Source: Leucobacter denitrificans (lineage in GTDB: Bacteria > Actinomycetota > Actinomycetes > Actinomycetales > Microbacteriaceae). From it: a DNA stretch of 64,000 nt. The stretch spans positions 1,922,001-1,986,000 of the forward strand of contig NZ_CP060716.1 in NCBI RefSeq assembly GCF_014396385.1, given 5' to 3'. Numbering within the stretch: position 1 is the stretch's first letter; the number at the start of each line of letters is the position of its first letter. Shown piece after piece: positions 1 through 64,000 of this stretch. A model generated the notes under the pieces. That model worked only from the letters and a program-made list of their open reading frames with translations. It had not been told where the DNA came from and made no database searches. The translations under genes were made by a program, and so were the position numbers.

Positions 1-2
1 TC

Positions 3-884
3 ATCTGGAACGGCCTGTTCGTCGGCTCGTTCTACGCGCTCGTCGCGATCGGCTACAGCATGGTGTACGGCATCATCAAACTGCTGAACTTCGCACACGG
101 CGACATCTATATGCTCGGCGCATTCTTGTCGTTCGTCGTGCTCGGCGGCATGACCGGCATTCTTGGCATCGGCAATTTACCGATCCTGCTGCTCGTGCTC
201 CTCATCGCAATGCTCCTCACCGGTGGCCTCGGCGTGCTCATCGAGCGCGTCGCGTATCGGCCGCTGCGTGGCAGCCCCAGACTTTCTGTGCTCATCACTG
301 CGGTGGGCGTTTCGTTCACCCTTGAGTACGCAGTACGCCAGATTTGGGGGCCAAACCCGAAGGTGTTCCCGATCCGACTCTCTGGTGACCCCATCGAAAT
401 TCTCGGCGCACGAATCACGGTGCCCCAGATCGTGCTTATGGCCGTAGCGGGTCTGTTGATGTGGATCTTGCAGCGCTACATCATGCACACCCGCGAAGGC
501 CGTGCAATGCGTGCCATCGCCCTCGATCAAAAAGCTTCGCTGCTCATGGGCGTGAACGTGAACAAGGTGATCTCGCGCACATTCTTCATCGGATCAGCGC
601 TCGCGGGCGCCGCCGGTGTGATGGCGGCGGCGTATTACGGATCCATCGACTTTCTCATGGGCTTCGTGATCGGGCTGAAAGCCTTCACCGCGGCGGTGAT
701 CGGCGGCATCGGCAATCTCTACGGTGCGATGCTTGGCGGTCTCGTGCTCGGGCTACTCGAATCGTTCGGCACGAACTTCTTCGGGGGAGAGTGGCGCGAC
801 GTCTTCGCGTTCGGCTTCCTCATTCTGTTCCTCACCTTCAGGCCCACCGGCATTCTCGGTGAGCGCGTCGTAGAGAGGGTGTGA
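3..884 (+). CDS. livH: Branched-chain amino-acid ABC transporter permease LivH (5' partial)
   Basis: Integral membrane permease, one half of the LivH/LivM pore of an amino-acid ABC importer. The frame is already open at base 3, so the N-terminus lies outside the window and 293 residues are visible. The protein is hydrophobic throughout, with the family stretches FAHGDIYMLGAFL near the visible start and KAFTAAVIGGIGN near the C-terminal quarter. Its stop TGA lies just before the livM start, so the four liv genes are probably one operon. The substrate-binding protein LivK would be expected upstream, outside the window. The substrate cannot be read from the sequence; related systems also carry other amino acids. 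Confidence 0.93.
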   Translation: MWNGLFVGSFYALVAIGYSMVYGIIKLLNFAHGDIYMLGAFLSFVVLGGMTGILGIGNLPILLLVLLIAMLLTGGLGVLIERVAYRPLRGSPRLSVLITAVGVSFTLEYAVRQIWGPNPKVFPIRLSGDPIEILGARITVPQIVLMAVAGLLMWILQRYIMHTREGRAMRAIALDQKASLLMGVNVNKVISRTFFIGSALAGAAGVMAAAYYGSIDFLMGFVIGLKAFTAAVIGGIGNLYGAMLGGLVLGLLESFGTNFFGGEWRDVFAFGFLILFLTFRPTGILGERVVERV

Positions 885-886
885 CC

Positions 887-2074
887 ATGGCGAAAGACGC
901 GGTAAGACTGCCGGCTCCCAAGCCGTTCATTGAGCGGCCGCCACAACTGTCGGGCCTACTTGCCCCTGGCACTTTCATGAAGGTTGTCGGCGCGGTACTG
1001 TTCATCGCTGCGGCGGTGCTTCCATTCATTACGGCTACGCCCTACATCATCTCGATTCTCACCAGCGCGTTTATCTACATCGTGCTCGCAATGGGACTTA
1101 ACGTCGTCGTCGGATACGCGGGCCTGCTTGACCTTGGTTACATCGCGTTTATGGCGGTTGGCGCCTACACGAGCGGCATTCTCACGACAACCTTCGGGCT
1201 CTCGATGCTCGAGACGCTGCCCTTCGTCGTCATCGCGTGCATCATCGCGGGCGTCATTATCGGTGGGCCGACGCTCAGGCTTCGCAGCGACTACCTCGCA
1301 ATTGTGACGCTCGGCTTCGGTGAGATCATTCGCATTACCGCGAACAACCTCAAGATCACCGGCGGCCCGTCGGGCGTGCACGGTATTCCAACCTGGTCGT
1401 TCTTCGGGTGGTCATTCTCTGACGGCCTTAACCTCTTTGGGATCCACTTCAACTCAAAGGTGCTGTTCTACTACTTCGTGCTCTTCGTGGGCATCGGGCT
1501 CGCGGTGGTTGCCGTGTCGAGGCTCGGCCGCGGCAAAATGGGTCGCGCCTGGAAGTCAGTGCGCGACGACGAAGACGTGAGCGAGGCAATGGGTATCAAC
1601 GGATACACCACGAAGCTCATGGCCTACATCATCGGCGCAGTGTGGGGCGGTTTCGCGGGCACGCTCATGGCCGGCCACCTCAGTGCTATCTCGCCAAATA
1701 GCTTCCTGTTCCTCTACTCAGCACTCGTGCTCATGGCAGTGGTGTTGGGCGGTATGGGATCCACCCCTGGCGTGATCATCGGCGCGCTCTTCGTGTCGCT
1801 CGCCCCCGAGTTCTTGCGCGAATTCTCTGAGTGGCGCTTCTTGTTGTTCGGCGTGCTGCTCGTTGTCGCGATGATCTTCAGGCCGAAGGGCATCTGGCCG
1901 GCGAACGCGGTGCTTCCATTCTTGAAGAAGCGCGAGATTCCGCAGATTCCGCCGACAGCCGCGGTGAGCGTCGTCGGAGTGCTCGACGATGGAACCGAGG
2001 ACGACGATGGCGACGCGTGGGTAGACGCAGACGCAGACGCAGGAGCAGACGCAGGCAAGGAGGGCAAGCGATGA
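887..2074 (+). CDS. livM: Branched-chain amino-acid ABC transporter permease LivM
   Basis: Second membrane subunit of the importer, partner of LivH. I chose ATG at 887 because AGAGAGGG (872-879) sits 7 bases upstream; a GTG at 881 is also possible but lies too close to that site. About ten hydrophobic segments are present, with the family stretches LNVVVGYAGLLDLGYIAF and SDYLAIVTLGFGEIIRI. The last ~30 residues are unusual: a hydrophilic tail rich in Asp and Ala, encoded by tandem gacgca units at about 2026-2055. The tail should be cytoplasmic. The stop overlaps the livG start (ATGA), indicating translational coupling. Confidence 0.93.
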   Translation: MAKDAVRLPAPKPFIERPPQLSGLLAPGTFMKVVGAVLFIAAAVLPFITATPYIISILTSAFIYIVLAMGLNVVVGYAGLLDLGYIAFMAVGAYTSGILTTTFGLSMLETLPFVVIACIIAGVIIGGPTLRLRSDYLAIVTLGFGEIIRITANNLKITGGPSGVHGIPTWSFFGWSFSDGLNLFGIHFNSKVLFYYFVLFVGIGLAVVAVSRLGRGKMGRAWKSVRDDEDVSEAMGINGYTTKLMAYIIGAVWGGFAGTLMAGHLSAISPNSFLFLYSALVLMAVVLGGMGSTPGVIIGALFVSLAPEFLREFSEWRFLLFGVLLVVAMIFRPKGIWPANAVLPFLKKREIPQIPPTAAVSVVGVLDDGTEDDDGDAWVDADADAGADAGKEGKR

Positions 2075-2904
2075 CCCACATCGAGACCCAATCAGAAGCC
2101 GAACCAGAGGTCACTCCGGTTGCGCCGGGCGAGCGCGGTCGCACACTGCTCGAAGTAAAGAACCTTGCGGTCTCATTCGGCGGCATTAAGGCCGTCGCGG
2201 GCCTGAGCTTCTCGGTGCACGAGGGCGAGATCGTATCGGTCATCGGGCCGAACGGTGCTGGCAAGACATCGGCGTTTAACTGCATCTCGGGGTTCTACCG
2301 GCCCAACGAGGGGTCAGTTGTGTTCGACGGCGAGCCCGTGACGCGCAAGAAGCCGTCGTACATCACGCGCAAGGGCATGGCTCGCACGTTTCAGAACGTG
2401 CGACTCTTCAAAGAGATGTCGGTGCTTGAGAACGTGAAAACGGGCATGCACTCGCATCTCAGGCAGAATGTGTTCGACGCGATGTTGCACACGGCGAGGT
2501 ACAAGCGCAGTGAGGCTCAGTGCACCGAAGACGCGCGCGGTTGGCTCGACTTCGTTGGCTTCAAGGCCGACGACGAACTACTCGTCACCCAGCTTCCGTA
2601 TGGTGAGCAGCGCCGTGTCGAGATCGCGCGCGCACTCGCGACACAGCCCAAGCTGCTGCTGCTCGACGAGCCCGGTGCGGGCCTGAACCACAATGAGAAG
2701 AATGAGCTCATGGAGCTGATCCGCCGCATTCGCGACCTGGGAGTCGGCATCGTGCTCATCGAACACGACATGGGACTCGTCATGCAGGTGTCGGAGCGCA
2801 TCGTTGTGCTCAACTACGGCAAGGAAATTGCTGACGGCACGCCAGAGCAGATTAAGCAAGATCCCGTGGTGATCGCCGCGTACCTCGGGGAGGAAGAGGA
2901 ATGA
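2071..2904 (+). CDS. livG: Branched-chain amino-acid ABC transporter ATP-binding protein LivG
   Basis: Cytoplasmic ATPase that pairs with LivF to drive the LivHM pore; 277 residues. Start ATG at 2071 overlaps the livM stop and follows AAGGAGGG (2057-2064). A longer open frame runs back to 1831 but only reads livM out of frame. Walker [10 protein letters not shown] lies at residues 59-67, the signature region reads [14 protein letters not shown] instead of a plain LSGGQ, as is usual for LivG, and Walker B is [13 protein letters not shown] ~25-residue hydrophilic N-terminal extension precedes the nucleotide-binding domain. The stop overlaps livF by ATGA. Confidence 0.95.
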
Positions 2905-3608
2905 AACTCACACTCGAGAACGTCGAGCTCTACTACCACCGTGTGCACGCGCTCAGAAACCTGAGCATTGAGGTGAACGAGGGCGAGATCGTGTCGCTGC
3001 TCGGCAACAACGGTGCCGGCAAGACGTCGACGCTGTCGCTGATTTCGGGGCTTGAGCGCGCGAAGAGCGGCCGCGTCACGTGGGGTGACAAAGACCTCAC
3101 AAAGATGCAGCCGTGGGACATGGTCGGAGCAGGGCTGCTGCATATTCCTGAGGGGCGTCGCATCTTCTCGACGATGTCGGTGCATGAGAATCTGCTGCTT
3201 GGCGGGTATCTCGTGAAAGATCAGAAGCTCGTGCAAGAGCGGGCGGATCACGCCTACGAACTCATGCCGCGCCTCGCTGAGCGCCGCGATCAAGAGGGCG
3301 GCACGTTGTCGGGCGGTGAGCAGCAGATGCTCGCCCTCGGTCGCGCGCTTGTCGGCGGGCCGAAACTGCTGCTGCTCGATGAGCCGTCAATGGGTCTCGC
3401 GCCGCTCATCGTGAAGCAGGTCATGGACATCATCAAGCAGATCAACGCCGAGGGCACGACCGTGCTGCTCGTTGAGCAGAACGCGCGCTCCGCGCTGAAG
3501 ATTGCGGATCGGGCCTACGTGCTCGAATCCGGGCGTGTCACAATGTCGGGGACCGCTGCTGAGCTTGCGCAAGACGCCCGCGTCATCGAGGCGTACCTCG
3601 GGGCGTAG
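2901..3608 (+). CDS. livF: Branched-chain amino-acid ABC transporter ATP-binding protein LivF
   Basis: Second ATPase of the Liv importer, 235 residues, the usual family length. Walker [10 protein letters not shown] is near residue 36, the signature [15 protein letters not shown] is intact and Walker B reads [16 protein letters not shown] 2901 overlaps the livG stop. The gene ends the operon; about 100 bases separate it from the next gene. Because the catabolic island for proline-type amino acids follows on the opposite strand, this importer might bring in such substrates, but that is only a neighbourhood inference. Confidence 0.95.
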
Positions 3609-3709
3609 GGAGCTGGCGGCGAGTGCGAATCGGCGCAGAGAAGTTCGTTAAATCCTGAGTGTAGAGCGGATCTTTCTGCGCGGATCTCGTAGGTAGTTGG
3701 GGAGGAATC

Positions 3710-4438
3710 ATGATTGATCTCAGACAGTACCGGGCGCTGAGCTTTGACGTGTACGGAACGCTCATTGATTGGGAGGCGGGCATCGCCGCTGTGCTTCGCG
3801 AGTGGGCGGGGCGCAGCGGATCCACTCTCGATGACGAGGGGTTATTGCTCGCGTACGCCGACAACGAGGCCGCGGTCGAACGCGAGTACCCCGGGCTCGC
3901 ATATGCCGAGGTGTTACAGGCTGCGTTTCGGCGCACCGCGGCGGATCTCGAACTGCCAGCAACCGACGAGGACGTGCAGGCGCTCGGCCGGTCGGTACCC
4001 GACTGGCCTGCGTTCGACGACACCCACGAGGCGCTCACGCGACTCAAGCGACGCTACAAGCTCATCATTCTGTCGAATGTGCACGCGCAGGGCGTCGCTG
4101 GCAGCATCGCGCGCATGGGAGTTGAGTTCGATCAGGTGCACACCGCAGAGAAGATCGGATCGTACAAACCAGCTGCCCGAAACTTCGAGGTGCTGCTTTC
4201 GCGGCTCGACGATATCGAGGTCGAACGGCCGCAGTTGCTGCACGTCGCGCAGTCGCTGTTTCACGATCACGTGCCTGGCAAGCAAGCAGGGCTCGACACT
4301 GTGTGGATCAACCGACGTCACGACCGCCCCGGCTGGGGTGCGACACCCGACCCCGGCGTCGGGGTGACGCCTGACCTTGAGTTCCCCTCGCTCGCGGCCT
4401 TCGCCGACGCGGTCGACGAAGCGTTCAACGGATCGTAG
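3710..4438 (+). CDS. HAD-superfamily hydrolase, haloacid dehalogenase type II-like
   Basis: Predicted soluble HAD hydrolase of 242 residues. Motif I is SFDVYGTLIDW with the nucleophile Asp13, motif II ends in ILSNVH, motif III holds the Lys of KIGSYKPAARNF, and LLHVAQSLFHDHVPGKQAG resembles the C-terminal substrate motif of type II haloacid dehalogenases. The start follows GGGGAGGA with good spacing. The family hydrolyses 2-haloacids or phosphate esters; the true substrate is not shown here. It is transcribed on the opposite strand to, and converges with, the hydroxyproline genes, so its role may be unrelated. Confidence 0.85.
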   Translation: MIDLRQYRALSFDVYGTLIDWEAGIAAVLREWAGRSGSTLDDEGLLLAYADNEAAVEREYPGLAYAEVLQAAFRRTAADLELPATDEDVQALGRSVPDWPAFDDTHEALTRLKRRYKLIILSNVHAQGVAGSIARMGVEFDQVHTAEKIGSYKPAARNFEVLLSRLDDIEVERPQLLHVAQSLFHDHVPGKQAGLDTVWINRRHDRPGWGATPDPGVGVTPDLEFPSLAAFADAVDEAFNGS

Positions 4439-4445
4439 TCGGGAG

Positions 4446-5909
4446 TTAGTTCTCGAGGTTTGCGAGTTGGGAGAGGGGGAGCGGCTGTGCGATCGGGCGT
4501 TTAGCGGCGTTCGCTAGCGACGTGTGATCCGCCACGTCATTCGACGCGAGACCCGACACCGCGAAACCGCACACGCGGCCCTGACACCAGCCCATGCCCG
4601 CGCGGGTGGTGCCCTTGAGTGCGCGCTGGTCTTCGCTCGCGAGCGTCTCGCGCGAGGCGCAGATCTCGCCCGCTGTGACCTCCTCGCAGCGGCACACGGT
4701 GGTCTCGGGAGTGAGGCGATCCTGCCAGCCCTGGGGCACGGGGTGGGCGAGGTGCATCGCCTCGGCGAAGCGGCGCTGGCGGCCGATCTCGCGTAGCTCG
4801 CGCGCGCTCGCAACAGCGGATCGCCCCTGGGACTCAGCACCTGCGACGCGTCCGGCGATCCGCCCCTCGATGACCGCAAGTGCGGCCCCGCCGACCCCCG
4901 TCAACTCGCCCGCGAGCAGCAGCCCCGCGACTGAGCTGTGCTGGGCATCATCGACCGGGGCAATGAGCGAACCGTCGACGTCGACACGGGTCGAGACTCC
5001 GAGCTGCAGCGGGAGTTCGAGCTGGGGCGTGAATCCCCACCCGAGACCGACGCCGTCGATTCCGGTGATCTCACGCTCACTGCCTGCCACGATCTCGCCT
5101 GTCGGACGAACCTTCGCGGTGCGCACGCCGGTCACGTGGTCGTCGCCAAGTATCTCGGTGATCACGGTGCTCGTGCGGTAGGGGATGCGGTGCTTGAGGA
5201 ACTCCCAGACGTAGCCCGCGCCCTCGACGCCCTTCGCGGGCACGCCCGCCGCTCGGTGTGCACGGGGCAGCCAGCCCATGAGATTCGAGGACTCGCAGAC
5301 GGCCGCGACTGATCCACCGGCTGCGACGATGTTGGCCGCGACAGGGAGCAAGAACGGCCCCGTGCCCCCGACGACGAACCGCTTGCCTGGGAGTGTGCCG
5401 TTCTGCTTCACAAACCCCTGAATGCCGCCCGCGGCCATGACGCCAGGGAGGTCCCAGCCAGGAACCGGTATTTGGCGGTCATAGCCGCCGGTCGCGAGCA
5501 CGAGGCGCGTCGCGGTGACCGACCGAATGCCTGATGGGGGACCCCAACTCGGGGTGAGTTCGAGCAAAAAATCTTCATCGGCGCGCTTGCGCAACATCCA
5601 CACACTGGTGCGGGGCAGGTAGTGGATCGCGCCCGAAGCGACGTGCTCGTCGAATGTCCGTCGCAGGTCGAGATACTCGTTCCATCCGTGGTGGAGCTTG
5701 CCGTCTTCTGGCACACCGGCCGACTCGCTGCGGTGTCGCCAGTATTGGCCGCCCGGTTGATCGGCCGCGTCGATCACCACGACCCGTGCGCCCTCACTCG
5801 CCGCTGCACCCGCCGCCGCGAGACCTGCGGGGCCCGCGCCTACGATCGCGACGTCGAAGCTCGGCCGTGTGCCGGTCTCACGGGGCTGGGAATCGTGCTT
5901 CGCGTTCAC
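4446..5909 (-). CDS. FAD-dependent oxidoreductase with C-terminal 2Fe-2S domain (D-hydroxyproline dehydrogenase-type, HcnB-like)
   Basis: Large flavin subunit of a three-part amino-acid dehydrogenase. I chose GTG 5909, which overlaps the stop of the ferredoxin-like gene (GTGA), rather than the longer open frame to 6035; this gives 487 residues. The FAD-binding GAGPAG motif follows DVAIV near residue 20. The C-terminal region has CRCEEVTAGEI and GMGWCQGRVC, the paired cysteines of a BFD-like [2Fe-2S] domain. Such subunits occur in D-hydroxyproline, opine and hydrogen cyanide synthase systems. Neighbouring epimerase and DapA-like genes favour cis-4-hydroxy-D-proline as substrate. Confidence 0.88.
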   Translation of the reverse strand: MNAKHDSQPRETGTRPSFDVAIVGAGPAGLAAAGAAASEGARVVVIDAADQPGGQYWRHRSESAGVPEDGKLHHGWNEYLDLRRTFDEHVASGAIHYLPRTSVWMLRKRADEDFLLELTPSWGPPSGIRSVTATRLVLATGGYDRQIPVPGWDLPGVMAAGGIQGFVKQNGTLPGKRFVVGGTGPFLLPVAANIVAAGGSVAAVCESSNLMGWLPRAHRAAGVPAKGVEGAGYVWEFLKHRIPYRTSTVITEILGDDHVTGVRTAKVRPTGEIVAGSEREITGIDGVGLGWGFTPQLELPLQLGVSTRVDVDGSLIAPVDDAQHSSVAGLLLAGELTGVGGAALAVIEGRIAGRVAGAESQGRSAVASARELREIGRQRRFAEAMHLAHPVPQGWQDRLTPETTVCRCEEVTAGEICASRETLASEDQRALKGTTRAGMGWCQGRVCGFAVSGLASNDVADHTSLANAAKRPIAQPLPLSQLANLEN

Positions 5910-6277
5910 TTGGTGGCCTCGGAGTTCGAGTCTGAGACGGATGAGTCGTTGCTGGTTGCGTCGCCCGTGGGCGGAGCCGAACTGCGCGAGCGCTGCGGTC
6001 GCACATCCATGCCGTCTTCGAGCGGGATCATGCAAGCGCGCTGCCCCGATTCACCGTCGACCTCGACGATGCAGTCGAAGCAGATACCGATGCCGCAGAA
6101 GAGTCCGCGCTGCTTGCCGTTCGCTGTCGTACGCCAGGCTGAGCAGCCCGACTCGGTGAGCGCTGCGGCGATGCTCGAGCCAGCCGCGGTTTCGATGGGT
6201 TCACCGTCAAATGTGGCGCGCACGCGCTGAGATGCCTGCGGCGTTTGCGGCGATGGTGAGTGGGCTGCGTGGCTCAT
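5906..6277 (-). CDS. 2Fe-2S ferredoxin-like small subunit of D-hydroxyproline dehydrogenase
   Basis: Small electron-transfer subunit of 123 residues. Conserved cysteines lie in SGCSAW, FCGIGICFDC and RACM, the pattern of HcnA/SoxA-type 2Fe-2S proteins. The frame overlaps the upstream DAO-type oxidoreductase (ATGA at 6274-6277) and the downstream FAD subunit (GTGA), so the three are almost certainly co-translated and form one heteromeric complex in which the DAO-like subunit oxidises the substrate and electrons pass through this cluster. The first ~18 residues are Ser/Pro-rich and probably unstructured. Confidence 0.87.
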   Translation of the reverse strand: MSHAAHSPSPQTPQASQRVRATFDGEPIETAAGSSIAAALTESGCSAWRTTANGKQRGLFCGIGICFDCIVEVDGESGQRACMIPLEDGMDVRPQRSRSSAPPTGDATSNDSSVSDSNSEATK

Positions 6278-7509
6278 GCGGCGACCTCCTCATCGGTGTT
6301 GCTGTCGTGGTGTGGATCGGGTGCCCCCGGCTCGTCGAATCGCTCTGGCCGGAACGGGGTGAGCGGCATCTCTGGTTCGATGCCAGCGAGCGCCTGACCG
6401 AGCAGCTTGCCTGTACCAACCGAAAGCCCAATACCCGCACCCTCGTGCCCGCTCGCGTGCCAGAGCCCTGGCGCCCTCGGATCGTGCCCGATGACCGGCA
6501 GATGATCAGGGCAAAATGGGCGGAACCCGTGGTAGTGCCTGAGGATGCGCGTGCGCTCGAGAAACGGGAACAGTTCGATGGCGTTCTGGGCGATTTGCCG
6601 CAGTGCGTCGACGCTCACCGACGAATCAAACCCGATCCGCTCGCGGCTTGACCCGATGAGAATTGTGCCCGCCGGTGTGCCCTCGACCACGGGAGACGAC
6701 TGCAGCGACGCATCGCCCGATCCGACATTGTCGATGTACTCGGCGGCATATACCTTGTGGTGCACCATCGGGGGCAGCTGTTCGGTGACGAGCACGTAGC
6801 CACGGCGCGGGTTCACCGGTACGTTCACCCCAGCGAGGGACGCGATCTCGGGGGCCCAGGTGCCGGTCGTGTTCACGACGTGATCCGCAAAGAAATCACC
6901 CTGCGGGGTGCGCACGCCAGTCACGCGTGTGCCGTCACGCGTGGGGCCATGAGTGCGCTCGCCGCCGCCCCCACCGCGAATCAGCTCGGTGACGGGCGCG
7001 TTCGTCACAAGCTTCGCACCGCGCTCGCGCGCGAGGCGTAGTAGGTGTGAAGCCGCGAGGATCGGCTGCACCTGGCTGTCTTCAGGGTAATACGCGGCGC
7101 CGAGTGCGCTATCGGTGACGTTCGGCTCAAGCTCGCGCAAGGCCGCGCTATCGAGCTGTTCGGCGACGATGCCGTGCATGCGTTGTGACGCGGTGACGCG
7201 CTCGAGTGAGCGAAGACTCGACTCGCGCGACGCGACGATGATGCCGCCCTTCGACTCGAACTCCCAGAGGTGCCCGAACTCGGCGAGCTCACCTTTCCAG
7301 ACATCTAGCGAGTACTGCATGAGCTCAAGCTCCGGGCCGCGCTCTTTGTCGGAGACAAGGATGTTGCCCTCGCAGCGTGAGGTGGTGCCGCTCGCGGGAA
7401 GACCGCGCTCGACGACGGTGACCGAGAGCCCCTGTAGCGATGCAAAGTACGCCGTTGCCGCACCGATGATGCCGGCGCCTATGACGATGACGTCGCTGGT
7501 ACCGCTCAT
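6274..7509 (-). CDS. DAO-family FAD-dependent oxidoreductase (D-hydroxyproline dehydrogenase catalytic subunit-like)
   Basis: Flavoprotein of 411 residues in the D-amino-acid oxidase / sarcosine oxidase beta family. The N-terminal dinucleotide fold reads VIVIGAGIIGAATAYFAS, followed by an acidic-end strand VTVVERG. The C-terminal FAD contact region contains LWHASGHEGAGIGLSVGTGKLL, with the core GHEGAGIGLS typical of the family. It overlaps the GntR gene upstream and the ferredoxin-like gene downstream. Predicted role: oxidation of cis-4-hydroxy-D-proline to 1-pyrroline-4-hydroxy-2-carboxylate. The substrate is inferred from the neighbours, not from residues. Confidence 0.87.
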   Translation of the reverse strand: MSGTSDVIVIGAGIIGAATAYFASLQGLSVTVVERGLPASGTTSRCEGNILVSDKERGPELELMQYSLDVWKGELAEFGHLWEFESKGGIIVASRESSLRSLERVTASQRMHGIVAEQLDSAALRELEPNVTDSALGAAYYPEDSQVQPILAASHLLRLARERGAKLVTNAPVTELIRGGGGGERTHGPTRDGTRVTGVRTPQGDFFADHVVNTTGTWAPEIASLAGVNVPVNPRRGYVLVTEQLPPMVHHKVYAAEYIDNVGSGDASLQSSPVVEGTPAGTILIGSSRERIGFDSSVSVDALRQIAQNAIELFPFLERTRILRHYHGFRPFCPDHLPVIGHDPRAPGLWHASGHEGAGIGLSVGTGKLLGQALAGIEPEMPLTPFRPERFDEPGAPDPHHDSNTDEEVAA

Positions 7510-8192
7510 GCGCCGTCGGCAGAAGTGGGGTCGCCGGTTGCCCAGGCGTCGCGAGCATGCCCGATGTGCTGGCGCATGAGCTGCTCGGCACCAGGGCCGT
7601 CTCCGGCGCGCAACAGCTCGATGAGGCGGTGGTGCTCACGAGCCGAGTCGGCAAGCAGGCCCTTGTTCGCGAGCGCAGCGATGCCATACAGCCGTGTGCG
7701 AATGCGCAGTGAGGTAGCAAGTTCAACGAGCTGCGGGTTGCCGGTGTGCTTCAAAATCGCGGCGTGAAACTCCCGGTCAAGCTGCAAATATGCGCGCAGA
7801 TCCTTGGTTTCGGCGGCTCGCAAGCACTCGTCGGCAAGTGCATCGAGTTCGGTAAATGCCGCATCGGGAATATTCTCGATGACTGCGTGCATGATCGGGG
7901 GCTCAATGAGCAGGCGAATCTCTGTGAGGTCGTCAAGATCTTTCTCGCTCATCGTCGTGATGAGAAAGCCCTTATTCTTAATTGTCTCGACGAGGCCCTC
8001 GCGCGCGAGATCCATCATCGCCTCGCGCACCGGCGTCGCCGACACGCCAAGTGCCTGCCCAAGCACCGGGGCAGACACGACGGTGCCCTCAGCCAACTCG
8101 CCCGTAATGATTGCAGCGCGCAACTGATCGAGCACCGTTTCGCGCAGGTTGCGTGGGCGCTCAAGGGGGGTGAGTTGGCTAGAAAGGCTCAT
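7506..8192 (-). CDS. GntR-family transcriptional regulator with FCD domain
   Basis: DNA-binding regulator of 228 residues. An N-terminal winged helix (LRETVLDQLRAAIITGELAEG, then ALGVSATPVREAMMDLAREG) is followed by an all-helical FCD ligand-binding domain. I chose ATG 8192, which shares one base with the stop of the upstream ketimine-reductase gene, rather than the longer frame to 8252. It lies inside the hydroxyproline operon and so probably controls it, with a pathway intermediate as ligand. A nearly perfect palindrome at 11163-11184, upstream of the DapA-like gene, is the best candidate operator. Confidence 0.9.
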   Translation of the reverse strand: MSLSSQLTPLERPRNLRETVLDQLRAAIITGELAEGTVVSAPVLGQALGVSATPVREAMMDLAREGLVETIKNKGFLITTMSEKDLDDLTEIRLLIEPPIMHAVIENIPDAAFTELDALADECLRAAETKDLRAYLQLDREFHAAILKHTGNPQLVELATSLRIRTRLYGIAALANKGLLADSAREHHRLIELLRAGDGPGAEQLMRQHIGHARDAWATGDPTSADGA

Positions 8193-9184
8193 TAGGAATC
8201 TCCCTCGATTTCCGTTGTGGCGATGGCGGAGGCACACACGAGATCTTCCCACGACATGCCAACCCCAGAATAGAACGCTGGCTTGCCTGGTGTGCGTGTC
8301 GCGTTGCCCTGTGCGAGATCTTGCAGGTTCTTCGGTGGGTTGGCCTGCCAGTCATCGGCACTCAGTGCGGTCGCAAAGTTGCCGTTTTCGCGCTGCGCGG
8401 ATCCACGGCCCTCGACAAACAGGTCGGCTCGGCCAATGAGCGCATCATCGACCTCGCGGCGCTCGAGCCCGTGCGTTCCGGCTGCCGCGACGATCGCGTG
8501 GTTCTGCACGAGATTGCCATCAAATAGTGGATCGCTCGCGCTCGTCACGCAGATGATGACGTCTGCCTCGCGCACCGCCTGGTCGGCTTCGCTCGTGCGG
8601 TCTCGCACGGTGAGCCCCGCGGTCTCTTGAGCCTCACTGAGCGCGGTGATGAGATCTGCGATCCGCTCGGGCCTGCGGCCAACGATGTCGAAGCTTGCCC
8701 CGGGAAATACCAGCGCTGCGGCGCGCGCGTGGCTCAGCGCCTGCACCCCGGCACCGAAGATGAGCACGCGGGGAGCGGCCGGAATCTCGGAGCCCTCGGG
8801 CGCAAGGTTCGCGAGCTGACGAACCGCCGACAGCGTCACCGCCGGGGTACGGATCGCCGTGAGACTCGCGCCCTCGAGCACAGCAACGGGCGTGAGTGTG
8901 TCAGACGAGTACAGAATGTAGAGGCCCTGAATCTTCTCGAATCCGCGCTCTGGGTTGTTCGGGGCGACCGTGAGCGCTTTCACTCCCGAGTAGGTCGGAC
9001 CCTGCGCGGGCATGAGCAGGAACTCGCCGTCGGGCGCGTCGCTGAAAAGCCTCGGCCCGTCATCTTCGGGGTTGATTGCCACCCCGTTCGCATCTCCTCG
9101 CAGCGCCTCCTCGAGCGCATCCATGGCACGGTCGAATGGGAGAAACCGCTCCACATCGGCTGCGTCAAAGAACGAGATACTCAC
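8192..9184 (-). CDS. Ornithine cyclodeaminase / mu-crystallin family protein (probable 1-pyrroline-2-carboxylate reductase)
   Basis: Cytoplasmic NAD(P)-dependent enzyme of 330 residues. The Rossmann motif is VLIFGAGVQALSHARA near residues 143-158, and KALTVAPNNPERG is the substrate-side stretch of the family. Members of this family in hydroxyproline clusters reduce 1-pyrroline-2-carboxylate to L-proline, the second step of trans-3-hydroxyproline breakdown. The proline would then enter PutA, encoded in the same island. It overlaps the epimerase gene by ATGA (9181-9184). True ornithine cyclodeaminase or alanine dehydrogenase activity cannot be excluded from sequence alone. Confidence 0.85.
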   Translation of the reverse strand: MSISFFDAADVERFLPFDRAMDALEEALRGDANGVAINPEDDGPRLFSDAPDGEFLLMPAQGPTYSGVKALTVAPNNPERGFEKIQGLYILYSSDTLTPVAVLEGASLTAIRTPAVTLSAVRQLANLAPEGSEIPAAPRVLIFGAGVQALSHARAAALVFPGASFDIVGRRPERIADLITALSEAQETAGLTVRDRTSEADQAVREADVIICVTSASDPLFDGNLVQNHAIVAAAGTHGLERREVDDALIGRADLFVEGRGSAQRENGNFATALSADDWQANPPKNLQDLAQGNATRTPGKPAFYSGVGMSWEDLVCASAIATTEIEGDS

Positions 9185-10188
9185 AGCAAGAACCCCCTGG
9201 GGAACGGGTCAGTTGGATCGAGGAAGTATTGCGCCGTGCCCGTGATCCAGGCGCGACCGGTGATGGTCGGGATGACAGCCTTGCGCCCCGCCACCTCGGT
9301 TTCTTCGACCAGGCGCCCGATAAACCGGGAGCCAATGTATGAATCGTTGATGAAGTCTGTGTCGAGCGCGAGCTCGCCGCGCGCGTGCAATTGAGCCATG
9401 CGGGCGCTCGTGCCGGTGCCGCACGGTGAGCGATCGAACCAGCCTGGGTAGATCGCCATCGCGTGGCGTGAGTGCTTCGCAGTGGATCCCGGAGCCTCAA
9501 GATACACGTGATGGCAACCGCGAATGTCTTCGCGTTCCGGGTGCACCGGCTCGTCGGTCGCATTAATTGCGTCCATGATTGCGAGGCCAGCTGAGAGAAG
9601 CTCGTCTTTGTTTTCGCGATCCTCACGGAACTCAATGCCGAGTTCTTCGAGCTTCACGATTGCGTAAAAGTTGCCGCCAAACGCGAGGTCGTAGTTGACC
9701 TCACCGAAGCCGGGAACCTCGACGTGGGCGCCCAAGCGATCCGCAAATGAGGGCACGTTTGTGATGGTGACCTGCTCGGCCTTGCCGTCTTTCACGTCGA
9801 CCTCGGCGACCACGAGGCCAGCCGGGGTGTCGAGCCTGATCGTCGTGACCGGCTCGACGACCTCGACCATGCCAGTCTCGACGAGCACCGTGGCCACCCC
9901 GATGGTGCCGTGTCCGCACATGGGCAGGCACCCAGACACCTCGATGTACAGCACGCCCCAGTCGGCATCAGGCCGTGTGGGAGGCTGCAAAATCGCGCCA
10001 CTCATCGACGCGTGACCGCGCGGTTCGAACATGAGCAACTGGCGAAGCTCGTCGTTGTTCTCCATGAACCAGGTGCGGCGCTCGGCCATCGTCGAACCCG
10101 GAAACACGCCGACCCCGCCAGTGATGACGCGGGTCGGCATGCCCTCGGTGTGCGAGTCAACTGCGTGGTAGACGCGAGAGGTGCGCAT
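9181..10188 (-). CDS. Proline racemase family, probable 4-hydroxyproline 2-epimerase
   Basis: Cofactor-independent epimerase of 335 residues. Both catalytic cysteines of the family are present: Cys91 in MCGHGTIG and Cys256 in DRSPCGTGTSAR. Two cysteines are expected for racemases and epimerases; trans-3-hydroxyproline dehydratases usually carry Thr at the second site. With the neighbouring D-hydroxyproline dehydrogenase and DapA-like deaminase, the likely reaction is trans-4-hydroxy-L-proline to cis-4-hydroxy-D-proline, the entry step of the pathway. A gap of only about 40 bases separates it from the upstream DapA-like gene. Confidence 0.9.
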   Translation of the reverse strand: MRTSRVYHAVDSHTEGMPTRVITGGVGVFPGSTMAERRTWFMENNDELRQLLMFEPRGHASMSGAILQPPTRPDADWGVLYIEVSGCLPMCGHGTIGVATVLVETGMVEVVEPVTTIRLDTPAGLVVAEVDVKDGKAEQVTITNVPSFADRLGAHVEVPGFGEVNYDLAFGGNFYAIVKLEELGIEFREDRENKDELLSAGLAIMDAINATDEPVHPEREDIRGCHHVYLEAPGSTAKHSRHAMAIYPGWFDRSPCGTGTSARMAQLHARGELALDTDFINDSYIGSRFIGRLVEETEVAGRKAVIPTITGRAWITGTAQYFLDPTDPFPRGFLL

Positions 10189-10227
10189 AAACGGTGTGCC
10201 TTCGGGGTGGATCGAGTGTGGTGAGTA

Positions 10228-11133
10228 CTACTTACCGTAGCCCTTTGCCGCAGCAGCGCGGGTGTCGGCGATGATCTTGTCGGCGACCTCCTTGGCGAGC
10301 GGGAGGCGCGGTGGGCGGCAGGGGCCACCGTAGAGGCCCAGCTCGTCCATCGAGAGCTTGATCGACTCGACAAACTCGGTCTTCGTGTCCCAGCGCAGCA
10401 GACTGTGCAGGTCACGGTAGATCACCTTCGCGCGCTCAAGATCTTGCACGTTGCCCGAGGTCGAGAGCTTGAACAGCTCGACCGTCGCCTGAGGAATCGC
10501 GTTCGGGTAGCCAGCAACCCATCCGACAGCACCCGCGATGCCGACCTCGAGCACGCTATCGTCGGTGCCGATGAGGATATCCATCGTGGGAGCGAGCTCT
10601 TGGATCTCGTAGATGCGGCGTGGGTCACCCGTGAACTCCTTGACGCCGACCATGTGGCCTGCCTCGTGAATCTCAGCGATGAGCGACGGGATGAGGTCGA
10701 CCTTGGTGTCGAGCGGGTTGTTGTAGCCGACGATCGGAAGCCCAGCCTTCGCGACGGTTGCGTAGTGGTGCTTTACCTGCTCGTGGTTTGCGCGGAAGGT
10801 GTTGGGTGGAAGCTGCATAACGCAGTCTGCGCCAGCCTTCGCGGCCTGCTCTGCCCAGTGCAACGACTCGAGTGCGCCGTAGGCACCGGTGCCCGCCATG
10901 ACGCTGAAGCCCTCGGGTGCTGCGTCGACCGCAACCTCGATGACCTTGGCGCGCTCTGCCTCGGTGAGGTTCTGGTACTCGCCGAGCGAGCCATTTGGTG
11001 CGATGCCGTCGCAGCCGTTGTCGGCAAGAAACTGCACGTGTTCTGCGAACTTGTCGTAGTCGACAGAGAGGTCTTCCTTAAACGGAAGCGCGGATGCAAC
11101 GATGACACCGTGCCAGGGCTTCTTCTCGGCCAT
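10228..11133 (-). CDS. DapA/NAL-family lyase, probable 1-pyrroline-4-hydroxy-2-carboxylate deaminase
   Basis: Schiff-base aldolase-fold protein of 301 residues. The catalytic Lys165 lies in MVGVKEFTGD and the conserved Tyr137 in PIVGYNNP, both as in dihydrodipicolinate synthase relatives. In hydroxyproline clusters this family member (LhpC) removes ammonia and water from 1-pyrroline-4-hydroxy-2-carboxylate to give 2-oxoglutarate semialdehyde. It is the first gene after a strong palindrome (11163-11184) and may head the downstream transcription unit. A housekeeping dihydrodipicolinate synthase is less likely because of the neighbours. Confidence 0.88.
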   Translation of the reverse strand: MAEKKPWHGVIVASALPFKEDLSVDYDKFAEHVQFLADNGCDGIAPNGSLGEYQNLTEAERAKVIEVAVDAAPEGFSVMAGTGAYGALESLHWAEQAAKAGADCVMQLPPNTFRANHEQVKHHYATVAKAGLPIVGYNNPLDTKVDLIPSLIAEIHEAGHMVGVKEFTGDPRRIYEIQELAPTMDILIGTDDSVLEVGIAGAVGWVAGYPNAIPQATVELFKLSTSGNVQDLERAKVIYRDLHSLLRWDTKTEFVESIKLSMDELGLYGGPCRPPRLPLAKEVADKIIADTRAAAAKGYGK

Positions 11134-11162
11134 GTGAATCCTTTCGGAGAGGTCTAGTGAGA

Positions 11163-11184
11163 GTCACACGGTATAACGTGTGAC
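11163..11184 (-). promoter_or_regulatory. Near-perfect 22-bp palindrome, candidate operator of the hydroxyproline operon
   Basis: Half-sites GTCACACG and CGTGTGAC flank a TATA-containing centre; 20 of 22 positions are symmetrical. It lies 30 bases upstream of the DapA-like start codon, where a repressor would block transcription. The GntR/FCD protein encoded three genes downstream is the natural candidate to bind here. No second copy was noticed near putP, putA or the racemase paralogue. Confidence 0.6.
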
Positions 11185-11230
11185 ATTGCACAGGTTAGCA
11201 CGTATTGGATCGCGAGTGGAACAGGTCTCC

Positions 11231-12264
11231 CTATCGCAGGGTGAAGCCGGTGCCGAGGGTGTCTGCGGGGTCGAGGGTGAACGCTTGCTCGCCGGTGAGG
11301 TATGCCGTGCCGGTCACGCTTGGAATGACGGTGGTGGTGCCGTCTGGCCGATCCGCACCTGCGACCCAGCTCGCAGTAAACACCGAATCGACGATCGACC
11401 TGTGCTCAAGCGTCTCATTTGCACCGAGCGTGCCGTCGTCGGCGAGCAGCGCAACCCGGGCGCCGGTGCCGGAGCCGCAGGGGGAGCGATCCACCTCGCC
11501 GTCGGCAAAGACCGTGATGTTGCGCTGGATCGGCCCCGACTCACTGCGGCCGAGGTCGTCCCAAATAATGGTGCCGTACACGCCCGAGAGCCTGGGGTCA
11601 TCGGCGTGCTGCGCCTGGGGGAGTCGTTGAGCGCCCACTTGATTTCGCGACCGATCGCGATGAGATCGGTGTAGTGCTGCGGATCGACAGAAAGCCCGAG
11701 ATCTGAGGCGCGCACCGACGCGTAGATCGCGCCGCTGAAACTCATATCGACTCGCACCGTGTCGCGCGAGGTATCGAGTTCGATCCCACGCGCGATCACG
11801 TGCGAGGGAACATTGCGGAACGTCGCCCCGACCAACGCGCCGTCGCGACGTTCCACGAGCGCAGCGACCCGACCCGAAGGCACGTCAATAGTGACCTCGG
11901 TGACGCCGTTCGGGTCGCTCTCGACGCGCCCGGTGTCGGTCGCCCAGACACCGAGCGCGATCGTGCCGTGACCACAGGCTGTCGAGAAGCCGTCTTTGTG
12001 CCAGAACAGCACGCCGAGATCCGCCCCGTTGTCGTTGGCCGGCACAATGAACCCGCCATACATGTCGGCGTGCCCGCGAGGTTCATTGCAGAGCAGCGCG
12101 CGCAGGTCGTCAATGCCGCCCGAGTTCTCGATCGCGGCGATACGACGCTCGCCGACCGTCGACCCCGGCAACGTGGGTACGTCGCTATGCACAATGCGGA
12201 AGGGCTCTCCCGCGGTGTGGTAGTCAGTCGTACGCACCCACGTGCGTGCTGCATTGCCTGCCAA
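11231..12264 (-). pseudogene. Second proline-racemase-family gene, frameshifted at a C5 run
   Basis: Paralogue of the epimerase at 9181-10188, starting at TTG 12264. The frame is intact through residue ~212 (KWALNDSP), then shifts; the remainder continues in another frame to a stop at 11231. At 11617-11621 the coding strand has five C; six C would join the halves into one protein of ~344 residues with ADDPRLSGVYGTI following directly. Both catalytic motifs survive, ACGHGTIALG before and DRSPCGSGTGAR after the break. It could be a trans-3-hydroxyproline dehydratase or second epimerase; two Cys favour the latter. The lesion may be a base-calling error, so the gene may well be functional. Confidence 0.8.
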
Positions 12265-12282
12265 TTGAACCTCTTACTTGGA

Positions 12283-13779
12283 CTATCTGCCGGGAACCAC
12301 GATCGACTTGGTCGTCGTGAATTCCTGCTCGATGGCCTCGTCACGCTTGTACGTAGCGAGACTCACGATGATCGCGGTGATGAGCGCGAACACGAAGCCG
12401 GGGAGCAGCTCGTACAGGTCGAAGATTCCGCCAGATGCGGCACCCCACGCAAATACCGTGATGGTGCCAACGACCATCGCCGAGAGCGCGCCCCAGTTGG
12501 TGAGCTTGCGCCAGTAGAGGCTGAGCAGGACGATCGGGCCGAATGCGGAACCAAAGCCTGCCCAGGCAAAGCCGACGAGACCCAGGATTGAGTCGTTCGG
12601 GGTAATCGCGAGCAGCGCAGCGACGATCGCCACCGCGAGCACGCACAAACGGCCGAGCAGCACGAGTGTCTTCTCTGCGGGCGGAGTCTTCCTGATTACT
12701 TTGAAGATATCTTCGACAAGTGCCGACGAGCACACGATGAGTTGACTCGAGAACGTGCTCATGATGGCGGCGAGCACGGCAGCGAGCACGAGACCAGCGA
12801 CGAGCGGATGCAGCAGTGCCTGTGACATGAGCAGCACGATCGTCTCGGGGTTACCGAGGTCGATATTGTTCCGTGCAACGTAAGCGATGCCGATGAAGCC
12901 CGAGAAGAGCGCGCCCGCGAGCGAGATGATCTGCCAGGTCACACCGATGCGCCTCGCGCTCTTTGCCTCAGACGGCTTGCGGAGCGCCATGAAGCGCACC
13001 ACAATGTGTGGCTGGCCGAAGTAGCCGAGACCCCAGGCGAGACCCGAGAGCACCCCGATGGTCGTGACCGAGCTCAGTCCGGTGCCGCCGAAGAGGTCGA
13101 AGTGGTTCGGACCGAGCTCGCGAATCAAAGACATCGCCTCTCCTACGCCGCCGACAGAGACGACGGCCGCGACCGGAACGACGATGAGCGCGATGACCAT
13201 CATGAGGCCCTGCACCACGTCGGTGAGGGAAGCGCCGAGGAAGCCACCGAACAGGGTGTACCCGAGCGTGATGACGGTGACGAGCACCATGCCCCAGATG
13301 TACTCGCCGTTGAATGTACTCTCGAAGAACACGCCGCCGGCGACCATTCCCGACGAGACGTAGAGGGTGAAGAAAACGAGGATGATGATGCTCGACACGA
13401 TGCGAAGCGAGCGGGTCTTATCGCGCGTGCGGTTCTCGAAGAAGCTGGGCAGCGTGATCGAGTTCTGCGACACCTCGGTGTAGGCGCGAAGGCGGGGAGC
13501 GACGACCAACCAGTTGAGGTAGGCGCCGAGCGTGAGGCCAATGGCGATCCACGCTTCAATGAGACCGGCGACATAGATCGCGCCGGGCAAACCCATAATG
13601 AGCCACCCAGACATGTCTGAAGCGCCAGCGCTGAGCGCCGCAACCCACGGTGGAAGCCCGCGGCCGGCGAGCATGTAGCCCTCGTGCCCCGAGGTTCGTC
13701 GGTACGCGATGTACCCGATGAGCAGCATCCCGGCGAAGTACGCGCCGAGTGCTATGTACAGCCATACCTGATCGGACAT
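12283..13779 (-). CDS. putP: Sodium/proline symporter PutP
   Basis: Membrane symporter of 498 residues in the solute:sodium symporter family. About thirteen hydrophobic segments run through the protein; family stretches include MSGWLIMGLPGAIYVAGL near residue 56, EVSQNSITLPSFFENR, and GYFGQPHIVVRFMA. These match proline transporters specifically. It sits between putA (96 bases upstream) and the racemase paralogue (18 bases downstream), so it probably supplies proline and perhaps hydroxyproline to both pathways. The C-terminal tail after the last membrane segment is short and hydrophilic. Confidence 0.92.
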   Translation of the reverse strand: MSDQVWLYIALGAYFAGMLLIGYIAYRRTSGHEGYMLAGRGLPPWVAALSAGASDMSGWLIMGLPGAIYVAGLIEAWIAIGLTLGAYLNWLVVAPRLRAYTEVSQNSITLPSFFENRTRDKTRSLRIVSSIIILVFFTLYVSSGMVAGGVFFESTFNGEYIWGMVLVTVITLGYTLFGGFLGASLTDVVQGLMMVIALIVVPVAAVVSVGGVGEAMSLIRELGPNHFDLFGGTGLSSVTTIGVLSGLAWGLGYFGQPHIVVRFMALRKPSEAKSARRIGVTWQIISLAGALFSGFIGIAYVARNNIDLGNPETIVLLMSQALLHPLVAGLVLAAVLAAIMSTFSSQLIVCSSALVEDIFKVIRKTPPAEKTLVLLGRLCVLAVAIVAALLAITPNDSILGLVGFAWAGFGSAFGPIVLLSLYWRKLTNWGALSAMVVGTITVFAWGAASGGIFDLYELLPGFVFALITAIIVSLATYKRDEAIEQEFTTTKSIVVPGR

Positions 13780-13833
13780 CTTTGTCCCCTTTCAACGGTT
13801 TACAGGTGTTCTGTTCTCTTTCAGCCTAACTAC

Positions 13834-13865
13834 GGGTCGGGCAGACTGCTAGGAATGCCCGACCC
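13834..13865. terminator. Hairpin between putA and putP
   Basis: A perfect 10-bp stem (GGGTCGGGCA with TGCCCGACCC) around a 12-base loop lies between the putA stop and the putP start. There is no clear T-run, so it may be a weak terminator, an mRNA-processing stem, or an attenuator that sets the putA to putP expression ratio. Confidence 0.45.
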
Positions 13866-13875
13866 TCGCAGATCG

Positions 13876-16800
13876 CTAGATCAACGAATCGGAGAGGTGA
13901 TTCGGTGTGCCGAATCGGTGTGCGGTAATCGAAACTGCCTGCTCGTGGAGGTATGGCAGTAGTTCCACGCGACCAGCCGAAACGACCGGGTTGCCGTAAA
14001 CAGCAACGTCGGGCTTGCCATCGGTCGCCTCGTAAATCGCGGCCACGATCTCGTCGCGTGACTCACCAGCAACCACCCGAATCCGAGCGCTCGCGTGCGG
14101 CCCCTGGGCTGCGGCAAGCTTTTCGACCCGCGACTTCCAGGCCTCGTCGTCTTCGAAGTGCACTGCGAACCCAAGGCGCTCGATCGCGGTGCGCAGGGGC
14201 TGCGGCAACGCTGTCGGTGAACTCACGGTCACTGCGCCCTTGGCGGCGGTCGCGGCGGCGAGTTCGCGCGCGATATGGTGGATCGGCGCGTCGGCACCTA
14301 TCCGCACCGTTACCGGCACGGGAAGGTAGCGCAGAATGTTGCGCTCGACCCCGAGCTGCGAGGCGTCGCGGGCAATACCGAACTCAGTCTCCCAAGCAGT
14401 CGCGTCGCTGCCGAGGGCCGCGCGCAACCAGCTGAGTTCGTCGCCTGTGGCACCTGACTGCTCTGCGGCGGTGAGGATGATCGCGGCGCGATGCAGCGGT
14501 GCACGCAGCTCTTGTGAGACTGGTGCGTCGATCCACGCGCCGAGACCGTGCAGGTAGTTCGGCCCGCCAGCCTTCGTACCGGCGCCGATTGCCGACTTCT
14601 TCCAGCCGCCGAAGGGCTGACGCTGCACGATTGCGCCGGTGATGCCGCGGTTCACGTAGAGGTTTCCGGCTTCGATGCGGCGCAGCCAGATGTCGAGCTC
14701 GTCGGCGTCGAGCGAGTGCAGGCCGCTCGTGAGTCCGTAGTCGATGTCGTTCACCATGTCGATTGCTTCGTCGAGAGTCTTCGCGGTCATGATGCCGAGG
14801 ATCGGACCGAAGTATTCGGTGAGGTGGTACTCGGAACCGCGCTTCACGCCGTAGCGAACACCGGGACTCCAGAGTTTGTTCTCGCCCTTCGCGTCGAGTG
14901 CGAGCGGGCTGTCTGACTCGAGCGGTGCTGGCTCGATCGCCCAGATCTCGCCCTCGCCGAGCGTCGTGAGCCCGCGCAGCAGCTTGCCCGACGGGGCCGA
15001 AATGACCGGGCCGATCTGTGTGCGCAGGTCTTCTGGCGTGCCAACCTTCATCGAATTGATCGCGTCGAGCAGCTGCCCGCGGAAACGTTTCGAGGTGGCG
15101 ACCGATCCGACGAGGATCACGAGCGATGCTGCCGAGCACTTCTGGCCAGCGTGGCCGAATGCTGACTGTGCGACGTCCTTCGCCGCGAGGTCGAGGTCGG
15201 CATTCGGGGTCACGATGATCGCGTTCTTGCCGCTCGTCTCGGCGAGGATCGGGAGATCCTTGCGCAACTCGCGGAACGTCACCGCCGTCTCATAGGCGCC
15301 GGTGAGGATCAGGCGATCCACACGGGGGTCAGCGACCAACTTCGAGCCGAGCGGCCGGTCTGCGAACTGCACGAGCTGCAGCACGTCGCGCGGCACGCCG
15401 GCCTCCCACAGCGCCTCAACCATCACAGCGCCCGAACGGGCCGACTGCGAGGCGGGCTTGATGATGACCGACGCGCCCGAAGCGAGGGCCGCGAGCGTGC
15501 CGCCGGCCGGGATTGCGACCGGGAAGTTCCACGGCGGAATCACCGCGATGAGCTTCTGCGAAACGTACTGAGCACCATCGACCTTCGCGACCTCCTGGCC
15601 GAGCGCCGCGTAGTAGTGCGCGAAGTCGATCGCCTCGCTCACCTCGGGGTCACCCTGATCGAGGGTCTTGCCACACTCCGAGCCCATGACCTCGAGCAGG
15701 TCGGCGCGGCGGCGCTCCATGATCTGGCCGGCGCGGTGCAGAACTCTCGCGCGCTCGTCAGGCGAGAGCGCTTGCCACGACTCGGAGGCCGCGATGCCGC
15801 GCTCGATCACTGTGTTGAGCTCAGCCTCGTCTTTCACCTGCGCGGCCGCAACTGCGTCGACGCCGAGCTTCGAGCCCACCATGCGCGAGGCGATGCCACG
15901 ACCCCACTCACGGTTGCCCGGCAGGTCTGGGTCAGTATCAGGGGTGTTCTCGAATCCCGCGAGACCCGTCTGGGTGCGCACCTTCACGCCGAGATCGTCG
16001 AGTTCTGGGTTCGATACTCGGCGGTCTTGCTGGCGGTTCGACGGCGGCACGTCGAGCTCTGCGTCGGTGCCATCACCGGTGATGTTCTCGAGGTCTGCGA
16101 GCGAGGCGAGGAATCGGTTCCTCTCGCGCTCGAAGAGCTCCTCGTTGTCGTTGAGCTCGAAGACTGCCGACATAAAGTTCTCGTGGCTCGCGCCCTCTTC
16201 GAGGCGGCGAATCAGATAAGCGATGGCAACGTCGAACTCTTCGGGCTTCACGACGGGGGTGTAGAGCAGCAGCGATCCAACCTCGCGGCGCACCGCCTCA
16301 GCCTGGCCGGTCGCCATGCCGAGCAGCATCTCGAACTCGATGCTGTCAGTCACGCCGCGGCTCTTTGCGAGCAGCCACGCGAGGGCGATGTCGAAGAGGT
16401 TGTGCCCCGCAATGCCCACGCGCACGTGCTTCACACGCTCGGGGTGCAGCGAGTAATCGAGCACTGCCTTGTAGCTCGTGTCGCTATCTTGCTTGGTGCC
16501 CCAGGTGGCGGCGGGCCAGCCGTGGATCGCAGCATCCACAAGCTCCATCGGCAGGTTTGCGCCCTTCACGAGGCGCACCTTGATGGGTGCCCCGCCGCGA
16601 GTGACGCGCTTCGCCGACCACTCCTGCAGGTGGATCATCGCGCCGAGCGCGTCGGGGAGATACGCCTGGAGCACGATGCCCGCTTCGAGATTCAAGAACT
16701 CGGGGCGGTCGAGGATCTTCGTGAACACCTCGAGGGTGAGGTCGAGATCCTTGAATTCCTCCATGTCGAGGTTGATGAACTTGTGCGGCGTCGATGCAGC

Positions 16801-17475
16801 GGCGCGCTCGAAGAGTGGCACGAGGTGATTTTCGATCTTTACGACCGCCTCGTCGAACGACCAGTGGTTGTGCGGCGCTACCGTTGACGACACCTTGATC
16901 GACACGTAGTCGACATCGTCGCGTGCGAGCAACTCGTGGGTGCCAGCGAGTCGGCGTTCAGCCTCACGCTCACCGAGAATCGCCTCGCCGAGCAGGTTGA
17001 TGTTCAGGCGCACGCCGTCGCGCTTGATCTTCGCGATCGCGGGGCCGAGCTTCGACTCGGTTGCGTCGACGATGAGGTGGCTCACCATCTGGCGAAGCAC
17101 CTTGCGCGCAATGGGAACAACTACGCCGGGGAGCGGTTTCGCGAACGCGCCGCCCAGCCCGATCGCGCCGCGCATGACACCCGGGAGGAACTTCGGGGTC
17201 AACGGCACGAGCTCCTTGAGCTTCTTCGCCGCTACGTCGAGATCTTCTGGGCGCACGACGCCGTCGACGAAGCCCACCGTGAAGTCGAGGCCGTTCGGGT
17301 CGCGGAGCACGCCAGCGAGGCGCTCGCCGGATGCATCTGCGGGAATCTCGGCGGCCTCTTCGAGCCAGCGGCGAACGAGCGCAATCGCGTCGTCGGCGAG
17401 GTCTTGCGGGCGCACGTTGACGTCAGCGTCAGCGAGTTCCTGAGGGCGAGCGGGTGCTGGTGGGGTGGTATTCAC
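13876..17475 (-). CDS. putA: PutA: proline dehydrogenase / L-glutamate-gamma-semialdehyde dehydrogenase
   Basis: Bifunctional enzyme that oxidises proline to glutamate; 1199 residues from GTG 17475, which follows GAGGAG at short spacing (a GTG at 17505 is the alternative). The N-terminal half is the FAD proline dehydrogenase barrel (for example INLLGEAILGEREAERRL, later HNLFDIALAW). The C-terminal half is an aldehyde dehydrogenase with LAETSGKNAIIV and the catalytic Cys of GHAGQKCSAAS. A further ~170-residue C-terminal region follows. There is no N-terminal ribbon-helix-helix domain, so it should not repress itself; the divergent LysR gene is the likely regulator. Confidence 0.95.
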   Translation of the reverse strand: MNTTPPAPARPQELADADVNVRPQDLADDAIALVRRWLEEAAEIPADASGERLAGVLRDPNGLDFTVGFVDGVVRPEDLDVAAKKLKELVPLTPKFLPGVMRGAIGLGGAFAKPLPGVVVPIARKVLRQMVSHLIVDATESKLGPAIAKIKRDGVRLNINLLGEAILGEREAERRLAGTHELLARDDVDYVSIKVSSTVAPHNHWSFDEAVVKIENHLVPLFERAAASTPHKFINLDMEEFKDLDLTLEVFTKILDRPEFLNLEAGIVLQAYLPDALGAMIHLQEWSAKRVTRGGAPIKVRLVKGANLPMELVDAAIHGWPAATWGTKQDSDTSYKAVLDYSLHPERVKHVRVGIAGHNLFDIALAWLLAKSRGVTDSIEFEMLLGMATGQAEAVRREVGSLLLYTPVVKPEEFDVAIAYLIRRLEEGASHENFMSAVFELNDNEELFERERNRFLASLADLENITGDGTDAELDVPPSNRQQDRRVSNPELDDLGVKVRTQTGLAGFENTPDTDPDLPGNREWGRGIASRMVGSKLGVDAVAAAQVKDEAELNTVIERGIAASESWQALSPDERARVLHRAGQIMERRRADLLEVMGSECGKTLDQGDPEVSEAIDFAHYYAALGQEVAKVDGAQYVSQKLIAVIPPWNFPVAIPAGGTLAALASGASVIIKPASQSARSGAVMVEALWEAGVPRDVLQLVQFADRPLGSKLVADPRVDRLILTGAYETAVTFRELRKDLPILAETSGKNAIIVTPNADLDLAAKDVAQSAFGHAGQKCSAASLVILVGSVATSKRFRGQLLDAINSMKVGTPEDLRTQIGPVISAPSGKLLRGLTTLGEGEIWAIEPAPLESDSPLALDAKGENKLWSPGVRYGVKRGSEYHLTEYFGPILGIMTAKTLDEAIDMVNDIDYGLTSGLHSLDADELDIWLRRIEAGNLYVNRGITGAIVQRQPFGGWKKSAIGAGTKAGGPNYLHGLGAWIDAPVSQELRAPLHRAAIILTAAEQSGATGDELSWLRAALGSDATAWETEFGIARDASQLGVERNILRYLPVPVTVRIGADAPIHHIARELAAATAAKGAVTVSSPTALPQPLRTAIERLGFAVHFEDDEAWKSRVEKLAAAQGPHASARIRVVAGESRDEIVAAIYEATDGKPDVAVYGNPVVSAGRVELLPYLHEQAVSITAHRFGTPNHLSDSLI

Positions 17476-17586
17476 GATTCTCCTCGAATTCTGCAGGGCA
17501 GACACGGCAAGCGGCCGGGCGCGGGTGGCCGTCGACTGCTACGGCTCTCTGCCTCCAGTGTGAATCGTTTCAAGCGTGAAGTACAG

Positions 17587-17608
17587 CAATAGTATCTACG
17601 CGTTATTG
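17587..17608. promoter_or_regulatory. Candidate LysR-type site between putA and the LysR gene
   Basis: An AT-rich dyad CAATA-N12-TATTG lies in the 168-bp divergent promoter region, about 35 bases upstream of the LysR start. Position and partial symmetry suit a LysR-type regulator controlling both genes, but the spacing is one base longer than the common T-N11-A form. Confidence 0.35.
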
Positions 17609-17643
17609 TTAAGTAAAACAGAATGATTTGAAGGTGGATCGAC

Positions 17644-18549
17644 ATGCTCGACATGAAACGATTGCGACTGCTCTGGGAGCTGTCGGCCCGCGGCACGGTC
17701 GTCGCCGTTGCCGAGGCGCTGAATTACAGCCCCTCGGCCGTGTCGCAGCAGCTCGCGCTCCTCGAGCGCGAGGCCGGTGTACCGCTGCTGCGCAAGGTCG
17801 GGCGCACCCTCGAACTCACCCCCGCCGCCGAGGTGCTCGTCGAAGAAACCGAGGGTCTGCTCGCCGGGCTCGAGCACGCAGAGGCCGCGCTGCACCGCCG
17901 CCACGCTGAGGTTTCTGGCACGATTCGTGTTGCGGTGTTCCAGACCGCTGTGCTCTCGATTATGCCGAAGGCGCTGCACAGTCTGCGATCCACATACCCC
18001 GCCCTGCGCGTGGAGATGGTGCAGTACGAACCCGAGATCGCGCTGCGCGAGACCTGGGGGCGAGGGTTCGATCTTGTGGTCGCCGAGCAGTACCCGGGGC
18101 ACGCGGCGCCGCACTTCGCGGGGCTGGATCGGCAGCCGCTCACGAGCGACTCGATCAAGCTGTGCGTGCCCGCTCACGATACAGACCCTGCATTCGAGGC
18201 TGTGACCTCGATTGAGCATGCGGCGGGGCTTCCGTGGGTGATGGAGCCGCGGGGTGCCGCGTCTCGGCACTGGGCCGAGCAGGCGTGCCGCGTCGCGGGG
18301 TTCGAGCCCGATGTGCGGTACGAAACGGCGGATCTGCAGGCGCACGTCAGGCTTATCGAGTCGGGGAACGCTGTCGCGATTCTGCCTGGGCTGGTGCAGG
18401 TCGGTCAGGCGGGCATGCTGCGCGAGGTGCAACTCGACGGTAAGCCTCGTCGCACGCTCTTCACGGCCGCCCGTGCTGCTGGCGGCATGCACCCGGGCAT
18501 CGTCGCGGTGCGCGAGGCACTCCAGTCAGTCGCCGCTTCGCTCGTGTAG
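17644..18549 (+). CDS. LysR-family transcriptional regulator divergent from putA
   Basis: Regulator of 301 residues. The N-terminal helix-turn-helix reads RGTVVAVAEALNYSPSAVSQ, followed by the linker helix and a periplasmic-binding-like effector domain starting near ISGTIRVAVF-type sequence at residue 92. Orientation divergent from putA, with only 168 bases between, makes it the likely regulator of proline catabolism with proline as possible co-inducer; this is inference from layout. The 5' end is preceded by GAAGGTGGA, an acceptable ribosome binding site. Confidence 0.9.
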   Translation: MLDMKRLRLLWELSARGTVVAVAEALNYSPSAVSQQLALLEREAGVPLLRKVGRTLELTPAAEVLVEETEGLLAGLEHAEAALHRRHAEVSGTIRVAVFQTAVLSIMPKALHSLRSTYPALRVEMVQYEPEIALRETWGRGFDLVVAEQYPGHAAPHFAGLDRQPLTSDSIKLCVPAHDTDPAFEAVTSIEHAAGLPWVMEPRGAASRHWAEQACRVAGFEPDVRYETADLQAHVRLIESGNAVAILPGLVQVGQAGMLREVQLDGKPRRTLFTAARAAGGMHPGIVAVREALQSVAASLV

Positions 18550-18568
18550 TTTCTGCGGATTCACACCG

Positions 18569-18689
18569 ATTGCCACTTGTAATGCAGGAATCCACATTTA
18601 GCGTCAGGCGAAGTGTGGGCATCAGGCGAACGCTCAGTGCGAAATCGTTCGTATGGTGCTCCATTTTCGCCTGACGCTGAGTGGCAAAT
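18569..18689. repeat. Nested inverted repeat between the LysR gene and the ABC exporter
   Basis: GCGTCAGGCGAA (18601-18612) is repeated exactly in inverse orientation at 18666-18677. An outer pair, ATTGCCACT (18569-18577) and AGTGGCAAAT (18680-18689), is inverted too. A third partial direct copy, ATCAGGCGAAC, lies at 18621-18631. The two flanking genes converge here, so it may act as a bidirectional terminator, or be the remnant of a small mobile repeat. Confidence 0.6.
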
Positions 18690-18695
18690 AGGCGC

Positions 18696-20654
18696 TCAGT
18701 CTTTGGGAACGAGGAGCTGGTGCTGCGCGAGCTCCCGGTACAGCGGCACCGACTCGACGAGCTCGGAGTGTGTACCCTCGCCGACCACGCGGCCATCGTC
18801 AATGACGACGATCTTGTCTGAGTCGACCACCGTCGACAGCCGGTGCGCGATCACGATGAGCGTGCGGCCAGTCGCGACCGAGTCGAGCGCCTCGCGCATG
18901 AGCCGTTCGTTGACGCCGTCGAGTGACGCGGTCGATTCGTCGAGCAGCAGGATCGGGGGAGCAGTTAACAGCGCACGCGCTATCGCCAGGCGCTGCTTTT
19001 CTCCACCCGAGAGCATGATGCCGTTCTCACCGACCTGCGCGTCGAGGCCGCTGTTTGGGTTTGTGCTCTCGGATCCGCTGCTCGGTGATGGCACGCCATC
19101 AGAAAGCGAGGCACTATCCGCCCGGGCTGATCGGTCGAGCAACCCGCCGAGGTTCACGGCCCGAAGCACGCGCTCGCAAGCCGCGTCGCTTGCCTCGGGT
19201 GAGGCGAGCAGCAGGTTCTCGCGCAGAGTTCCAGCGAGCACCGGCGCGTCTTGTTCGACGTAGCCGAACTGGCCGCGTAATTCTGCACGATCGAGGGTGC
19301 GCAGGTCGGCGCCATAGAGCTCGATCGCGCCTGAGTCGGGGTCGTAGAAGCGCTCGATGAGGCCGAGAACGGTCGATTTGCCAGCGCCAGACGGCCCAAC
19401 GAGCGCGACTCGGGACCCGCGCGGCACGTCGAATGAGACACCGTGCAGAACGGGCGTTTCGACGATCGGAGCGGGCGCGGCCTCCGCATCGCGACGGCTA
19501 CCGCGGCCAGACCCGCGCACGAGCTCGCGCGCGTCTACGCGGTCGGGGGCGGCTGAGCGGTATGAAAAATGCACATCGGTGAAGCGGATCGCTGGGGCTT
19601 GATCCACCGTGACGTCAGCGAGCGGAATGATCGTGCCTGACGGCGATAGCTCGCGGTCTCGCTCAGTCTCGGTGGGCAGCGAGTCGATCTCTTGAATGCG
19701 GCCGAGCGCGCCGAGCGCCTGGTTCACCGCGGAGATCGCGCCGAAGGCCTGGCCGAGCGGCATGATCATCATGAAGAGGAAGATGATGAAGGTGACGAGT
19801 TGGGCGATCGAAATTGCACCTGACGCCACGCGGAACCCGCCGAAGCCGAGCACCGCGAGCATAGACACCTGCAGCGCGATGAACGACACTGGCACGATGA
19901 GCGCCGAGATGCGTGCGACGCGCACTCCGAACTCGTATGCTTCTTCGGCCTCAGACTCGATTGATTTGCGCTCACGCTCGGCAGCGCCCGCTGAGCGGAT
20001 CGTGCGCATCGAGCTGATTGCGCGGTCGACCGCGGCAGCAAGGTCACCAACCTTCTCTTGTGACCGGGCGACTGCGGGGCGAATGCGGGCTGACAGACCA
20101 ACCACGACGACGAGCGACACGAGGATGATCGCGAAGGTGATGAGGAAGAGGAACGGGTCGATGACGAGCATGCCGATGAGCGCGCCGAGGAACAACAGGA
20201 TTCCCCCGACCGCCTCGACCAGACCCTGCGTGAGCACAGCGCGGAGCAGCGTCGTATCTGAGCCCACGCGCGAGACCAGATCTCCTGTGCGGCGGCGGTC
20301 GAACTCCGAGATGGGCAGATGCAGGATCTTCGCGATGAGTCGGCGCCTTGAGCTCAGCACGACACTCTCGCCCATGCGCTGCAGCAGGTAGTGCTGGTAG
20401 CTGTTGATGAGCGCGCTGAGCAGCACGATCACGACGAGCGCGCCGACGAGCCACCCGAGCGGAAGCGACTGCTGCACGCGCTCAATGACCTGACCGACCA
20501 GCAGTGGCTGGGTGAGTGAAACGAGCGCACCGACGAGGCTGAGCGCAATGATGAACGCGAGTTTGCCCCGCTGTTCAAACAGGTACGGGAGCAGCTGACC
20601 GAGTGTCGCCCGAGGACCCCTGGAGCGGCGCTTTGGCGATGCGGGTTTTGGCAC
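18696..20654 (-). CDS. ABC exporter, fused membrane and ATPase domains
   Basis: Half-transporter of 652 residues starting at GTG 20654, expected to dimerise. Residues ~30-320 hold six membrane segments of the type I exporter fold; the ATPase domain follows with Walker A ALVGPSGAGKST, signature MLSGGEKQRLAIARALL and Walker B ILLLDESTASLD. Two hydrophilic insertions are unusual: an Arg/Gly/Ala-rich stretch before Walker A (about residues 372-398) and a Ser-rich stretch (about 531-558) just before the signature motif. The substrate is unknown; family members export lipids, peptides or drugs. It stands alone between convergent genes. Confidence 0.9.
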   Translation of the reverse strand: MPKPASPKRRSRGPRATLGQLLPYLFEQRGKLAFIIALSLVGALVSLTQPLLVGQVIERVQQSLPLGWLVGALVVIVLLSALINSYQHYLLQRMGESVVLSSRRRLIAKILHLPISEFDRRRTGDLVSRVGSDTTLLRAVLTQGLVEAVGGILLFLGALIGMLVIDPFLFLITFAIILVSLVVVVGLSARIRPAVARSQEKVGDLAAAVDRAISSMRTIRSAGAAERERKSIESEAEEAYEFGVRVARISALIVPVSFIALQVSMLAVLGFGGFRVASGAISIAQLVTFIIFLFMMIMPLGQAFGAISAVNQALGALGRIQEIDSLPTETERDRELSPSGTIIPLADVTVDQAPAIRFTDVHFSYRSAAPDRVDARELVRGSGRGSRRDAEAAPAPIVETPVLHGVSFDVPRGSRVALVGPSGAGKSTVLGLIERFYDPDSGAIELYGADLRTLDRAELRGQFGYVEQDAPVLAGTLRENLLLASPEASDAACERVLRAVNLGGLLDRSARADSASLSDGVPSPSSGSESTNPNSGLDAQVGENGIMLSGGEKQRLAIARALLTAPPILLLDESTASLDGVNERLMREALDSVATGRTLIVIAHRLSTVVDSDKIVVIDDGRVVGEGTHSELVESVPLYRELAQHQLLVPKD

Positions 20655-20729
20655 GAAATTACTGTACCGAGAGCCGTTGCGCGATCCCTGTGAGGGGTCA
20701 GGCGCTCGGGCGCTCAGCCAGGTGCGCGG

Positions 20730-21218
20730 TTACGCGGTGAGGTCTCGCATCTGGATCGCGAGATGCAGCGCAGCCTCAGCGGCCTCGCGGCCCTTCGACT
20801 CCGGAGACCCCTCGAGGCCCGCGCGATCAAGGGCCTGCTGCTCGTCGTCGGTGGTGAGTACACCAAAGCCGACCGGCTTGCCCGCATCGAGCTGTACCCG
20901 CGTCAGCCCATCTGTGACCGCGCTCGCGATGTACTCGAAGTGTGGAGTGCCGCCCCTGATGATCACTCCGAGGCACACCGCAACATCAAAGCCGCCGCCA
21001 CCCGCATCGCGCGAGGCGAGGGCCTTTTGCGCGAGTGCGGGCAGTTCGAAGGCGCCCGCTACGCGGAGCAGCGCGTGATCCGCCCCCGCCTCGGTGACGG
21101 TTTCGACGGCGCCCGCAACAAGCCCGTCCATGACCTGTGTGTGCCAGCTGCCTGCGATGATTGCGACCTTAAGCCCGGCCGCGTTGACTGAGAGGTTGGG
21201 TGCTCCAGCTCCACTCAT
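20730..21218 (-). CDS. ribH: 6,7-dimethyl-8-ribityllumazine synthase RibH
   Basis: Penultimate enzyme of riboflavin synthesis, condensing the ribityl pyrimidine with 3,4-dihydroxy-2-butanone 4-phosphate; 162 residues, usual length. The motifs [29 protein letters not shown] and [20 protein letters not shown] are present, the last carrying the catalytic His region. It is the last gene of the rib operon, about 70 bases after ribBA. Confidence 0.95.
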
Positions 21219-21290
21219 GTGTGTACTCCTTGAAGGTCTAAGTGTTTGATCGCGCCGCTCGTGGGCGTGCGCAGTGTGTGGAAGGCGCAG

Positions 21291-22559
21291 TTAGAAGTCG
21301 CCAGCGGGCAGGTCGTGGCCCATGCGGTCACGCTTCACCTTGAGGTACCCGCGGTTTTCGTCGGTGATGCCGACGAAGAGGGGCACGCGGTCGCGCACGC
21401 TCAAGCCATGGGCTTCGAGCTGGGTGACCTTGTCGGGGTTGTTCGTGAGCAGGCGCACCTCGTTGATTCCGAGGTCATGCAGAATGCTCGCCGCGGCGGT
21501 GTAATCGCGGGCGTCTCCCGGAAAGCCGAGCGCGAGGTTTGCGTCGAGCGTGTCGACGCCCTGATCCTGTAACTGGTAGGCGCGCAGCTTGTTTGCGAGA
21601 CCGATGCCGCGACCCTCATGCCCGCGAAGGTATACGATCACGCCGCCGCGCTCGTGAATGAGATCCATCGCTGCGTCGAGCTGCGGGCCACACTCGCACT
21701 TGAGCGAGCCAAATGCCTCACCGGTGATGCACTCTGAGTGCACGCGCACGAGCGCGCCCTCGCCTGGCATCTCCCCATCTGGTGTGCGGGCGACGAGCGC
21801 GAGGTGATCCACACCTGCGCGACGATCGCGGTATGCGAGCGCACGGAACTCGCCGTGCTCGGTCGGGAGCACGGCGTCGGCGCGCAGCGTAACTCGGCGC
21901 GGCTGTGGGCCGCTCGCGGGAGCACCCTCGGGGTCGTGCTCATTCAGGTACTCAATGAGCTGCGCAATAGTGATGACGGGAACGTCTTCTTCCTCACCGA
22001 GTTCGATGAGCTCTGGGAGCCGCATCATTTCGCCGTCGTTTGCGACAATCTCGGCGATGACCGCAACGAGCGGAAGACCCGCGAGTCGCATGAGCTCGAC
22101 GCCCGCCTCGGTGTGGCCGTCGCGCACGCGCACCCCGCCATCCATCGCGCGCAGCGGGAGGATGTGCCCCGGGCGGTTGACGTCGGCGGGAACCGAGTTG
22201 GGGTTCGCGAGCGTGCGCACCGTGGTTGCGCGGTCGCTCGCGCTGATGCCGGTCGTCACGCCGTGCGCAGCGTCAACGGTCACGGTGTATGCCGTGCCGC
22301 GTACATCTTCGTTGCGCTCGACCATCATCGGGAGGTCAAGCTGATCGGCTACCTCGTTCGACATCGGTGCACACAGCAGGCCCGACGAGCGTCGCACGGT
22401 CCATGCGATCCAGTCTGGAGTTGCGAGTGCGGCCGAAAGAATTACATCGCCTTCATTTTCGCGATCTTCGTCGTCGGCGACGATAACCGGCCTGCCTGCC
22501 TTGATTGCCTCGATCGCATCGTCAATGGTTGAGATGCCGGGCGTGCGTGGAGTACTCAT
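21291..22559 (-). CDS. ribBA: Bifunctional RibBA: DHBP synthase / GTP cyclohydrolase II
   Basis: Supplies both riboflavin precursors; 422 residues. The N-terminal RibB domain (1-~205) shows VIVADDEDRENEGDVI and the Mg-binding GHTEAGVELMRLAG. The C-terminal RibA domain has the zinc cysteines in SECITGEAFGSLKCECGPQ and the catalytic stretch YLRGHEGRGIGLANKLRAYQ. Both active sites look intact. It sits between ribE and ribH in the riboswitch-controlled operon. Confidence 0.96.
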   Translation of the reverse strand: MSTPRTPGISTIDDAIEAIKAGRPVIVADDEDRENEGDVILSAALATPDWIAWTVRRSSGLLCAPMSNEVADQLDLPMMVERNEDVRGTAYTVTVDAAHGVTTGISASDRATTVRTLANPNSVPADVNRPGHILPLRAMDGGVRVRDGHTEAGVELMRLAGLPLVAVIAEIVANDGEMMRLPELIELGEEEDVPVITIAQLIEYLNEHDPEGAPASGPQPRRVTLRADAVLPTEHGEFRALAYRDRRAGVDHLALVARTPDGEMPGEGALVRVHSECITGEAFGSLKCECGPQLDAAMDLIHERGGVIVYLRGHEGRGIGLANKLRAYQLQDQGVDTLDANLALGFPGDARDYTAAASILHDLGINEVRLLTNNPDKVTQLEAHGLSVRDRVPLFVGITDENRGYLKVKRDRMGHDLPAGDF

Positions 22560-22614
22560 GCGGATGTCCTTTTGGTGATTACAGAGAGTCTAGGAGGTTT
22601 CTATAGGCCGGTTG

Positions 22615-23250
22615 TTACGCGCTGCCATCGGGCGTAAAGCTCAGCATGCGTTTCACGTGGCGGGCGATGATGTCGGTCTCAACGTTCACCCGATCTCCGG
22701 GTGCAAGCGCCCCGAGCGTGGTGGCCTCAAGTGTTTCGGGGATCAGCGAAACTTCGAACCACTGCTCGGGCTCAGACGCGTCAGAAATGTTCGACACGGT
22801 GAGCGAGGTGCCCGAGAGAGTGATTGACCCCTTGTCAACGAGCATCGGGGCAAGCTCGCGCGAAATTGAGAAGCGCAGCGTGCGCCAGGCGTCGCCGGGC
22901 GTGACCGTGAGCAACGTCGCAGTGCCGTCGACGTGGCCCTGCACGATGTGCCCGCCGAGCCTGCTATCGATGCGCGCAGCCCGCTCGAGATTCACGCGGC
23001 TGCCTCGCTGCAGTTCGCCGATTGTCGACATGTGGATCGTCTGAGCCATCACATCCGCAGTGAATGTGCCGCGCCCGAGCTCGTCATCGCCGAGCTCAAC
23101 GACGGTGAGACACACGCCCGACACCGCGATCGAGGCACCGTGCACGGCGTCGCTCGTCACGTGCGGTCCCGCGATCGTGATCCGCAACGAATCGGAGATG
23201 TGCTCGACCGAGAGCACCTCGCCGATCTCTTCGATGAGTCCTGTGAACAT
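22615..23250 (-). CDS. ribE: Riboflavin synthase alpha subunit RibE
   Basis: Catalyses the dismutation of two lumazine molecules to riboflavin; 211 residues. The internal duplication of the family is visible: MFTGLIEEIGEV with GVCLTV in the first barrel, GHIVQGHVDGTATLL at the start of the second, and LSGTSLTVSNI as the second copy of the ligand motif. The start codon shares a base region with the upstream reductase gene stop, consistent with one operon. Confidence 0.95.
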   Translation of the reverse strand: MFTGLIEEIGEVLSVEHISDSLRITIAGPHVTSDAVHGASIAVSGVCLTVVELGDDELGRGTFTADVMAQTIHMSTIGELQRGSRVNLERAARIDSRLGGHIVQGHVDGTATLLTVTPGDAWRTLRFSISRELAPMLVDKGSITLSGTSLTVSNISDASEPEQWFEVSLIPETLEATTLGALAPGDRVNVETDIIARHVKRMLSFTPDGSA

Positions 23251-23903
23251 TAGCGTTCCTCCTTTGGTACGACTGTTGTCGCTCGGATGAGCAGGTCGGC
23301 CCCGAGCTGCAGGGTTTCGGTCACGTGTAGGCGCCTGATGTCGGCGATGCTGTTCGCGCCAATGTCATTAAGGGCGAGCCGCGGGCCGCCGAGCAGCGCG
23401 GGGGCCACATAGACAAGCACCTCGTCGACGAGCCCGGCGCGAATGAGCGCACTCACAATCGTGGGGCCGCCCTCGACGAAGACGCTGTGGATCCCGAGTG
23501 CTTTCAAATGCTCGAGGTCTGCGGCGAGATCGTCGCCAGTAAGGCGAATCGGTTCGGCTACTGGTGTTCCAGACGTGCCGAGCGGGTGACCGAGCCTTGG
23601 GTGTTCGAGCAGCTTCGCGCCGCTGGGAATCTCGCGGCGCCCCACCACAACCGGCACGGGTTGCTCTTGGGATGGGACGAGGAGTTCGCCTGCGGGCGTG
23701 CGTGCGGTGAGCGACGGGTCGTCTGCGAGCACGGTGCCGGTTCCGACGAGGATCGCATCGGCTGCCGCCCGCCGCCGATGCACATCTGCGCGCGCCTCGG
23801 CTCCGGTGATCCACTGGCTCGACCCGTCGGCCGCTGCCGCGCGACCATCGAGAGTCTGCGCCCACTTCGCCGTAATGAAGGGCCTGTTGGGTGCGCTCGT
23901 CAT
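23250..23903 (-). CDS. ribD: RibD-type reductase domain as a separate protein
   Basis: 5-amino-6-(5-phosphoribosylamino)uracil reductase domain of 217 residues. The start region FITAKWAQTLDGRAAAADGSSQWITG and DAILVGTGTVLADDPSLTAR are typical of the C-terminal half of RibD; VFVEGGPTIVSALIRAGLVDE is the dihydrofolate-reductase-like end. In most bacteria this domain is fused to the deaminase; here its ATG overlaps the deaminase stop by four bases. Either the genes are naturally split and coupled, or one base is missing near the Gly-rich junction and a single RibD is encoded. Confidence 0.88.
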   Translation of the reverse strand: MTSAPNRPFITAKWAQTLDGRAAAADGSSQWITGAEARADVHRRRAAADAILVGTGTVLADDPSLTARTPAGELLVPSQEQPVPVVVGRREIPSGAKLLEHPRLGHPLGTSGTPVAEPIRLTGDDLAADLEHLKALGIHSVFVEGGPTIVSALIRAGLVDEVLVYVAPALLGGPRLALNDIGANSIADIRRLHVTETLQLGADLLIRATTVVPKEER

Positions 23904-24418
23904 GATCCGCCACCGCCCGTCGAACCGGCCGATGACCCTGCTCGCGCGTTGGCTGCGCTGCGTTCAACCCAGGATGCAAGCAGTGCCCGGGCCTCCTCCT
24001 CAAGCACGCCACCCACCGCCGGGATTCCTGCGGCTCGCAGCGTCGAGGCACCGCCCGCTGATTCCTGGCCCGGATCCGCCATGCCGTACACAACCTCGGC
24101 GAACCCCGCAGCGGAGAGTGCCTGTGCGCATGGGCCAGTGCGGCCCTGGTGATTGCAGGGTTCGAGCGTTACCACGACAGTGAGTCGGCGGGCTTCGGCG
24201 AGGTGCTCGTCGGACAGATGCTGCATCGCCGCGATCTCGGCGTGCGGGGTTCCCGCGCCTTCATGCCAGCCCTCGGCTACGAATTCGCCCTGGGGGCCGA
24301 GAATGACGCAGCCCACCTGGGGATTCACGTCGGTACTTGGGCCCCGCTCAGCAAGCGTGAGCGCGCGGCGCATGGCCGACTCAATCACCTCTGGTGAGAG
24401 TGTGCGCGACACGGGCAT
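23900..24418 (-). CDS. ribD: RibD-type deaminase domain as a separate protein
   Basis: Diaminohydroxyphosphoribosylamino-pyrimidine deaminase of 172 residues, first gene of the rib operon. The zinc-binding deaminase motif is present as GTPHAEIAAM and TLEPCNHQGRTGPCAQA, matching the HAE ... PCxxxGxxxxC pattern of RibD. I chose ATG 24418 (MPVSRTLSP) over a longer open frame. The C-terminal tail after the domain is low complexity, Ala/Ser then Gly, ending at the overlap with the reductase gene. Confidence 0.88.
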   Translation of the reverse strand: MPVSRTLSPEVIESAMRRALTLAERGPSTDVNPQVGCVILGPQGEFVAEGWHEGAGTPHAEIAAMQHLSDEHLAEARRLTVVVTLEPCNHQGRTGPCAQALSAAGFAEVVYGMADPGQESAGGASTLRAAGIPAVGGVLEEEARALLASWVERSAANARAGSSAGSTGGGGS

Positions 24419-24482
24419 TCTTGCTCCCTTAACGGGTACCCGGGGGCGGGTGCACGACACGTATGGCGCGAACCCGCGTTCC

Positions 24483-24612
24483 TCACATCCGGACTTGTGC
24501 GCTCACTTTCGCTTGCACATCACCGTCGGTACCGGAATTTCACCGGTTCAACCCCGCGGGTGCGGGGGTCGCGGACTCTCACCGCCGGTTCGGATTTTCA
24601 CCGACCCCGGAA
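24483..24612 (-). promoter_or_regulatory. FMN riboswitch (RFN element)
   Basis: On the minus strand the leader of the rib operon reads GGGGTCGGTGAAAATCCG, then CCGGCGGTGAGAGTCCGCGACCC, AACCGGTGAAATTCCGGTACC, GACGGTGA and AGTCCGGATG, in the conserved order of the RFN element. FMN binding would be expected to close the operon down, in actinobacteria usually by hiding the ribosome binding site of the first gene. It begins about 190 bases upstream of the deaminase start. Confidence 0.95.
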
Positions 24613-24688
24613 CACGTAATCAGCATACCCCCATGAGCCGCGGGCCTGCTCGCTAGAGTGCGAGCGTTCGCGGTGGGCGGATCGGAGC

Positions 24689-25696
24689 CTAGCGGCGGAG
24701 GATGCCGAGCGCGTCGTAGACCTCGGCAAGCTTGCGCTGAGCAATCTCGTTTGCCCGGTCGGCCCCGCGAGCGAGCAGGCGGTCGAGCTCCGCGGGATCC
24801 GCCATTAACTCTTCTGTGCGCTCGCGCACGGGCGTGAGTGTCTCATCGACTACCTCGGCGACGGCCTGCTTGAGGTGGCCGTAACCCTTGCCCTCGAACT
24901 CTGCCTCGATCGAGTCGAGAGTGCGCTCGCCGAGTACCGACAGAATCGTCATGAGGTTCGAGACGCCCGGCTTCGCCTCGCGGTCGAAGCGGATCTCAGC
25001 ACCGTCGTCGGTGACCGCCCGCATGATCTTCTTCTTGGTCACATTTGCTGGATCGAGAACCTTGATAAGGCCTGCCTCGGACTCCGCCGATTTCGACATC
25101 TTCGCCGTTGGGTTCTGCAGGTCGTAAATCTTCGCGACAGTCTTGGGGATCTGCGCCTGGGGGAGTACGAAGGTCTTGCCGAAGCGCGAGTTAAATCGTG
25201 TCGCGAGGTCGCGGGTCAACTCAACGTGCTGGCGCTGGTCCTCGCCCACCGGAACGAAGGCGGCGTCGTAGAGCAGGATGTCTGCGGCCATGAGCATCGG
25301 GTAGGTGAACAGCCCAACGTTTGCAGCGTCGATACCACCCTTTTGTGATTTGTCTTTGAACTGCGTCATGCGGCTCGCCTCACCGAAACCGGTGATGGTG
25401 TTGAGCACCCATGCGAGCTCGGTGTGAGCGGGCACGTGCGACTGCACGAACAGCGTCGACTTCTCGGGGTCGATGCCGCCCGCGATGTACTGTGCGGCGG
25501 TGCGGCGGGTGCGCTCGGCGAGATCGCCCTCGCCCTGCGCCGACGTGAGCGCGTGCAGGTTCACAACGCAGTAGATCGCGTCGTAGTCTTCTTGCATCTT
25601 CGTCCACTGGGTGAGCGCCCCAATGTAGTTGCCGAGTTGGAGGGAATCGCTCGAGGGCTGCATTCCAGAAAAAATGACAGGCTTAGGTTCGCTCAT
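24689..25696 (-). CDS. trpS: Tryptophanyl-tRNA synthetase
   Basis: Class I aminoacyl-tRNA synthetase of 335 residues, the usual TrpS length, starting at ATG 25696 with GGTGA just upstream. A longer open frame to 26137 only reads xthA out of frame. The HIGH-like site is SDSLQLGNYIGAL near the N-terminus, the KMSKS loop reads AKMSKSAES, and DILLYDAAFVPVGEDQRQHVELTRD is the conserved tryptophan-pocket region. It follows xthA by 13 bases. Confidence 0.96.
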   Translation of the reverse strand: MSEPKPVIFSGMQPSSDSLQLGNYIGALTQWTKMQEDYDAIYCVVNLHALTSAQGEGDLAERTRRTAAQYIAGGIDPEKSTLFVQSHVPAHTELAWVLNTITGFGEASRMTQFKDKSQKGGIDAANVGLFTYPMLMAADILLYDAAFVPVGEDQRQHVELTRDLATRFNSRFGKTFVLPQAQIPKTVAKIYDLQNPTAKMSKSAESEAGLIKVLDPANVTKKKIMRAVTDDGAEIRFDREAKPGVSNLMTILSVLGERTLDSIEAEFEGKGYGHLKQAVAEVVDETLTPVRERTEELMADPAELDRLLARGADRANEIAQRKLAEVYDALGILRR

Positions 25697-25709
25697 GATG
25701 CTCACCATT

Positions 25710-26570
25710 CTAGATGCGGTAGTCGACCACGACGGGCGCGTGATCCGACCAGCGAGTGTCGTACGAGGGTGCGCGGTCAATGCGGTAGTCGACCACCCGC
25801 TCGCCGAGCGCAGGGGTGACCACGTGGTAGTCGATGCGCCACCCGGTGTCGTTGTCGAATGCCTGACCGCGGTTCGACCACCAGGTGTACGGGCCTTCAA
25901 CCTCGCCTGCAAAGGTGCGGCCCACGTCGATCCACCCGTGGCCCGGCCCCTCTGAACCGTCGACGCCGGTGATGAGCTCGCCGCGAGCCCCAAAATAGCG
26001 GTCAAAGAAGGCGCGTTCGCGCGGAAGGAACCCAGACTTTTTGCGGTTGCCGCGCCAGTTCTTGATGTCGAGTTCGCGGTGACCAACGTTGAAGTCGCCG
26101 ACGATCGCTGCGAACTCGCGCGTGTCGGAAAGCTCATTCATGCGCTCGCCCATGGCCTCGAGAAACGCCCATTTCGCCTCTTGGCGGGGCGTCTCGGCCT
26201 CACCCGAATGGGTGTAATTGCTCACGACTGTGAGCTGCGAATCTCCGAACTCAAATTCGGCCTCGAGCCAGCGCCCCGAGGACTGCACTTGCTCCTGCGC
26301 GTCGAGGCCCCCGAGGCCAACTCGGTGCGACAGCGAAGGCACTCGGCTCGCAATCGCGACACCCGCACGGCCCTTGATTTCACAGGGATCGTGGAGCCAA
26401 TGCCACCCCGCGCTACCCAGGAACTCTTCGAGGTGTTCGTCTTGCGCTCGCACCTCTTGCATTGCGAGCACATCGACGTCTCGAGCGGCCAGCCAGTCAC
26501 CCATTCCTTTGCGGAATGCAGCACGAATACCGTTGACGTTTACCGATGCGACACGAAGTGAGTTTGCCAT
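25710..26570 (-). CDS. xthA: Exodeoxyribonuclease III (AP endonuclease)
   Basis: DNA-repair exonuclease/AP endonuclease of 286 residues. The metal-binding motifs of the exonuclease-endonuclease-phosphatase family are present: SVNVNGIRAAFRKGM, the Glu of MQEVRAQ, IVGDFNVGHRELDIKNW, IDYHVV and the final WSDHAPVVVDYRI. It acts on abasic sites and 3'-blocked ends. It shares a transcript with trpS and diverges from whiB2. Confidence 0.94.
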   Translation of the reverse strand: MANSLRVASVNVNGIRAAFRKGMGDWLAARDVDVLAMQEVRAQDEHLEEFLGSAGWHWLHDPCEIKGRAGVAIASRVPSLSHRVGLGGLDAQEQVQSSGRWLEAEFEFGDSQLTVVSNYTHSGEAETPRQEAKWAFLEAMGERMNELSDTREFAAIVGDFNVGHRELDIKNWRGNRKKSGFLPRERAFFDRYFGARGELITGVDGSEGPGHGWIDVGRTFAGEVEGPYTWWSNRGQAFDNDTGWRIDYHVVTPALGERVVDYRIDRAPSYDTRWSDHAPVVVDYRI

Positions 26571-26609
26571 GCGTTCTAGCTTAGAGGTGCGACACGCGAC
26601 ACACCGCTG

Positions 26610-26632
26610 ACCCTCAATTAGTGGTTGAGGGT
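26610..26632. promoter_or_regulatory. Inverted repeat in the xthA-whiB2 divergent region
   Basis: ACCCTCAA and TTGAGGGT form a perfect 8-bp dyad with a 7-base centre, upstream of the whiB2 promoter. It could be an operator. A terminator role is unlikely because both flanking genes are transcribed away from it. Confidence 0.4.
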
Positions 26633-26646
26633 TTAAAATCCTCGGC

Positions 26647-26676
26647 TTGACACGAGGGGAATGACAAGGGTGTAAT
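26647..26676 (+). promoter_or_regulatory. Predicted sigma-70-type promoter of whiB2
   Basis: TTGACA at 26647-26652 and TGTAAT at 26671-26676 are separated by 18 bases, close to the housekeeping consensus. The whiB2 start codon lies about 60 bases downstream. Confidence 0.55.
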
Positions 26677-26737
26677 TATTCGAGAAAGACGGCGTGGCTA
26701 CATTACTTGCAGGCACATTCAGGCGAAGGGAGCGGAA

Positions 26738-27052
26738 ATGGATCACAGTTCAGGCTCCGCGGTTCCCAGTAACTGGTTCGTCGATCCCGTATTCCTCGGA
26801 ACACCTGGCATTCGCCAGTCCGAGGAAGACGAGATTCTCAGTTGGCAGGCTGATGCGCTTTGCGCGCAGACTGACCCTGAGGCGTTCTTCCCCGAAAAGG
26901 GTGGATCGACTCGTGAAGCGAAGCGCATCTGCGAGACGTGTGAGGTGCGCAGTGAGTGCCTCGAGTACGCTCTCGAGAACGATGAGCGCTTCGGTATTTG
27001 GGGCGGGCTTTCCGAGCGTGAACGCCGCAAGCTCCGCCGCGAAGCGGGCTGA
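26738..27052 (+). CDS. whiB2: WhiB-family iron-sulfur transcription factor (WhiB2/WhmD type)
   Basis: Small [4Fe-4S] redox-sensing regulator of 104 residues. The four cluster ligands are Cys42, Cys65, Cys68 and Cys74 (C ... CETC ... C), followed by the GIWGG turn at 86-90 and a basic C-terminal helix (SERERRKLRREAG) for DNA contact. The start follows GAAGGGAG. Position next to the glycosyltransferase, metallopeptidase-like and mtrAB genes matches mycobacterial whiB2, which is needed for cell division and septation; the assignment to that subgroup rests on synteny. Confidence 0.93.
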   Translation: MDHSSGSAVPSNWFVDPVFLGTPGIRQSEEDEILSWQADALCAQTDPEAFFPEKGGSTREAKRICETCEVRSECLEYALENDERFGIWGGLSERERRKLRREAG

Positions 27053-27115
27053 CCTTCACGTTGCACGGCATGGCGACCGCAAGTTGTCGGTGGCCCTCTC
27101 TAGACTGACGGCGTT

Positions 27116-30100
27116 ATGCGCAGCTCAGTTACCGCCGTTCTCGTAGCTTCCCGTGGTGGGGAGTGGCTCGATGAGACCATCGCCGGAGTGAAAGCTCAGA
27201 CCAGGCGTCCGAATGCGATCATCGCTGTCAATAATGGTGGATCGGAGCGGGTCAGCTCACAGCTTGTCGAGGCGAGTTACGGCTCAGAAACAGACGGTTC
27301 GGCCCGGGTCATCGGTATTCAGTCGAAGGTGTCGTTTGGTCGGGCGGTCGACGCCGCTGTAAGCGCAGTCGCGCCGGGAGACCGGCCCGAGAGTGAGTGG
27401 ATCTGGCTCCTCAGCGAGGACTCGTGCCCCGAGCCCGAAGCTCTCGCACGCATTCTCGCGCGGGTTGAGAAGGCCCAGTCGGTTGTTGTTGCTGGCCCGA
27501 AGCTCGTGGACTGGGATCGACCTGAACGAATTATCGAGCTCGGACAAAGCCTCACGCAGGGTGGATCGCGTTGGCTGCTCCGCAGGCAAGAACTTGATCA
27601 GCAGCAGCACGATCACCTCGAAGATGTGCTCGGTGTAGGCCCGGTCGGCATGCTCATTCGCCGAGACGTGTGGGAGGAGCTGCGGGGGTTCGATCCCGCG
27701 TACACAAGCTACGACGACGGCCTCGATTTCTCGGTTCGCGCGAGGCTTGCGGGCTACCGCGTTGAGGTTGCCCCGGAGTCTCGGGTGCGCTTTGCGAGAA
27801 GCGGTGTCGCTGGCCCTCGAATTGACCGCGCCCGCAAGGTGATGCGCACCGCGCACCGCCAGGCGCGCACCGCACATCTGCACCGTCGCATTGCGTACGC
27901 GCCAGCGTTTTCCGCCTTCTTCCTTTGGCTCGGGCTGCCGCTGCTTGCGGTCGTGCGAGTGTTCTGGATGCTCATCCGCGAGCAGCCCGGCAATATGTTC
28001 GGCGAGTTCATTGCTGCATTCGCGGTGTTCTTCCGGCCCGCGTCGCTGCTCGCCTCTCGTAAACGCGTGAAACAGGCGTCGAAAGTCGGGTGGGCCGCGG
28101 TCCGCCCCTGCGCACCGATCGCAAGACCGTGCGCACCGCGAAAATGATCGATCGCGAGGCCATTCTCGCGTCTCAGGGCCGGGTGCCTCGCGAGATGCAC
28201 TTTATTTCAACCGGTGGGCTTGCGGTGCTCGTCGCAATGGTCGCGGCGACGATCGCGCTCACCTGGTGGGCAGTCTCGAAAACGAGCCTCATCGGTGGTG
28301 GCATCGCACCCCTGAGTGCGATTGGCGAGCTATGGCGCAACACCCGTGCGCTCGATGGTGTCGCAGCAGACCCGTTTGCGTGGGTGCTTGCGGTGCTCGG
28401 CTCGCTCACATTCTGGAACCCGTCGCACGCACTCGTCATTGTCATCGTGCTTGCGGTGCCCCTTGCGGGCCTCGGTGCGTGGATCTGGGCAGCACAGATC
28501 AGCGAATCTGTGGCCGCCCGCGCCGTCACCGCGATCGGCTTCGCGCTCAGCCCGGTGCTGCTCGGTTCGATCGCTTCCGGGCGGATCGCACCACTCATTC
28601 TTGCCGCGGTGATGCCGTGGTTGCTGCTTGCGGCAACGCGATGCCGAGAATCCTGGAGCTGGGCCGGCACCGCTTCGCTGCTCGCGGCCGTCGCGCTTGC
28701 CTGCGCGCCGATCCTCATTCCTGTGGGTCTCATTTTCTTGGTCTTTGGTATTCTCAGCCGCCCGCGGGGCACACTCCGAGTGCTGTCGGTGGCGATCGCG
28801 CCAGCCGTGCTCTTCGCCCCGAAGATCATCGCGACGGTATTCGATGGTCGCCCGCTCGACCTGCTCATGGATCCGGGCATCGCTCTGCCGTATGAGCCCG
28901 GCAACCCGTGGCACATGCTCCTAGGGTTCCCCGAATTCGGTCTTGAAGGCTGGGCAAGCATTTTCGACACGATCGGACTCGGCGGTGCGCCTGCAACGCT
29001 GCTCGTCGGCGTGCTCATGCTGCCGCTCGCACTGCTCGCGCTCCTCGGGCTTTACACGGGCCGCGTTGCCGTCACCGTGCTGCATGCGCTGCTCGGCGCG
29101 CTCGGCATCATCACCGCGGTCGCGTCGACGCACCTCATGCTCACGACGAACGGCGACACGCAGGTTGCAGTATGGACAGGCTCTGGACTCGTCTTGTACT
29201 GGCTCGCGATTCTCGGGCTTGCCGCGGTTGGGGCTGACACGGCCCGCGCCGCAGCTCCGGCCGTCGTGACCGTTGCCCTCATTGGCGCGCTCATCGCAGC
29301 TGGCCCGCTCGCGTTCCGCCTCGTGACCGGCAACGTGCCCATGGCCTCGGGCGACACCCAGGTGCCCGCAATTGTGCAAGTGGCTGGCGAGCAAAATCCG
29401 AACACGCGCACACTCGTGATTTCGGCGACCGGAGAGCGCAGCCTGCGGGCTGACATTCTCACCGGAACCGGCACCAGGCTCGACGCACTTCGCACAGCGA
29501 ACAGCGTCGGTGGCCCGACCGAAGAAGATGAGCAGATCGCTGAGCTCGTCGGCGCACTCGCGAGCATTGGCGGCGCTGACGTCGGCGAAGCGCTCGCCGC
29601 AGAGCGCGTGAACTACGTGCTGCTGCAGCCTGGCAGTGACGCCGCAGAAGAGACGCTCATTCAGCGCACGCTCGACCAGCACGCCGAGCTCGCGACCGTC
29701 GGCGAGACCGCGCAGGGTCTGCTCTGGCGCGTTTCCGACTCTGCGGTGAATCGCGACGAACTTGGCGACGACTCGGTGGCGCTTGAGGGCACATCATTCG
29801 CGGGTCACACTGTGTGGATCGCGCAGCTCATCGTGCTCTTCGCAATCTTCCTGTTGGCACTTCCCACCGGTGAAGTGGTCGAGCGCCCAGAGCGACGCAA
29901 ACGCCCGGGACGGTCGCGCAAGTCGAAAGCGGCGCCGACGCAAGCAGCGGCACCGGCCGCAGCCGAGTCGACTGAGACAGTGTCTGATGAAGTGGACTCA
30001 GTGGCGCCCTCAGAACCAGTAGAGGCAACCACCGAAGCTACTCACCCGGCTGATCCGGTGGCCCATGACGCGCTCCGCGAGCATCACGCCCCAGACGAAA

Positions 30101-30231
30101 CGTTCTCGATCACCGAGACCGCGCCGGCGGTGACCTTCGAGGAGGCTCCACCGGTTGATCACGAGGCATCCGGCGATCCACAGGTTGCACAAGAAGCACA
30201 GACGGCCCAGGATCCGGAGGGAGAGAAATAA
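27116..30231 (+). pseudogene. Large membrane glycosyltransferase, GT2 domain plus multi-span region, frameshifted at a C4 run
   Basis: The first frame (27116-28147) encodes a family 2 glycosyltransferase domain (AVLVASRGGEWLDETIAGVK, later SEDSCPEPEALARIL and SYDDGLDFSVRARLAGY) and ends in a membrane segment. A second frame to 30231 encodes about ten membrane segments and an Ala/Glu-rich, probably disordered C-terminal tail. At 28105-28108 there are four C; a fifth would join them as ...WAAVRP-LRTDRKTVRTAKMIDRE... into one protein of ~1038 residues. The second frame has no ribosome binding site of its own near 28144. Predicted cell-envelope polysaccharide enzyme. If the gap is real, two proteins of 343 and about 695 residues result. 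Confidence 0.75.
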
Positions 30232-31621
30232 TGACCGAACGTACGAAGCTCGTAACGGGCGGTGCACGCGCTCTCACCGGTGTACTGATCACCGCCGCGG
30301 CTGCCGCTGGAGCGCTCCTCATCGGCACGCTGAATTTCCCGACCGTTGAGAGCGAACCAAGGGCCACCCAGGTCGACACGATGCAGACTGGCGCGCGCGA
30401 ACTCGTGTGTGCGGGTGCCTTTGCCGAGCTTGGCGCCGATCCATCGCGGCCCGACGTCGCTCTGCCAGTCGGCCGCACGAATGTGTCGGTGAGTGGCGAT
30501 GGTGAGCGGAAAGAACTGGGGTCGAGCGACACTGATTCGACGAGCGTCGGCGGTGCTGCCGTATTCACCGGCACGATGAGCGAGCCGCTTGCCGCTGCGC
30601 AGATTCAGCAACTCGATACCGCGACGCTCTCGGGCACGGTCGCGGGCGAGTGCGTCGAACCAGTGAACGAGCAGTGGTTGCTCGGTGGTGCCAGCATGCT
30701 TGGGTATTCGACGACCCTGAGCCTTGGTAACCCGGGGTCGGTCGCTGCTACCGTGCACATCTCGGTGTTCGACGAGAACGGCAAGATCGACGACCAGCAA
30801 ACTTCTGGAGTCATCGTCGCGCCGCAGTCGCAGCAGATCATCTCGCTCAACGGATACGCGCCCGACAGTGAGCGCTTCGCCGTTCGCGTGACGAGCACCG
30901 GTGCTCCCGTCGGTGCGAGCTTGAGTGTCTCGCAGATCGACGGCATCAACCCCGTAGGCGCAGCAACTGTGACGCGCCAAGTGCGTGCTGAGACGGTATC
31001 CGTTGTTCCCGGGGTCGCAAACGAGGCCGTCGGCAATCACGGCGACGGCGACGCTGACTCGTTCCCAGTGCGCGTGCAGGCGATCGCGCCAGGCGAAGCA
31101 GCGGGCACCGCTGAGGTATTCGCACTGAGTGCCGAGGGCGAGCGCATCTCCCTTGGGGGATCGAATTGCAGCCAGGCACACTCAGCGAGCTCGAGGTCGT
31201 CACCTGGCCAAAGAGCGCCAATGCGGTGGTTGTTGAGTCCGAGGTGCCGGTGTTTACTGCGGTCGGTGGATCAGCGAACAACGACACAGCCCACGATTTT
31301 GACTGGTTCATCCCGGCCCCAGAACTCTCGGCAGACACTGAACTGCGCGCCGCGATCGTGCCGGGCGGCAAACTCATTCTCACGAATAGCGGATCGGAGC
31401 CAGCAACGGTGACGATTAGCAGTGACGACGATTCCGCTCCACGCACCGTCGAGGTGCAGGCGGGAAGCGCTGTGCCAACCGATGCGAAGGGCAGCGTGAC
31501 GATCGAAAGCACCGCCCCGGTTTCGGCAGGTGTGCGCGTGCTCTCTGGCGGAGCGATTGCGGGCTACCCGGTGATCCCAAGCTCGGAGCCCGACGGCGAA
31601 CTCACCATCTACACCAGGTGA
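30231..31621 (+). pseudogene. DUF5719 family envelope protein, frameshifted at a G5 run
   Basis: Predicted secreted or membrane-anchored protein. An N-terminal hydrophobic segment (ALTGVLITAAAAAGALLIG) is followed by a long beta-rich domain with STTLSLGNPGSVAATVHISV, typical of DUF5719. The start ATG shares a base with the glycosyltransferase stop and follows GGAGGGAG. At 31155-31159 five G are present; six would fuse the halves as SLGGIELQPGTLSELEVV into ~463 residues ending at 31621. The family is always found near envelope glycosyltransferases in actinobacteria; its function is unknown. Confidence 0.78.
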
Positions 31622-31641
31622 CCGCTGATTAGACTGGTGGC

Positions 31642-32070
31642 ATGAACGTTCGCCGCACCCCTGGCCGTGGCACGCCCACCCGCCACGGGCGTCGGCCGAT
31701 CCGCTCATCGATCACCGGGCCTGCATTGCCGAACCCGCACAGCCGCGTCAATCGGTTCGACTCAGACGCTCGTGGCGTCGTCGAGTTTCTGCAGTCGATG
31801 TTTCCCGAAGAGTTGCACGATGTGCAGATCGGGTTTCAGACTGTGCCGACGGGGCTCGGCACGAGCAACAACCCGCTGCTGTACTCAGTGGATCGCAAGG
31901 CGAGAACGATCATGATGTACCGCATGCCGATTCAGCGCGCGAGAGGGTTGCACGTGAATGACGACGAGCATCGCCGGTATTTTGTTGAGCACTGCGTGTA
32001 TCTCGCGGTGTGTGAATACCTCGGCAAGGAGCCGTGGGATCTGCTTCCGGGCCGCTTCGATCACTTCTGA
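31642..32070 (+). CDS. Metallopeptidase-like family protein (zincin-like fold) without HExxH
   Basis: Protein of 142 residues. After a basic 25-residue N-terminus comes a domain resembling the actinobacterial metallopeptidase family found beside whiB2 and mtrA (Rv3259-like by position). The sequence expected to hold HExxH reads VEHCVYLAVCEYLG, with a single His and no following HxxG, so peptidase activity is doubtful. It ends in LLPGRFDHF. Function unknown; conservation of position suggests a role with the neighbouring envelope genes. Confidence 0.75.
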   Translation: MNVRRTPGRGTPTRHGRRPIRSSITGPALPNPHSRVNRFDSDARGVVEFLQSMFPEELHDVQIGFQTVPTGLGTSNNPLLYSVDRKARTIMMYRMPIQRARGLHVNDDEHRRYFVEHCVYLAVCEYLGKEPWDLLPGRFDHF

Positions 32071-32119
32071 AACTGCCAGCCTCCCATTCTTTTGAGCGTT
32101 TCCCGACATAATGGGAATC

Positions 32120-32802
32120 ATGAGCGCACGAATCCTTGTAGTGGACGACGACAGGGCACTTGCCGAGATGCTGAGCATGGTCTTGCAGGGCGAGGGTTCT
32201 TGGTTGAGCACGCATATGACGGGCCTACCGCGGTGGATCAGTTTCGTGCGAGCCGCCCCGACCTCGTGCTGCTCGACGTGATGCTTCCGGGTCTCGACGG
32301 CATTGGGGTGTGTGAACAGATTCGCGCAGAATCTGGCGTACCGATCATCATGCTCACCGCTCGCACCGACACTCGCGATGTCGTTCGCGGGCTTGAGGTT
32401 GGTGCCGATGACTATGTTGTGAAGCCGTTCAACCCGGCCGAGCTTATCGCGCGAATTCGCGCGCGCCTTCGCGAGCCGCAGGACGACGTGAGCGAAACGC
32501 TCGCGATCGGCGACCTGTCAATCGACGTTGCGGGCCACCAGGTGACGCGCAATGGCGAGATCATTCCGCTGACACCGCTCGAGTTCGATCTCCTCGCGAT
32601 CCTCGCGCGCAAGCCTCAGCAGGTGTTTACCCGTGAGGTGCTGCTCGAGAAGGTGTGGGGCTACCAGTACAAGGCCGACACTCGCCTCGTGAACGTGCAC
32701 GTGCAGCGTTTGCGCGCCAAGATCGAGGTCGATCCTGATCATCCCGTCATCGTCACGACTGTGCGAGGCGTCGGGTACCGCGCGGGTGCACGCGCAGAAT
32801 AA
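32120..32802 (+). pseudogene. mtrA: MtrA response regulator, frameshifted at a T2 run (probable sequence error)
   Basis: OmpR-type regulator of the MtrAB system controlling envelope and division genes. It starts at ATG 32120 (MSARILVVDDDRALAEMLSM). At 32197-32198 the sequence has TT where TTT would give GEGFLVEHAYDG; as given, the first frame ends near 32280. The remainder is intact: receiver domain with the phospho-accepting Asp in LVLLDVMLPG, Lys in YVVKPF, and a winged helix ending EKVWGYQYKADTRLVNVHVQRL. Restored length is 227 residues, as in other MtrA proteins. mtrA is essential in mycobacteria, so real loss is improbable. Confidence 0.88.
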
Positions 32803-32810
32803 CTGGGCAC

Positions 32811-34544
32811 ATGGCTGAGACGGGGTCACGCGGCAGCACACGGCGCGCGTGGCGCCGTGTGAGGCTATTTGCGCAGCGCACCTGGCTACGAATCAAGCGG
32901 CTGGTTCGGCCGATCCTCGACCCCTTCATCACACTGTGGTCGCGCTCGCTCATGGTGCGCACCATGACAATCACCGGTGTCGTGACCGGCGCGATGATTG
33001 CGAGCGCTGGCGTCTTCGTGCTCACGAGCGTGAGCAACGACCTGTACTCGTCGCGACGCGACCAGGCTCTCCAAGACTCGGCGCGAGCGACAGTCGCCGC
33101 GCAGGGGCTTCTCGATTCGTTCGATACGGCGGATCGTGGCGGCCTCTCCTCACTCGCAAGCTCTGTGACGCAGACCGTGCAAGACACCTCGGCGAGCCAG
33201 ATGATCTTCGTGCGTCGCCAGATCGGGCAGACACCGTTTCTTGAGATTCCATCGTCGTTCGACACGACCTCGGTGCTCGTGCAGGCTGTCTCAGCCGAGC
33301 TCACGGCGTCGGTGCGGAGTGATGGCGAGCCGCAGCACTGGCAACCCGTCACCTTCTACCGAGACGGTGGCGACTCCTCGCCGGGCATCATCGTTGCGTC
33401 ATCGCTCACCTTCCCATCAGGCGCGGGCGTGTTCGACCTGTATATCGGTTACGACCTCGCCGACACCGAGCAAACGCTCGCGTTCGTCGCGCGCACCCTG
33501 CTGCTCACAGCCATCGCGATGATGCTGTTCATCGGCCTGCTCGTACTGGTCATCTCGCGAATCGTGTTCAGGCCGATCCGCGTCGCAGCAGACACGAGTC
33601 GACGGCTCGCCGCAGGCGAGGCAGACGCACGCATGCCGCGCCAGCACGACGAGCACTTCGACGTGCTTTCCGACGGCTTCAACGACATGGCAGACACCCT
33701 GCAGGCCCGCATTCGCGAACTCGATCAGCTTTCGATCATGCAGCAGCGATTCGTGTCAGACGTGTCGCACGAGCTGCGCACCCCACTCACTACGATCCGC
33801 CTCGCAAGTGAGGTGCTCAAGGGTGAGCAGGATTCGCTCGGCGCGGGGCAACAGCGCGCCGTCGAGGTGCTGAGCACGCAGGTGGAGCGCTTCGAGCTGC
33901 TGCTCACCGACCTGCTCGAGATCTCGCGCTATGACGCGGGCCGAGTCACCCTTGAAACCGAGCCCACGAACCTCGTGCACCTCGTTGACGAGGTCGTCGC
34001 GTCACTGCAGCAACTCTCACCAAGTGTCATCGAAATTCGTGCGCTGGGCGGCTACACGCCGGTCGATGTCGATGCGCGGCGAATCAGGCGGATCGTCTCG
34101 AACCTCGTCGGCAACGCCATCGAACACGGCGAAGGCCACCCCATCGTGGTCACCATCGACTCAAACGCAGATGCCACCGCGATCGCCGTGCGCGACTGGG
34201 GTGTGGGCATGAGCGAGCAGTCGGTTACGCACGTGTTCGATAGATTCTGGCGAGCCGATCCATCGCGCAAACGAACGCTCGGAGGTACCGGCCTCGGGCT
34301 CGCCATCGCGCGCGAAGACGCCGCGGTGCACGGCGGATTGCTCGACGTATGGTCGCGACTCGAAGAGGGCTCGCAATTTCGCCTCACCCTGCCGAAGCGA
34401 GAAGACGTCACCGACTACATGTCACCGATACCGCTCGTTCCCGAAGACGTTGACTCGAGCACCTACCAGACCGACGTCACCGGCGGGTGGCTCAAACGAC
34501 CGTTCCGCCGAATCCTCCGAGCACCGAGGGAGGGACGCTCATGA
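32811..34544 (+). CDS. mtrB: Sensor histidine kinase MtrB
   Basis: Membrane histidine kinase of 577 residues, partner of MtrA. Two membrane segments (about residues 50-74 and 228-252) bracket an extracytoplasmic sensor region. A HAMP linker follows (FRPIRVAADTSRRLAAGEAD), then the dimerisation helix with His320 in SDVSHELRTPLTT, and the ATPase domain with NLVGNAIEHGEG, VRDWGVGM and GGTGLGLAI. The gene starts 8 bases after mtrA and overlaps lpqB by ATGA. The N-terminus is strongly basic. Confidence 0.95.
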   Translation: MAETGSRGSTRRAWRRVRLFAQRTWLRIKRLVRPILDPFITLWSRSLMVRTMTITGVVTGAMIASAGVFVLTSVSNDLYSSRRDQALQDSARATVAAQGLLDSFDTADRGGLSSLASSVTQTVQDTSASQMIFVRRQIGQTPFLEIPSSFDTTSVLVQAVSAELTASVRSDGEPQHWQPVTFYRDGGDSSPGIIVASSLTFPSGAGVFDLYIGYDLADTEQTLAFVARTLLLTAIAMMLFIGLLVLVISRIVFRPIRVAADTSRRLAAGEADARMPRQHDEHFDVLSDGFNDMADTLQARIRELDQLSIMQQRFVSDVSHELRTPLTTIRLASEVLKGEQDSLGAGQQRAVEVLSTQVERFELLLTDLLEISRYDAGRVTLETEPTNLVHLVDEVVASLQQLSPSVIEIRALGGYTPVDVDARRIRRIVSNLVGNAIEHGEGHPIVVTIDSNADATAIAVRDWGVGMSEQSVTHVFDRFWRADPSRKRTLGGTGLGLAIAREDAAVHGGLLDVWSRLEEGSQFRLTLPKREDVTDYMSPIPLVPEDVDSSTYQTDVTGGWLKRPFRRILRAPREGRS

Positions 34545-36228
34545 TCCACACTCGAATTCGCAGGCGCGCGAAACGCCTGGCGCAACTCGCGCTCGCCGCA
34601 GTGGCGGCGGTGTCGCTCGCGGCCTGCGCCGCGGTGCCGGGGGATGGGCCGGTGCAGTTGGGTCTGTCTGATCTACAGCAGGCCGAGCGGCTCGTGCAGT
34701 TCAGTGCGTCGGGCCCGTCGGCGGGTGACAGCCAGGAGCAGCTGGTGCGCGGATTCTTGCTCGCGGCAAACTCGAGCGCAGACGACTACGCGGTCGCGCG
34801 CGAGTTTCTCGCGACGCCGTACGCCTCGCAGTGGGATCCGTACGACGGTGCGCTCGTGTACGAGGGCACAAAGCCGTACCGCGCCGACGGCGAGAATGCC
34901 GGCATGCTGTCGCTCGCGATCGTCGCGAACGTCGACGCCGCGGGGTCGCTTCTTCCCGTCGAGTCGGGCGCGAGTACTGAGCTTAGGTTCGAGTTCGTGC
35001 GGCAGGGCGAAGAGTGGCGCATTTCGTCGGCCCCGAGTGGCGTGATTGTGGATCGCTCGAGCTTCACCACCGTTTGGTCTGCGCACCAGCTGTACTTCCT
35101 CGGCCCGGGGAGCGCATGGTCGCCGACCCGCGCTGGTTCCTGTCACGTACCGCGCTCGCGACCGAGGTTGTGACCTCGCTCATCGAAGGACCGAGCGCGC
35201 GGCTCTCGCAGGTCGTGCACTCCGGATTCCCGCCTGGCGTGCGACTCACGAAGGGCACCGTGACCGTGGCCGACGGGCTCGCACGCGTCGATCTCACGGG
35301 CGACGGACTCGAGAATGACTTGGCGCAGCGCGAGATACACGCGCAGCTGCGGTCGAGCCTGCAATCGGTACCCGGCGTCAACCGGGTGGAGCTGCTCATC
35401 GACGGAGTCGCGGTTGCCGACCCATCGAACCCCATCTCCGACGAGCCCGCGAGCCAGGGTGCGATGAAACCCGTCGGGTTTGTCGATGGCACCTTCGGCA
35501 TTATTTCGGCCGCTGAAGCCGAGCCGATCACAGACATCAGCGAGTTCGTTGAGTCGCTCGACGCCAATGCTGTTTCCGTGTCCCGCTCACGCACGGTCGC
35601 AGCGGTGCGCAATAGTGATGGCGTCAGCATCATTTCCGGTGGATCGGTCGCGCTCATCGACCAGCGGCGAGCGCTGCTCGAACCGAGCGTCGATGACGAT
35701 CTGTGGGCGTGGACTGTCAGTGCCGCAGATCCGACCGTGATTCGGGTCACGACTGCCGATGGGGCGCAGCACGCCTTCTCGGCGCCGTGGCTTGCAGACC
35801 TCGACGTGCGAACGCTGCGCGTGGCGCCCGGGGGCAGCCTCGTCGCTGCCTACATCAACGACGGCGCTAACAGCAGGGTGCTCGTGGCCGGGGTGATTCG
35901 CGATAACGACGGAGTGCCGACCGGTGTGAGCGAGCAAGCCGACGTGGAGATGTGGGTCGGAGGCGAAGCGATTGACTTTGACTGGGTCGACTCGCAGCGC
36001 TTCGTCGCGCTGAGCAAGCAAGGCAACGCGGGCAAGGTGACCGTGGGAGGCCCCGGCATGTTCTCTGTCGAGCAGGGGTCGGTGCCAAACGCGGTGCACG
36101 TCGCGGGCGGGGGGAGCCGTGCGCAGATTCGCGTCGCGACCTCGGACGGTGAGTTCTACGCGCCGCAGGGCAGCAGCGGCTGGCAGCAGGTGGCGAACTC
36201 GGTCGAGCTGCTCGGTAAGCGCGGGTAG
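34541..36228 (+). pseudogene. lpqB: Lipoprotein LpqB, frameshifted at a G4 run (probable sequence error)
   Basis: Extracytoplasmic lipoprotein that modulates MtrB signalling in related bacteria. It starts at ATG 34541 overlapping mtrB; the signal peptide ends in the lipobox SLAAC. A GerMN-like domain and a beta-propeller-like C-terminal region follow. At 35107-35110 there are four G; five would continue the frame as FLGPGERMVADPRWFLSRTALATEVV. Restored length is about 562 residues, near the LpqB norm. As given, the first frame ends at 35173 and the rest lacks a start of its own. Confidence 0.85.
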
Positions 36229-36344
36229 CGTCGCGCGGCCAGTAGCGTCGCTCACAGCGTGCTTCGACGCTCATTTGCCGGTTGGTGCGTGAGTTCGTTG
36301 TGGATCGCGGCCAGCCAGCTTTCTCACTGCGTCATGATCACTGC

Positions 36345-37070
36345 ATGCAATCGACTGCACTGCTTCGCACGCTCCATTTCCTGAGGGAGCTCTGGTTCGA
36401 CCTTCTCGCGCTACTGTGGCCGACTTCGTGTGTGGGGTGTGGGTATCAAGATCGCGACCTGTGCTCATCGTGTGCTTGCGTGGTGCGTGAGGTGCCCGAA
36501 GTGCATCCGGAGCACCTGAGTGCTGGCCCGCCGTACTACGTTGCAGGTGCATACGAAGGGGTTGTGCGCGACACGCTCATTGCTTTTAAGCACGACAGCG
36601 CATACGGGTTTGTGAAGCCGCTTGGGAGTCGGCTCGGGCGCGTGCTTCGCGCGGCCTGTAGAGAAGCGGGTGCCGATCCACCACTGCTCGTCACGGTGCC
36701 GTCGCGACCGGCCCGCGTGCGGTCGCGTGGGTATCGTCACGTTGACGCGCTCGTGCGCGTGGCAGTGCGGCGTGAGCGACTTCCGCTCGATCTCGTGAAT
36801 GTGCTGCGCGTGCTTCGAGGGCGCACGGGACAGGTTGGGCTCGACGCAGAATCTCGAGAACGCAATGCGCGTCGTGTCGCTGTGCGTAAACGCGCGACGA
36901 AACTCGCAGGTCGAGAGGTGATTCTTGTCGATGACATCGTGACCACCGGTGCGACAACTCGCGCCGCGTGTGAGGTTCTAGAAGCCGCCGGAATGCGCGT
37001 AATTGCGGTCGTCGCGCTGTGTCACGCGGTGAGAAAAGACAGCTCTCAGAAAACTCAAGTGGAAGAGTAG
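36345..37070 (+). CDS. comF: ComF-family phosphoribosyltransferase-like protein
   Basis: Protein of 241 residues from ATG 36345 (a longer frame to 36282 is less likely). The N-terminal zinc-finger cysteines lie in SCVGCG and LCSSC; the PRPP-binding motif is EVILVDDIVTTGATTRAA near the C-terminus. ComF aids DNA uptake in competent bacteria, but in actinobacteria its role is unproven. It follows lpqB in the same order as in mycobacteria (Rv3242c). Confidence 0.88.
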   Translation: MQSTALLRTLHFLRELWFDLLALLWPTSCVGCGYQDRDLCSSCACVVREVPEVHPEHLSAGPPYYVAGAYEGVVRDTLIAFKHDSAYGFVKPLGSRLGRVLRAACREAGADPPLLVTVPSRPARVRSRGYRHVDALVRVAVRRERLPLDLVNVLRVLRGRTGQVGLDAESRERNARRVAVRKRATKLAGREVILVDDIVTTGATTRAACEVLEAAGMRVIAVVALCHAVRKDSSQKTQVEE

Positions 37071-37150
37071 GGGCAAAACGCGATAGTGTTCCGGAAAGGC
37101 GTGAAGGTGCGCCACACAGGCCCACCCGCCTCGTCACCAGGGAGGTCGTC

Positions 37151-37777
37151 ATGGACGTCAACATCCACGGTCGGAATGTCGGAATAACGGATCGATTTGA
37201 GAACTACGTCGAGTCCAAAACCGAGAAGGTGGCGGGGTTACTCCCCAAGTTGCAGACTATGGAGATACGGGTCTCCAGGCAGACAGATAAGAGCCCGAAA
37301 CACGGCGATCGAGTTGAGATTACGCTCGTAGGCCCCGGGCCCACCATTCGAGCCGAATCGATGGGCGCCGACAAGTACACCGCGTTCGATATGGCGTACG
37401 GTCGCGTGCTCGAACGCATTCGTCGGGCGAAAGACCGCAAGCAGGACCGCCGTGGGCGTGGTCGTACCTCGCTCGGAGATGCTGCAGCCGCAGATTTCTC
37501 AGTCGTCGACATTCGTCCCGCACCCGCCGAAGTGATCGATGCGGTTGCGTCAGGTTCGATCCCAACCGTGGAGGAGAACGAGGAACAGCAGTACAGTCCG
37601 GTTGTCATCCGCACGAAGCAGTTCCCTGCGGAGCACCTCTCAACTGAGGAGGCCGTCGACCAGATGGAACTCGTGGGTCACGACTTCTTCCTCTTTATTG
37701 AGAAGGGCAGTGAGAAGCCAAGCGTCGTTTACCGCCGCAAGGGCTGGAACTACGGAGTCATTTCTCTCGCCGAGTAA
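37151..37777 (+). CDS. hpf: Long-form ribosome hibernation promoting factor
   Basis: Protein of 208 residues that joins two ribosomes into inactive 100S particles during stationary phase. ATG 37151 follows GGGAGG. The N-terminal S30AE domain starts MDVNIHGRNVGITDRFENYV; after an acidic linker the C-terminal dimerisation domain runs from VVIRTKQFPAEHLSTEEAV to [11 protein letters not shown]. The 3' end overlaps the convergent ppm-like gene by 20 bases. Confidence 0.94.
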   Translation: MDVNIHGRNVGITDRFENYVESKTEKVAGLLPKLQTMEIRVSRQTDKSPKHGDRVEITLVGPGPTIRAESMGADKYTAFDMAYGRVLERIRRAKDRKQDRRGRGRTSLGDAAAADFSVVDIRPAPAEVIDAVASGSIPTVEENEEQQYSPVVIRTKQFPAEHLSTEEAVDQMELVGHDFFLFIEKGSEKPSVVYRRKGWNYGVISLAE

Positions 37778-38492
37778 GGCGGATCCGCACACCCCAGGTG
37801 AGCACGCTGGCGAGCGCCTCGAAGATGATCCCGAGCGACATCTTCGAGCGCCCGTCAGCACGCTCTACAAAGGTGATCGGCACCTCCGCGACCGGGCAGC
37901 CTGCGCGCTCGAGTAACCAAGCGCTCTCGACCTGAAACCCGTATCCGTTCGACGAGATTTCTGAGAGGTCGACTCGTTTGAGCCAAGTGGTGTCAATCAC
38001 GCGGAAGCCGCTCGTGAGGTCGCGCAGCTGAGAGCGCAGCGATCCACGAGCGACTGCGGTGCCGATTCGAGAGATGCACACGCGGTACCACGGCCAGTTC
38101 TCGATGCGTCCGCCGTCGATCCACCGGGCACCAATGACCAGCCCGGCACCCGCGCGCGCGGCATCGAGCAGCGCGGGCAACTGCTCGGGAAGATGTGAGC
38201 CATCGGCATCCATTTCGATCGCCCAGCGATACCCCTCAGACACAGCGTGCTGAAACCCCGCGAGGTAAGCGGTTCCGAGGCCGAGCTTGCCTTCGCGGTG
38301 GATCACGCGCACCCGCCAATCATTTGCGAGTTCATCTGCGATCTCGCCCGTTCCATCGGGGCTTCCGTCGTCGATGACGAGCACGTGCGCGCGCGGAATC
38401 TGGGCGAGCACACGATCCACAATGCTCGCTAGCGTTGCGCGCTCATTGAACGTCGGGAGAATGACGAGCGCGCCGTCACCTTGTTCCGCCAT
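37758..38492 (-). CDS. Polyprenol monophosphomannose synthase-like glycosyltransferase
   Basis: Family 2 glycosyltransferase of 244 residues from ATG 38492. It carries [21 protein letters not shown], the [13 protein letters not shown] motif, [14 protein letters not shown] with the metal-binding DxD, and the C-terminal [19 protein letters not shown] typical of dolichol-phosphate mannose synthases. It would transfer mannose from GDP-mannose to a polyprenol phosphate for lipoglycan or protein mannosylation. There is no membrane domain, unlike the fused Ppm1 proteins. Other polyprenol-sugar synthases are possible. Confidence 0.88.
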
Positions 38493-38663
38493 TCGATTCC
38501 TCACTCGTGGGATGCCCCGCCATTCCCGGCAATTCCGAGGTATTCCAGTGAATTTGCGGTGGGCTACAAGGGGGAGCTTGCTAAGCTGGGGCGTTGTCAC
38601 AATTGGGCAACAACGATGCCGCTTCGCAGCGACCATCGTGCACTACGGTACAGGAGACACAAC

Positions 38664-41465
38664 GTGGCGACAGTCCTCGAGAAGATCCTTCGCGTCGGCG
38701 AAGGGCGCACACTCAAAAAGCTCGAGAGGTTAGCGAAGACCGTTGAAGACCTCGAGCCTTCATTTGAAGCACTGAGTGACGAGGAACTCCGGGGAGAAAC
38801 CGAAGAGTTTCGCGAGCGCCTCGAGAACGGTGAGACCCTCGACGACCTGCTGCCAGAAGCGTTCGCGGCGGTGCGCGAGGCTGCGCGTCGCACGATCGGC
38901 CTCCACCCGTTCCATGTGCAGGTCATGGGCGGCGCGAACCTGCACCTCGGCAACATCTCTGAGATGAAGACCGGTGAAGGTAAGACGCTCGTGGCAACGA
39001 TGCCCGCGTACCTCAACGCCCTTGCTGGCAAGGGTGTGCACATTATTACTGTCAACGACTACCTCGCGAGCTACCAGAGTGAGCTCATGGGTCGCGTGTT
39101 CCGCGCGCTCGGCATGACGACCGGCTGCATTGTTGCGGGACAGGATCCGACTGAGCGTCGCAAGCAGTACAACGCAGACATTACCTACGGCACGAACAAT
39201 GAGTTCGGCTTCGACTACCTCCGCGACAACATGGCGTCGAGCGCAGCTGAGCGCGTGCAGCGCGAGCACTACTTCGCCATCATCGATGAGGTCGACTCCA
39301 TCCTTATTGACGAGGCGCGTACCCCGCTCATCATCTCGGGCCCGTCGTCTGGCGAAGGTAACCGCTGGTTTGGTGAGTTCGCACGCATCGCGAAGACCCT
39401 GGTGCCAGAGGTCGACTACGAGGTCGACGAAAAGAAGCGCACTGTCGGTGTGCTCGAGTCGGGCATCGAGAAGGTCGAAGACTACCTCGGCATTACGAAC
39501 CTCTACGAGTCGGTGAATACGCCGCTCATCTCGTTCTTGAACAACTCGATCAAGGCGAAGGCGCTTTTCACGCGCGACAAAGACTACGTCGTTTTGAACG
39601 GCGAGGTGCTCATTGTTGACGAGCACACCGGCCGTATCCTGGCCGGGCGCCGCTACAACGAGGGCATGCACCAGGCTATCGAGGCGAAAGAGGGGGTGCA
39701 GGTCAAGGCTGAGAACCAGATGCTCGCTACCGTGACCCTGCAGAACTACTTCCGCCTCTACAAGAAGCTTTCTGGCATGACGGGTACCGCCGAGACCGAG
39801 GCGAGCGAGTTCATGTCGACTTACAAGCTTGGCGTCGTGCCAATTCCGACCAACCGCCCCATGCAGCGTGTGGATCAGCCTGACCTCGTCTACAAAAACG
39901 AGGAAGCGAAGTTCGCGGCCGTCGTCGAAGACATTGTGGAGCGTCATAGGGCCGGTCAGCCAGTGCTCGTGGGTACGACCAGCGTTGAGAAGAGCGAGTA
40001 CCTTTCGCGCAACCTTGCTAAGGCTGGCGTGCGCCACGAGGTGCTTAACGCGAAGAACCACGCACGTGAGGCTTCGATCATCGCGCAGGCCGGCCGGCTC
40101 GGTGCTGTGACCGTTGCAACGAACATGGCTGGCCGCGGTACCGACATCATGCTCGGTGGCAACGCAGAGTTCCTCACCGTGCAAGAGATGACGGCGCGAG
40201 GGTTCTCGACTGAAGAAGATCCAGAGGCCTACGAAGAGGCCTGGGACGGGGTATTCGAGGCAGTCAAGGCGGCCGTCTCAGAAGAAGCCGCGAAGGTTAC
40301 CGAAGCCGGTGGTCTTTACGTGCTCGGTACCGAGCGCCACGAGTCCCGTCGTATTGACAACCAGCTGCGCGGTCGTTCTGGCCGTCAGGGTGACCCTGGC
40401 GAGAGCCGGTTCTACCTGTCGCTCGCAGACGACCTCATGCGTCTGTTCAACTCGGGTGCCGCTGCGGCGCTCATGAACCGCGACAGCTTCCCCGACGACC
40501 TCGCCATCGAATCCAAGATGGTGACTCGCTCGATTCAGAGCGCACAGAGTCAGGTGGAATCGCGCAACGCTGAGATCCGCAAGAACGTGCTCAAGTATGA
40601 CGACGTGCTCGACCGTCAGCGCAAGGCAATCTACAGCGACCGCGCGCAGATTCTTGACGGTGAAGACATCCAGAACCGCGTGACCGCGTTCCGCGAGCAA
40701 ACCATCGATGCGATTCTCGAATCGCACGGTTCAGACGAGAACTGGGACTTCGATGCCCTCTGGTCTGATCTCAAGCAGCTCTACCCAATCGGGCTCACCG
40801 TCGATGAGGTCGTTGCCGAGGCAGGAACCCGGGTCACGCAAGACTTCTTGCGTCGAGAGATCACCTCTGACGCTGAGGTTGCGTACGCGAAGCGTGAGGA
40901 GACGCTCGGCGAAGACGCGATGCGTGAACTCGAGCGCCGCGTTGTGCTCACCACGATTGACCGTCGTTGGCGCGATCACCTCTACGAGATGGATTACCTC
41001 AAGGAGGGCATCGGCCTGCGCGCGATGGCGCAGCGCGATCCACTCGTTGAGTACCAACGCGAGGGCTACACCATGTTCGAGAGCATGATGGGTCAGATCA
41101 AGGAAGAAGCGACTGGCCTGCTTTACAACCTCGAGGTTCAGGTGCGCCCAGCGGTCGGCCCGCAGGATCACGTGCACCTTGAAGGTGGAGGTCTCGACGA
41201 GAAGTCTGGCCCCGACGCTGCACAGTTGAGCTACAGCGCACCCGACGAAGACGGGTCAACCGCGATGAGCGGCGCTGGCGCACAGGAGGCGCGTGCGCAA
41301 CAAGCTCGCGCACAGCAAGCCAGGGCCCAGCAGGCCCGCGCGCAGCAGAACCGTGCGGCTAAGCAGCAGCCCGCAGTCCGTGGTGCCTTCGGCCAGCAGG
41401 TCGAAGGTGACGAGGCCCCCGAGCCCGCGAACCGCGCAGAGCGCCGAGCCAAGAAAAAGAAGTAA
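38664..41465 (+). CDS. secA: Preprotein translocase ATPase SecA
   Basis: Motor of the general secretion pathway; 933 residues from GTG 38664, preceded by GGAG (38652-38655). Walker A lies in [12 protein letters not shown], the DEAD-box equivalent in [18 protein letters not shown], and later helicase motifs in [14 protein letters not shown] and [13 protein letters not shown]. The C-terminus lacks the cysteine zinc finger of many SecA proteins and instead has about five tandem ARAQQ-like units before a basic end (AERRAKKKK). Position after hpf matches mycobacterial secA1. Confidence 0.97.
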
Positions 41466-41523
41466 CTTTCCAACTACCTAGCCCCGATTTCGCACCCCGT
41501 GCGATCTGCAGAGGAGACAAATC

Positions 41524-42528
41524 TTGTCGAATGAAAGCTCGTCGAGACCGACGAAGAATGAGCGCCGCGCCGCGGCCCGCGAGCAGGCACGTCTCGCACG
41601 CGAGGCCGAGAAGAAGCGCGAGAAGCGCAACCGCCTGTTTATTCAGGGCGGTGTCGTGCTCGGTGTTATCGCGGTTCTCGCGATCGTCGGTCTCGTGCTC
41701 ACCCAGTCGCTTAAGCCCGCTGGCCCGGGGCCAAAGAACATGGCATCGGGTGGCGCGATCTTCACCGAAGACCTCAAGGTCATTCCCGGTGATCGCCTCG
41801 AAGACCCCGCGGCACAGCGCATCGCCCCAGTTGTGGATCGCGAATCGGTGCCACTCGACGTGAGCATCTATGTCGACTACATGTGCCCGGCCTGCGGCAA
41901 CTTCGAGCAGCAGAACGGCACGATGCTCGAGAACTATGTTGGCAGCGGTGACATCACGTTGCGTGTGTACCCAATCAACTTCCTCGACGGACAGTCGCTC
42001 GGTACCAAGTACTCGACCCGCGCCGCTAACGCGTTCGCGTGTGTCGTCGACGAGCAGCCAGACTTCGCATTCGCGCTGCACACCCGCCTGCTGAGCGCAG
42101 AGGTGCAGCCGTCTGAGGGCACAACCGGACTCGACGACAAGCAGCTGCTTGAAGAGGCCGTCGCCGCTGGTGCTGAACCCACCACCCAGCTGCAGAATTG
42201 CATCCGCGAGCGCTCGTTCGCCGGGTTCATCGATGGGAACAATCAGTGGGCAATGACTGACCTTGTGGGCATTGCCGAGGGCGAACAGCTCATTGCGAGC
42301 ACCGACAACCAGGGCAACCCGGTCGCATTCCAGGAGGCCGATGGGCCGCAGCGTCTCGTGAGCACGCCGCTTGTGCTTGTGAACGGTAAGCAGTGGAACG
42401 GTGCGCGCGACGGTTCGCTCGAGTCCTACATCTTGAAGGTGAAGGGCGAGATCGAGTCGGCCATGGCCGCAAACGGCGAAGAAACTGAGGCTGAGGATTC
42501 GGCTGAGGATTCGGCGACAGAGGAATAA
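41524..42528 (+). CDS. DsbA-family thioredoxin-fold membrane protein
   Basis: Membrane-anchored oxidoreductase of 334 residues starting at TTG 41524 after GAGGAGA. A highly charged cytoplasmic N-terminus (to ~36) precedes one membrane segment (~38-60); the outside domain has the active site CPAC at Cys121-Cys124 in YVDYMCPACGNFEQ and a later cis-Pro region LVSTPLVLVNGK. The C-terminal tail is acidic. Such proteins help fold secreted proteins, and its place after secA fits export. The partner VKOR-like protein is not seen in the window. Confidence 0.88.
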   Translation: MSNESSSRPTKNERRAAAREQARLAREAEKKREKRNRLFIQGGVVLGVIAVLAIVGLVLTQSLKPAGPGPKNMASGGAIFTEDLKVIPGDRLEDPAAQRIAPVVDRESVPLDVSIYVDYMCPACGNFEQQNGTMLENYVGSGDITLRVYPINFLDGQSLGTKYSTRAANAFACVVDEQPDFAFALHTRLLSAEVQPSEGTTGLDDKQLLEEAVAAGAEPTTQLQNCIRERSFAGFIDGNNQWAMTDLVGIAEGEQLIASTDNQGNPVAFQEADGPQRLVSTPLVLVNGKQWNGARDGSLESYILKVKGEIESAMAANGEETEAEDSAEDSATEE

Positions 42529-42564
42529 TCTGAGTAGACTAGGGGAGGCGATTTTATCGCCGAT

Positions 42565-42640
42565 GCCGACTTAGCTCATCTGGTAGAGCAGCGCCCTTGT
42601 AAAGCGCAGGTGATCGGTTCGAGTCCGATAGTCGGCTCCA
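42565..42640 (+). tRNA. tRNA-Thr (anticodon TGT)
   Basis: Full cloverleaf: acceptor GCCGACT pairs with AGTCGGC, D-arm GCTC/GAGC, anticodon loop CTTGTAA giving TGT, T-arm ATCGG-TTCGAGT-CCGAT, and encoded CCA at 42638-42640. It reads ACA and probably other ACN codons. Confidence 0.97.
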
Positions 42641-42644
42641 ACAG

Positions 42645-42674
42645 GTGAGGCCCCGGTGAAAGCCGGGGCTTCAC
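42645..42674 (+). terminator. Terminator after tRNA-Thr
   Basis: A 12-bp stem GTGAGGCCCCGG / CCGGGGCTTCAC with one G-U pair and a 6-base loop is followed by a T-rich stretch, a standard intrinsic terminator. Confidence 0.85.
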
Positions 42675-42770
42675 TTATTTTCGACCTTTTTCTAGAATTC
42701 TCGGCGGTTCGTCTACCCCGGACTTGCATCATCAGATGATATTCGTCAGACTATCTTTTGGTAACTGAAC

Positions 42771-42789
42771 TTAGGTATGCCTCAGTTCG
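42771..42789 (+). promoter_or_regulatory. Candidate DtxR/IdeR iron box upstream of the large HtaA gene
   Basis: TTAGGTATGCCTCAGTTCG matches the corynebacterial DtxR consensus at 12 of 19 positions, including TTAGGT and GCCT. It sits within a wider 22-bp dyad (42767-42788, 18 symmetrical positions) about 75 bases before the GTG start. Iron-dependent repression of the heme gene would follow. Confidence 0.6.
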
Positions 42790-42863
42790 TCTCGATGCTC
42801 GGTCATCGCTTGCGTTCGTGCGCGCGCGTAGCCCCCTGCCTTCACTCAAGGAGAAAACTCATA

Positions 42864-45800
42864 GTGAGTACACTCGCCGCCAGACCGCGCCGCGCAGGCG
42901 TGGCCTTACTGGCCATCGTTACGTCATTCCTGGTGATTCTGAGCGGCATGTTTGTCGCTCCCGCCGCGCACGCTGCTCCTGGAGCTGTACTCACGGCAGC
43001 AACTGTCACTCCTAATGCGGTTACAGGGCTCACGATCGAAGCCAGTTTCTCTGGAGTCCCAGACTCACCCTTGCCGCCATACCAAAGTGATGGAGTGTAC
43101 CTCACTTTGGTTGAGCAGGGTGCGGTAGTTGCTGTCGATGGCACTGATTGGGTCACTGGGGACGAAATTGTCGCTAGATCAGGAGTTGCATCCTTCACTG
43201 CAGCTCCAGGTGTATTAAATCGAGGCACGCAATATGAACTCTTGATGTGGCATGCACATTCAGAGCCAACAAGCGAAACTATTATTCTTCGTCAGGGTCT
43301 GACGATAACCGAAGATCAGTGGGACATCGTATTCCCTCCGGCGACGCCAACGGAGACAACAACGGCACTTAATGTGACGCCAGCTTCCGTCGTTGAGGGT
43401 GGCACAGTAACGCTCACCGCAACAGTTACTCCCGCTGAGGCAGCAGGGTCAGTTGCGTTCCACAATGGTGGGACACAGTTTGGTGGCACACAGACCGTTG
43501 CTGGCGGTGTTGCAACACTTGCGACAGCATCGTTGCCAATTGGTGCGAACACGGTTACAGCCGTATTCACTCCGGCCGACGCGCAGACGTTCAGGGCATC
43601 GACATCATCCGCATTAGTCGTGACTGTGTCAGAGATGGAGGACCCCGCTCCTGTTGGTCCGTCGGTTGAGGTTGTGGGTTCGGTGTCGGATCTTGACCCT
43701 GAGGCTGAGACTGTTGTGACGGTGAAGGGTTCGGGCTTCTTGCCTGACGCGCCTGGGACGAGCGGTGCTCGTCCGCCGTTGGCGGGACAGTTCTCTGGCG
43801 CATATGTTGTGTTTGGTTCGTTTGCGGATGTGTGGAAGCCTTCTGCCGGAGCTCCGAGTTCGAGTCGTGTTGTGCTCGAGCAGAAGTGGGCTGTTCCTGC
43901 TGCGAGCATGAGCATGATTGGCGGCGCTGGTTCGGGAGCGATTGAGCTGCAGGCTGACGGTTCGTTCGAGACCACGTTGGCGCTGTCGCCGGATGAGTCG
44001 AAAGCGATTGCTGATGGGACCTACGGTATAGCGACGTACTCGGGAAGTGGTGCGAAGTATGCTCCGTTTGAGACGTTCACACCAGTCACCTTTGCTGAGC
44101 CTGTTCCTGTTGGTCCGTCGGTTGAGGTTGTGGGTTCGGTGACGGATCTTGACCCTGAGGCTGAGACTGTTGTGACGGTGAAGGGTTCGGGCTTCTTGCC
44201 TGACGCGCCTGGGACGAGCGGTGCTCGTCCGCCGTTGGCGGGACAGTTCTCTGGCGCATATGTTGTGTTTGGTTCGTTTGCGGATGTGTGGAAGCCTTCT
44301 GCCGGAGCTCCGAGTTCGAGTCGTGTTGTGCTCGAGCAGAAGTGGGCTGTTCCTGCTGCGAGCATGAGCATGATTGGCGGCGCTGGTTCGGGAGCGATTG
44401 AGCTGCAGGCTGACGGTTCGTTCGAGACCACGTTGGCGCTGTCGCCGGATGAGTCGAAAGCGATTGCTGATGGGACCTACGGTATAGCGACGTACTCGGG
44501 AAGTGGTGCGAAGTATGCTCCGTTTGAGACGTTCACACCAGTCACCTTTGCTGAGCCTGTTCCTGTTGGTCCGTCGGTTGAGGTTGTGGGTTCGGTGACG
44601 GATCTTGACCCTGAGGCTGAGACTGTTGTGACGGTGAAGGGTTCGGGCTTCTTGCCTGACGCGCCTGGGACGAGCGGTGCTCGTCCGCCGTTGGCGGGAC
44701 AGTTCTCTGGCGCATATGTTGTGTTTGGTTCGTTTGCGGATGTGTGGAAGCCTTCTGCCGGAGCTCCGAGTTCGAGTCGTGTTGTGCTCGAGCAGAAGTG
44801 GGCTGTTCCTGCTGCGAGCATGAGCATGATTGGCGGCGCTGGTTCGGGAGCGATTGAGCTGCAGGCTGACGGTTCGTTCGAGACCACGTTGGCGCTGTCG
44901 CCGGATGAGTCGAAAGCGATTGCTGATGGGACCTACGGTATAGCGACGTACTCGGGAAGTGGTGCGAAGTATGCTCCGTTTGAGACGTTCACCCCAGTCA
45001 CCTTCACGGTGAAGACGGGTCCGTCAGCAACGACTTCGCTGCCTAGAGTTACTTCGGCTGGTCTAGAGGTGGGCGTGAAGGCCTCGAATCTCCCAGGCGA
45101 TGTTTACGCAGCCATTATTGAACGTGGAACGGAATCAGAAGTCTCGACCGATGAGGGTTATGTTGCCTTCATGTACCAGCCACCTGTTGTAAATGGGTCC
45201 TCTGAATTCACGCTCGTTGCGCCCAAGGGCAACTTAGACCGGAGCAAGCAATACGAGGTGATCATCTGGAAGTCGCACAACGGCGTCAACGCAAGCACCC
45301 TCTATGCCCGTTCAAATATCAACATGACTGACGAGCTTTGGGACAAGCTTGCAGGCACCGTAACCCGGCCGCCAGCAACCAAGCCAACCCCGAAGCCGGC
45401 AACGCCGTCGCAGCAGGCGGGCTCACTGTCGTGGGGCGTCTCGTCGAACTTCGCTGACTACGTAACGAACCCGAACCGGCCAGGCGGCATGTCAGGTGGC
45501 CGTATCGACACCAGCGGTGTTGGTAAGAGCGGCGGCGCGTTCCTCTTCCCGCAGGCAACTGGCGGATCGTGGAACAAGTCGACCCAGACCGGTTCAGTGC
45601 AGTTCTCGGGCATCGTGACGTTCTACGCGCACCACGGTGGCATCAACCGTAGCTTCGCGAATCCCGTGATTACGGTGTCGAGTGCAACTTCGGGATCGAT
45701 TTCGGTGAACGGCGCATCCTACGCGTTGAACCTCGCAGCTGGTTCGACGTCGGTTGGTTCGAACGGTGAGGTTACCTGGAGCAATGTTCCGGTGAACGGC

Positions 45801-46427
45801 TCGATCAGCGGCGGCGGCGATGGCGGCGGCGGATCATTCACACTGGACTCACTGAGCTTCACTGTCGGGGCTGCGAGCTCGATCCAGTATGGATCCACCA
45901 CCCAGACTAAGGAAAAGGTTGAGCGCGAGGCCGCGGCAACGCCCCCGACCACCGACGGCATCACGGTCGTGACCCCTGAAGACGAGCTCGTCGCCGGCGG
46001 CGAGATCGAAATCAAGGCGCCTGGATTCGAGGCGAACGAGCGCGACATTCTCGTGGTGCTGTACTCCGACCCGATTGTGCTCGACCGCAAGGCCGGCGCG
46101 AACGAGTCGGGCGACGTGCGGTGGATCGGCACCCTGCCCGAAGACCTCGAGCCAGGCGAGCACACCATCACGCTTCAGGGCAGCATCGATGCGGGCGCGG
46201 TGATTACCGTGGTTGACGCTGACGAGAAGAAGACTGAGACCCTCGAACAGGCTGTCACAACCAGCGCGGACGGTTCAGCTGAGGCAGTCTTCGCCGAGGT
46301 CGCGGGCGCAAGCTCTGACTCGGCATGGATGTGGTGGGTTGGCGCAGGCGCGCTGCTCCTCCTCGCAGCAGCCATGGGCGTGCTCGTCGTGAACCAGCGC
46401 CGCAACGCGGCAGGAAGAGACGTCTAA
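42864..46427 (+). CDS. Large HtaA-domain surface heme-binding protein with three near-identical repeats
   Basis: Secreted, membrane-anchored protein of 1187 residues from GTG 42864, 10 bases after AAGGAG. The signal peptide ends near AHA (residue ~37). Next come an N-terminal domain, an Ig-like module (ALNVTPASVVEGGTVTLTAT), three 152-residue repeats (~263-714), a further domain, and an HtaA heme-binding domain (~850-1009) starting SLSWGVSSNFADYV and including YAHHGGINRSF. A last beta domain and a membrane segment (~1151-1178) with a basic tail follow; there is no LPXTG. The first two thirds use T-ending codons unlike the GC-rich rest. Predicted role: capture of heme at the surface for HmuTUV. 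Confidence 0.9.
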   Translation: MSTLAARPRRAGVALLAIVTSFLVILSGMFVAPAAHAAPGAVLTAATVTPNAVTGLTIEASFSGVPDSPLPPYQSDGVYLTLVEQGAVVAVDGTDWVTGDEIVARSGVASFTAAPGVLNRGTQYELLMWHAHSEPTSETIILRQGLTITEDQWDIVFPPATPTETTTALNVTPASVVEGGTVTLTATVTPAEAAGSVAFHNGGTQFGGTQTVAGGVATLATASLPIGANTVTAVFTPADAQTFRASTSSALVVTVSEMEDPAPVGPSVEVVGSVSDLDPEAETVVTVKGSGFLPDAPGTSGARPPLAGQFSGAYVVFGSFADVWKPSAGAPSSSRVVLEQKWAVPAASMSMIGGAGSGAIELQADGSFETTLALSPDESKAIADGTYGIATYSGSGAKYAPFETFTPVTFAEPVPVGPSVEVVGSVTDLDPEAETVVTVKGSGFLPDAPGTSGARPPLAGQFSGAYVVFGSFADVWKPSAGAPSSSRVVLEQKWAVPAASMSMIGGAGSGAIELQADGSFETTLALSPDESKAIADGTYGIATYSGSGAKYAPFETFTPVTFAEPVPVGPSVEVVGSVTDLDPEAETVVTVKGSGFLPDAPGTSGARPPLAGQFSGAYVVFGSFADVWKPSAGAPSSSRVVLEQKWAVPAASMSMIGGAGSGAIELQADGSFETTLALSPDESKAIADGTYGIATYSGSGAKYAPFETFTPVTFTVKTGPSATTSLPRVTSAGLEVGVKASNLPGDVYAAIIERGTESEVSTDEGYVAFMYQPPVVNGSSEFTLVAPKGNLDRSKQYEVIIWKSHNGVNASTLYARSNINMTDELWDKLAGTVTRPPATKPTPKPATPSQQAGSLSWGVSSNFADYVTNPNRPGGMSGGRIDTSGVGKSGGAFLFPQATGGSWNKSTQTGSVQFSGIVTFYAHHGGINRSFANPVITVSSATSGSISVNGASYALNLAAGSTSVGSNGEVTWSNVPVNGSISGGGDGGGGSFTLDSLSFTVGAASSIQYGSTTQTKEKVEREAAATPPTTDGITVVTPEDELVAGGEIEIKAPGFEANERDILVVLYSDPIVLDRKAGANESGDVRWIGTLPEDLEPGEHTITLQGSIDAGAVITVVDADEKKTETLEQAVTTSADGSAEAVFAEVAGASSDSAWMWWVGAGALLLLAAAMGVLVVNQRRNAAGRDV
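43650..45006 (+). repeat. Three tandem 456-bp coding repeats
   Basis: Units begin at 43650, 44106 and 44562, exactly 456 bp (152 codons) apart. The only differences noticed are TCG versus ACG near the start of unit 1 and a few bases at the end of unit 3. Identity at silent sites means recent duplication or ongoing gene conversion. Confidence 0.95.
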
Positions 46428-46434
46428 GCACCGT

Positions 46435-47298
46435 ATGAATAGCGAATACATGGTGAAGAAGCAGCGCTCGCGGGCAGCCGCAGCAGGCATCACCGCAGGT
46501 ATCATCGCGGCTGGTAGCTTGCTGCTCAGCCCGGCGGGCCCCGCGGCCGCCCACGACGGACATGACCATGAGGTCGCAACGTGCGCAGTCGACTCCGCTG
46601 AGCTGCGCTGGGGTGTCAAAGAGAGCTTCCGCAACTACATCAGCGGCAGCATCGCGAACGGCGAGTGGATCACGGAGAACGGTGTGACATACGAGACCCC
46701 GGCGTTTAGCTGGGCGAACGGTGTTGGCTCGTTTGCATCTGACCTCAGCGAGGGATCTATCGAATTCACCGGTGACATTCACTTCACCGGCCACAACGGC
46801 GGCCTCACGCTTGATGTCTCGAACCCTAAAATCGTCTTCACAGGGCCTGACGCCGCGCAGCTCGTGCTCGACATGGGCGAGGCCGACGAGACGGGCAACG
46901 TCGCATATGAGCGCGTCGTCGCCGCAAAGGTGGATCTCGCGGGTTACGACGCAGGTGACGGTTCGACGCTGACGGTCGAAGAAGCGCCAGTCGCGCTCAC
47001 GGCTGAGGGCGCAGACGCGTTCAACGGGGAGTACGGCGATTACTACGCCGGGCAGGAACTCGATCCACTCGCCCTGAACCTTGCGTTCTCGGGCTGCGAC
47101 CTCGCATCTTCTGAAGCGACTCCCGCGCCGAGCGAAGAGCCCGAGGAGACCGAAGAAGCGAAGGTACCGATCTCGGAAGACGTGGAGGAGAGCGAATTCC
47201 CATGGCTCCCCGTTGCGATCGGCGGCGTTGCACTCATCGTGATCGGTGTGACCACCGGCATGCTAATAGCCGGCAACAAGAAGAAGCCGAAAGCGTAA
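46435..47298 (+). CDS. HtaA-domain heme-binding membrane protein
   Basis: Second heme protein, 287 residues, 7 bases after the large one and surely co-transcribed. The start may be ATG 46435 or 46450; neither has a strong ribosome site. The signal peptide ends in PAAAHDGHDHE, leaving a His-rich mature N-terminus that could bind metal or heme. The HtaA domain runs from ELRWGVKESFRNYISG to about residue 215 with FTGHNGGLTLDVSNP. Cys pairs near residues 45 and 220 may form a disulfide. An acidic linker precedes one membrane segment and a Lys-rich cytoplasmic end. Confidence 0.88.
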   Translation: MNSEYMVKKQRSRAAAAGITAGIIAAGSLLLSPAGPAAAHDGHDHEVATCAVDSAELRWGVKESFRNYISGSIANGEWITENGVTYETPAFSWANGVGSFASDLSEGSIEFTGDIHFTGHNGGLTLDVSNPKIVFTGPDAAQLVLDMGEADETGNVAYERVVAAKVDLAGYDAGDGSTLTVEEAPVALTAEGADAFNGEYGDYYAGQELDPLALNLAFSGCDLASSEATPAPSEEPEETEEAKVPISEDVEESEFPWLPVAIGGVALIVIGVTTGMLIAGNKKKPKA

Positions 47299-47330
47299 GT
47301 AACGTGATGTGATCCACACTCTGTGACTCA

Positions 47331-47378
47331 CGACGAGGCCCCTCACCGCGCAACCGCGCACGGTGAGGGGCCTCGTCG
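47331..47378. terminator. Bidirectional terminator between HtaA and DUF2165 genes
   Basis: A perfect 18-bp stem (CGACGAGGCCCCTCACCG with its complement at 47361-47378) surrounds a 12-base loop between two convergent genes. A short T-rich tail follows on the plus strand. Confidence 0.88.
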
Positions 47379-47404
47379 TTATATTGACCGACTTCGGAGC
47401 GACA

Positions 47405-47929
47405 TTACTCCTGTGCTGTAGCCGCGTGGGACTCCCGCGGAGCCTCATTCATCGCGAGCAGCGCGGCGAAAGCGGCCCACAGGATTGCGAGCGGCATTGC
47501 CGTGTCCTTGCCGTTCCAACTGCTCGACTGCCACATCGCGAACCATTCGGACCCGATCACGATGAATCCGACGAACCAGATGAGCAGGCCAACGCCGTAC
47601 GAAGCGTAGCCCCACGAACGCGCGCGATCATATACAGCGACGCCAGCGTTGCGGGCGAGGTAGAGCTTCACGCCGCCGACGAGTCCGAGTAGCGCGAAGA
47701 TGCCCTCGGCGATGATGATGCCGATGTATCCGACCGTCCAGATCCACGGTGCCGTGAGCGCACGCCACATGAGCGCGTTGCCCTCGAACGTCGTGTCCAT
47801 GGAGAGCACGTGCTTGACGAATTGGTAGTTAGAGTCGTAATCCATGAGATTGCCCATGAAGACGAAGAGGCCGAATAGGCCAGCGATGAACACAGTGAAT
47901 GCTTGGAGTATGCGGAGCGGACGTTTCAT
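47405..47929 (-). CDS. DUF2165 family membrane protein
   Basis: Predicted four-segment membrane protein of 174 residues from ATG 47929. DUF2165 features include the NLMDYDSNYQFVKHVLSMDTT loop and VVIGSEWFAMWQSSSWNG near the C-terminus. The start overlaps the stop of the DUF4177 gene by four bases, so both are probably made together. The function of the family is unknown. Confidence 0.85.
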   Translation of the reverse strand: MKRPLRILQAFTVFIAGLFGLFVFMGNLMDYDSNYQFVKHVLSMDTTFEGNALMWRALTAPWIWTVGYIGIIIAEGIFALLGLVGGVKLYLARNAGVAVYDRARSWGYASYGVGLLIWFVGFIVIGSEWFAMWQSSSWNGKDTAMPLAILWAAFAALLAMNEAPRESHAATAQE

Positions 47930-48114
47930 TTCTTCACCTTTCGCGAAAACACCAGATCGATACGTGGTTCGGCGTGATTCTCGAACGAAACGGCCTGTAC
48001 GAACTCCCATCCGTCTCCTGCCCGTTCGCGAACCACCTGCTGATAATCCTTGGCGAGCAGCGATCCCTCTCGGCGACGCTGCACGGCAATGCTGACAAAC
48101 GAATATTCCTTCAT
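47926..48114 (-). CDS. DUF4177-type small protein
   Basis: Small soluble protein of 62 residues. The pattern MKEYSFVSIAV ... YQQVVRERAGDGWEFVQAVSF ... DLVFSRK is typical of the DUF4177 fold, one beta-alpha-beta unit. It overlaps the DUF2165 gene (ATGA at 47926-47929) and starts after AAGGAGG-like sequence. No function is known; the pairing with DUF2165 suggests joint action. Confidence 0.8.
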   Translation of the reverse strand: MKEYSFVSIAVQRRREGSLLAKDYQQVVRERAGDGWEFVQAVSFENHAEPRIDLVFSRKVKK

Positions 48115-48265
48115 GCGGGACCTCCTTGGCGCTTAGCATCGCAGTAATCAGGGGTTTTAGTGCTCATTCAGGCGCGGTTGTCGAAAATCGATGAGATCGC
48201 TATGTGTGGATCGAAGTACCTTTTCCGCCCTTGGTCGGTCTGGTTCGCGGTGCCACAAAACGCAA

Positions 48266-48297
48266 GGCGGGGCCGCACCTTTCGGTGCGACCCCGCC
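48266..48297 (-). terminator. Terminator of groEL
   Basis: GGCGGGGCCGCACC and GGTGCGACCCCGCC form a 14-bp stem with one mismatch and a TTTC loop, 19 bases after the groEL stop; the minus-strand tail runs into CGTTTTG. Confidence 0.85.
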
Positions 48298-48315
48298 ATT
48301 TGCAATCAGTGGGAC

Positions 48316-50026
<1,711 letters not shown>

Positions 50027-50034
50027 CCACAATT

Positions 50035-50061
50035 TTGGCACTCTCCTGCTGTGAGTGCAAG
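50035..50061 (-). promoter_or_regulatory. CIRCE element 2 (HrcA operator)
   Basis: TTGGCACTC, nine bases, GAGTGCAAG: a second, slightly weaker copy placed 35 bases from the first, so both dyads face the same promoter region about three helical turns apart. Confidence 0.8.
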
Positions 50062-50104
50062 AAGAGGTGCTCGCCTAAAGCGAACGCACCGAAGTTAGTC
50101 CGAG

Positions 50105-50710
50105 TTATCCTTCGTCTTTGCCGGGGCCCGCATAATCGGTGCCGAGCAGAACGACGAGTCTGGCCCCGTATTCGGTGTAGTCGGTTGAGGGGTAGGTGGA
50201 GATTCCGCCGAGCTCGCTTGCAAGACCCAGTGCCGCTGACTCGTCAGCGGGATCCGCAAAGAAGACCGCTGAGATCGTGACATCGGAACTCGCTGCGGGA
50301 GCAGCTGCCAGAATGGCGCCGAGCTGCTGCTCGGTGATGATTGGTGCGAGCCGCAGCGCGAGCTCACCGTCTGCCGACGTTCCATCGAGCAAAACGACCG
50401 TCGCCTCTGGATCGAGTTCAGCAGACACTTTCGGTGCCTCCTCGGTGGGCTTTTGCGTCTCAGAAGGCAGCGGAGGCAGGCTGCCCGTGGTGTTCGCGAT
50501 GTTCACGCCAATGATGCCAGCGGCGGTGAGCAGCGCTGCGCCAGCAAGGGTGATGAACACATACAGCCAAAACACCTTGGGCTGCGCCGTAACGCGGTGG
50601 GCCCCAACGCGACTCGAACGGGGAATATCGTCGAATCGGTCAGTCGGGTAGCTCTGAGTCGCAGTGCCGCGAGTTCGCTCGCTCCGCGCTGCCTCATGCT
50701 GCTGTGTCAC
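50105..50710 (-). CDS. LytR C-terminal-domain membrane protein
   Basis: Protein of 201 residues starting at GTG 50710. A charged cytoplasmic N-terminus precedes one membrane segment (about 46-70), then a Pro/Glu linker and an outside LytR_C-like domain with TVVLLDGTSADGELALRLAPII and a final ARLVVLLGTDYAG. The domain occurs free or fused to LCP enzymes that attach polymers to the cell wall; free forms have unknown function. It lies upstream of groEL and reads in the same direction. Confidence 0.8.
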   Translation of the reverse strand: MTQQHEAARSERTRGTATQSYPTDRFDDIPRSSRVGAHRVTAQPKVFWLYVFITLAGAALLTAAGIIGVNIANTTGSLPPLPSETQKPTEEAPKVSAELDPEATVVLLDGTSADGELALRLAPIITEQQLGAILAAAPAASSDVTISAVFFADPADESAALGLASELGGISTYPSTDYTEYGARLVVLLGTDYAGPGKDEG

Positions 50711-50832
50711 CCGTGTCCTCCGGTGGTATCAAACTTCAATTCGGTGTGGATCGTGCCACAGCCTACCGACCTAGAATAACCCGACCGGCTGCAAACAATC
50801 TTCAGGACACTGGGCTGGTCGATCCGCCCGAC

Positions 50833-51972
50833 TTACCCGAGCGAATCAGGAGCATAGATCGCGCGCGCCAGAGCGTCGATCACATCGGGGATGCGTGGGC
50901 CGCTCGCAAAAATCTTCGCATCGTCGATGTCGATAATGCGTCGATGCTCACCTGCAGCCGTGAGTGCGATGCTCGGTTGTGCCTCGAGCAGCCCATCGAC
51001 ACCGTTGGTGCTGTCGAGTCCCTTCGTCATCACAATGATGATGTCGGGGTTCATATCTATGAGTGCCTCGTCGGTCATTGGCCGCTGACCGACCCATCCG
51101 ACTTCTTCAGCCACGTCGACCACGCCCAGCGAATCAAAGAGTGAGTCGACGCTGCTGCCCTCACCGAAGAGGTAGAAAATTCCCGATCCACCGCGAACAT
51201 AGAGGAAAGCGACGCGGGGGACCTTGCTTTCGTCAGTGGGAATGAGGCGCGCGACCTCGGCTTCTTTTGCTGCGATCGCTGCTTCGACCGATGCATTGAG
51301 CTGATCGGCTGCCGAGGCAACACCGAGTGCGGCAGAAACCTGCTGAATTGCTTCAGCGCTGGTCTCGGGATCGACCGAGCGATCGATCACGACAACAGGG
51401 ATACCGGCGTTACGCATCGTGTTCACGAAGTCGATGCCACCGATGCTCAGGTCGGTGAGAATGAGCGTCGGCTCAAGGCCCAGGACCGATTCGGCCTCAA
51501 TATCGTGACCAGAGCGCACGACGAGCGGCAGATCTTCGACGCCGGGGAACTCAGTGGTCGCGTCGCGACCCACCAGTTGATCGCTGAGCCCGAGCGTGTA
51601 AATAATGTCGCTGAGCGTGCCGGTCAGCGAGATAGCGAGCACGCGTGACGTGTCGGTGATCTCGACCTCGACATCACCCGCGCGATCTTTCGACATCACG
51701 GTCGTGGGGAGCACAGCCTCGGGGGTTTCCTTGAGCGGCTCGATGCTCGGGGAACCAACGAGGGCGGTTGTGGCGCCCTCGTACGTTCTCGGATTGTCGA
51801 CAGGAGTGACTGAATCGAGCGGAGGTAGCTCCACCGTTGTGCTCGACGCGCTCGTCTCTGCTGGGCCTGCGGTCTGGCAACCGGTCAAAGCGATCGCGAG
51901 ACCGAGTGCGAGAGCAGTGCCAGCGCGGGCGCGCGATGAGCGAGACGCCCGACGGGCGTGTGAGTGAAGCAT
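50833..51972 (-). CDS. hmuT: Heme ABC transporter substrate-binding lipoprotein HmuT
   Basis: Surface lipoprotein of 379 residues from ATG 51972 with GGAGG upstream. The lipobox is IALTGC. The mature part has the two-lobe TroA/BtuF fold of metal-chelate binding proteins, for example DTSRVLAISLTGTLSDIIYTLGL, DLPLVVRSGHDIEAESVLGLEPTLIL and RIIDIDDAKIFASGPRIPDVID. Conserved heme ligands in the family are a His and a Tyr; His in SGHDIE is a candidate. It should receive heme from the HtaA proteins and pass it to HmuU. It is divergent from hmuUV, unlike the usual hmuTUV order. Confidence 0.88.
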   Translation of the reverse strand: MLHSHARRASRSSRARAGTALALGLAIALTGCQTAGPAETSASSTTVELPPLDSVTPVDNPRTYEGATTALVGSPSIEPLKETPEAVLPTTVMSKDRAGDVEVEITDTSRVLAISLTGTLSDIIYTLGLSDQLVGRDATTEFPGVEDLPLVVRSGHDIEAESVLGLEPTLILTDLSIGGIDFVNTMRNAGIPVVVIDRSVDPETSAEAIQQVSAALGVASAADQLNASVEAAIAAKEAEVARLIPTDESKVPRVAFLYVRGGSGIFYLFGEGSSVDSLFDSLGVVDVAEEVGWVGQRPMTDEALIDMNPDIIIVMTKGLDSTNGVDGLLEAQPSIALTAAGEHRRIIDIDDAKIFASGPRIPDVIDALARAIYAPDSLG

Positions 51973-51993
51973 CAAGTTCCTCCAAAAGGTGCC

Positions 51994-52012
51994 GGAGTAA
52001 GCTTAACCTTTG
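51994..52012 (-). promoter_or_regulatory. Possible DtxR-type box between hmuT and hmuU
   Basis: On the minus strand AAAGGTTAAGCTTACTCCG matches the DtxR consensus at about 11 of 19 positions, including AGGTTA and CT.AC. It lies 20 bases upstream of hmuT in the divergent promoter region. The match is weaker than at 42771. Confidence 0.45.
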
Positions 52013-52109
52013 AAAGATATGATGAAGTGAGAATTTTCTCAGTCAACACGTTTGGTCGGGCGCTTTTTCGCGCCGCACAGAACTTCAATGTAAGGATCAC
52101 CGCGCGCGC

Positions 52110-53177
52110 ATGAACAGCCCCGATCGCACCGTGCACAAGCGTCACGGACGTCGCGTCCCGCTGCTCTACGTCGTACTCTCGGTGCTGCTCGTGTTCGGCG
52201 TGCTCGTCTCGGCTGGCACCGGCCAACTCGCGATCCCACCGCAGGAGGTGCTCGGGTCGATCCTGCATCGCATCGGAATTGACTGGCTGCCGCTGCCGAG
52301 CGTGAACGCGGGGGACCAGGCGCTCTGGGCGATCCGCTTCCCGCGCGTCGCGATGGCGGTGCTCGTTGGTATTGGGCTCGCGGTCTCGGGTCTCGTGATG
52401 CAGGCGATCTTCGGCAACCCGCTCGCTGAGCCCGGCGTTATCGGTATTTCTTCGGGTGCTGCGGTCGGTGCTGGCATCTCGATTGTCTTTGGCCTCACGG
52501 TGTTCGGCGAGTGGACCACCGCGGTCCTCGCGTTTCTCACGGGTCTCGCGGCAACGCTCGTCGTGTACGTGATGAGCCGCGCCGACGGCCGCACCGAGGT
52601 TGTCACCCTCGTGCTCACCGGTATCGCAGTGAACGCAATCGGCGGCGCGGCCATTGCAGGGCTCACCTTCGTCGGCGACACCCAGTCGCGCGAGGCCATC
52701 GTGTTCTGGCAGCTCGGCAGCCTCAAGGGCATGGGGTGGACCCAGGTCATGATCGTGACCCCGATCATCGCGATCGGTCTCATCGCCGCATATCTCTCGG
52801 GCCGCAAGCTCGACCTCCTCGCACTTGGCGAGCGCAACGCACGGCACCTCGGCGTGAACGTTGAATTATTGCGGATCGGCATGATCCTTGTCGTCTCTCT
52901 ACTTGTTGGGGCGGCCGTCGCGTTTGCTGGCATCATTTCGTTTGTGGGCCTCGTGATCCCTCACCTCATGCGCATGATTATGGGACCCGCGCACCTTCCG
53001 CTCATCACCGCTTCTGCGCTCGCTGGCGCGCTGCTCATGACCCTCGCTGACCTCGCAGCTCGCACGATCGTGCCTATGGCTGAATTGCCAATCGGCATTC
53101 TCACCGCGCTCGTCGGTGGCCCGTTCTTCTTCTGGCTGCTCAGGCGCACACGCAAGCGCTCGGGAGGGTGGGGATAA
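52110..53177 (+). CDS. hmuU: Heme ABC transporter permease HmuU (FecCD family)
   Basis: Membrane permease of 355 residues, FecCD/BtuC type with about ten segments. Family stretches are WAIRFPRVAMAVLVGIGLAVSG near residue 71, GNPLAEPGVIGISSGAAVG, FWQLGSLKGMGW and VGLVIPHLMRMIMGPAH. An extra basic N-terminus (HKRHGRR) precedes the first segment. It overlaps hmuV by one base, and the two form the import pore and motor. Confidence 0.92.
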   Translation: MNSPDRTVHKRHGRRVPLLYVVLSVLLVFGVLVSAGTGQLAIPPQEVLGSILHRIGIDWLPLPSVNAGDQALWAIRFPRVAMAVLVGIGLAVSGLVMQAIFGNPLAEPGVIGISSGAAVGAGISIVFGLTVFGEWTTAVLAFLTGLAATLVVYVMSRADGRTEVVTLVLTGIAVNAIGGAAIAGLTFVGDTQSREAIVFWQLGSLKGMGWTQVMIVTPIIAIGLIAAYLSGRKLDLLALGERNARHLGVNVELLRIGMILVVSLLVGAAVAFAGIISFVGLVIPHLMRMIMGPAHLPLITASALAGALLMTLADLAARTIVPMAELPIGILTALVGGPFFFWLLRRTRKRSGGWG

Positions 53178-53998
53178 TGGCCGCGCGACACATCGGGCTC
53201 CCCACGCGGGTCGCCGCCGGAACCGTCGTTTACTCAGCGACCGGCATCACGCTCGAGCGCGGCAGGCGTCGCCTGCTCGACGAGGTGAACCTTGAGGTGC
53301 GTGCGGGTGAGGTGCTCTCGCTGCTCGGGCCGAATGGCGCGGGCAAGTCGACACTATTGCGGATCCTCTCAGGCGATCTTGAGCCCGACGCTGGCACCGT
53401 GATGTTCGGCGGCCGCAACCTCAAGGAGTGGTCGTTGCTCGACCTCTCGCGTCGACGCAGCGTGCTGTTGCAGGACAACCAACTGCTCTTCCCGTTCACG
53501 GTTCATCAGGTCGTCGAAATGGGGCGTGCTCCCTGGCGGCGCACAGCACTCGAAGACGAAGACAATGAGGCGATTAGCGAGTCCATCGAGGCGACCGACA
53601 TCGGTCACCTCGGGAGTCGGCGCGTACCCTCGCTCTCGGGTGGCGAGCGAGCGCGCACAGCCTTTGCCCGCGTCATTGCGGGTCGCACTGGCATGCTCAT
53701 GCTCGACGAGCCAACCGCTGCGCTCGACCTTGGTCACCAGGAGGCAGTGCTCACGCTTGCGCGCGAGCGCGCCGCAGAGGGAGATGCGGTGCTCATCGTG
53801 CTGCACGATCTCAACCTTGCCGCCGCGTACTCCGACCGCATCGCGCTGCTGCGCGAGGGCCAACTTGTCGCTTGTGGCGAGCCGTCTGAGGTGCTCAACG
53901 CAGAGACATTGAGCGAGGTGTATCGCACCCCGGTCGAGGTGATCCCGCACCCCACCACCGGGCACGGCATCGTGCTGCCGATCCGTAGTCAGGGCTGA
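53177..53998 (+). CDS. hmuV: Heme ABC transporter ATP-binding protein HmuV
   Basis: ATPase of 273 residues from ATG 53177, one base overlapping the hmuU stop and following GGAGGGTGGGG. Walker A is LGPNGAGKST, the signature reads LSGGERARTAFARVIAG, and Walker B is LMLDEPTAALDLGHQ with HDLNLAA as H-loop. These features match heme and siderophore importer ATPases. The gene ends 15 bases before tRNA-Ala. Confidence 0.93.
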   Translation: MAARHIGLPTRVAAGTVVYSATGITLERGRRRLLDEVNLEVRAGEVLSLLGPNGAGKSTLLRILSGDLEPDAGTVMFGGRNLKEWSLLDLSRRRSVLLQDNQLLFPFTVHQVVEMGRAPWRRTALEDEDNEAISESIEATDIGHLGSRRVPSLSGGERARTAFARVIAGRTGMLMLDEPTAALDLGHQEAVLTLARERAAEGDAVLIVLHDLNLAAAYSDRIALLREGQLVACGEPSEVLNAETLSEVYRTPVEVIPHPTTGHGIVLPIRSQG

Positions 53999-54013
53999 TA
54001 ATCTGGCCCGTAC

Positions 54014-54086
<73 letters not shown>

Positions 54087-54131
54087 CTACTGGTCCACCA
54101 TTGATCTGACATCGTGACGCTGGGCGCCCAG

Positions 54132-54815
54132 TCACCGCGCACTCAGCGATGCGCGAACCGTTTCAAGGAAGGCGGCCGGGTCGTCGGCCCAGAACCTGAG
54201 CACGGTGATCTCGTGGGTGCCGCCCTTCGGATGTAGGCCAGGTAGTTGGATCTTGGTCGGTCGTTCGAAAGAGATCTCAAGGTTCGTCTCGTGCGAGATT
54301 CTCACCGCGCAGACGGTTTCGTCTCCTTCGACGAACACTCGGCCTTTGATACGGTCTGGATCATTCGGATCCACTGCCGTGTCAAACCGCCTGATCGAAG
54401 CGAATTCGTCCCAGGGCACGAAAATGTCGAGTTCCAGCCCCTCACGCACGCGAATTCCCTCAGCTGAAACAGTGTGTGGCCGGGTAAGGAACGCGCAGAG
54501 CAAACCGATCATCCAGGTCAGCCCCCAGATGCCAATTGCGAGGAAGAAGATGCGCACGGGAAGCCAGCGGTGCACGATCGCATCGAGAATCGGGATCTCG
54601 ACTGCCGAAAGCACCATGAAAATGATGAGAACGGTGAGCACCGGGCGATGGTAGGTGAAGCCGCGACCTCCGATAGGGATCAGCGGCTTTCGTGCGATTG
54701 CACGCCACAGGCTCACGTAGATGCGCAGTTCGACTTTCACCGCACGTTGCGCGAGGTTGCCAGCCCTGCGCCAGAACGAAGCAGCAGGGAGTGTGGGCGG
54801 GAGCGACGTTGTCAC
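54132..54815 (-). CDS. Hypothetical membrane protein with PH-like C-terminal domain
   Basis: Protein of 227 residues from GTG 54815, which overlaps the MarR stop and follows GGAGG. Two membrane segments (about 60-80 and 90-112) are followed by a ~110-residue beta-rich domain starting RPHTVSAEGIRVREGLELDIFVPWDEFASI, reminiscent of bacterial PH-like domains. I do not recognise a named family. Coupling to the MarR gene suggests that MarR controls it. Confidence 0.7.
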   Translation of the reverse strand: MTTSLPPTLPAASFWRRAGNLAQRAVKVELRIYVSLWRAIARKPLIPIGGRGFTYHRPVLTVLIIFMVLSAVEIPILDAIVHRWLPVRIFFLAIGIWGLTWMIGLLCAFLTRPHTVSAEGIRVREGLELDIFVPWDEFASIRRFDTAVDPNDPDRIKGRVFVEGDETVCAVRISHETNLEISFERPTKIQLPGLHPKGGTHEITVLRFWADDPAAFLETVRASLSAR

Positions 54816-55279
54816 TTTTCCTCCCACTCAATGTCGCGGTAGGTCACTTCCTCGCCGCTCACGAGTGCATTCAGGCGAGCGAGGACAGCGTCGATGCCAC
54901 GTTCGAATACTCCGCGGTCTTGGGGATCGACAGCCTGCAGGAGCAACTCGGAGAGTCGTGCGTGATCTTCGCGCATGCGGCTCATCATGCGCGAGGCTTC
55001 GTCCGTGAGCGTCACGAGCACGGCCCTGCGGTCCCCCGGGTTCGGGGCTCTGTATACGTAGCCGGTAGCCTCCAACCCATCGACGAGCGCGGAGATGTTT
55101 CGTGGGGTCGAGCCCAGCGCTTCGGCAAGGACTCGCTGGGGTGACGGGCCCGAATGCAGGAGAACCCAGAGCAGGTGCACGCGGGGTTCAGTGAGAGTGG
55201 TGCCTGCGAACGAGCGCTGTGTGTCCTCGTGGAGCAGGCTGCTGATCGCTAGGAGTCGGTCGAGGATAGTGGATCGCAC
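54812..55279 (-). CDS. MarR-family transcriptional regulator
   Basis: Winged-helix regulator of 155 residues from GTG 55279. The recognition region reads QRVLAEALGSTPRNISALVDGLEATGYVYR and the wing NPGDRRAVLVTLTDEASRMM, the DRR signature of MarR proteins. It heads a two-gene unit with the membrane protein at 54132. AT-rich repeats just upstream (55282-55313) are likely its own binding site. Confidence 0.92.
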   Translation of the reverse strand: MRSTILDRLLAISSLLHEDTQRSFAGTTLTEPRVHLLWVLLHSGPSPQRVLAEALGSTPRNISALVDGLEATGYVYRAPNPGDRRAVLVTLTDEASRMMSRMREDHARLSELLLQAVDPQDRGVFERGIDAVLARLNALVSGEEVTYRDIEWEEK

Positions 55280-55281
55280 GT

Positions 55282-55313
55282 TAGTTACAGTAGCACATAG
55301 TTACATTCGGTAA
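55282..55313 (-). promoter_or_regulatory. AT-rich repeats upstream of the MarR gene
   Basis: TAGTTAC occurs twice, 16 bases apart (55282 and 55298), and TTAC-ATTCG-GTAA forms a small dyad at 55301-55313. This is a suitable place and form for MarR autorepression. Confidence 0.45.
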
Positions 55314-55381
55314 TTAAAAAGCTGTGGAGAATATGGCTCAGGTTTTTTTGGCCCGAGAGTTTCGGTAAGCTACTGGGGTTG

Positions 55382-55456
55382 GCCCCTATAGCTCAGCGGT
55401 AGAGCTACGGACTTTTAATCCGCAGGTCGCAGGTTCGATCCCTGCTGGGGGCACCA
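55382..55456 (+). tRNA. tRNA-Lys (anticodon TTT)
   Basis: Acceptor GCCCCTA pairs with TGGGGGC, D-arm GCTC/GAGC, anticodon loop CTTTTAA giving TTT, T-arm GCAGG-TTCGATC-CCTGC, discriminator A and encoded CCA at 55454-55456. It reads AAA and AAG. Confidence 0.96.
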
Positions 55457-55592
55457 CCACAAATAAGCAAAATGCCTGGTCAGAAACATTTCCTGTCTGG
55501 GCATTTTAATTGTCTCATTATCCGCAGGTCGGCGTGGGGCATACGTGGGGCTGGCCTAGTGCTGGCCCCTCACTTGACTATTCGGGAAAGCA

Positions 55593-55630
55593 AAGGGCGG
55601 GGTAGCCAGAAATCTGACAGCCCCGCCCTT
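55593..55630 (-). terminator. Terminator of the cold-shock gene
   Basis: AAGGGCGGGG and CCCCGCCCTT form a perfect 10-bp stem with an 18-base loop, 15 bases past the csp stop; the minus strand continues TGCTTTCCC. Confidence 0.75.
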
Positions 55631-55644
55631 GCTGAGTTCAGCAG

Positions 55645-55848
55645 TTACAGTACGAGAATATTCGCAGCCTGCATGCCCTTCGGGCCGCGTTCTGCATCGA
55701 AGCTAACCTTCTGGTTCTCTTCGAGGCTGCGGAAGCCTCCACTGTTGATCGCGCTGAAGTGCGCGAACAGGTCCGCGGTGCCATCGTCGGGTGAGATGAA
55801 ACCGAAGCCCTTGTCGGAGTTGAACCATTTGACGGTGCCTGTGGCCAT
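55645..55848 (-). CDS. cspA: Cold-shock protein, CspA family
   Basis: Single-domain RNA chaperone of 67 residues from ATG 55848 (the frame is open further upstream, but the family starts here). RNA-binding motifs are KGFGFI and DLFAHFSAI. About 250 bases without a gene precede it, long enough for the structured leader found in many cold-shock mRNAs. The C-terminus ends [13 protein letters not shown], typical of actinobacterial members. Confidence 0.96.
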
Positions 55849-56097
55849 GACGTCGTTCCTTAATTGTCTGGGATCACGAATGATCAATATCTGCACGGGG
55901 ATTCCCATGCGCAAGTGATGCTTGTTGGTGGTACGCGTGAGCTCGCATCAGTTCTACGCGTGAGGGGCGGTGATTCAAATACTGTTCAACCGTCTGGTTG
56001 AGCTTTCAAGTCGGTCCGAGATTGCTCGGCAGAAACGCAACTTCCTGTGCCCCTCCGATAGATACTACACCAGTAGGTGGAATGCCCCGGCATATGT

Positions 56098-56220
56098 CTA
56101 CTTGCGGTTGCTGAGCAGTGTGGCTGCTGCCTGGTTTTTGATCCGCTTCGCCGCCTTCTTCTCTTTCGCGGTTGATGCTGCGGGTTTCTTGACGGCCTTC
56201 TGGCCTTTGTCTTTGGACAT
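56098..56220 (-). CDS. Very small Lys/Ala-rich basic protein
   Basis: A 40-residue frame with ATG 56220, preceded by GAGGACACAGAG, and stop at 56098. The product starts MSKDKGQKAVKKPAAS and ends LLSNRK; about one residue in four is Lys or Arg, with no Cys and no hydrophobic core. It is probably unstructured and might bind nucleic acid. Similar tiny Lys-rich proteins are common in actinobacteria but uncharacterised. It precedes cspA in the same direction. Confidence 0.7.
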   Translation of the reverse strand: MSKDKGQKAVKKPAASTAKEKKAAKRIKNQAAATLLSNRK

Positions 56221-56350
56221 CTCTGTGTCCTCATTTCCGGGCGTATGCGCCCTTCCCCGACCATAGCCCATCAGTGTGTGGGCTTCACAGCTAGGAGTTC
56301 GCTTTGGCGATCCTCATCAATCACGCGCCCTGTGGGGCGGCAAGAACGGT

Positions 56351-56551
56351 ATGAAGCATGGCCCCACCGTGAGAGAGCTACTGCAGCATACGCAGACACG
56401 GAGCGACATGTACCGGGATTCCCATGCTGTCGATATTGTGCTTGTCGGCTCTGATTCAATCGAAACCGTCAAAGTTACTCATTCCACTTATTTCAGGGAT
56501 GGATCGATGCCGCTCATTGAACGTTCTCTTAGAGAGCCTTCATCGCTCTAG
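56351..56551 (+). CDS. Hypothetical protein, doubtful
   Basis: A 66-residue frame starting MKHGPTVRELLQHTQTRS. It has a protein-like mix of residues and no membrane segment, but base composition is lower in GC than its neighbours, and no clear ribosome binding site precedes the ATG. I do not recognise it. It may be a real small gene or a fragment of an older one; a longer start at 56276 is possible. Confidence 0.35.
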   Translation: MKHGPTVRELLQHTQTRSDMYRDSHAVDIVLVGSDSIETVKVTHSTYFRDGSMPLIERSLREPSSL

Positions 56552-56722
56552 GTCATTTTGACATGATGCCCCGTGTCCTCGATTTTCGGAGTTGAGGGTG
56601 CGGGGCTCTTTTCGTTCTGATTGCTGGCAGTGTTCACAGGCTCGGTTTCAAGGACTCGGTGCGAGGTATCGTCAGGGTAGAGGCACAAGAACTCTTGAGC
56701 CTCAATAGAAAGCAGGGACATA

Positions 56723-56845
56723 ATGTCCGACGAAAAGCGAAATCCTAACACTCAGAACATGGCTGAGAAGCCCGCTGAGAAGCGCGATGACAAAGACCAA
56801 GCCACGGAGAAGGGGAAGGTTCAGAGCCGCCCCAGCGCCGAGTAA
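56723..56845 (+). CDS. Very small hydrophilic charged protein
   Basis: A 40-residue frame from ATG 56723 with CAGGGA upstream, ending at 56845. The product starts MSDEKRNPNTQNMAEKPAEK and is almost entirely Lys, Glu, Asp, Gln and small residues, so it should be disordered. A strong hairpin follows within 20 bases, supporting a real transcript. Function unknown; it may be a stress-related hydrophilin-like peptide. Confidence 0.65.
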   Translation: MSDEKRNPNTQNMAEKPAEKRDDKDQATEKGKVQSRPSAE

Positions 56846-56863
56846 CGGACTCAGAGATTCCTG

Positions 56864-56898
56864 AGCCCTGCACCTACCATCTCGGTGGGTGTAGGGCT
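56864..56898 (+). terminator. Terminator after the small charged gene
   Basis: A 15-bp stem (AGCCCTGCACCTACC with GGTGGGTGTAGGGCT, two G-U pairs) and a 5-base loop are followed by TCTTTAAAATT. Confidence 0.8.
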
Positions 56899-57143
56899 TC
56901 TTTAAAATTATCATCGTCGATGAGATGCACGGAGCATCCCTCAGCATCGTTACTCATGTCTCCACTGTTCGTGTCCGGAGTGGGTTCCTGCGTTGTCGGC
57001 GAAACGGGCTGAGTGTGTTCGCCGCTTGCGCAGCCCAACGGCTGTCAGCCGCGAGCATTATTTGATACGGCTCTGAAAGTAGCGAAGCGAGTGAAAGGTC
57101 ATCGGTGGCGAACCGTGAGCACATCCCTACCGCGAGCACATCC
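56899..57143. other. Non-coding stretch, no gene recognised
   Basis: No frame here has both a credible start site and protein-like composition. GC content is lower than in the flanks. A tandem repeat lies at the right end (57117-57148). Confidence 0.5.
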
Positions 57144-57148
57144 CTACC
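57117..57148. repeat. Two-copy 15-bp direct repeat
   Basis: GAGCACATCCCTACC occurs at 57117 and again at 57134, a 17-base period. The second copy runs into the stop codon of the small acidic gene. It may be a small duplication or a binding site. Confidence 0.8.
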
Positions 57149-57320
57149 CGTAGGGGTTCACGGTCGGCTCGTGGTCTTCGAGGTCGCGAATCAGCGCTGG
57201 GTCTTCGTCGCCTTTGCGCGGATCCACATCGTCATCTGAGTGGTCGGTCGCCCCGTCCATGACGGGCTCGTCGAGCGTCTCCTCGGGCTTTTCGTAGTCC
57301 TCGGGTTTCTTCTCGTTCAT
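57144..57320 (-). CDS. Small acidic protein, unknown
   Basis: A 58-residue frame from ATG 57320 to a TAG at 57144. The product begins MNEKKPEDYEKPEETLDEPV and ends EPTVNPYG; about 40 percent of residues are Asp or Glu. It has no hydrophobic core and is probably disordered. GGAAAC lies upstream as a weak ribosome site. Codon choice is GC-rich and normal for this genome, which supports it as a real gene. Confidence 0.65.
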   Translation of the reverse strand: MNEKKPEDYEKPEETLDEPVMDGATDHSDDDVDPRKGDEDPALIRDLEDHEPTVNPYG

Positions 57321-57473
57321 GATGTTTCCAATTCCTCCACATCGAAGTTCTGATTGAGTAAAGCTTGGAACAGTCCGCGACGCACTTGAAGGGGGTTGCG
57401 CGAGGCGTGACAGATGTGCAATTGATCAGAAATCAAGAAGTCAAGACGAGCCCGCGCGCATAGTGTGGTGCAC

Positions 57474-57887
57474 ATGAATATCACTATCCACACCACAGTT
57501 CTTCCGCACATTGACCCCGAAGCATCACTTGCCTTCTATCGCGACGCACTCGATTTCGAGGTGCGCAGCGATGTGGGGCAGGGTGAAATGCGGTGGATCA
57601 CGGTTGGTCCAAAGAACCAGCCCGAAACCTGCATTCTGCTCGCGCCGCCGTTCGCCGACCCAGGTATCACCGATGATGAGAAGCGCGTCGTTACCGAGAT
57701 GATGGCGAAGGGCACATATGGGTGGATCATGCTCGCCGCCCCAAACCTCGACGAAACGTTTGAGCGCGTGCAAGGCCACGATGTTGAGGTCGTACAGGAG
57801 CCGACCGACCAGCCGTATGGCACCCGGGATTGCGCATTCAGAGATCCGGCAGGCAACATGGTGCGCATTCAAGAGGTCGCCGGGTAA
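57474..57887 (+). CDS. VOC-family (glyoxalase-like) protein
   Basis: Protein of 137 residues from ATG 57474. The two beta-alpha-beta-beta-beta units of the fold are visible: ITIHTTVLPHIDPEASLAFY at the start and a second unit ending TRDCAFRDPAGNMVRIQEV. Family members bind a metal and act as lyases, dioxygenases or drug-binding proteins; this type often lacks a known substrate. It lies 9 bases before an AraC gene, a pairing seen often in actinobacteria. Confidence 0.87.
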   Translation: MNITIHTTVLPHIDPEASLAFYRDALDFEVRSDVGQGEMRWITVGPKNQPETCILLAPPFADPGITDDEKRVVTEMMAKGTYGWIMLAAPNLDETFERVQGHDVEVVQEPTDQPYGTRDCAFRDPAGNMVRIQEVAG

Positions 57888-57896
57888 CCTACGAAC

Positions 57897-58382
57897 ATGT
57901 GCCACTCCGAGTGGGCGAAAGCCAAAGAGGCAGAGCGCGCCAAGCAGAGCTTCGCTGATCTGTCGCGTCTCCGTCGCGTGCGCGACCGCATAGACCGTGA
58001 ATATGCGAAGCCGCTCAATGTCGAGGAGATCGCTCGGGCAGAGCACATGTCTGCGGGCCACTTGAGCCGGCAGTTCAAAGAGGCCTACGGTGAGTCTCCG
58101 TATGCGTATCTCATGACGCGGCGCATCGAGCGAGCGATGGCGCTCCTTCGGCGCGGCGACATGCTCGTCACCGACGTCTGCATCGAGGTTGGGTGTGCTT
58201 CGCTCGGCACCTTCACCACTCGCTTCACCGAGCTGGTGGGCATGTCGCCCGGCGCGTTTCGTCGCGCGGCGGCGAGCGAGGCGGCGGGTCCTGAGGCGGT
58301 GGATCCCGCACCTCGTGAGCCAGCCTCACTTCAGGGCGTGCCAGCGTGTATCGCGAAGCAGGTCGCGCGCCCCGTGCGTTAG
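57897..58382 (+). CDS. AraC-family transcriptional regulator (DNA-binding domain only)
   Basis: Regulator of 161 residues with two helix-turn-helix motifs: LNVEEIARAEHMSAGHLSRQF and MLVTDVCIEVGCASLGTFTTRF, then the family sequence VGMSPGAFRR. There is no N-terminal ligand-binding domain, so the adjacent VOC protein may sense the signal or simply be the target. The last ~35 residues are Ala/Pro-rich and variable. Confidence 0.88.
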   Translation: MCHSEWAKAKEAERAKQSFADLSRLRRVRDRIDREYAKPLNVEEIARAEHMSAGHLSRQFKEAYGESPYAYLMTRRIERAMALLRRGDMLVTDVCIEVGCASLGTFTTRFTELVGMSPGAFRRAAASEAAGPEAVDPAPREPASLQGVPACIAKQVARPVR

Positions 58383-58523
58383 AAGTCCGACCCAGGCAGT
58401 GAGCATCCCACCTGTTCGCTGATGGCTCAGAAACAGCGGGAACACAGCCGCAGCCGCATACACTTGCCGTGAATCGTGAGCGCAACACGCCTCGCGAATG
58501 CGATCAGCAGGGAGGAGATGCGC

Positions 58524-59108
58524 ATGACCTGGGAGCTCATTCCCGACGCGTCTGGCCCGCAGAACACGCCGGGTAACGGCAGCGGCAGCCCGAAGCGTAG
58601 CGCTAGTCCGCGGTGGGTCATGCTGCTCATCGGCATCGTGGTCGCGCTCCTCGGCGCTGCGCTAGTGGTGTGGCCGTTCTTCGCGGCGAGCCGCATCGTG
58701 GCGATCCTCGTCGGTGCAGCGCTCATCGCGAACGGAGTCGCGGCAATCGTCGGCACACCAGTGCGCGCGCTCGGCGCGCCAGCTGGCGTGCTCCTCATTG
58801 TTCTCGGGCTCTTCGCGCTCGCATTCCCTGAGTTCACAGTCAGTATGCTTGTGGGCTTTGTCGCGTTCTTGATGCTGCTGTTCGGCGGTATTTGGTTGCT
58901 CATCGCGATCCGTCTGCGCACGAGAATACGCCCCCTGTTCATCGTGCTCCCAGCGCTCGTGGTCGCTCTCGGTCTCGTCGCACTGTTCTTCCCCGCCGTC
59001 GCGCTCACGGTTGCGGCGCTCGCCGCGGGTGTGGTCACGCTCCTCATCGGTGGATCGATCGTCTGGGGTGCGCTCGCACTTCGCCGCGGCACGCTTCCCA
59101 GAGACTGA
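58524..59108 (+). CDS. DUF308/HdeD-like membrane protein
   Basis: Membrane protein of 194 residues from ATG 58524, 8 bases after GGAGG. After a ~30-residue hydrophilic N-terminus, six hydrophobic segments follow in closely spaced pairs (for example VMLLIGIVVALLGAALVVWP and FIVLPALVVALGLVALFFP), the layout of the HdeD family linked to acid resistance in enterobacteria. No role is known in actinobacteria. Confidence 0.82.
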   Translation: MTWELIPDASGPQNTPGNGSGSPKRSASPRWVMLLIGIVVALLGAALVVWPFFAASRIVAILVGAALIANGVAAIVGTPVRALGAPAGVLLIVLGLFALAFPEFTVSMLVGFVAFLMLLFGGIWLLIAIRLRTRIRPLFIVLPALVVALGLVALFFPAVALTVAALAAGVVTLLIGGSIVWGALALRRGTLPRD

Positions 59109-59127
59109 GAGTAACCTTGCTCCCCGT

Positions 59128-59757
59128 ATGACACGACAGCATCAGAAACCTATACTTCAGCCAAGCGCTTCTTTCGATTGGATCATCGGCTCAGACGACC
59201 CCGGTGCCTCGCACCGCATTGCCCAAGAAACCTCGTGGGCGTTGCTCGATCGGGTGCGTGCGGTTGCGGATCCCGAGATTGTTGCCCGCGTACTCGAGGT
59301 CGCATCGGGCGAGGGCATCAACGACATTGCAGAGCTGTGGTCTCGCGAGAGCACCCACACGCTCGCTGGCGTGCTCTGGCGCATGTACCTCCTGCGCCGC
59401 ATCGTCGCCGCTGACGCAGCGGGCGCGGCAGACCTCTTTGCTCGTGGATCGCAGCGCATCGGCACCATCGACCCGATCGTTGCTGGCGCACAGGAGCCAG
59501 TGTCACCTGAGTCCATCGCGGTGCTCTGTGATGCAATCTTGCGCGGCGCATTCGTGGGCGACCTCGGTGACGCGCTCGACCGGGCTGCATCGTATGCGCG
59601 CATCATGGCCGCGGGTGCGGCGGATCTTGCAGACGAGCGCGATCCACACGATGATGCGCACGGCAGCGTGCTCACAACCCGGGCGCTGCGGTACGCCTCA
59701 ATTGCCCGCGAGCTCGATGCTGGAGCGGGACGCTGGCGCAACGGCACACTCGGGTAA
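59128..59757 (+). CDS. Conserved actinobacterial protein of unknown function
   Basis: Helical soluble protein of 209 residues from ATG 59128. Distinctive stretches are SFDWIIGSDDPGASHRIAQE, INDIAELWSRESTHTLAGVLW and DAILRGAFVGDLGDALDRAA. Related proteins in this family of bacteria lie near pst genes and are sometimes labelled RNA polymerase subunit, for which I see no support. There are no catalytic motifs that I recognise. Confidence 0.75.
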   Translation: MTRQHQKPILQPSASFDWIIGSDDPGASHRIAQETSWALLDRVRAVADPEIVARVLEVASGEGINDIAELWSRESTHTLAGVLWRMYLLRRIVAADAAGAADLFARGSQRIGTIDPIVAGAQEPVSPESIAVLCDAILRGAFVGDLGDALDRAASYARIMAAGAADLADERDPHDDAHGSVLTTRALRYASIARELDAGAGRWRNGTLG

Positions 59758-59834
59758 CACGCCGACTCCACACTTTACGAATCGCGCGTTACAATGGTGG
59801 CGCCGGGCCGCAGTAACCCCGGGCTCCAATTTTT

Positions 59835-59849
59835 GCCGCTTCGAGCGGC
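59835..59849. terminator. Short hairpin between convergent genes
   Basis: GCCGCT-TCG-AGCGGC is a perfect small stem lying in the 133-bp gap where the gene at 59128 and pstB converge; on the minus strand it is followed by AAAAATT rather than a T-run. It may serve as a terminator for either side, weakly supported. Confidence 0.35.
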
Positions 59850-59891
59850 CTTCCGCCGAGAGGCGTCACTGCGGTTCGGCTTCTTAACGCC

Positions 59892-60671
59892 CTATCCGAA
59901 GCGACCCGACACGTAATCCTCGGTCGCCTGCACTGAGGGCGAGCCGAAGATTGTCGTTGTGTCGTTGTATTCGATGAGCTTGCCCGGCTTGCCGGTGCCC
60001 GCGATGTTGAAGAAGGCGGTTCGGTCGGAGACGCGCGAGGCCTGCTGCATGTTGTGCGTCACGATGACGATCGTGTACTGCTGCTTGAGCTCCTCGATGA
60101 GGTCCTCAATCGCGAGTGTTGAGATCGGGTCGAGCGCCGAGCATGGCTCGTCCATGAGCAAGACCTCTGGCTCGACGGCGATCGCGCGAGCGATGCACAG
60201 ACGCTGCTGCTGGCCGCCCGAGAGACCGCCGCCCGGCTTTTCGAGGCGATCCTTCACTTCGTTCCACAGGTTCGCGCCCCGTAGCGACTTCTCGACGAGC
60301 GCGTCTGCATCGCTCTTCGAGATGCGACGGTCGTTGAGCTTGACGCCTGCGAGCACGTTGTCGCGAATCGACATGGTGGGGAAGGGGTTCGGGCGCTGGA
60401 ATACCATGCCAACCTGGCGGCGCACGAGCACTGGGTCAACACCCGGGCCGTAGAGATCTTCGCCGTCGAGTAGCACCTTGCCTTCGACGCGTGCGCCATT
60501 GATGGTTTCGTGCATGCGATTCAGGGTGCGCAAGAATGTCGACTTGCCGCAGCCCGACGGGCCGATGAATGCGGTGACCGAGCGGGGCTCGATTGCGAGC
60601 GAGACATCCTCGACCGCGAGAAACTTTGAGTAGTAGACGTTGAGGTCTGAAACTTCGATGCGCTTCGACAT
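59892..60671 (-). CDS. pstB: Phosphate ABC transporter ATPase PstB
   Basis: ATPase of 259 residues driving high-affinity phosphate import. ATG 60671 starts [17 protein letters not shown]; a longer frame to 60806 is upstream noise. Walker A is [11 protein letters not shown], the signature [16 protein letters not shown], and Walker [15 protein letters not shown], all diagnostic of PstB. It is the last gene of pstSCAB; no phoU follows. Confidence 0.97.
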
Positions 60672-60712
60672 GTGATGCTTTCTGTGGGGTGTGGATCGGG
60701 TCTGGCGTGCGC

Positions 60713-61597
60713 TCAGCGGGAGCTCGGTGAGAACTTCTTCGCGATGAGACGAGCGATGAGGTTCAGCGCCATGACGATGATGATGAGGAGCAGGGCTGCG
60801 GCCCATGCGCGCTCAATGAACGCGAATGCTGGGTTGCCCTGGTTTGCGAACTGGGTGTACACGTACACCGGCAGCGACTGCATGCGGTCGGCGAACAGGT
60901 TGTAGTTCATGCTCGCGGTGAATCCTGCGGTGATGAGGAGCGGCGCGGTTTCGCCGATGACGCGGGCAATTGCGAGCATGACACCCGTCGTAATACCTGC
61001 CATTGCGGTGGGGAGCACGATCTTGAGAATCGTGCGCCACTTCGGCACGCCGAGCGCGTATGACGCCTCGCGCAGCTCGTCGGGCACGAGTCGCAGCATT
61101 TCTTCGCTTGAGCGAACGACCACCGGGATCATGAGGACCGCGAGAGACACCGCGCCAACGATACCCATGCGCACTCCGGGGCCGAGGATGAGCACGAACG
61201 CCGCGTAGGCGAACAGGCCCGCGACGATCGAAGGAATGCCGGTCATCACGTCGACGAGGAAGGTGATGATCTGGGCGAGTCGACCGCGGCCGTACTCGAC
61301 GAGATAGATCGAGGTCATGAGTCCTAGCGGAACCGAGATGATCGTCGCCGCAAGCGTGATGAGCAGCGTTCCGATCATCGCGTGAAGTGCGCCGCCACCC
61401 TCGCCGGTGATGTTGCGCATCGATGAGTTGAAGAATTCGACATCGAAACGTGCGACACCGTTCGCGACGACGGTTGCCGTGAGCGAAATGAGTGGAACGA
61501 GCGCGAGCAGGAAGGCGCAGGTGACGAGCACAGTCACGAAGCGGTCAGTGAACTTGCGGCGCCTGGTCGTCGAAGTGAGGGATCCGGTGAGAGACAT
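60713..61597 (-). CDS. pstA: Phosphate ABC transporter permease PstA
   Basis: Membrane permease of 294 residues from ATG 61597 with six segments. The EAA-type loop reads [25 protein letters not shown], and [15 protein letters not shown] is typical of PstA. It forms the pore with PstC. It starts 2 bases after the pstC stop, so translation is coupled. Confidence 0.95.
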
Positions 61598-61599
61598 AG

Positions 61600-62535
61600 T
61601 TACGCTCCAGCCTTTGCGTTCTGACGGCTCACGATCCACCGCGCTACCGCGTTCACGATGAAGGTGACGATGAAGAGAATGAGGCCGGTGGCAATAAGTA
61701 CGTTCACATTTTCGCCGTACGCCTCTGGGAACGTGAGGGCGATGTTCGCGGCAATCGTTGACGGGTTATCGGAGGTAAGTAGCTCGAACGTGACATTGCC
61801 CGTTGCAGAGAGCACCATCGCGACGGCCATGGTCTCACCGAGTGCGCGGCCGAGGCCGAGCATGGCACCCGACACAATGCCGGGGCGGGCGAACGGAATT
61901 ACCGACATGCGGATCATTTCCCACCGGGTCGCGCCCAGCGCGAGCGCCGCTTCCTCGTGCAGCTTCGGTGCCTGCAAGAACACCTCGCGCGAGATCGCCG
62001 TCATCACGGGAAGGATCATGACCGCGAGCACGATCGCTGCGGTGAGAATTGTGCGGCCGGTACCGGTAACGACACCGCCGAAGAGGGGGATCCACCCGAG
62101 GTACTCATTGATCCACACATAAATGGGACGAAGTGCGGGCGCAAGCACCAAAATGCCCCACAGGCCGTACACGACACTCGGGACCGCCGAGAGCAGGTCG
62201 ATGAGGTAGCCGAGTGACTGCGCGAGCTTGCGGGGCGCGTAGTGCGAGATGAACAGTGCGATGCCGATTGACAGCGGCAGCGCGATTGCGAGCGCAAGGA
62301 TTGCGGCCCACACCGTTCCAAAGATGAGGGGACCGACGTAACCCCAGAAGTTTGTGGTGAGAATCGACGCGGACTCACTGTCTGCGACGAGCGCGGGCAG
62401 ACTCTGCACAATGAGAAATACGGCGACGGCGGCGAGAATGACAAGGATCATGCTCCCAGACACAACTGCTGTGCGTGAGAACACTCGATCGCCGCGGCTG
62501 AGCACCTTGCGCGATGCGTTCGTAACTGAGGTCAC
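61600..62535 (-). CDS. pstC: Phosphate ABC transporter permease PstC
   Basis: Membrane permease of 311 residues starting at GTG 62535. The EAA-type loop reads PKLHEEAALALGATRWEMIRMSVIP, followed by GLGRALGETMAVAMVLS, both typical of PstC. It has six predicted membrane segments plus a short basic N-terminus. It is separated from pstS by 95 bases that contain a strong hairpin. Confidence 0.95.
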   Translation of the reverse strand: MTSVTNASRKVLSRGDRVFSRTAVVSGSMILVILAAVAVFLIVQSLPALVADSESASILTTNFWGYVGPLIFGTVWAAILALAIALPLSIGIALFISHYAPRKLAQSLGYLIDLLSAVPSVVYGLWGILVLAPALRPIYVWINEYLGWIPLFGGVVTGTGRTILTAAIVLAVMILPVMTAISREVFLQAPKLHEEAALALGATRWEMIRMSVIPFARPGIVSGAMLGLGRALGETMAVAMVLSATGNVTFELLTSDNPSTIAANIALTFPEAYGENVNVLIATGLILFIVTFIVNAVARWIVSRQNAKAGA

Positions 62536-62583
62536 TAGGGGCGTGCTTTCCGGTGGGTCTGAATGAATGGGTAAAACACCAGT

Positions 62584-62623
62584 AGGCCGGATCGTTCCCT
62601 AGCGTAAGGAAACGATCCGGCCT
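62584..62623 (-). terminator. Hairpin between pstS and pstC
   Basis: A perfect 13-bp stem (AGGCCGGATCGTT with AACGATCCGGCCT) lies 8 bases after the pstS stop, and TGTTTTAC follows on the minus strand. A partial terminator or mRNA-stabilising stem here would allow more PstS than PstCAB to be made. Confidence 0.75.
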
Positions 62624-62630
62624 GCATGGT

Positions 62631-63746
62631 TTAGCTGATCATGTCGACCGCTGCGACTGCCTTCTCGCGGAGCGTGTCAGAGATCGGAGCCGAGCCGGCT
62701 GCGGTCTCAGCGGCCTTCTGGCCCTCTTCGCTCACGATGTAGCTGAAGTACTCCTTGACTAGTTCAGCGTTTGCCTCGTCAGCGTACTGCTCGCAGCCGA
62801 TGAGGTAGCTGATGAGCACGATTGGGTAGACGCCCTCAGCGGTGCTTGCGCGATCGAGTTCGATTGCGAGGTCACCCGCGCTGCGGCCGTCTTCGAGCGG
62901 TGAAGCGTCGACGATAGCGGCTGCTGCCTCAGGGCTGTAAGCGATGAACTCTTCGCCAACCTTCACCTTGACGGTGCTGAGGTCGCCAGCCTTCGATGCG
63001 TCAGCGTAACCAATGGTGCCAACGCCATTCTTCACTGCCTCAACGACGCCAGAGGTGCCCTGGGCTGCCTCGCCACCGCTGATCTCGGCTGGCCACTCCT
63101 CAACCGAACCTGCGGTCCATGCCTCTGGGGCAGCTGCTGCGAGGTAATCGGTGAAGTTGCCGGTCGTGCCCGACTTATCTGAGCGGTGCACCGCAACGAT
63201 TGCCTGGTCAGGGAGTGAAGCATCTGGGTTCATCTCAGCAATGGCTGGATCGTTCCAGTTCGTGATCGAACCATTGAAGATGTTCGCCATGGTTGCGGCA
63301 TCAAGGTTGAGGTCTGAAACGCCCTCAACGTTGAAGATAATCGCGATCGGCGAGATGTATGCGGGGATCTCAATGATGTCGTTCGTCAAGCATGCGTCGA
63401 ACGGACCAGCTTCGATCTCATCGACCTTGAATGCGCGGTCAGAACCAGCGAATGCAACCGCACCCTGCTGGAGCGACTCACGGCCAGCACCCGAACCCGA
63501 GGGATCGTAGTTGATGGTGACGTCTGCGTTTGCGGTCTGGAAGCCAGCGATCCAACCTGACTGCTGCGCAGCATCCTGTGACGAAGCGCCAGCACCGGCG
63601 AGGGTGCCTGACAGTGATGACGCCTGAGCTTCGTCAGTTGCCGGTGCGGCTTCGTTCGCAGCGCAACCGGTGAGCATGAGGAGGGCGGCGCCTGCAGCAA
63701 CCGCTACCTTCATTGAGGGTGAGAACTTCACGAGTGTCGTGTCCAT
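62631..63746 (-). CDS. pstS: Phosphate-binding lipoprotein PstS
   Basis: Phosphate-binding lipoprotein of 371 residues. The start is uncertain: ATG 63746 (MDTTLVKF) or ATG 63713 (MKVAVAAG), neither with a strong ribosome site. The lipobox LMLTGC follows. Phosphate-contact stretches include DPSGSGAGRESLQQG, FAGSDRAF and HRSDKSGTTGNFTDYL, as in PstS proteins. It is first in the operon, directly under the PHO box. Confidence 0.95.
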   Translation of the reverse strand: MDTTLVKFSPSMKVAVAAGAALLMLTGCAANEAAPATDEAQASSLSGTLAGAGASSQDAAQQSGWIAGFQTANADVTINYDPSGSGAGRESLQQGAVAFAGSDRAFKVDEIEAGPFDACLTNDIIEIPAYISPIAIIFNVEGVSDLNLDAATMANIFNGSITNWNDPAIAEMNPDASLPDQAIVAVHRSDKSGTTGNFTDYLAAAAPEAWTAGSVEEWPAEISGGEAAQGTSGVVEAVKNGVGTIGYADASKAGDLSTVKVKVGEEFIAYSPEAAAAIVDASPLEDGRSAGDLAIELDRASTAEGVYPIVLISYLIGCEQYADEANAELVKEYFSYIVSEEGQKAAETAAGSAPISDTLREKAVAAVDMIS

Positions 63747-63836
63747 TCTGATGTTGTTGAACTTCAGGAAAGTGATGGGATGTTGACCCAACACCCATAA
63801 CGCTAAAGATCGGAAGTGGCCGCGAATTCACCTTTG

Positions 63837-63854
63837 GGTGAACGAGAGGTGAAC
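63837..63854 (-). promoter_or_regulatory. PHO box (PhoP operator) of the pst operon
   Basis: On the minus strand GTTCACC is repeated exactly 11 bases apart (63848-63854 and 63837-63843), the direct-repeat form bound by actinobacterial PhoP. An inverted TTCACC completes a dyad at 63827-63842. It lies about 90 bases upstream of pstS, so phosphate starvation should switch the operon on. Confidence 0.8.
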
Positions 63855-63904
63855 TCGCTGTGACGTTTCGGCTCGAACCGCATGCGGATCCCGTCGTCGA
63901 AATA

Positions 63905-63928
63905 TAGGCGGCACCGTATAGCCGCCTA
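63905..63928. promoter_or_regulatory. Palindrome upstream of the gene at the right edge
   Basis: TAGGCGGC and GCCGCCTA form a perfect 8-bp dyad with an 8-base centre, ending 10 bases before the next start codon. It could be an operator or a stem covering the ribosome binding site. Confidence 0.5.
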
Positions 63929-63938
63929 GAATTAACAC

Positions 63939-64000
63939 ATGCGAAATAGGAGACTTCAGATCGTACGGGGTATGGGAGCTGGAGTCGCAGGCCTCGCGTT
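63939..64000 (+). CDS. Start of an exported or membrane protein (3' partial)
   Basis: ATG 63939 opens a frame that runs off the window after 20 codons (MRNRRLQIVRGMGAGVAGLA). A basic start followed by small hydrophobic residues looks like a signal peptide or membrane anchor. The family cannot be judged. It diverges from pstS and may share its phosphate control. Confidence 0.5.
   Translation, partial: MRNRRLQIVRGMGAGVAGLA

What the first reader, a model, noticed from the sequence alone, without database searches (positions are those of the whole stretch)
11617..35110. Five genes each broken by one apparently missing base in a homopolymer run
C5 at 11617-11621, C4 at 28105-28108, G5 at 31155-31159, T2 at 32197-32198 and G4 at 35107-35110: in every case adding one base of the same kind restores a continuous family-length protein. 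All five are deletions and all lie in runs. Two affected genes, mtrA and lpqB, are core genes. This points to systematic run-length under-calling in the assembly rather than decay, so annotations derived from it will be wrong in the same way.
Basis: partly seen in the sequence, partly recalled or inferred. Interest (0 to 1): 0.75.

Follow-up and report, generated by a model that had tools for sequence, protein, structure and literature searches.

The report
Five genes split by assembly errors
Five genes of a Leucobacter-type bacterium look broken in this sequence, but they very probably are not: the assembly seems to have dropped single letters at short runs of G or C, and the same fault shows up in an essential gene elsewhere in the genome.

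Summary
The window belongs to a 2.40-Mb single-contig Leucobacter-like genome. In all five genes (proline-racemase family, GT2 glycosyltransferase, DUF5719, mtrA, lpqB) two halves of one conserved protein lie in neighbouring frames, one letter short; aligned relatives keep one frame.

The fault is genome-wide. In 311 aligned genes (318 kb; window plus 27 sampled 20-kb stretches) 10 breaks were well supported, plus mtrA. All 11 shift the same way; no supported insertion or internal stop was found. Nine of the 10 sit at G/C runs of at least 4 (6.9% of random places do). One is thrS, whose only over-cutoff locus is split. The same scan of a complete relative gave no supported deletion. Constraint persists after the breaks, though slightly weaker in 7 of 10 genes.

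This supports rare, run-length-dependent under-calling in the assembly over decay or programmed frameshifting. Corrections: relatives do not support the T2 run at mtrA, and at sites 1 and 3 the missing letter need not belong to the run. No reads were available, so the error is inferred. Biologically ordinary; useful as a warning about annotations.

The parts
11231..12264 (-). Proline racemase / trans-3-hydroxyproline dehydratase family gene in two frames (11314-12264 and 11231-11638); run at 11617-11621
   Evidence: Family match split at profile about 211-220; G003 protein aligned across the break, one letter short; codon-usage frame step
27116..30231 (+). GT2 glycosyltransferase gene in two frames (27116-28147 and 28090-30231); run at 28105-28108
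   Evidence: 14 reference sets, same sign; Pfam GT2 domains in the first piece; intact 1031-aa relative P0044, 85% identical to the second piece
30231..31621 (+). DUF5719 protein gene in two frames (30231-31412 and 31166-31621); run at 31155-31159
   Evidence: 12 reference sets, same sign; DUF5719 in the first piece
32120..32802 (+). mtrA, response regulator of MtrAB, N-terminus in another frame; break near 32190-32198
   Evidence: Only over-cutoff mtrA locus of the genome, split into two frames; 31 of 38 spanning DNA hits place the extra letter between GGG and TTC
34487..36228 (+). lpqB, MtrAB accessory lipoprotein, in two frames (34487-35173 and 35014-36228); run at 35107-35110
   Evidence: Profile split 3-180 and 182-552; 15 reference sets, same sign; intact 562-aa relative P0001, 93% identical over 93% of the second piece
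32811..34544 (+). mtrB, sensor kinase of MtrAB, intact; lies between two broken genes
   Evidence: Over the MtrB cut-off in one frame; no break in the alignment

Best explanation
The five breaks are sequencing or assembly errors: the consensus is one letter short at or beside short G/C runs, and the organism very probably carries intact genes. Shown here: the frame steps, their single direction, their G/C-run context, their presence in thrS and other conserved genes elsewhere in the genome, and continued constraint on both sides. Inferred: that the letters are missing only from the assembly, probably a long-read consensus without enough polishing by accurate reads. The platform is not known to me.
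For: 10 supported deletions, 0 insertions and 0 stops in 311 genes / 317,970 aligned bases; control G003: 0 supported deletions in 317 genes / 321,782 bases. Reference-free frame step in one direction at 11 of 11 sites. 9 of 10 counted events within 6 bases of a G/C run of at least 4, against 6.9% of 20,000 random coding places. If the lost letter belongs to the run, 2 of 1235 G/C 4-runs, 4 of 234 5-runs and 5 of 20 6-runs were shortened, and none of 448, 99 and 5 A/T runs. thrS and mtrA: the only over-cutoff loci are split, while hisS, looked up likewise, is one open frame. Intact relatives of LpqB and of the glycosyltransferase. False deletions, most often after four to five equal letters, are described for long-read assemblies (PMC12007338, passages).
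Against: No reads and no second assembly of the strain. The overall run spectrum shows no deficit of long runs (G/C 6-to-5 ratio 0.085 here, 0.071 in G003). pN/pS is higher after the break than before it in 7 of 10 genes, against 53 of 98 intact genes split at like places. No event was at an A/T run, whereas PMC12007338 found more errors at A/T runs. The two rRNA operons showed no error that I could recognise (little power).
Confidence: 0.93

Rival explanations
1. Real, very recent one-letter slippage mutations, as in early genome reduction or a mutator lineage: some of these genes are truly dying.
For: The genome (2.40 Mb) is smaller than the same-genus genomes of at least 98% completeness (2.8-4.1 Mb). 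Slippage also favours runs and rises with run length (recalled). pN/pS is higher after the break in 7 of 10 genes.
Against: 0 supported stops and 0 insertions in 311 genes. thrS, an essential gene with one over-cutoff locus, is hit. pN/pS after the breaks is 0.10-0.50, against a median of 0.23 and quartiles of 0.15-0.33 in 90 intact genes, so none has long been free of constraint.
Confidence: 0.055
2. Programmed frameshifting or transcriptional slippage lets these split genes make full-length proteins.
For: The breaks lie at runs, and one conserved protein continues across each.
Against: The aligned relatives carry the genes of the window in one frame, the genes have unrelated functions, and no common slip motif is seen in the contexts listed.
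Confidence: 0.01
3. Phase variation by changing run length, the assembly having caught the 'off' state.
For: Single-letter changes in runs are the usual form of phase variation (recalled).
Against: Runs of 3-5 letters are far shorter than known phase-variable tracts (recalled), and a tRNA synthetase or the core regulator mtrA are not switchable surface functions.
Confidence: 0.005

Closest known systems
Gene-fragmenting homopolymer indel errors of long-read assemblies (as profiled for Kastor, PMC12007338; passages seen)
   Same: Mostly false one-letter deletions at runs, often of four to five letters, that split otherwise conserved genes.
   Different: There A/T runs were hit more often than G/C runs; here all 10 counted events are at G/C letters, in a genome of about 60% GC. 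The rate here is low, and the platform is unknown.
Pseudogenes of reduced genomes
   Same: Frameshifts in recognisable genes; a small genome for the genus.
   Different: No supported stops or insertions, an essential gene is hit, and constraint persists after the breaks.

Membership tests
Assembly run-length under-calling | Single-letter losses, one direction only | tested here: met
   10 of 10 supported events are deletions; 11 of 11 frame steps in one direction
Assembly run-length under-calling | Events at runs, rising with run length | tested here: met
   9 of 10 at G/C runs of at least 4; 2 of 1235, 4 of 234, 5 of 20 (on the assumption that the lost letter belongs to the run; doubtful at sites 1, 3 and 4)
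Assembly run-length under-calling | Spread over the genome without regard to gene importance | tested here: met
   6 events in 27 sampled stretches outside the window, thrS among them
Assembly run-length under-calling | Accurate reads contradict the consensus | not testable with these tools
   No reads available
Pseudogene decay | Mixed lesions: stops, insertions and deletions | tested here: not met
   10 deletions, 0 insertions, 0 stops supported in 311 genes; 2 stops, 2 insertions and 4 deletions without enough flank left out, mtrA among these deletions
Pseudogene decay | Relaxed constraint after the break | tested here: inconclusive
   pN/pS after the break 0.10-0.50, of the order of intact genes, but higher than before the break in 7 of 10 against 53 of 98 intact genes
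Programmed frameshifting | Frame change and slip site kept in relatives | tested here: not met
   Aligned relatives have one frame at the window sites; for the six sites elsewhere only G003 was compared

The most novel reading that the evidence does not exclude
The shorter sequences are real: a Leucobacter lineage with a strong tendency to lose single G/C letters in short runs, living with split essential genes such as thrS by routine frameshifting or slippage during expression.
Probability: 0.02. Interest if true: 0.8.

Novelty: not a real feature. Interest (0 to 1): 0.12.

Why it matters
Annotations built on this assembly will list false pseudogenes and truncated proteins, mtrA, lpqB and thrS among them. 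They may also hold proteins that look intact but have a wrong end: at L044:7032-8012 one 327-aa frame runs through a break. Claims of gene loss in this small Leucobacter genome need read support.

Tried and rejected
A first frameshift scan with longest-ORF references gave many false events: 131 stops, 34 insertions and 49 deletions in 338 alignments. Many of its references were wrong-strand shadow ORFs or frames drawn across rRNA. I dropped that count and repeated the scan with references chosen by codon usage. In the repeat, 8 events without enough flank (2 stops, 2 insertions, 4 deletions, mtrA among the deletions) were left out of the 10; all are listed. The control had 5 such events (2 stops, 2 deletions, 1 insertion).

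I first read three changes in a DEAD-box helicase gene as losses in this genome. One search showed that this genome's copy is one open frame and that it is the relative G003's copy that is out of frame; corrected in notebook entry 2.

The rRNA comparison was uninformative: the two operons align without gaps over 4,871 bases, and the indels against G003 go both ways. A general deficit of long runs was looked for and not found. Paper searches did not identify the strain or its platform. Protein searches (the last two list only the best 120) showed nothing more than 93% identical, so no second assembly of the strain. The split of ribD into two frames (window 23250-24460) is shared by relatives and is no error.

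Full report
What the window is. It lies at 1,922,001-1,986,000 of a 2,404,302-base single-contig genome, 98.5% complete. Its mtrB matches Leucobacter best (up to 76% identity, up to 75% in the same genus). Leucobacter is a genus of Microbacteriaceae. The strain was not identified.

The five sites. In each gene two overlapping open frames carry consecutive parts of one protein. The racemase-family pieces cover profile 7-220 and 211-335, the lpqB pieces 3-180 and 182-552. mtrA has a single over-cutoff locus in the genome, profile 19-219, with profile 1-33 beside it in another frame. Relatives' proteins aligned to the window change frame at sites 2, 3, 4 and 5, in 14, 12, 6 and 15 reference sets, always with the same sign. 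Site 1 was aligned to one relative, G003; besides, of the best 120 listed homologues of its first piece most are 335-350 aa long and match only about two thirds of the piece. DNA alignments show one more letter in relatives at the sites, with some alignments gapped otherwise. Intact relatives exist: a 562-aa LpqB, 93% identical over 93% of the C-terminal piece, and a 1031-aa glycosyltransferase, 85% identical to the second piece. The other 40 of the 45 aligned window genes carry no supported break; one of them has an uncounted insertion near its N-terminus.

Two corrections to the observation. At mtrA, 31 of 38 spanning hits put the relatives' extra letter between GGG and TTC, where it is A, C or G, never T (several loci are one genome fetched twice). 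The T2 attribution is thus not supported. At sites 1 and 3 relatives' codons leave open whether the missing letter belongs to the run at all.

Genome-wide test. I took 27 stretches of 20 kb from the same genome and aligned relatives' proteins with a frame-tolerant method (references over 1300 aa left out; 360 of 500 candidate pairs aligned). After filtering (at least 50 aligned residues, 50% identity, score 120, half of the reference covered, overlaps removed) 311 genes and 317,970 bases remained. Events were counted only with at least 25 aligned residues of at least 50% identity on either side. Result: 10 deletions, 0 insertions, 0 stops; 8 weaker events were not counted. The same procedure on sampled stretches of the complete relative G003 gave 0 deletions, 3 insertions in one gene and 1 stop in 317 genes and 321,782 bases, with 5 weaker events not counted; the 3 insertions lie in G003's own copy of a DEAD-box helicase gene. 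With mtrA the total in this genome is 11, five of them in the window. The intact G003 counterparts of the six others match thrS and hemW above the families' cut-offs, and, below cut-offs, trmL, a UvrD/AddA-type helicase, LysR-type regulators and an amine-transporter family.

Independent of any reference, codon usage steps by one frame in the same direction at 11 of 11 sites. Nine of the 10 counted events lie within 6 bases of a G/C run of at least 4, against 6.9% of 20,000 random coding places. If the lost letter belongs to the run, 2 of 1235 G/C 4-runs, 4 of 234 5-runs and 5 of 20 6-runs were shortened, and none of 448, 99 and 5 A/T runs (mtrA counted at its G3). Most runs are thus called correctly, and the overall run spectrum shows no deficit.

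Error or mutation. thrS has one locus over the family cut-off; it covers profile 104-563, and profile 1-89 lies just before it in another frame. hisS, looked up in the same way, is one open frame. pN/pS against relatives after the breaks is 0.10-0.50; 90 intact genes have a median of 0.23 and quartiles of 0.15-0.33. Against my reading, it is higher after the break than before it in 7 of 10 genes, while of 98 intact genes split at like places 53 were higher downstream. With 10 genes, some with short first pieces, this is weak, but a slight relaxation is not excluded. No nonsense change was supported among 311 genes. Decay should give mixed lesions and spare essential genes; programmed frameshifting should leave slip sites in relatives. 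Neither is seen. The pattern is that described for long-read assemblies: mostly false deletions, most often after four to five equal letters, though that study found more errors at A/T runs (PMC12007338, passages seen). Other papers were seen only in search listings.

Local clustering. Five of the 11 events fall in 24 kb. The first 36 kb of the window are richer in GC (0.640 against 0.605) and in G/C runs of 5 or more (0.97 against 0.54 per kb) than the rest of it, but hardly richer in such runs than the other sampled stretches (0.91 per kb). The window came to me because of this cluster, so I draw nothing from it; locally low read depth is possible.

Verdict. The breaks are real in the sequence and very probably not in the organism. 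The finding is right in substance, ordinary in kind, and worth a quality flag on this assembly.

Noticed in passing
window 23250-24460 (-), with 24473-24618: RibD is encoded as two overlapping genes (deaminase, reductase) behind an FMN riboswitch. Leucobacter locus L003 has the same split, so it is not one of the errors.
   Followed up: partly
L141:13246-14841 (relative G003): G003's own DEAD-box helicase gene carries three one-letter differences that put about residues 57-184 out of frame, whereas the copy in the window's genome is one open frame of 510 aa.
   Followed up: partly
L044:7032-8012 (window's genome, 547,032-548,012): A frame break hidden inside an open frame of 327 aa: the frame runs on through the break, so annotation would show an intact gene with a wrong N-terminal part.
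   Followed up: partly
whole genome G000: At 2.40 Mb and about 60% GC in the sampled part the genome is smaller than the same-genus genomes of at least 98% completeness (2.8-4.1 Mb) and lower in GC than the sampled part of G003 (65%).
   Followed up: no
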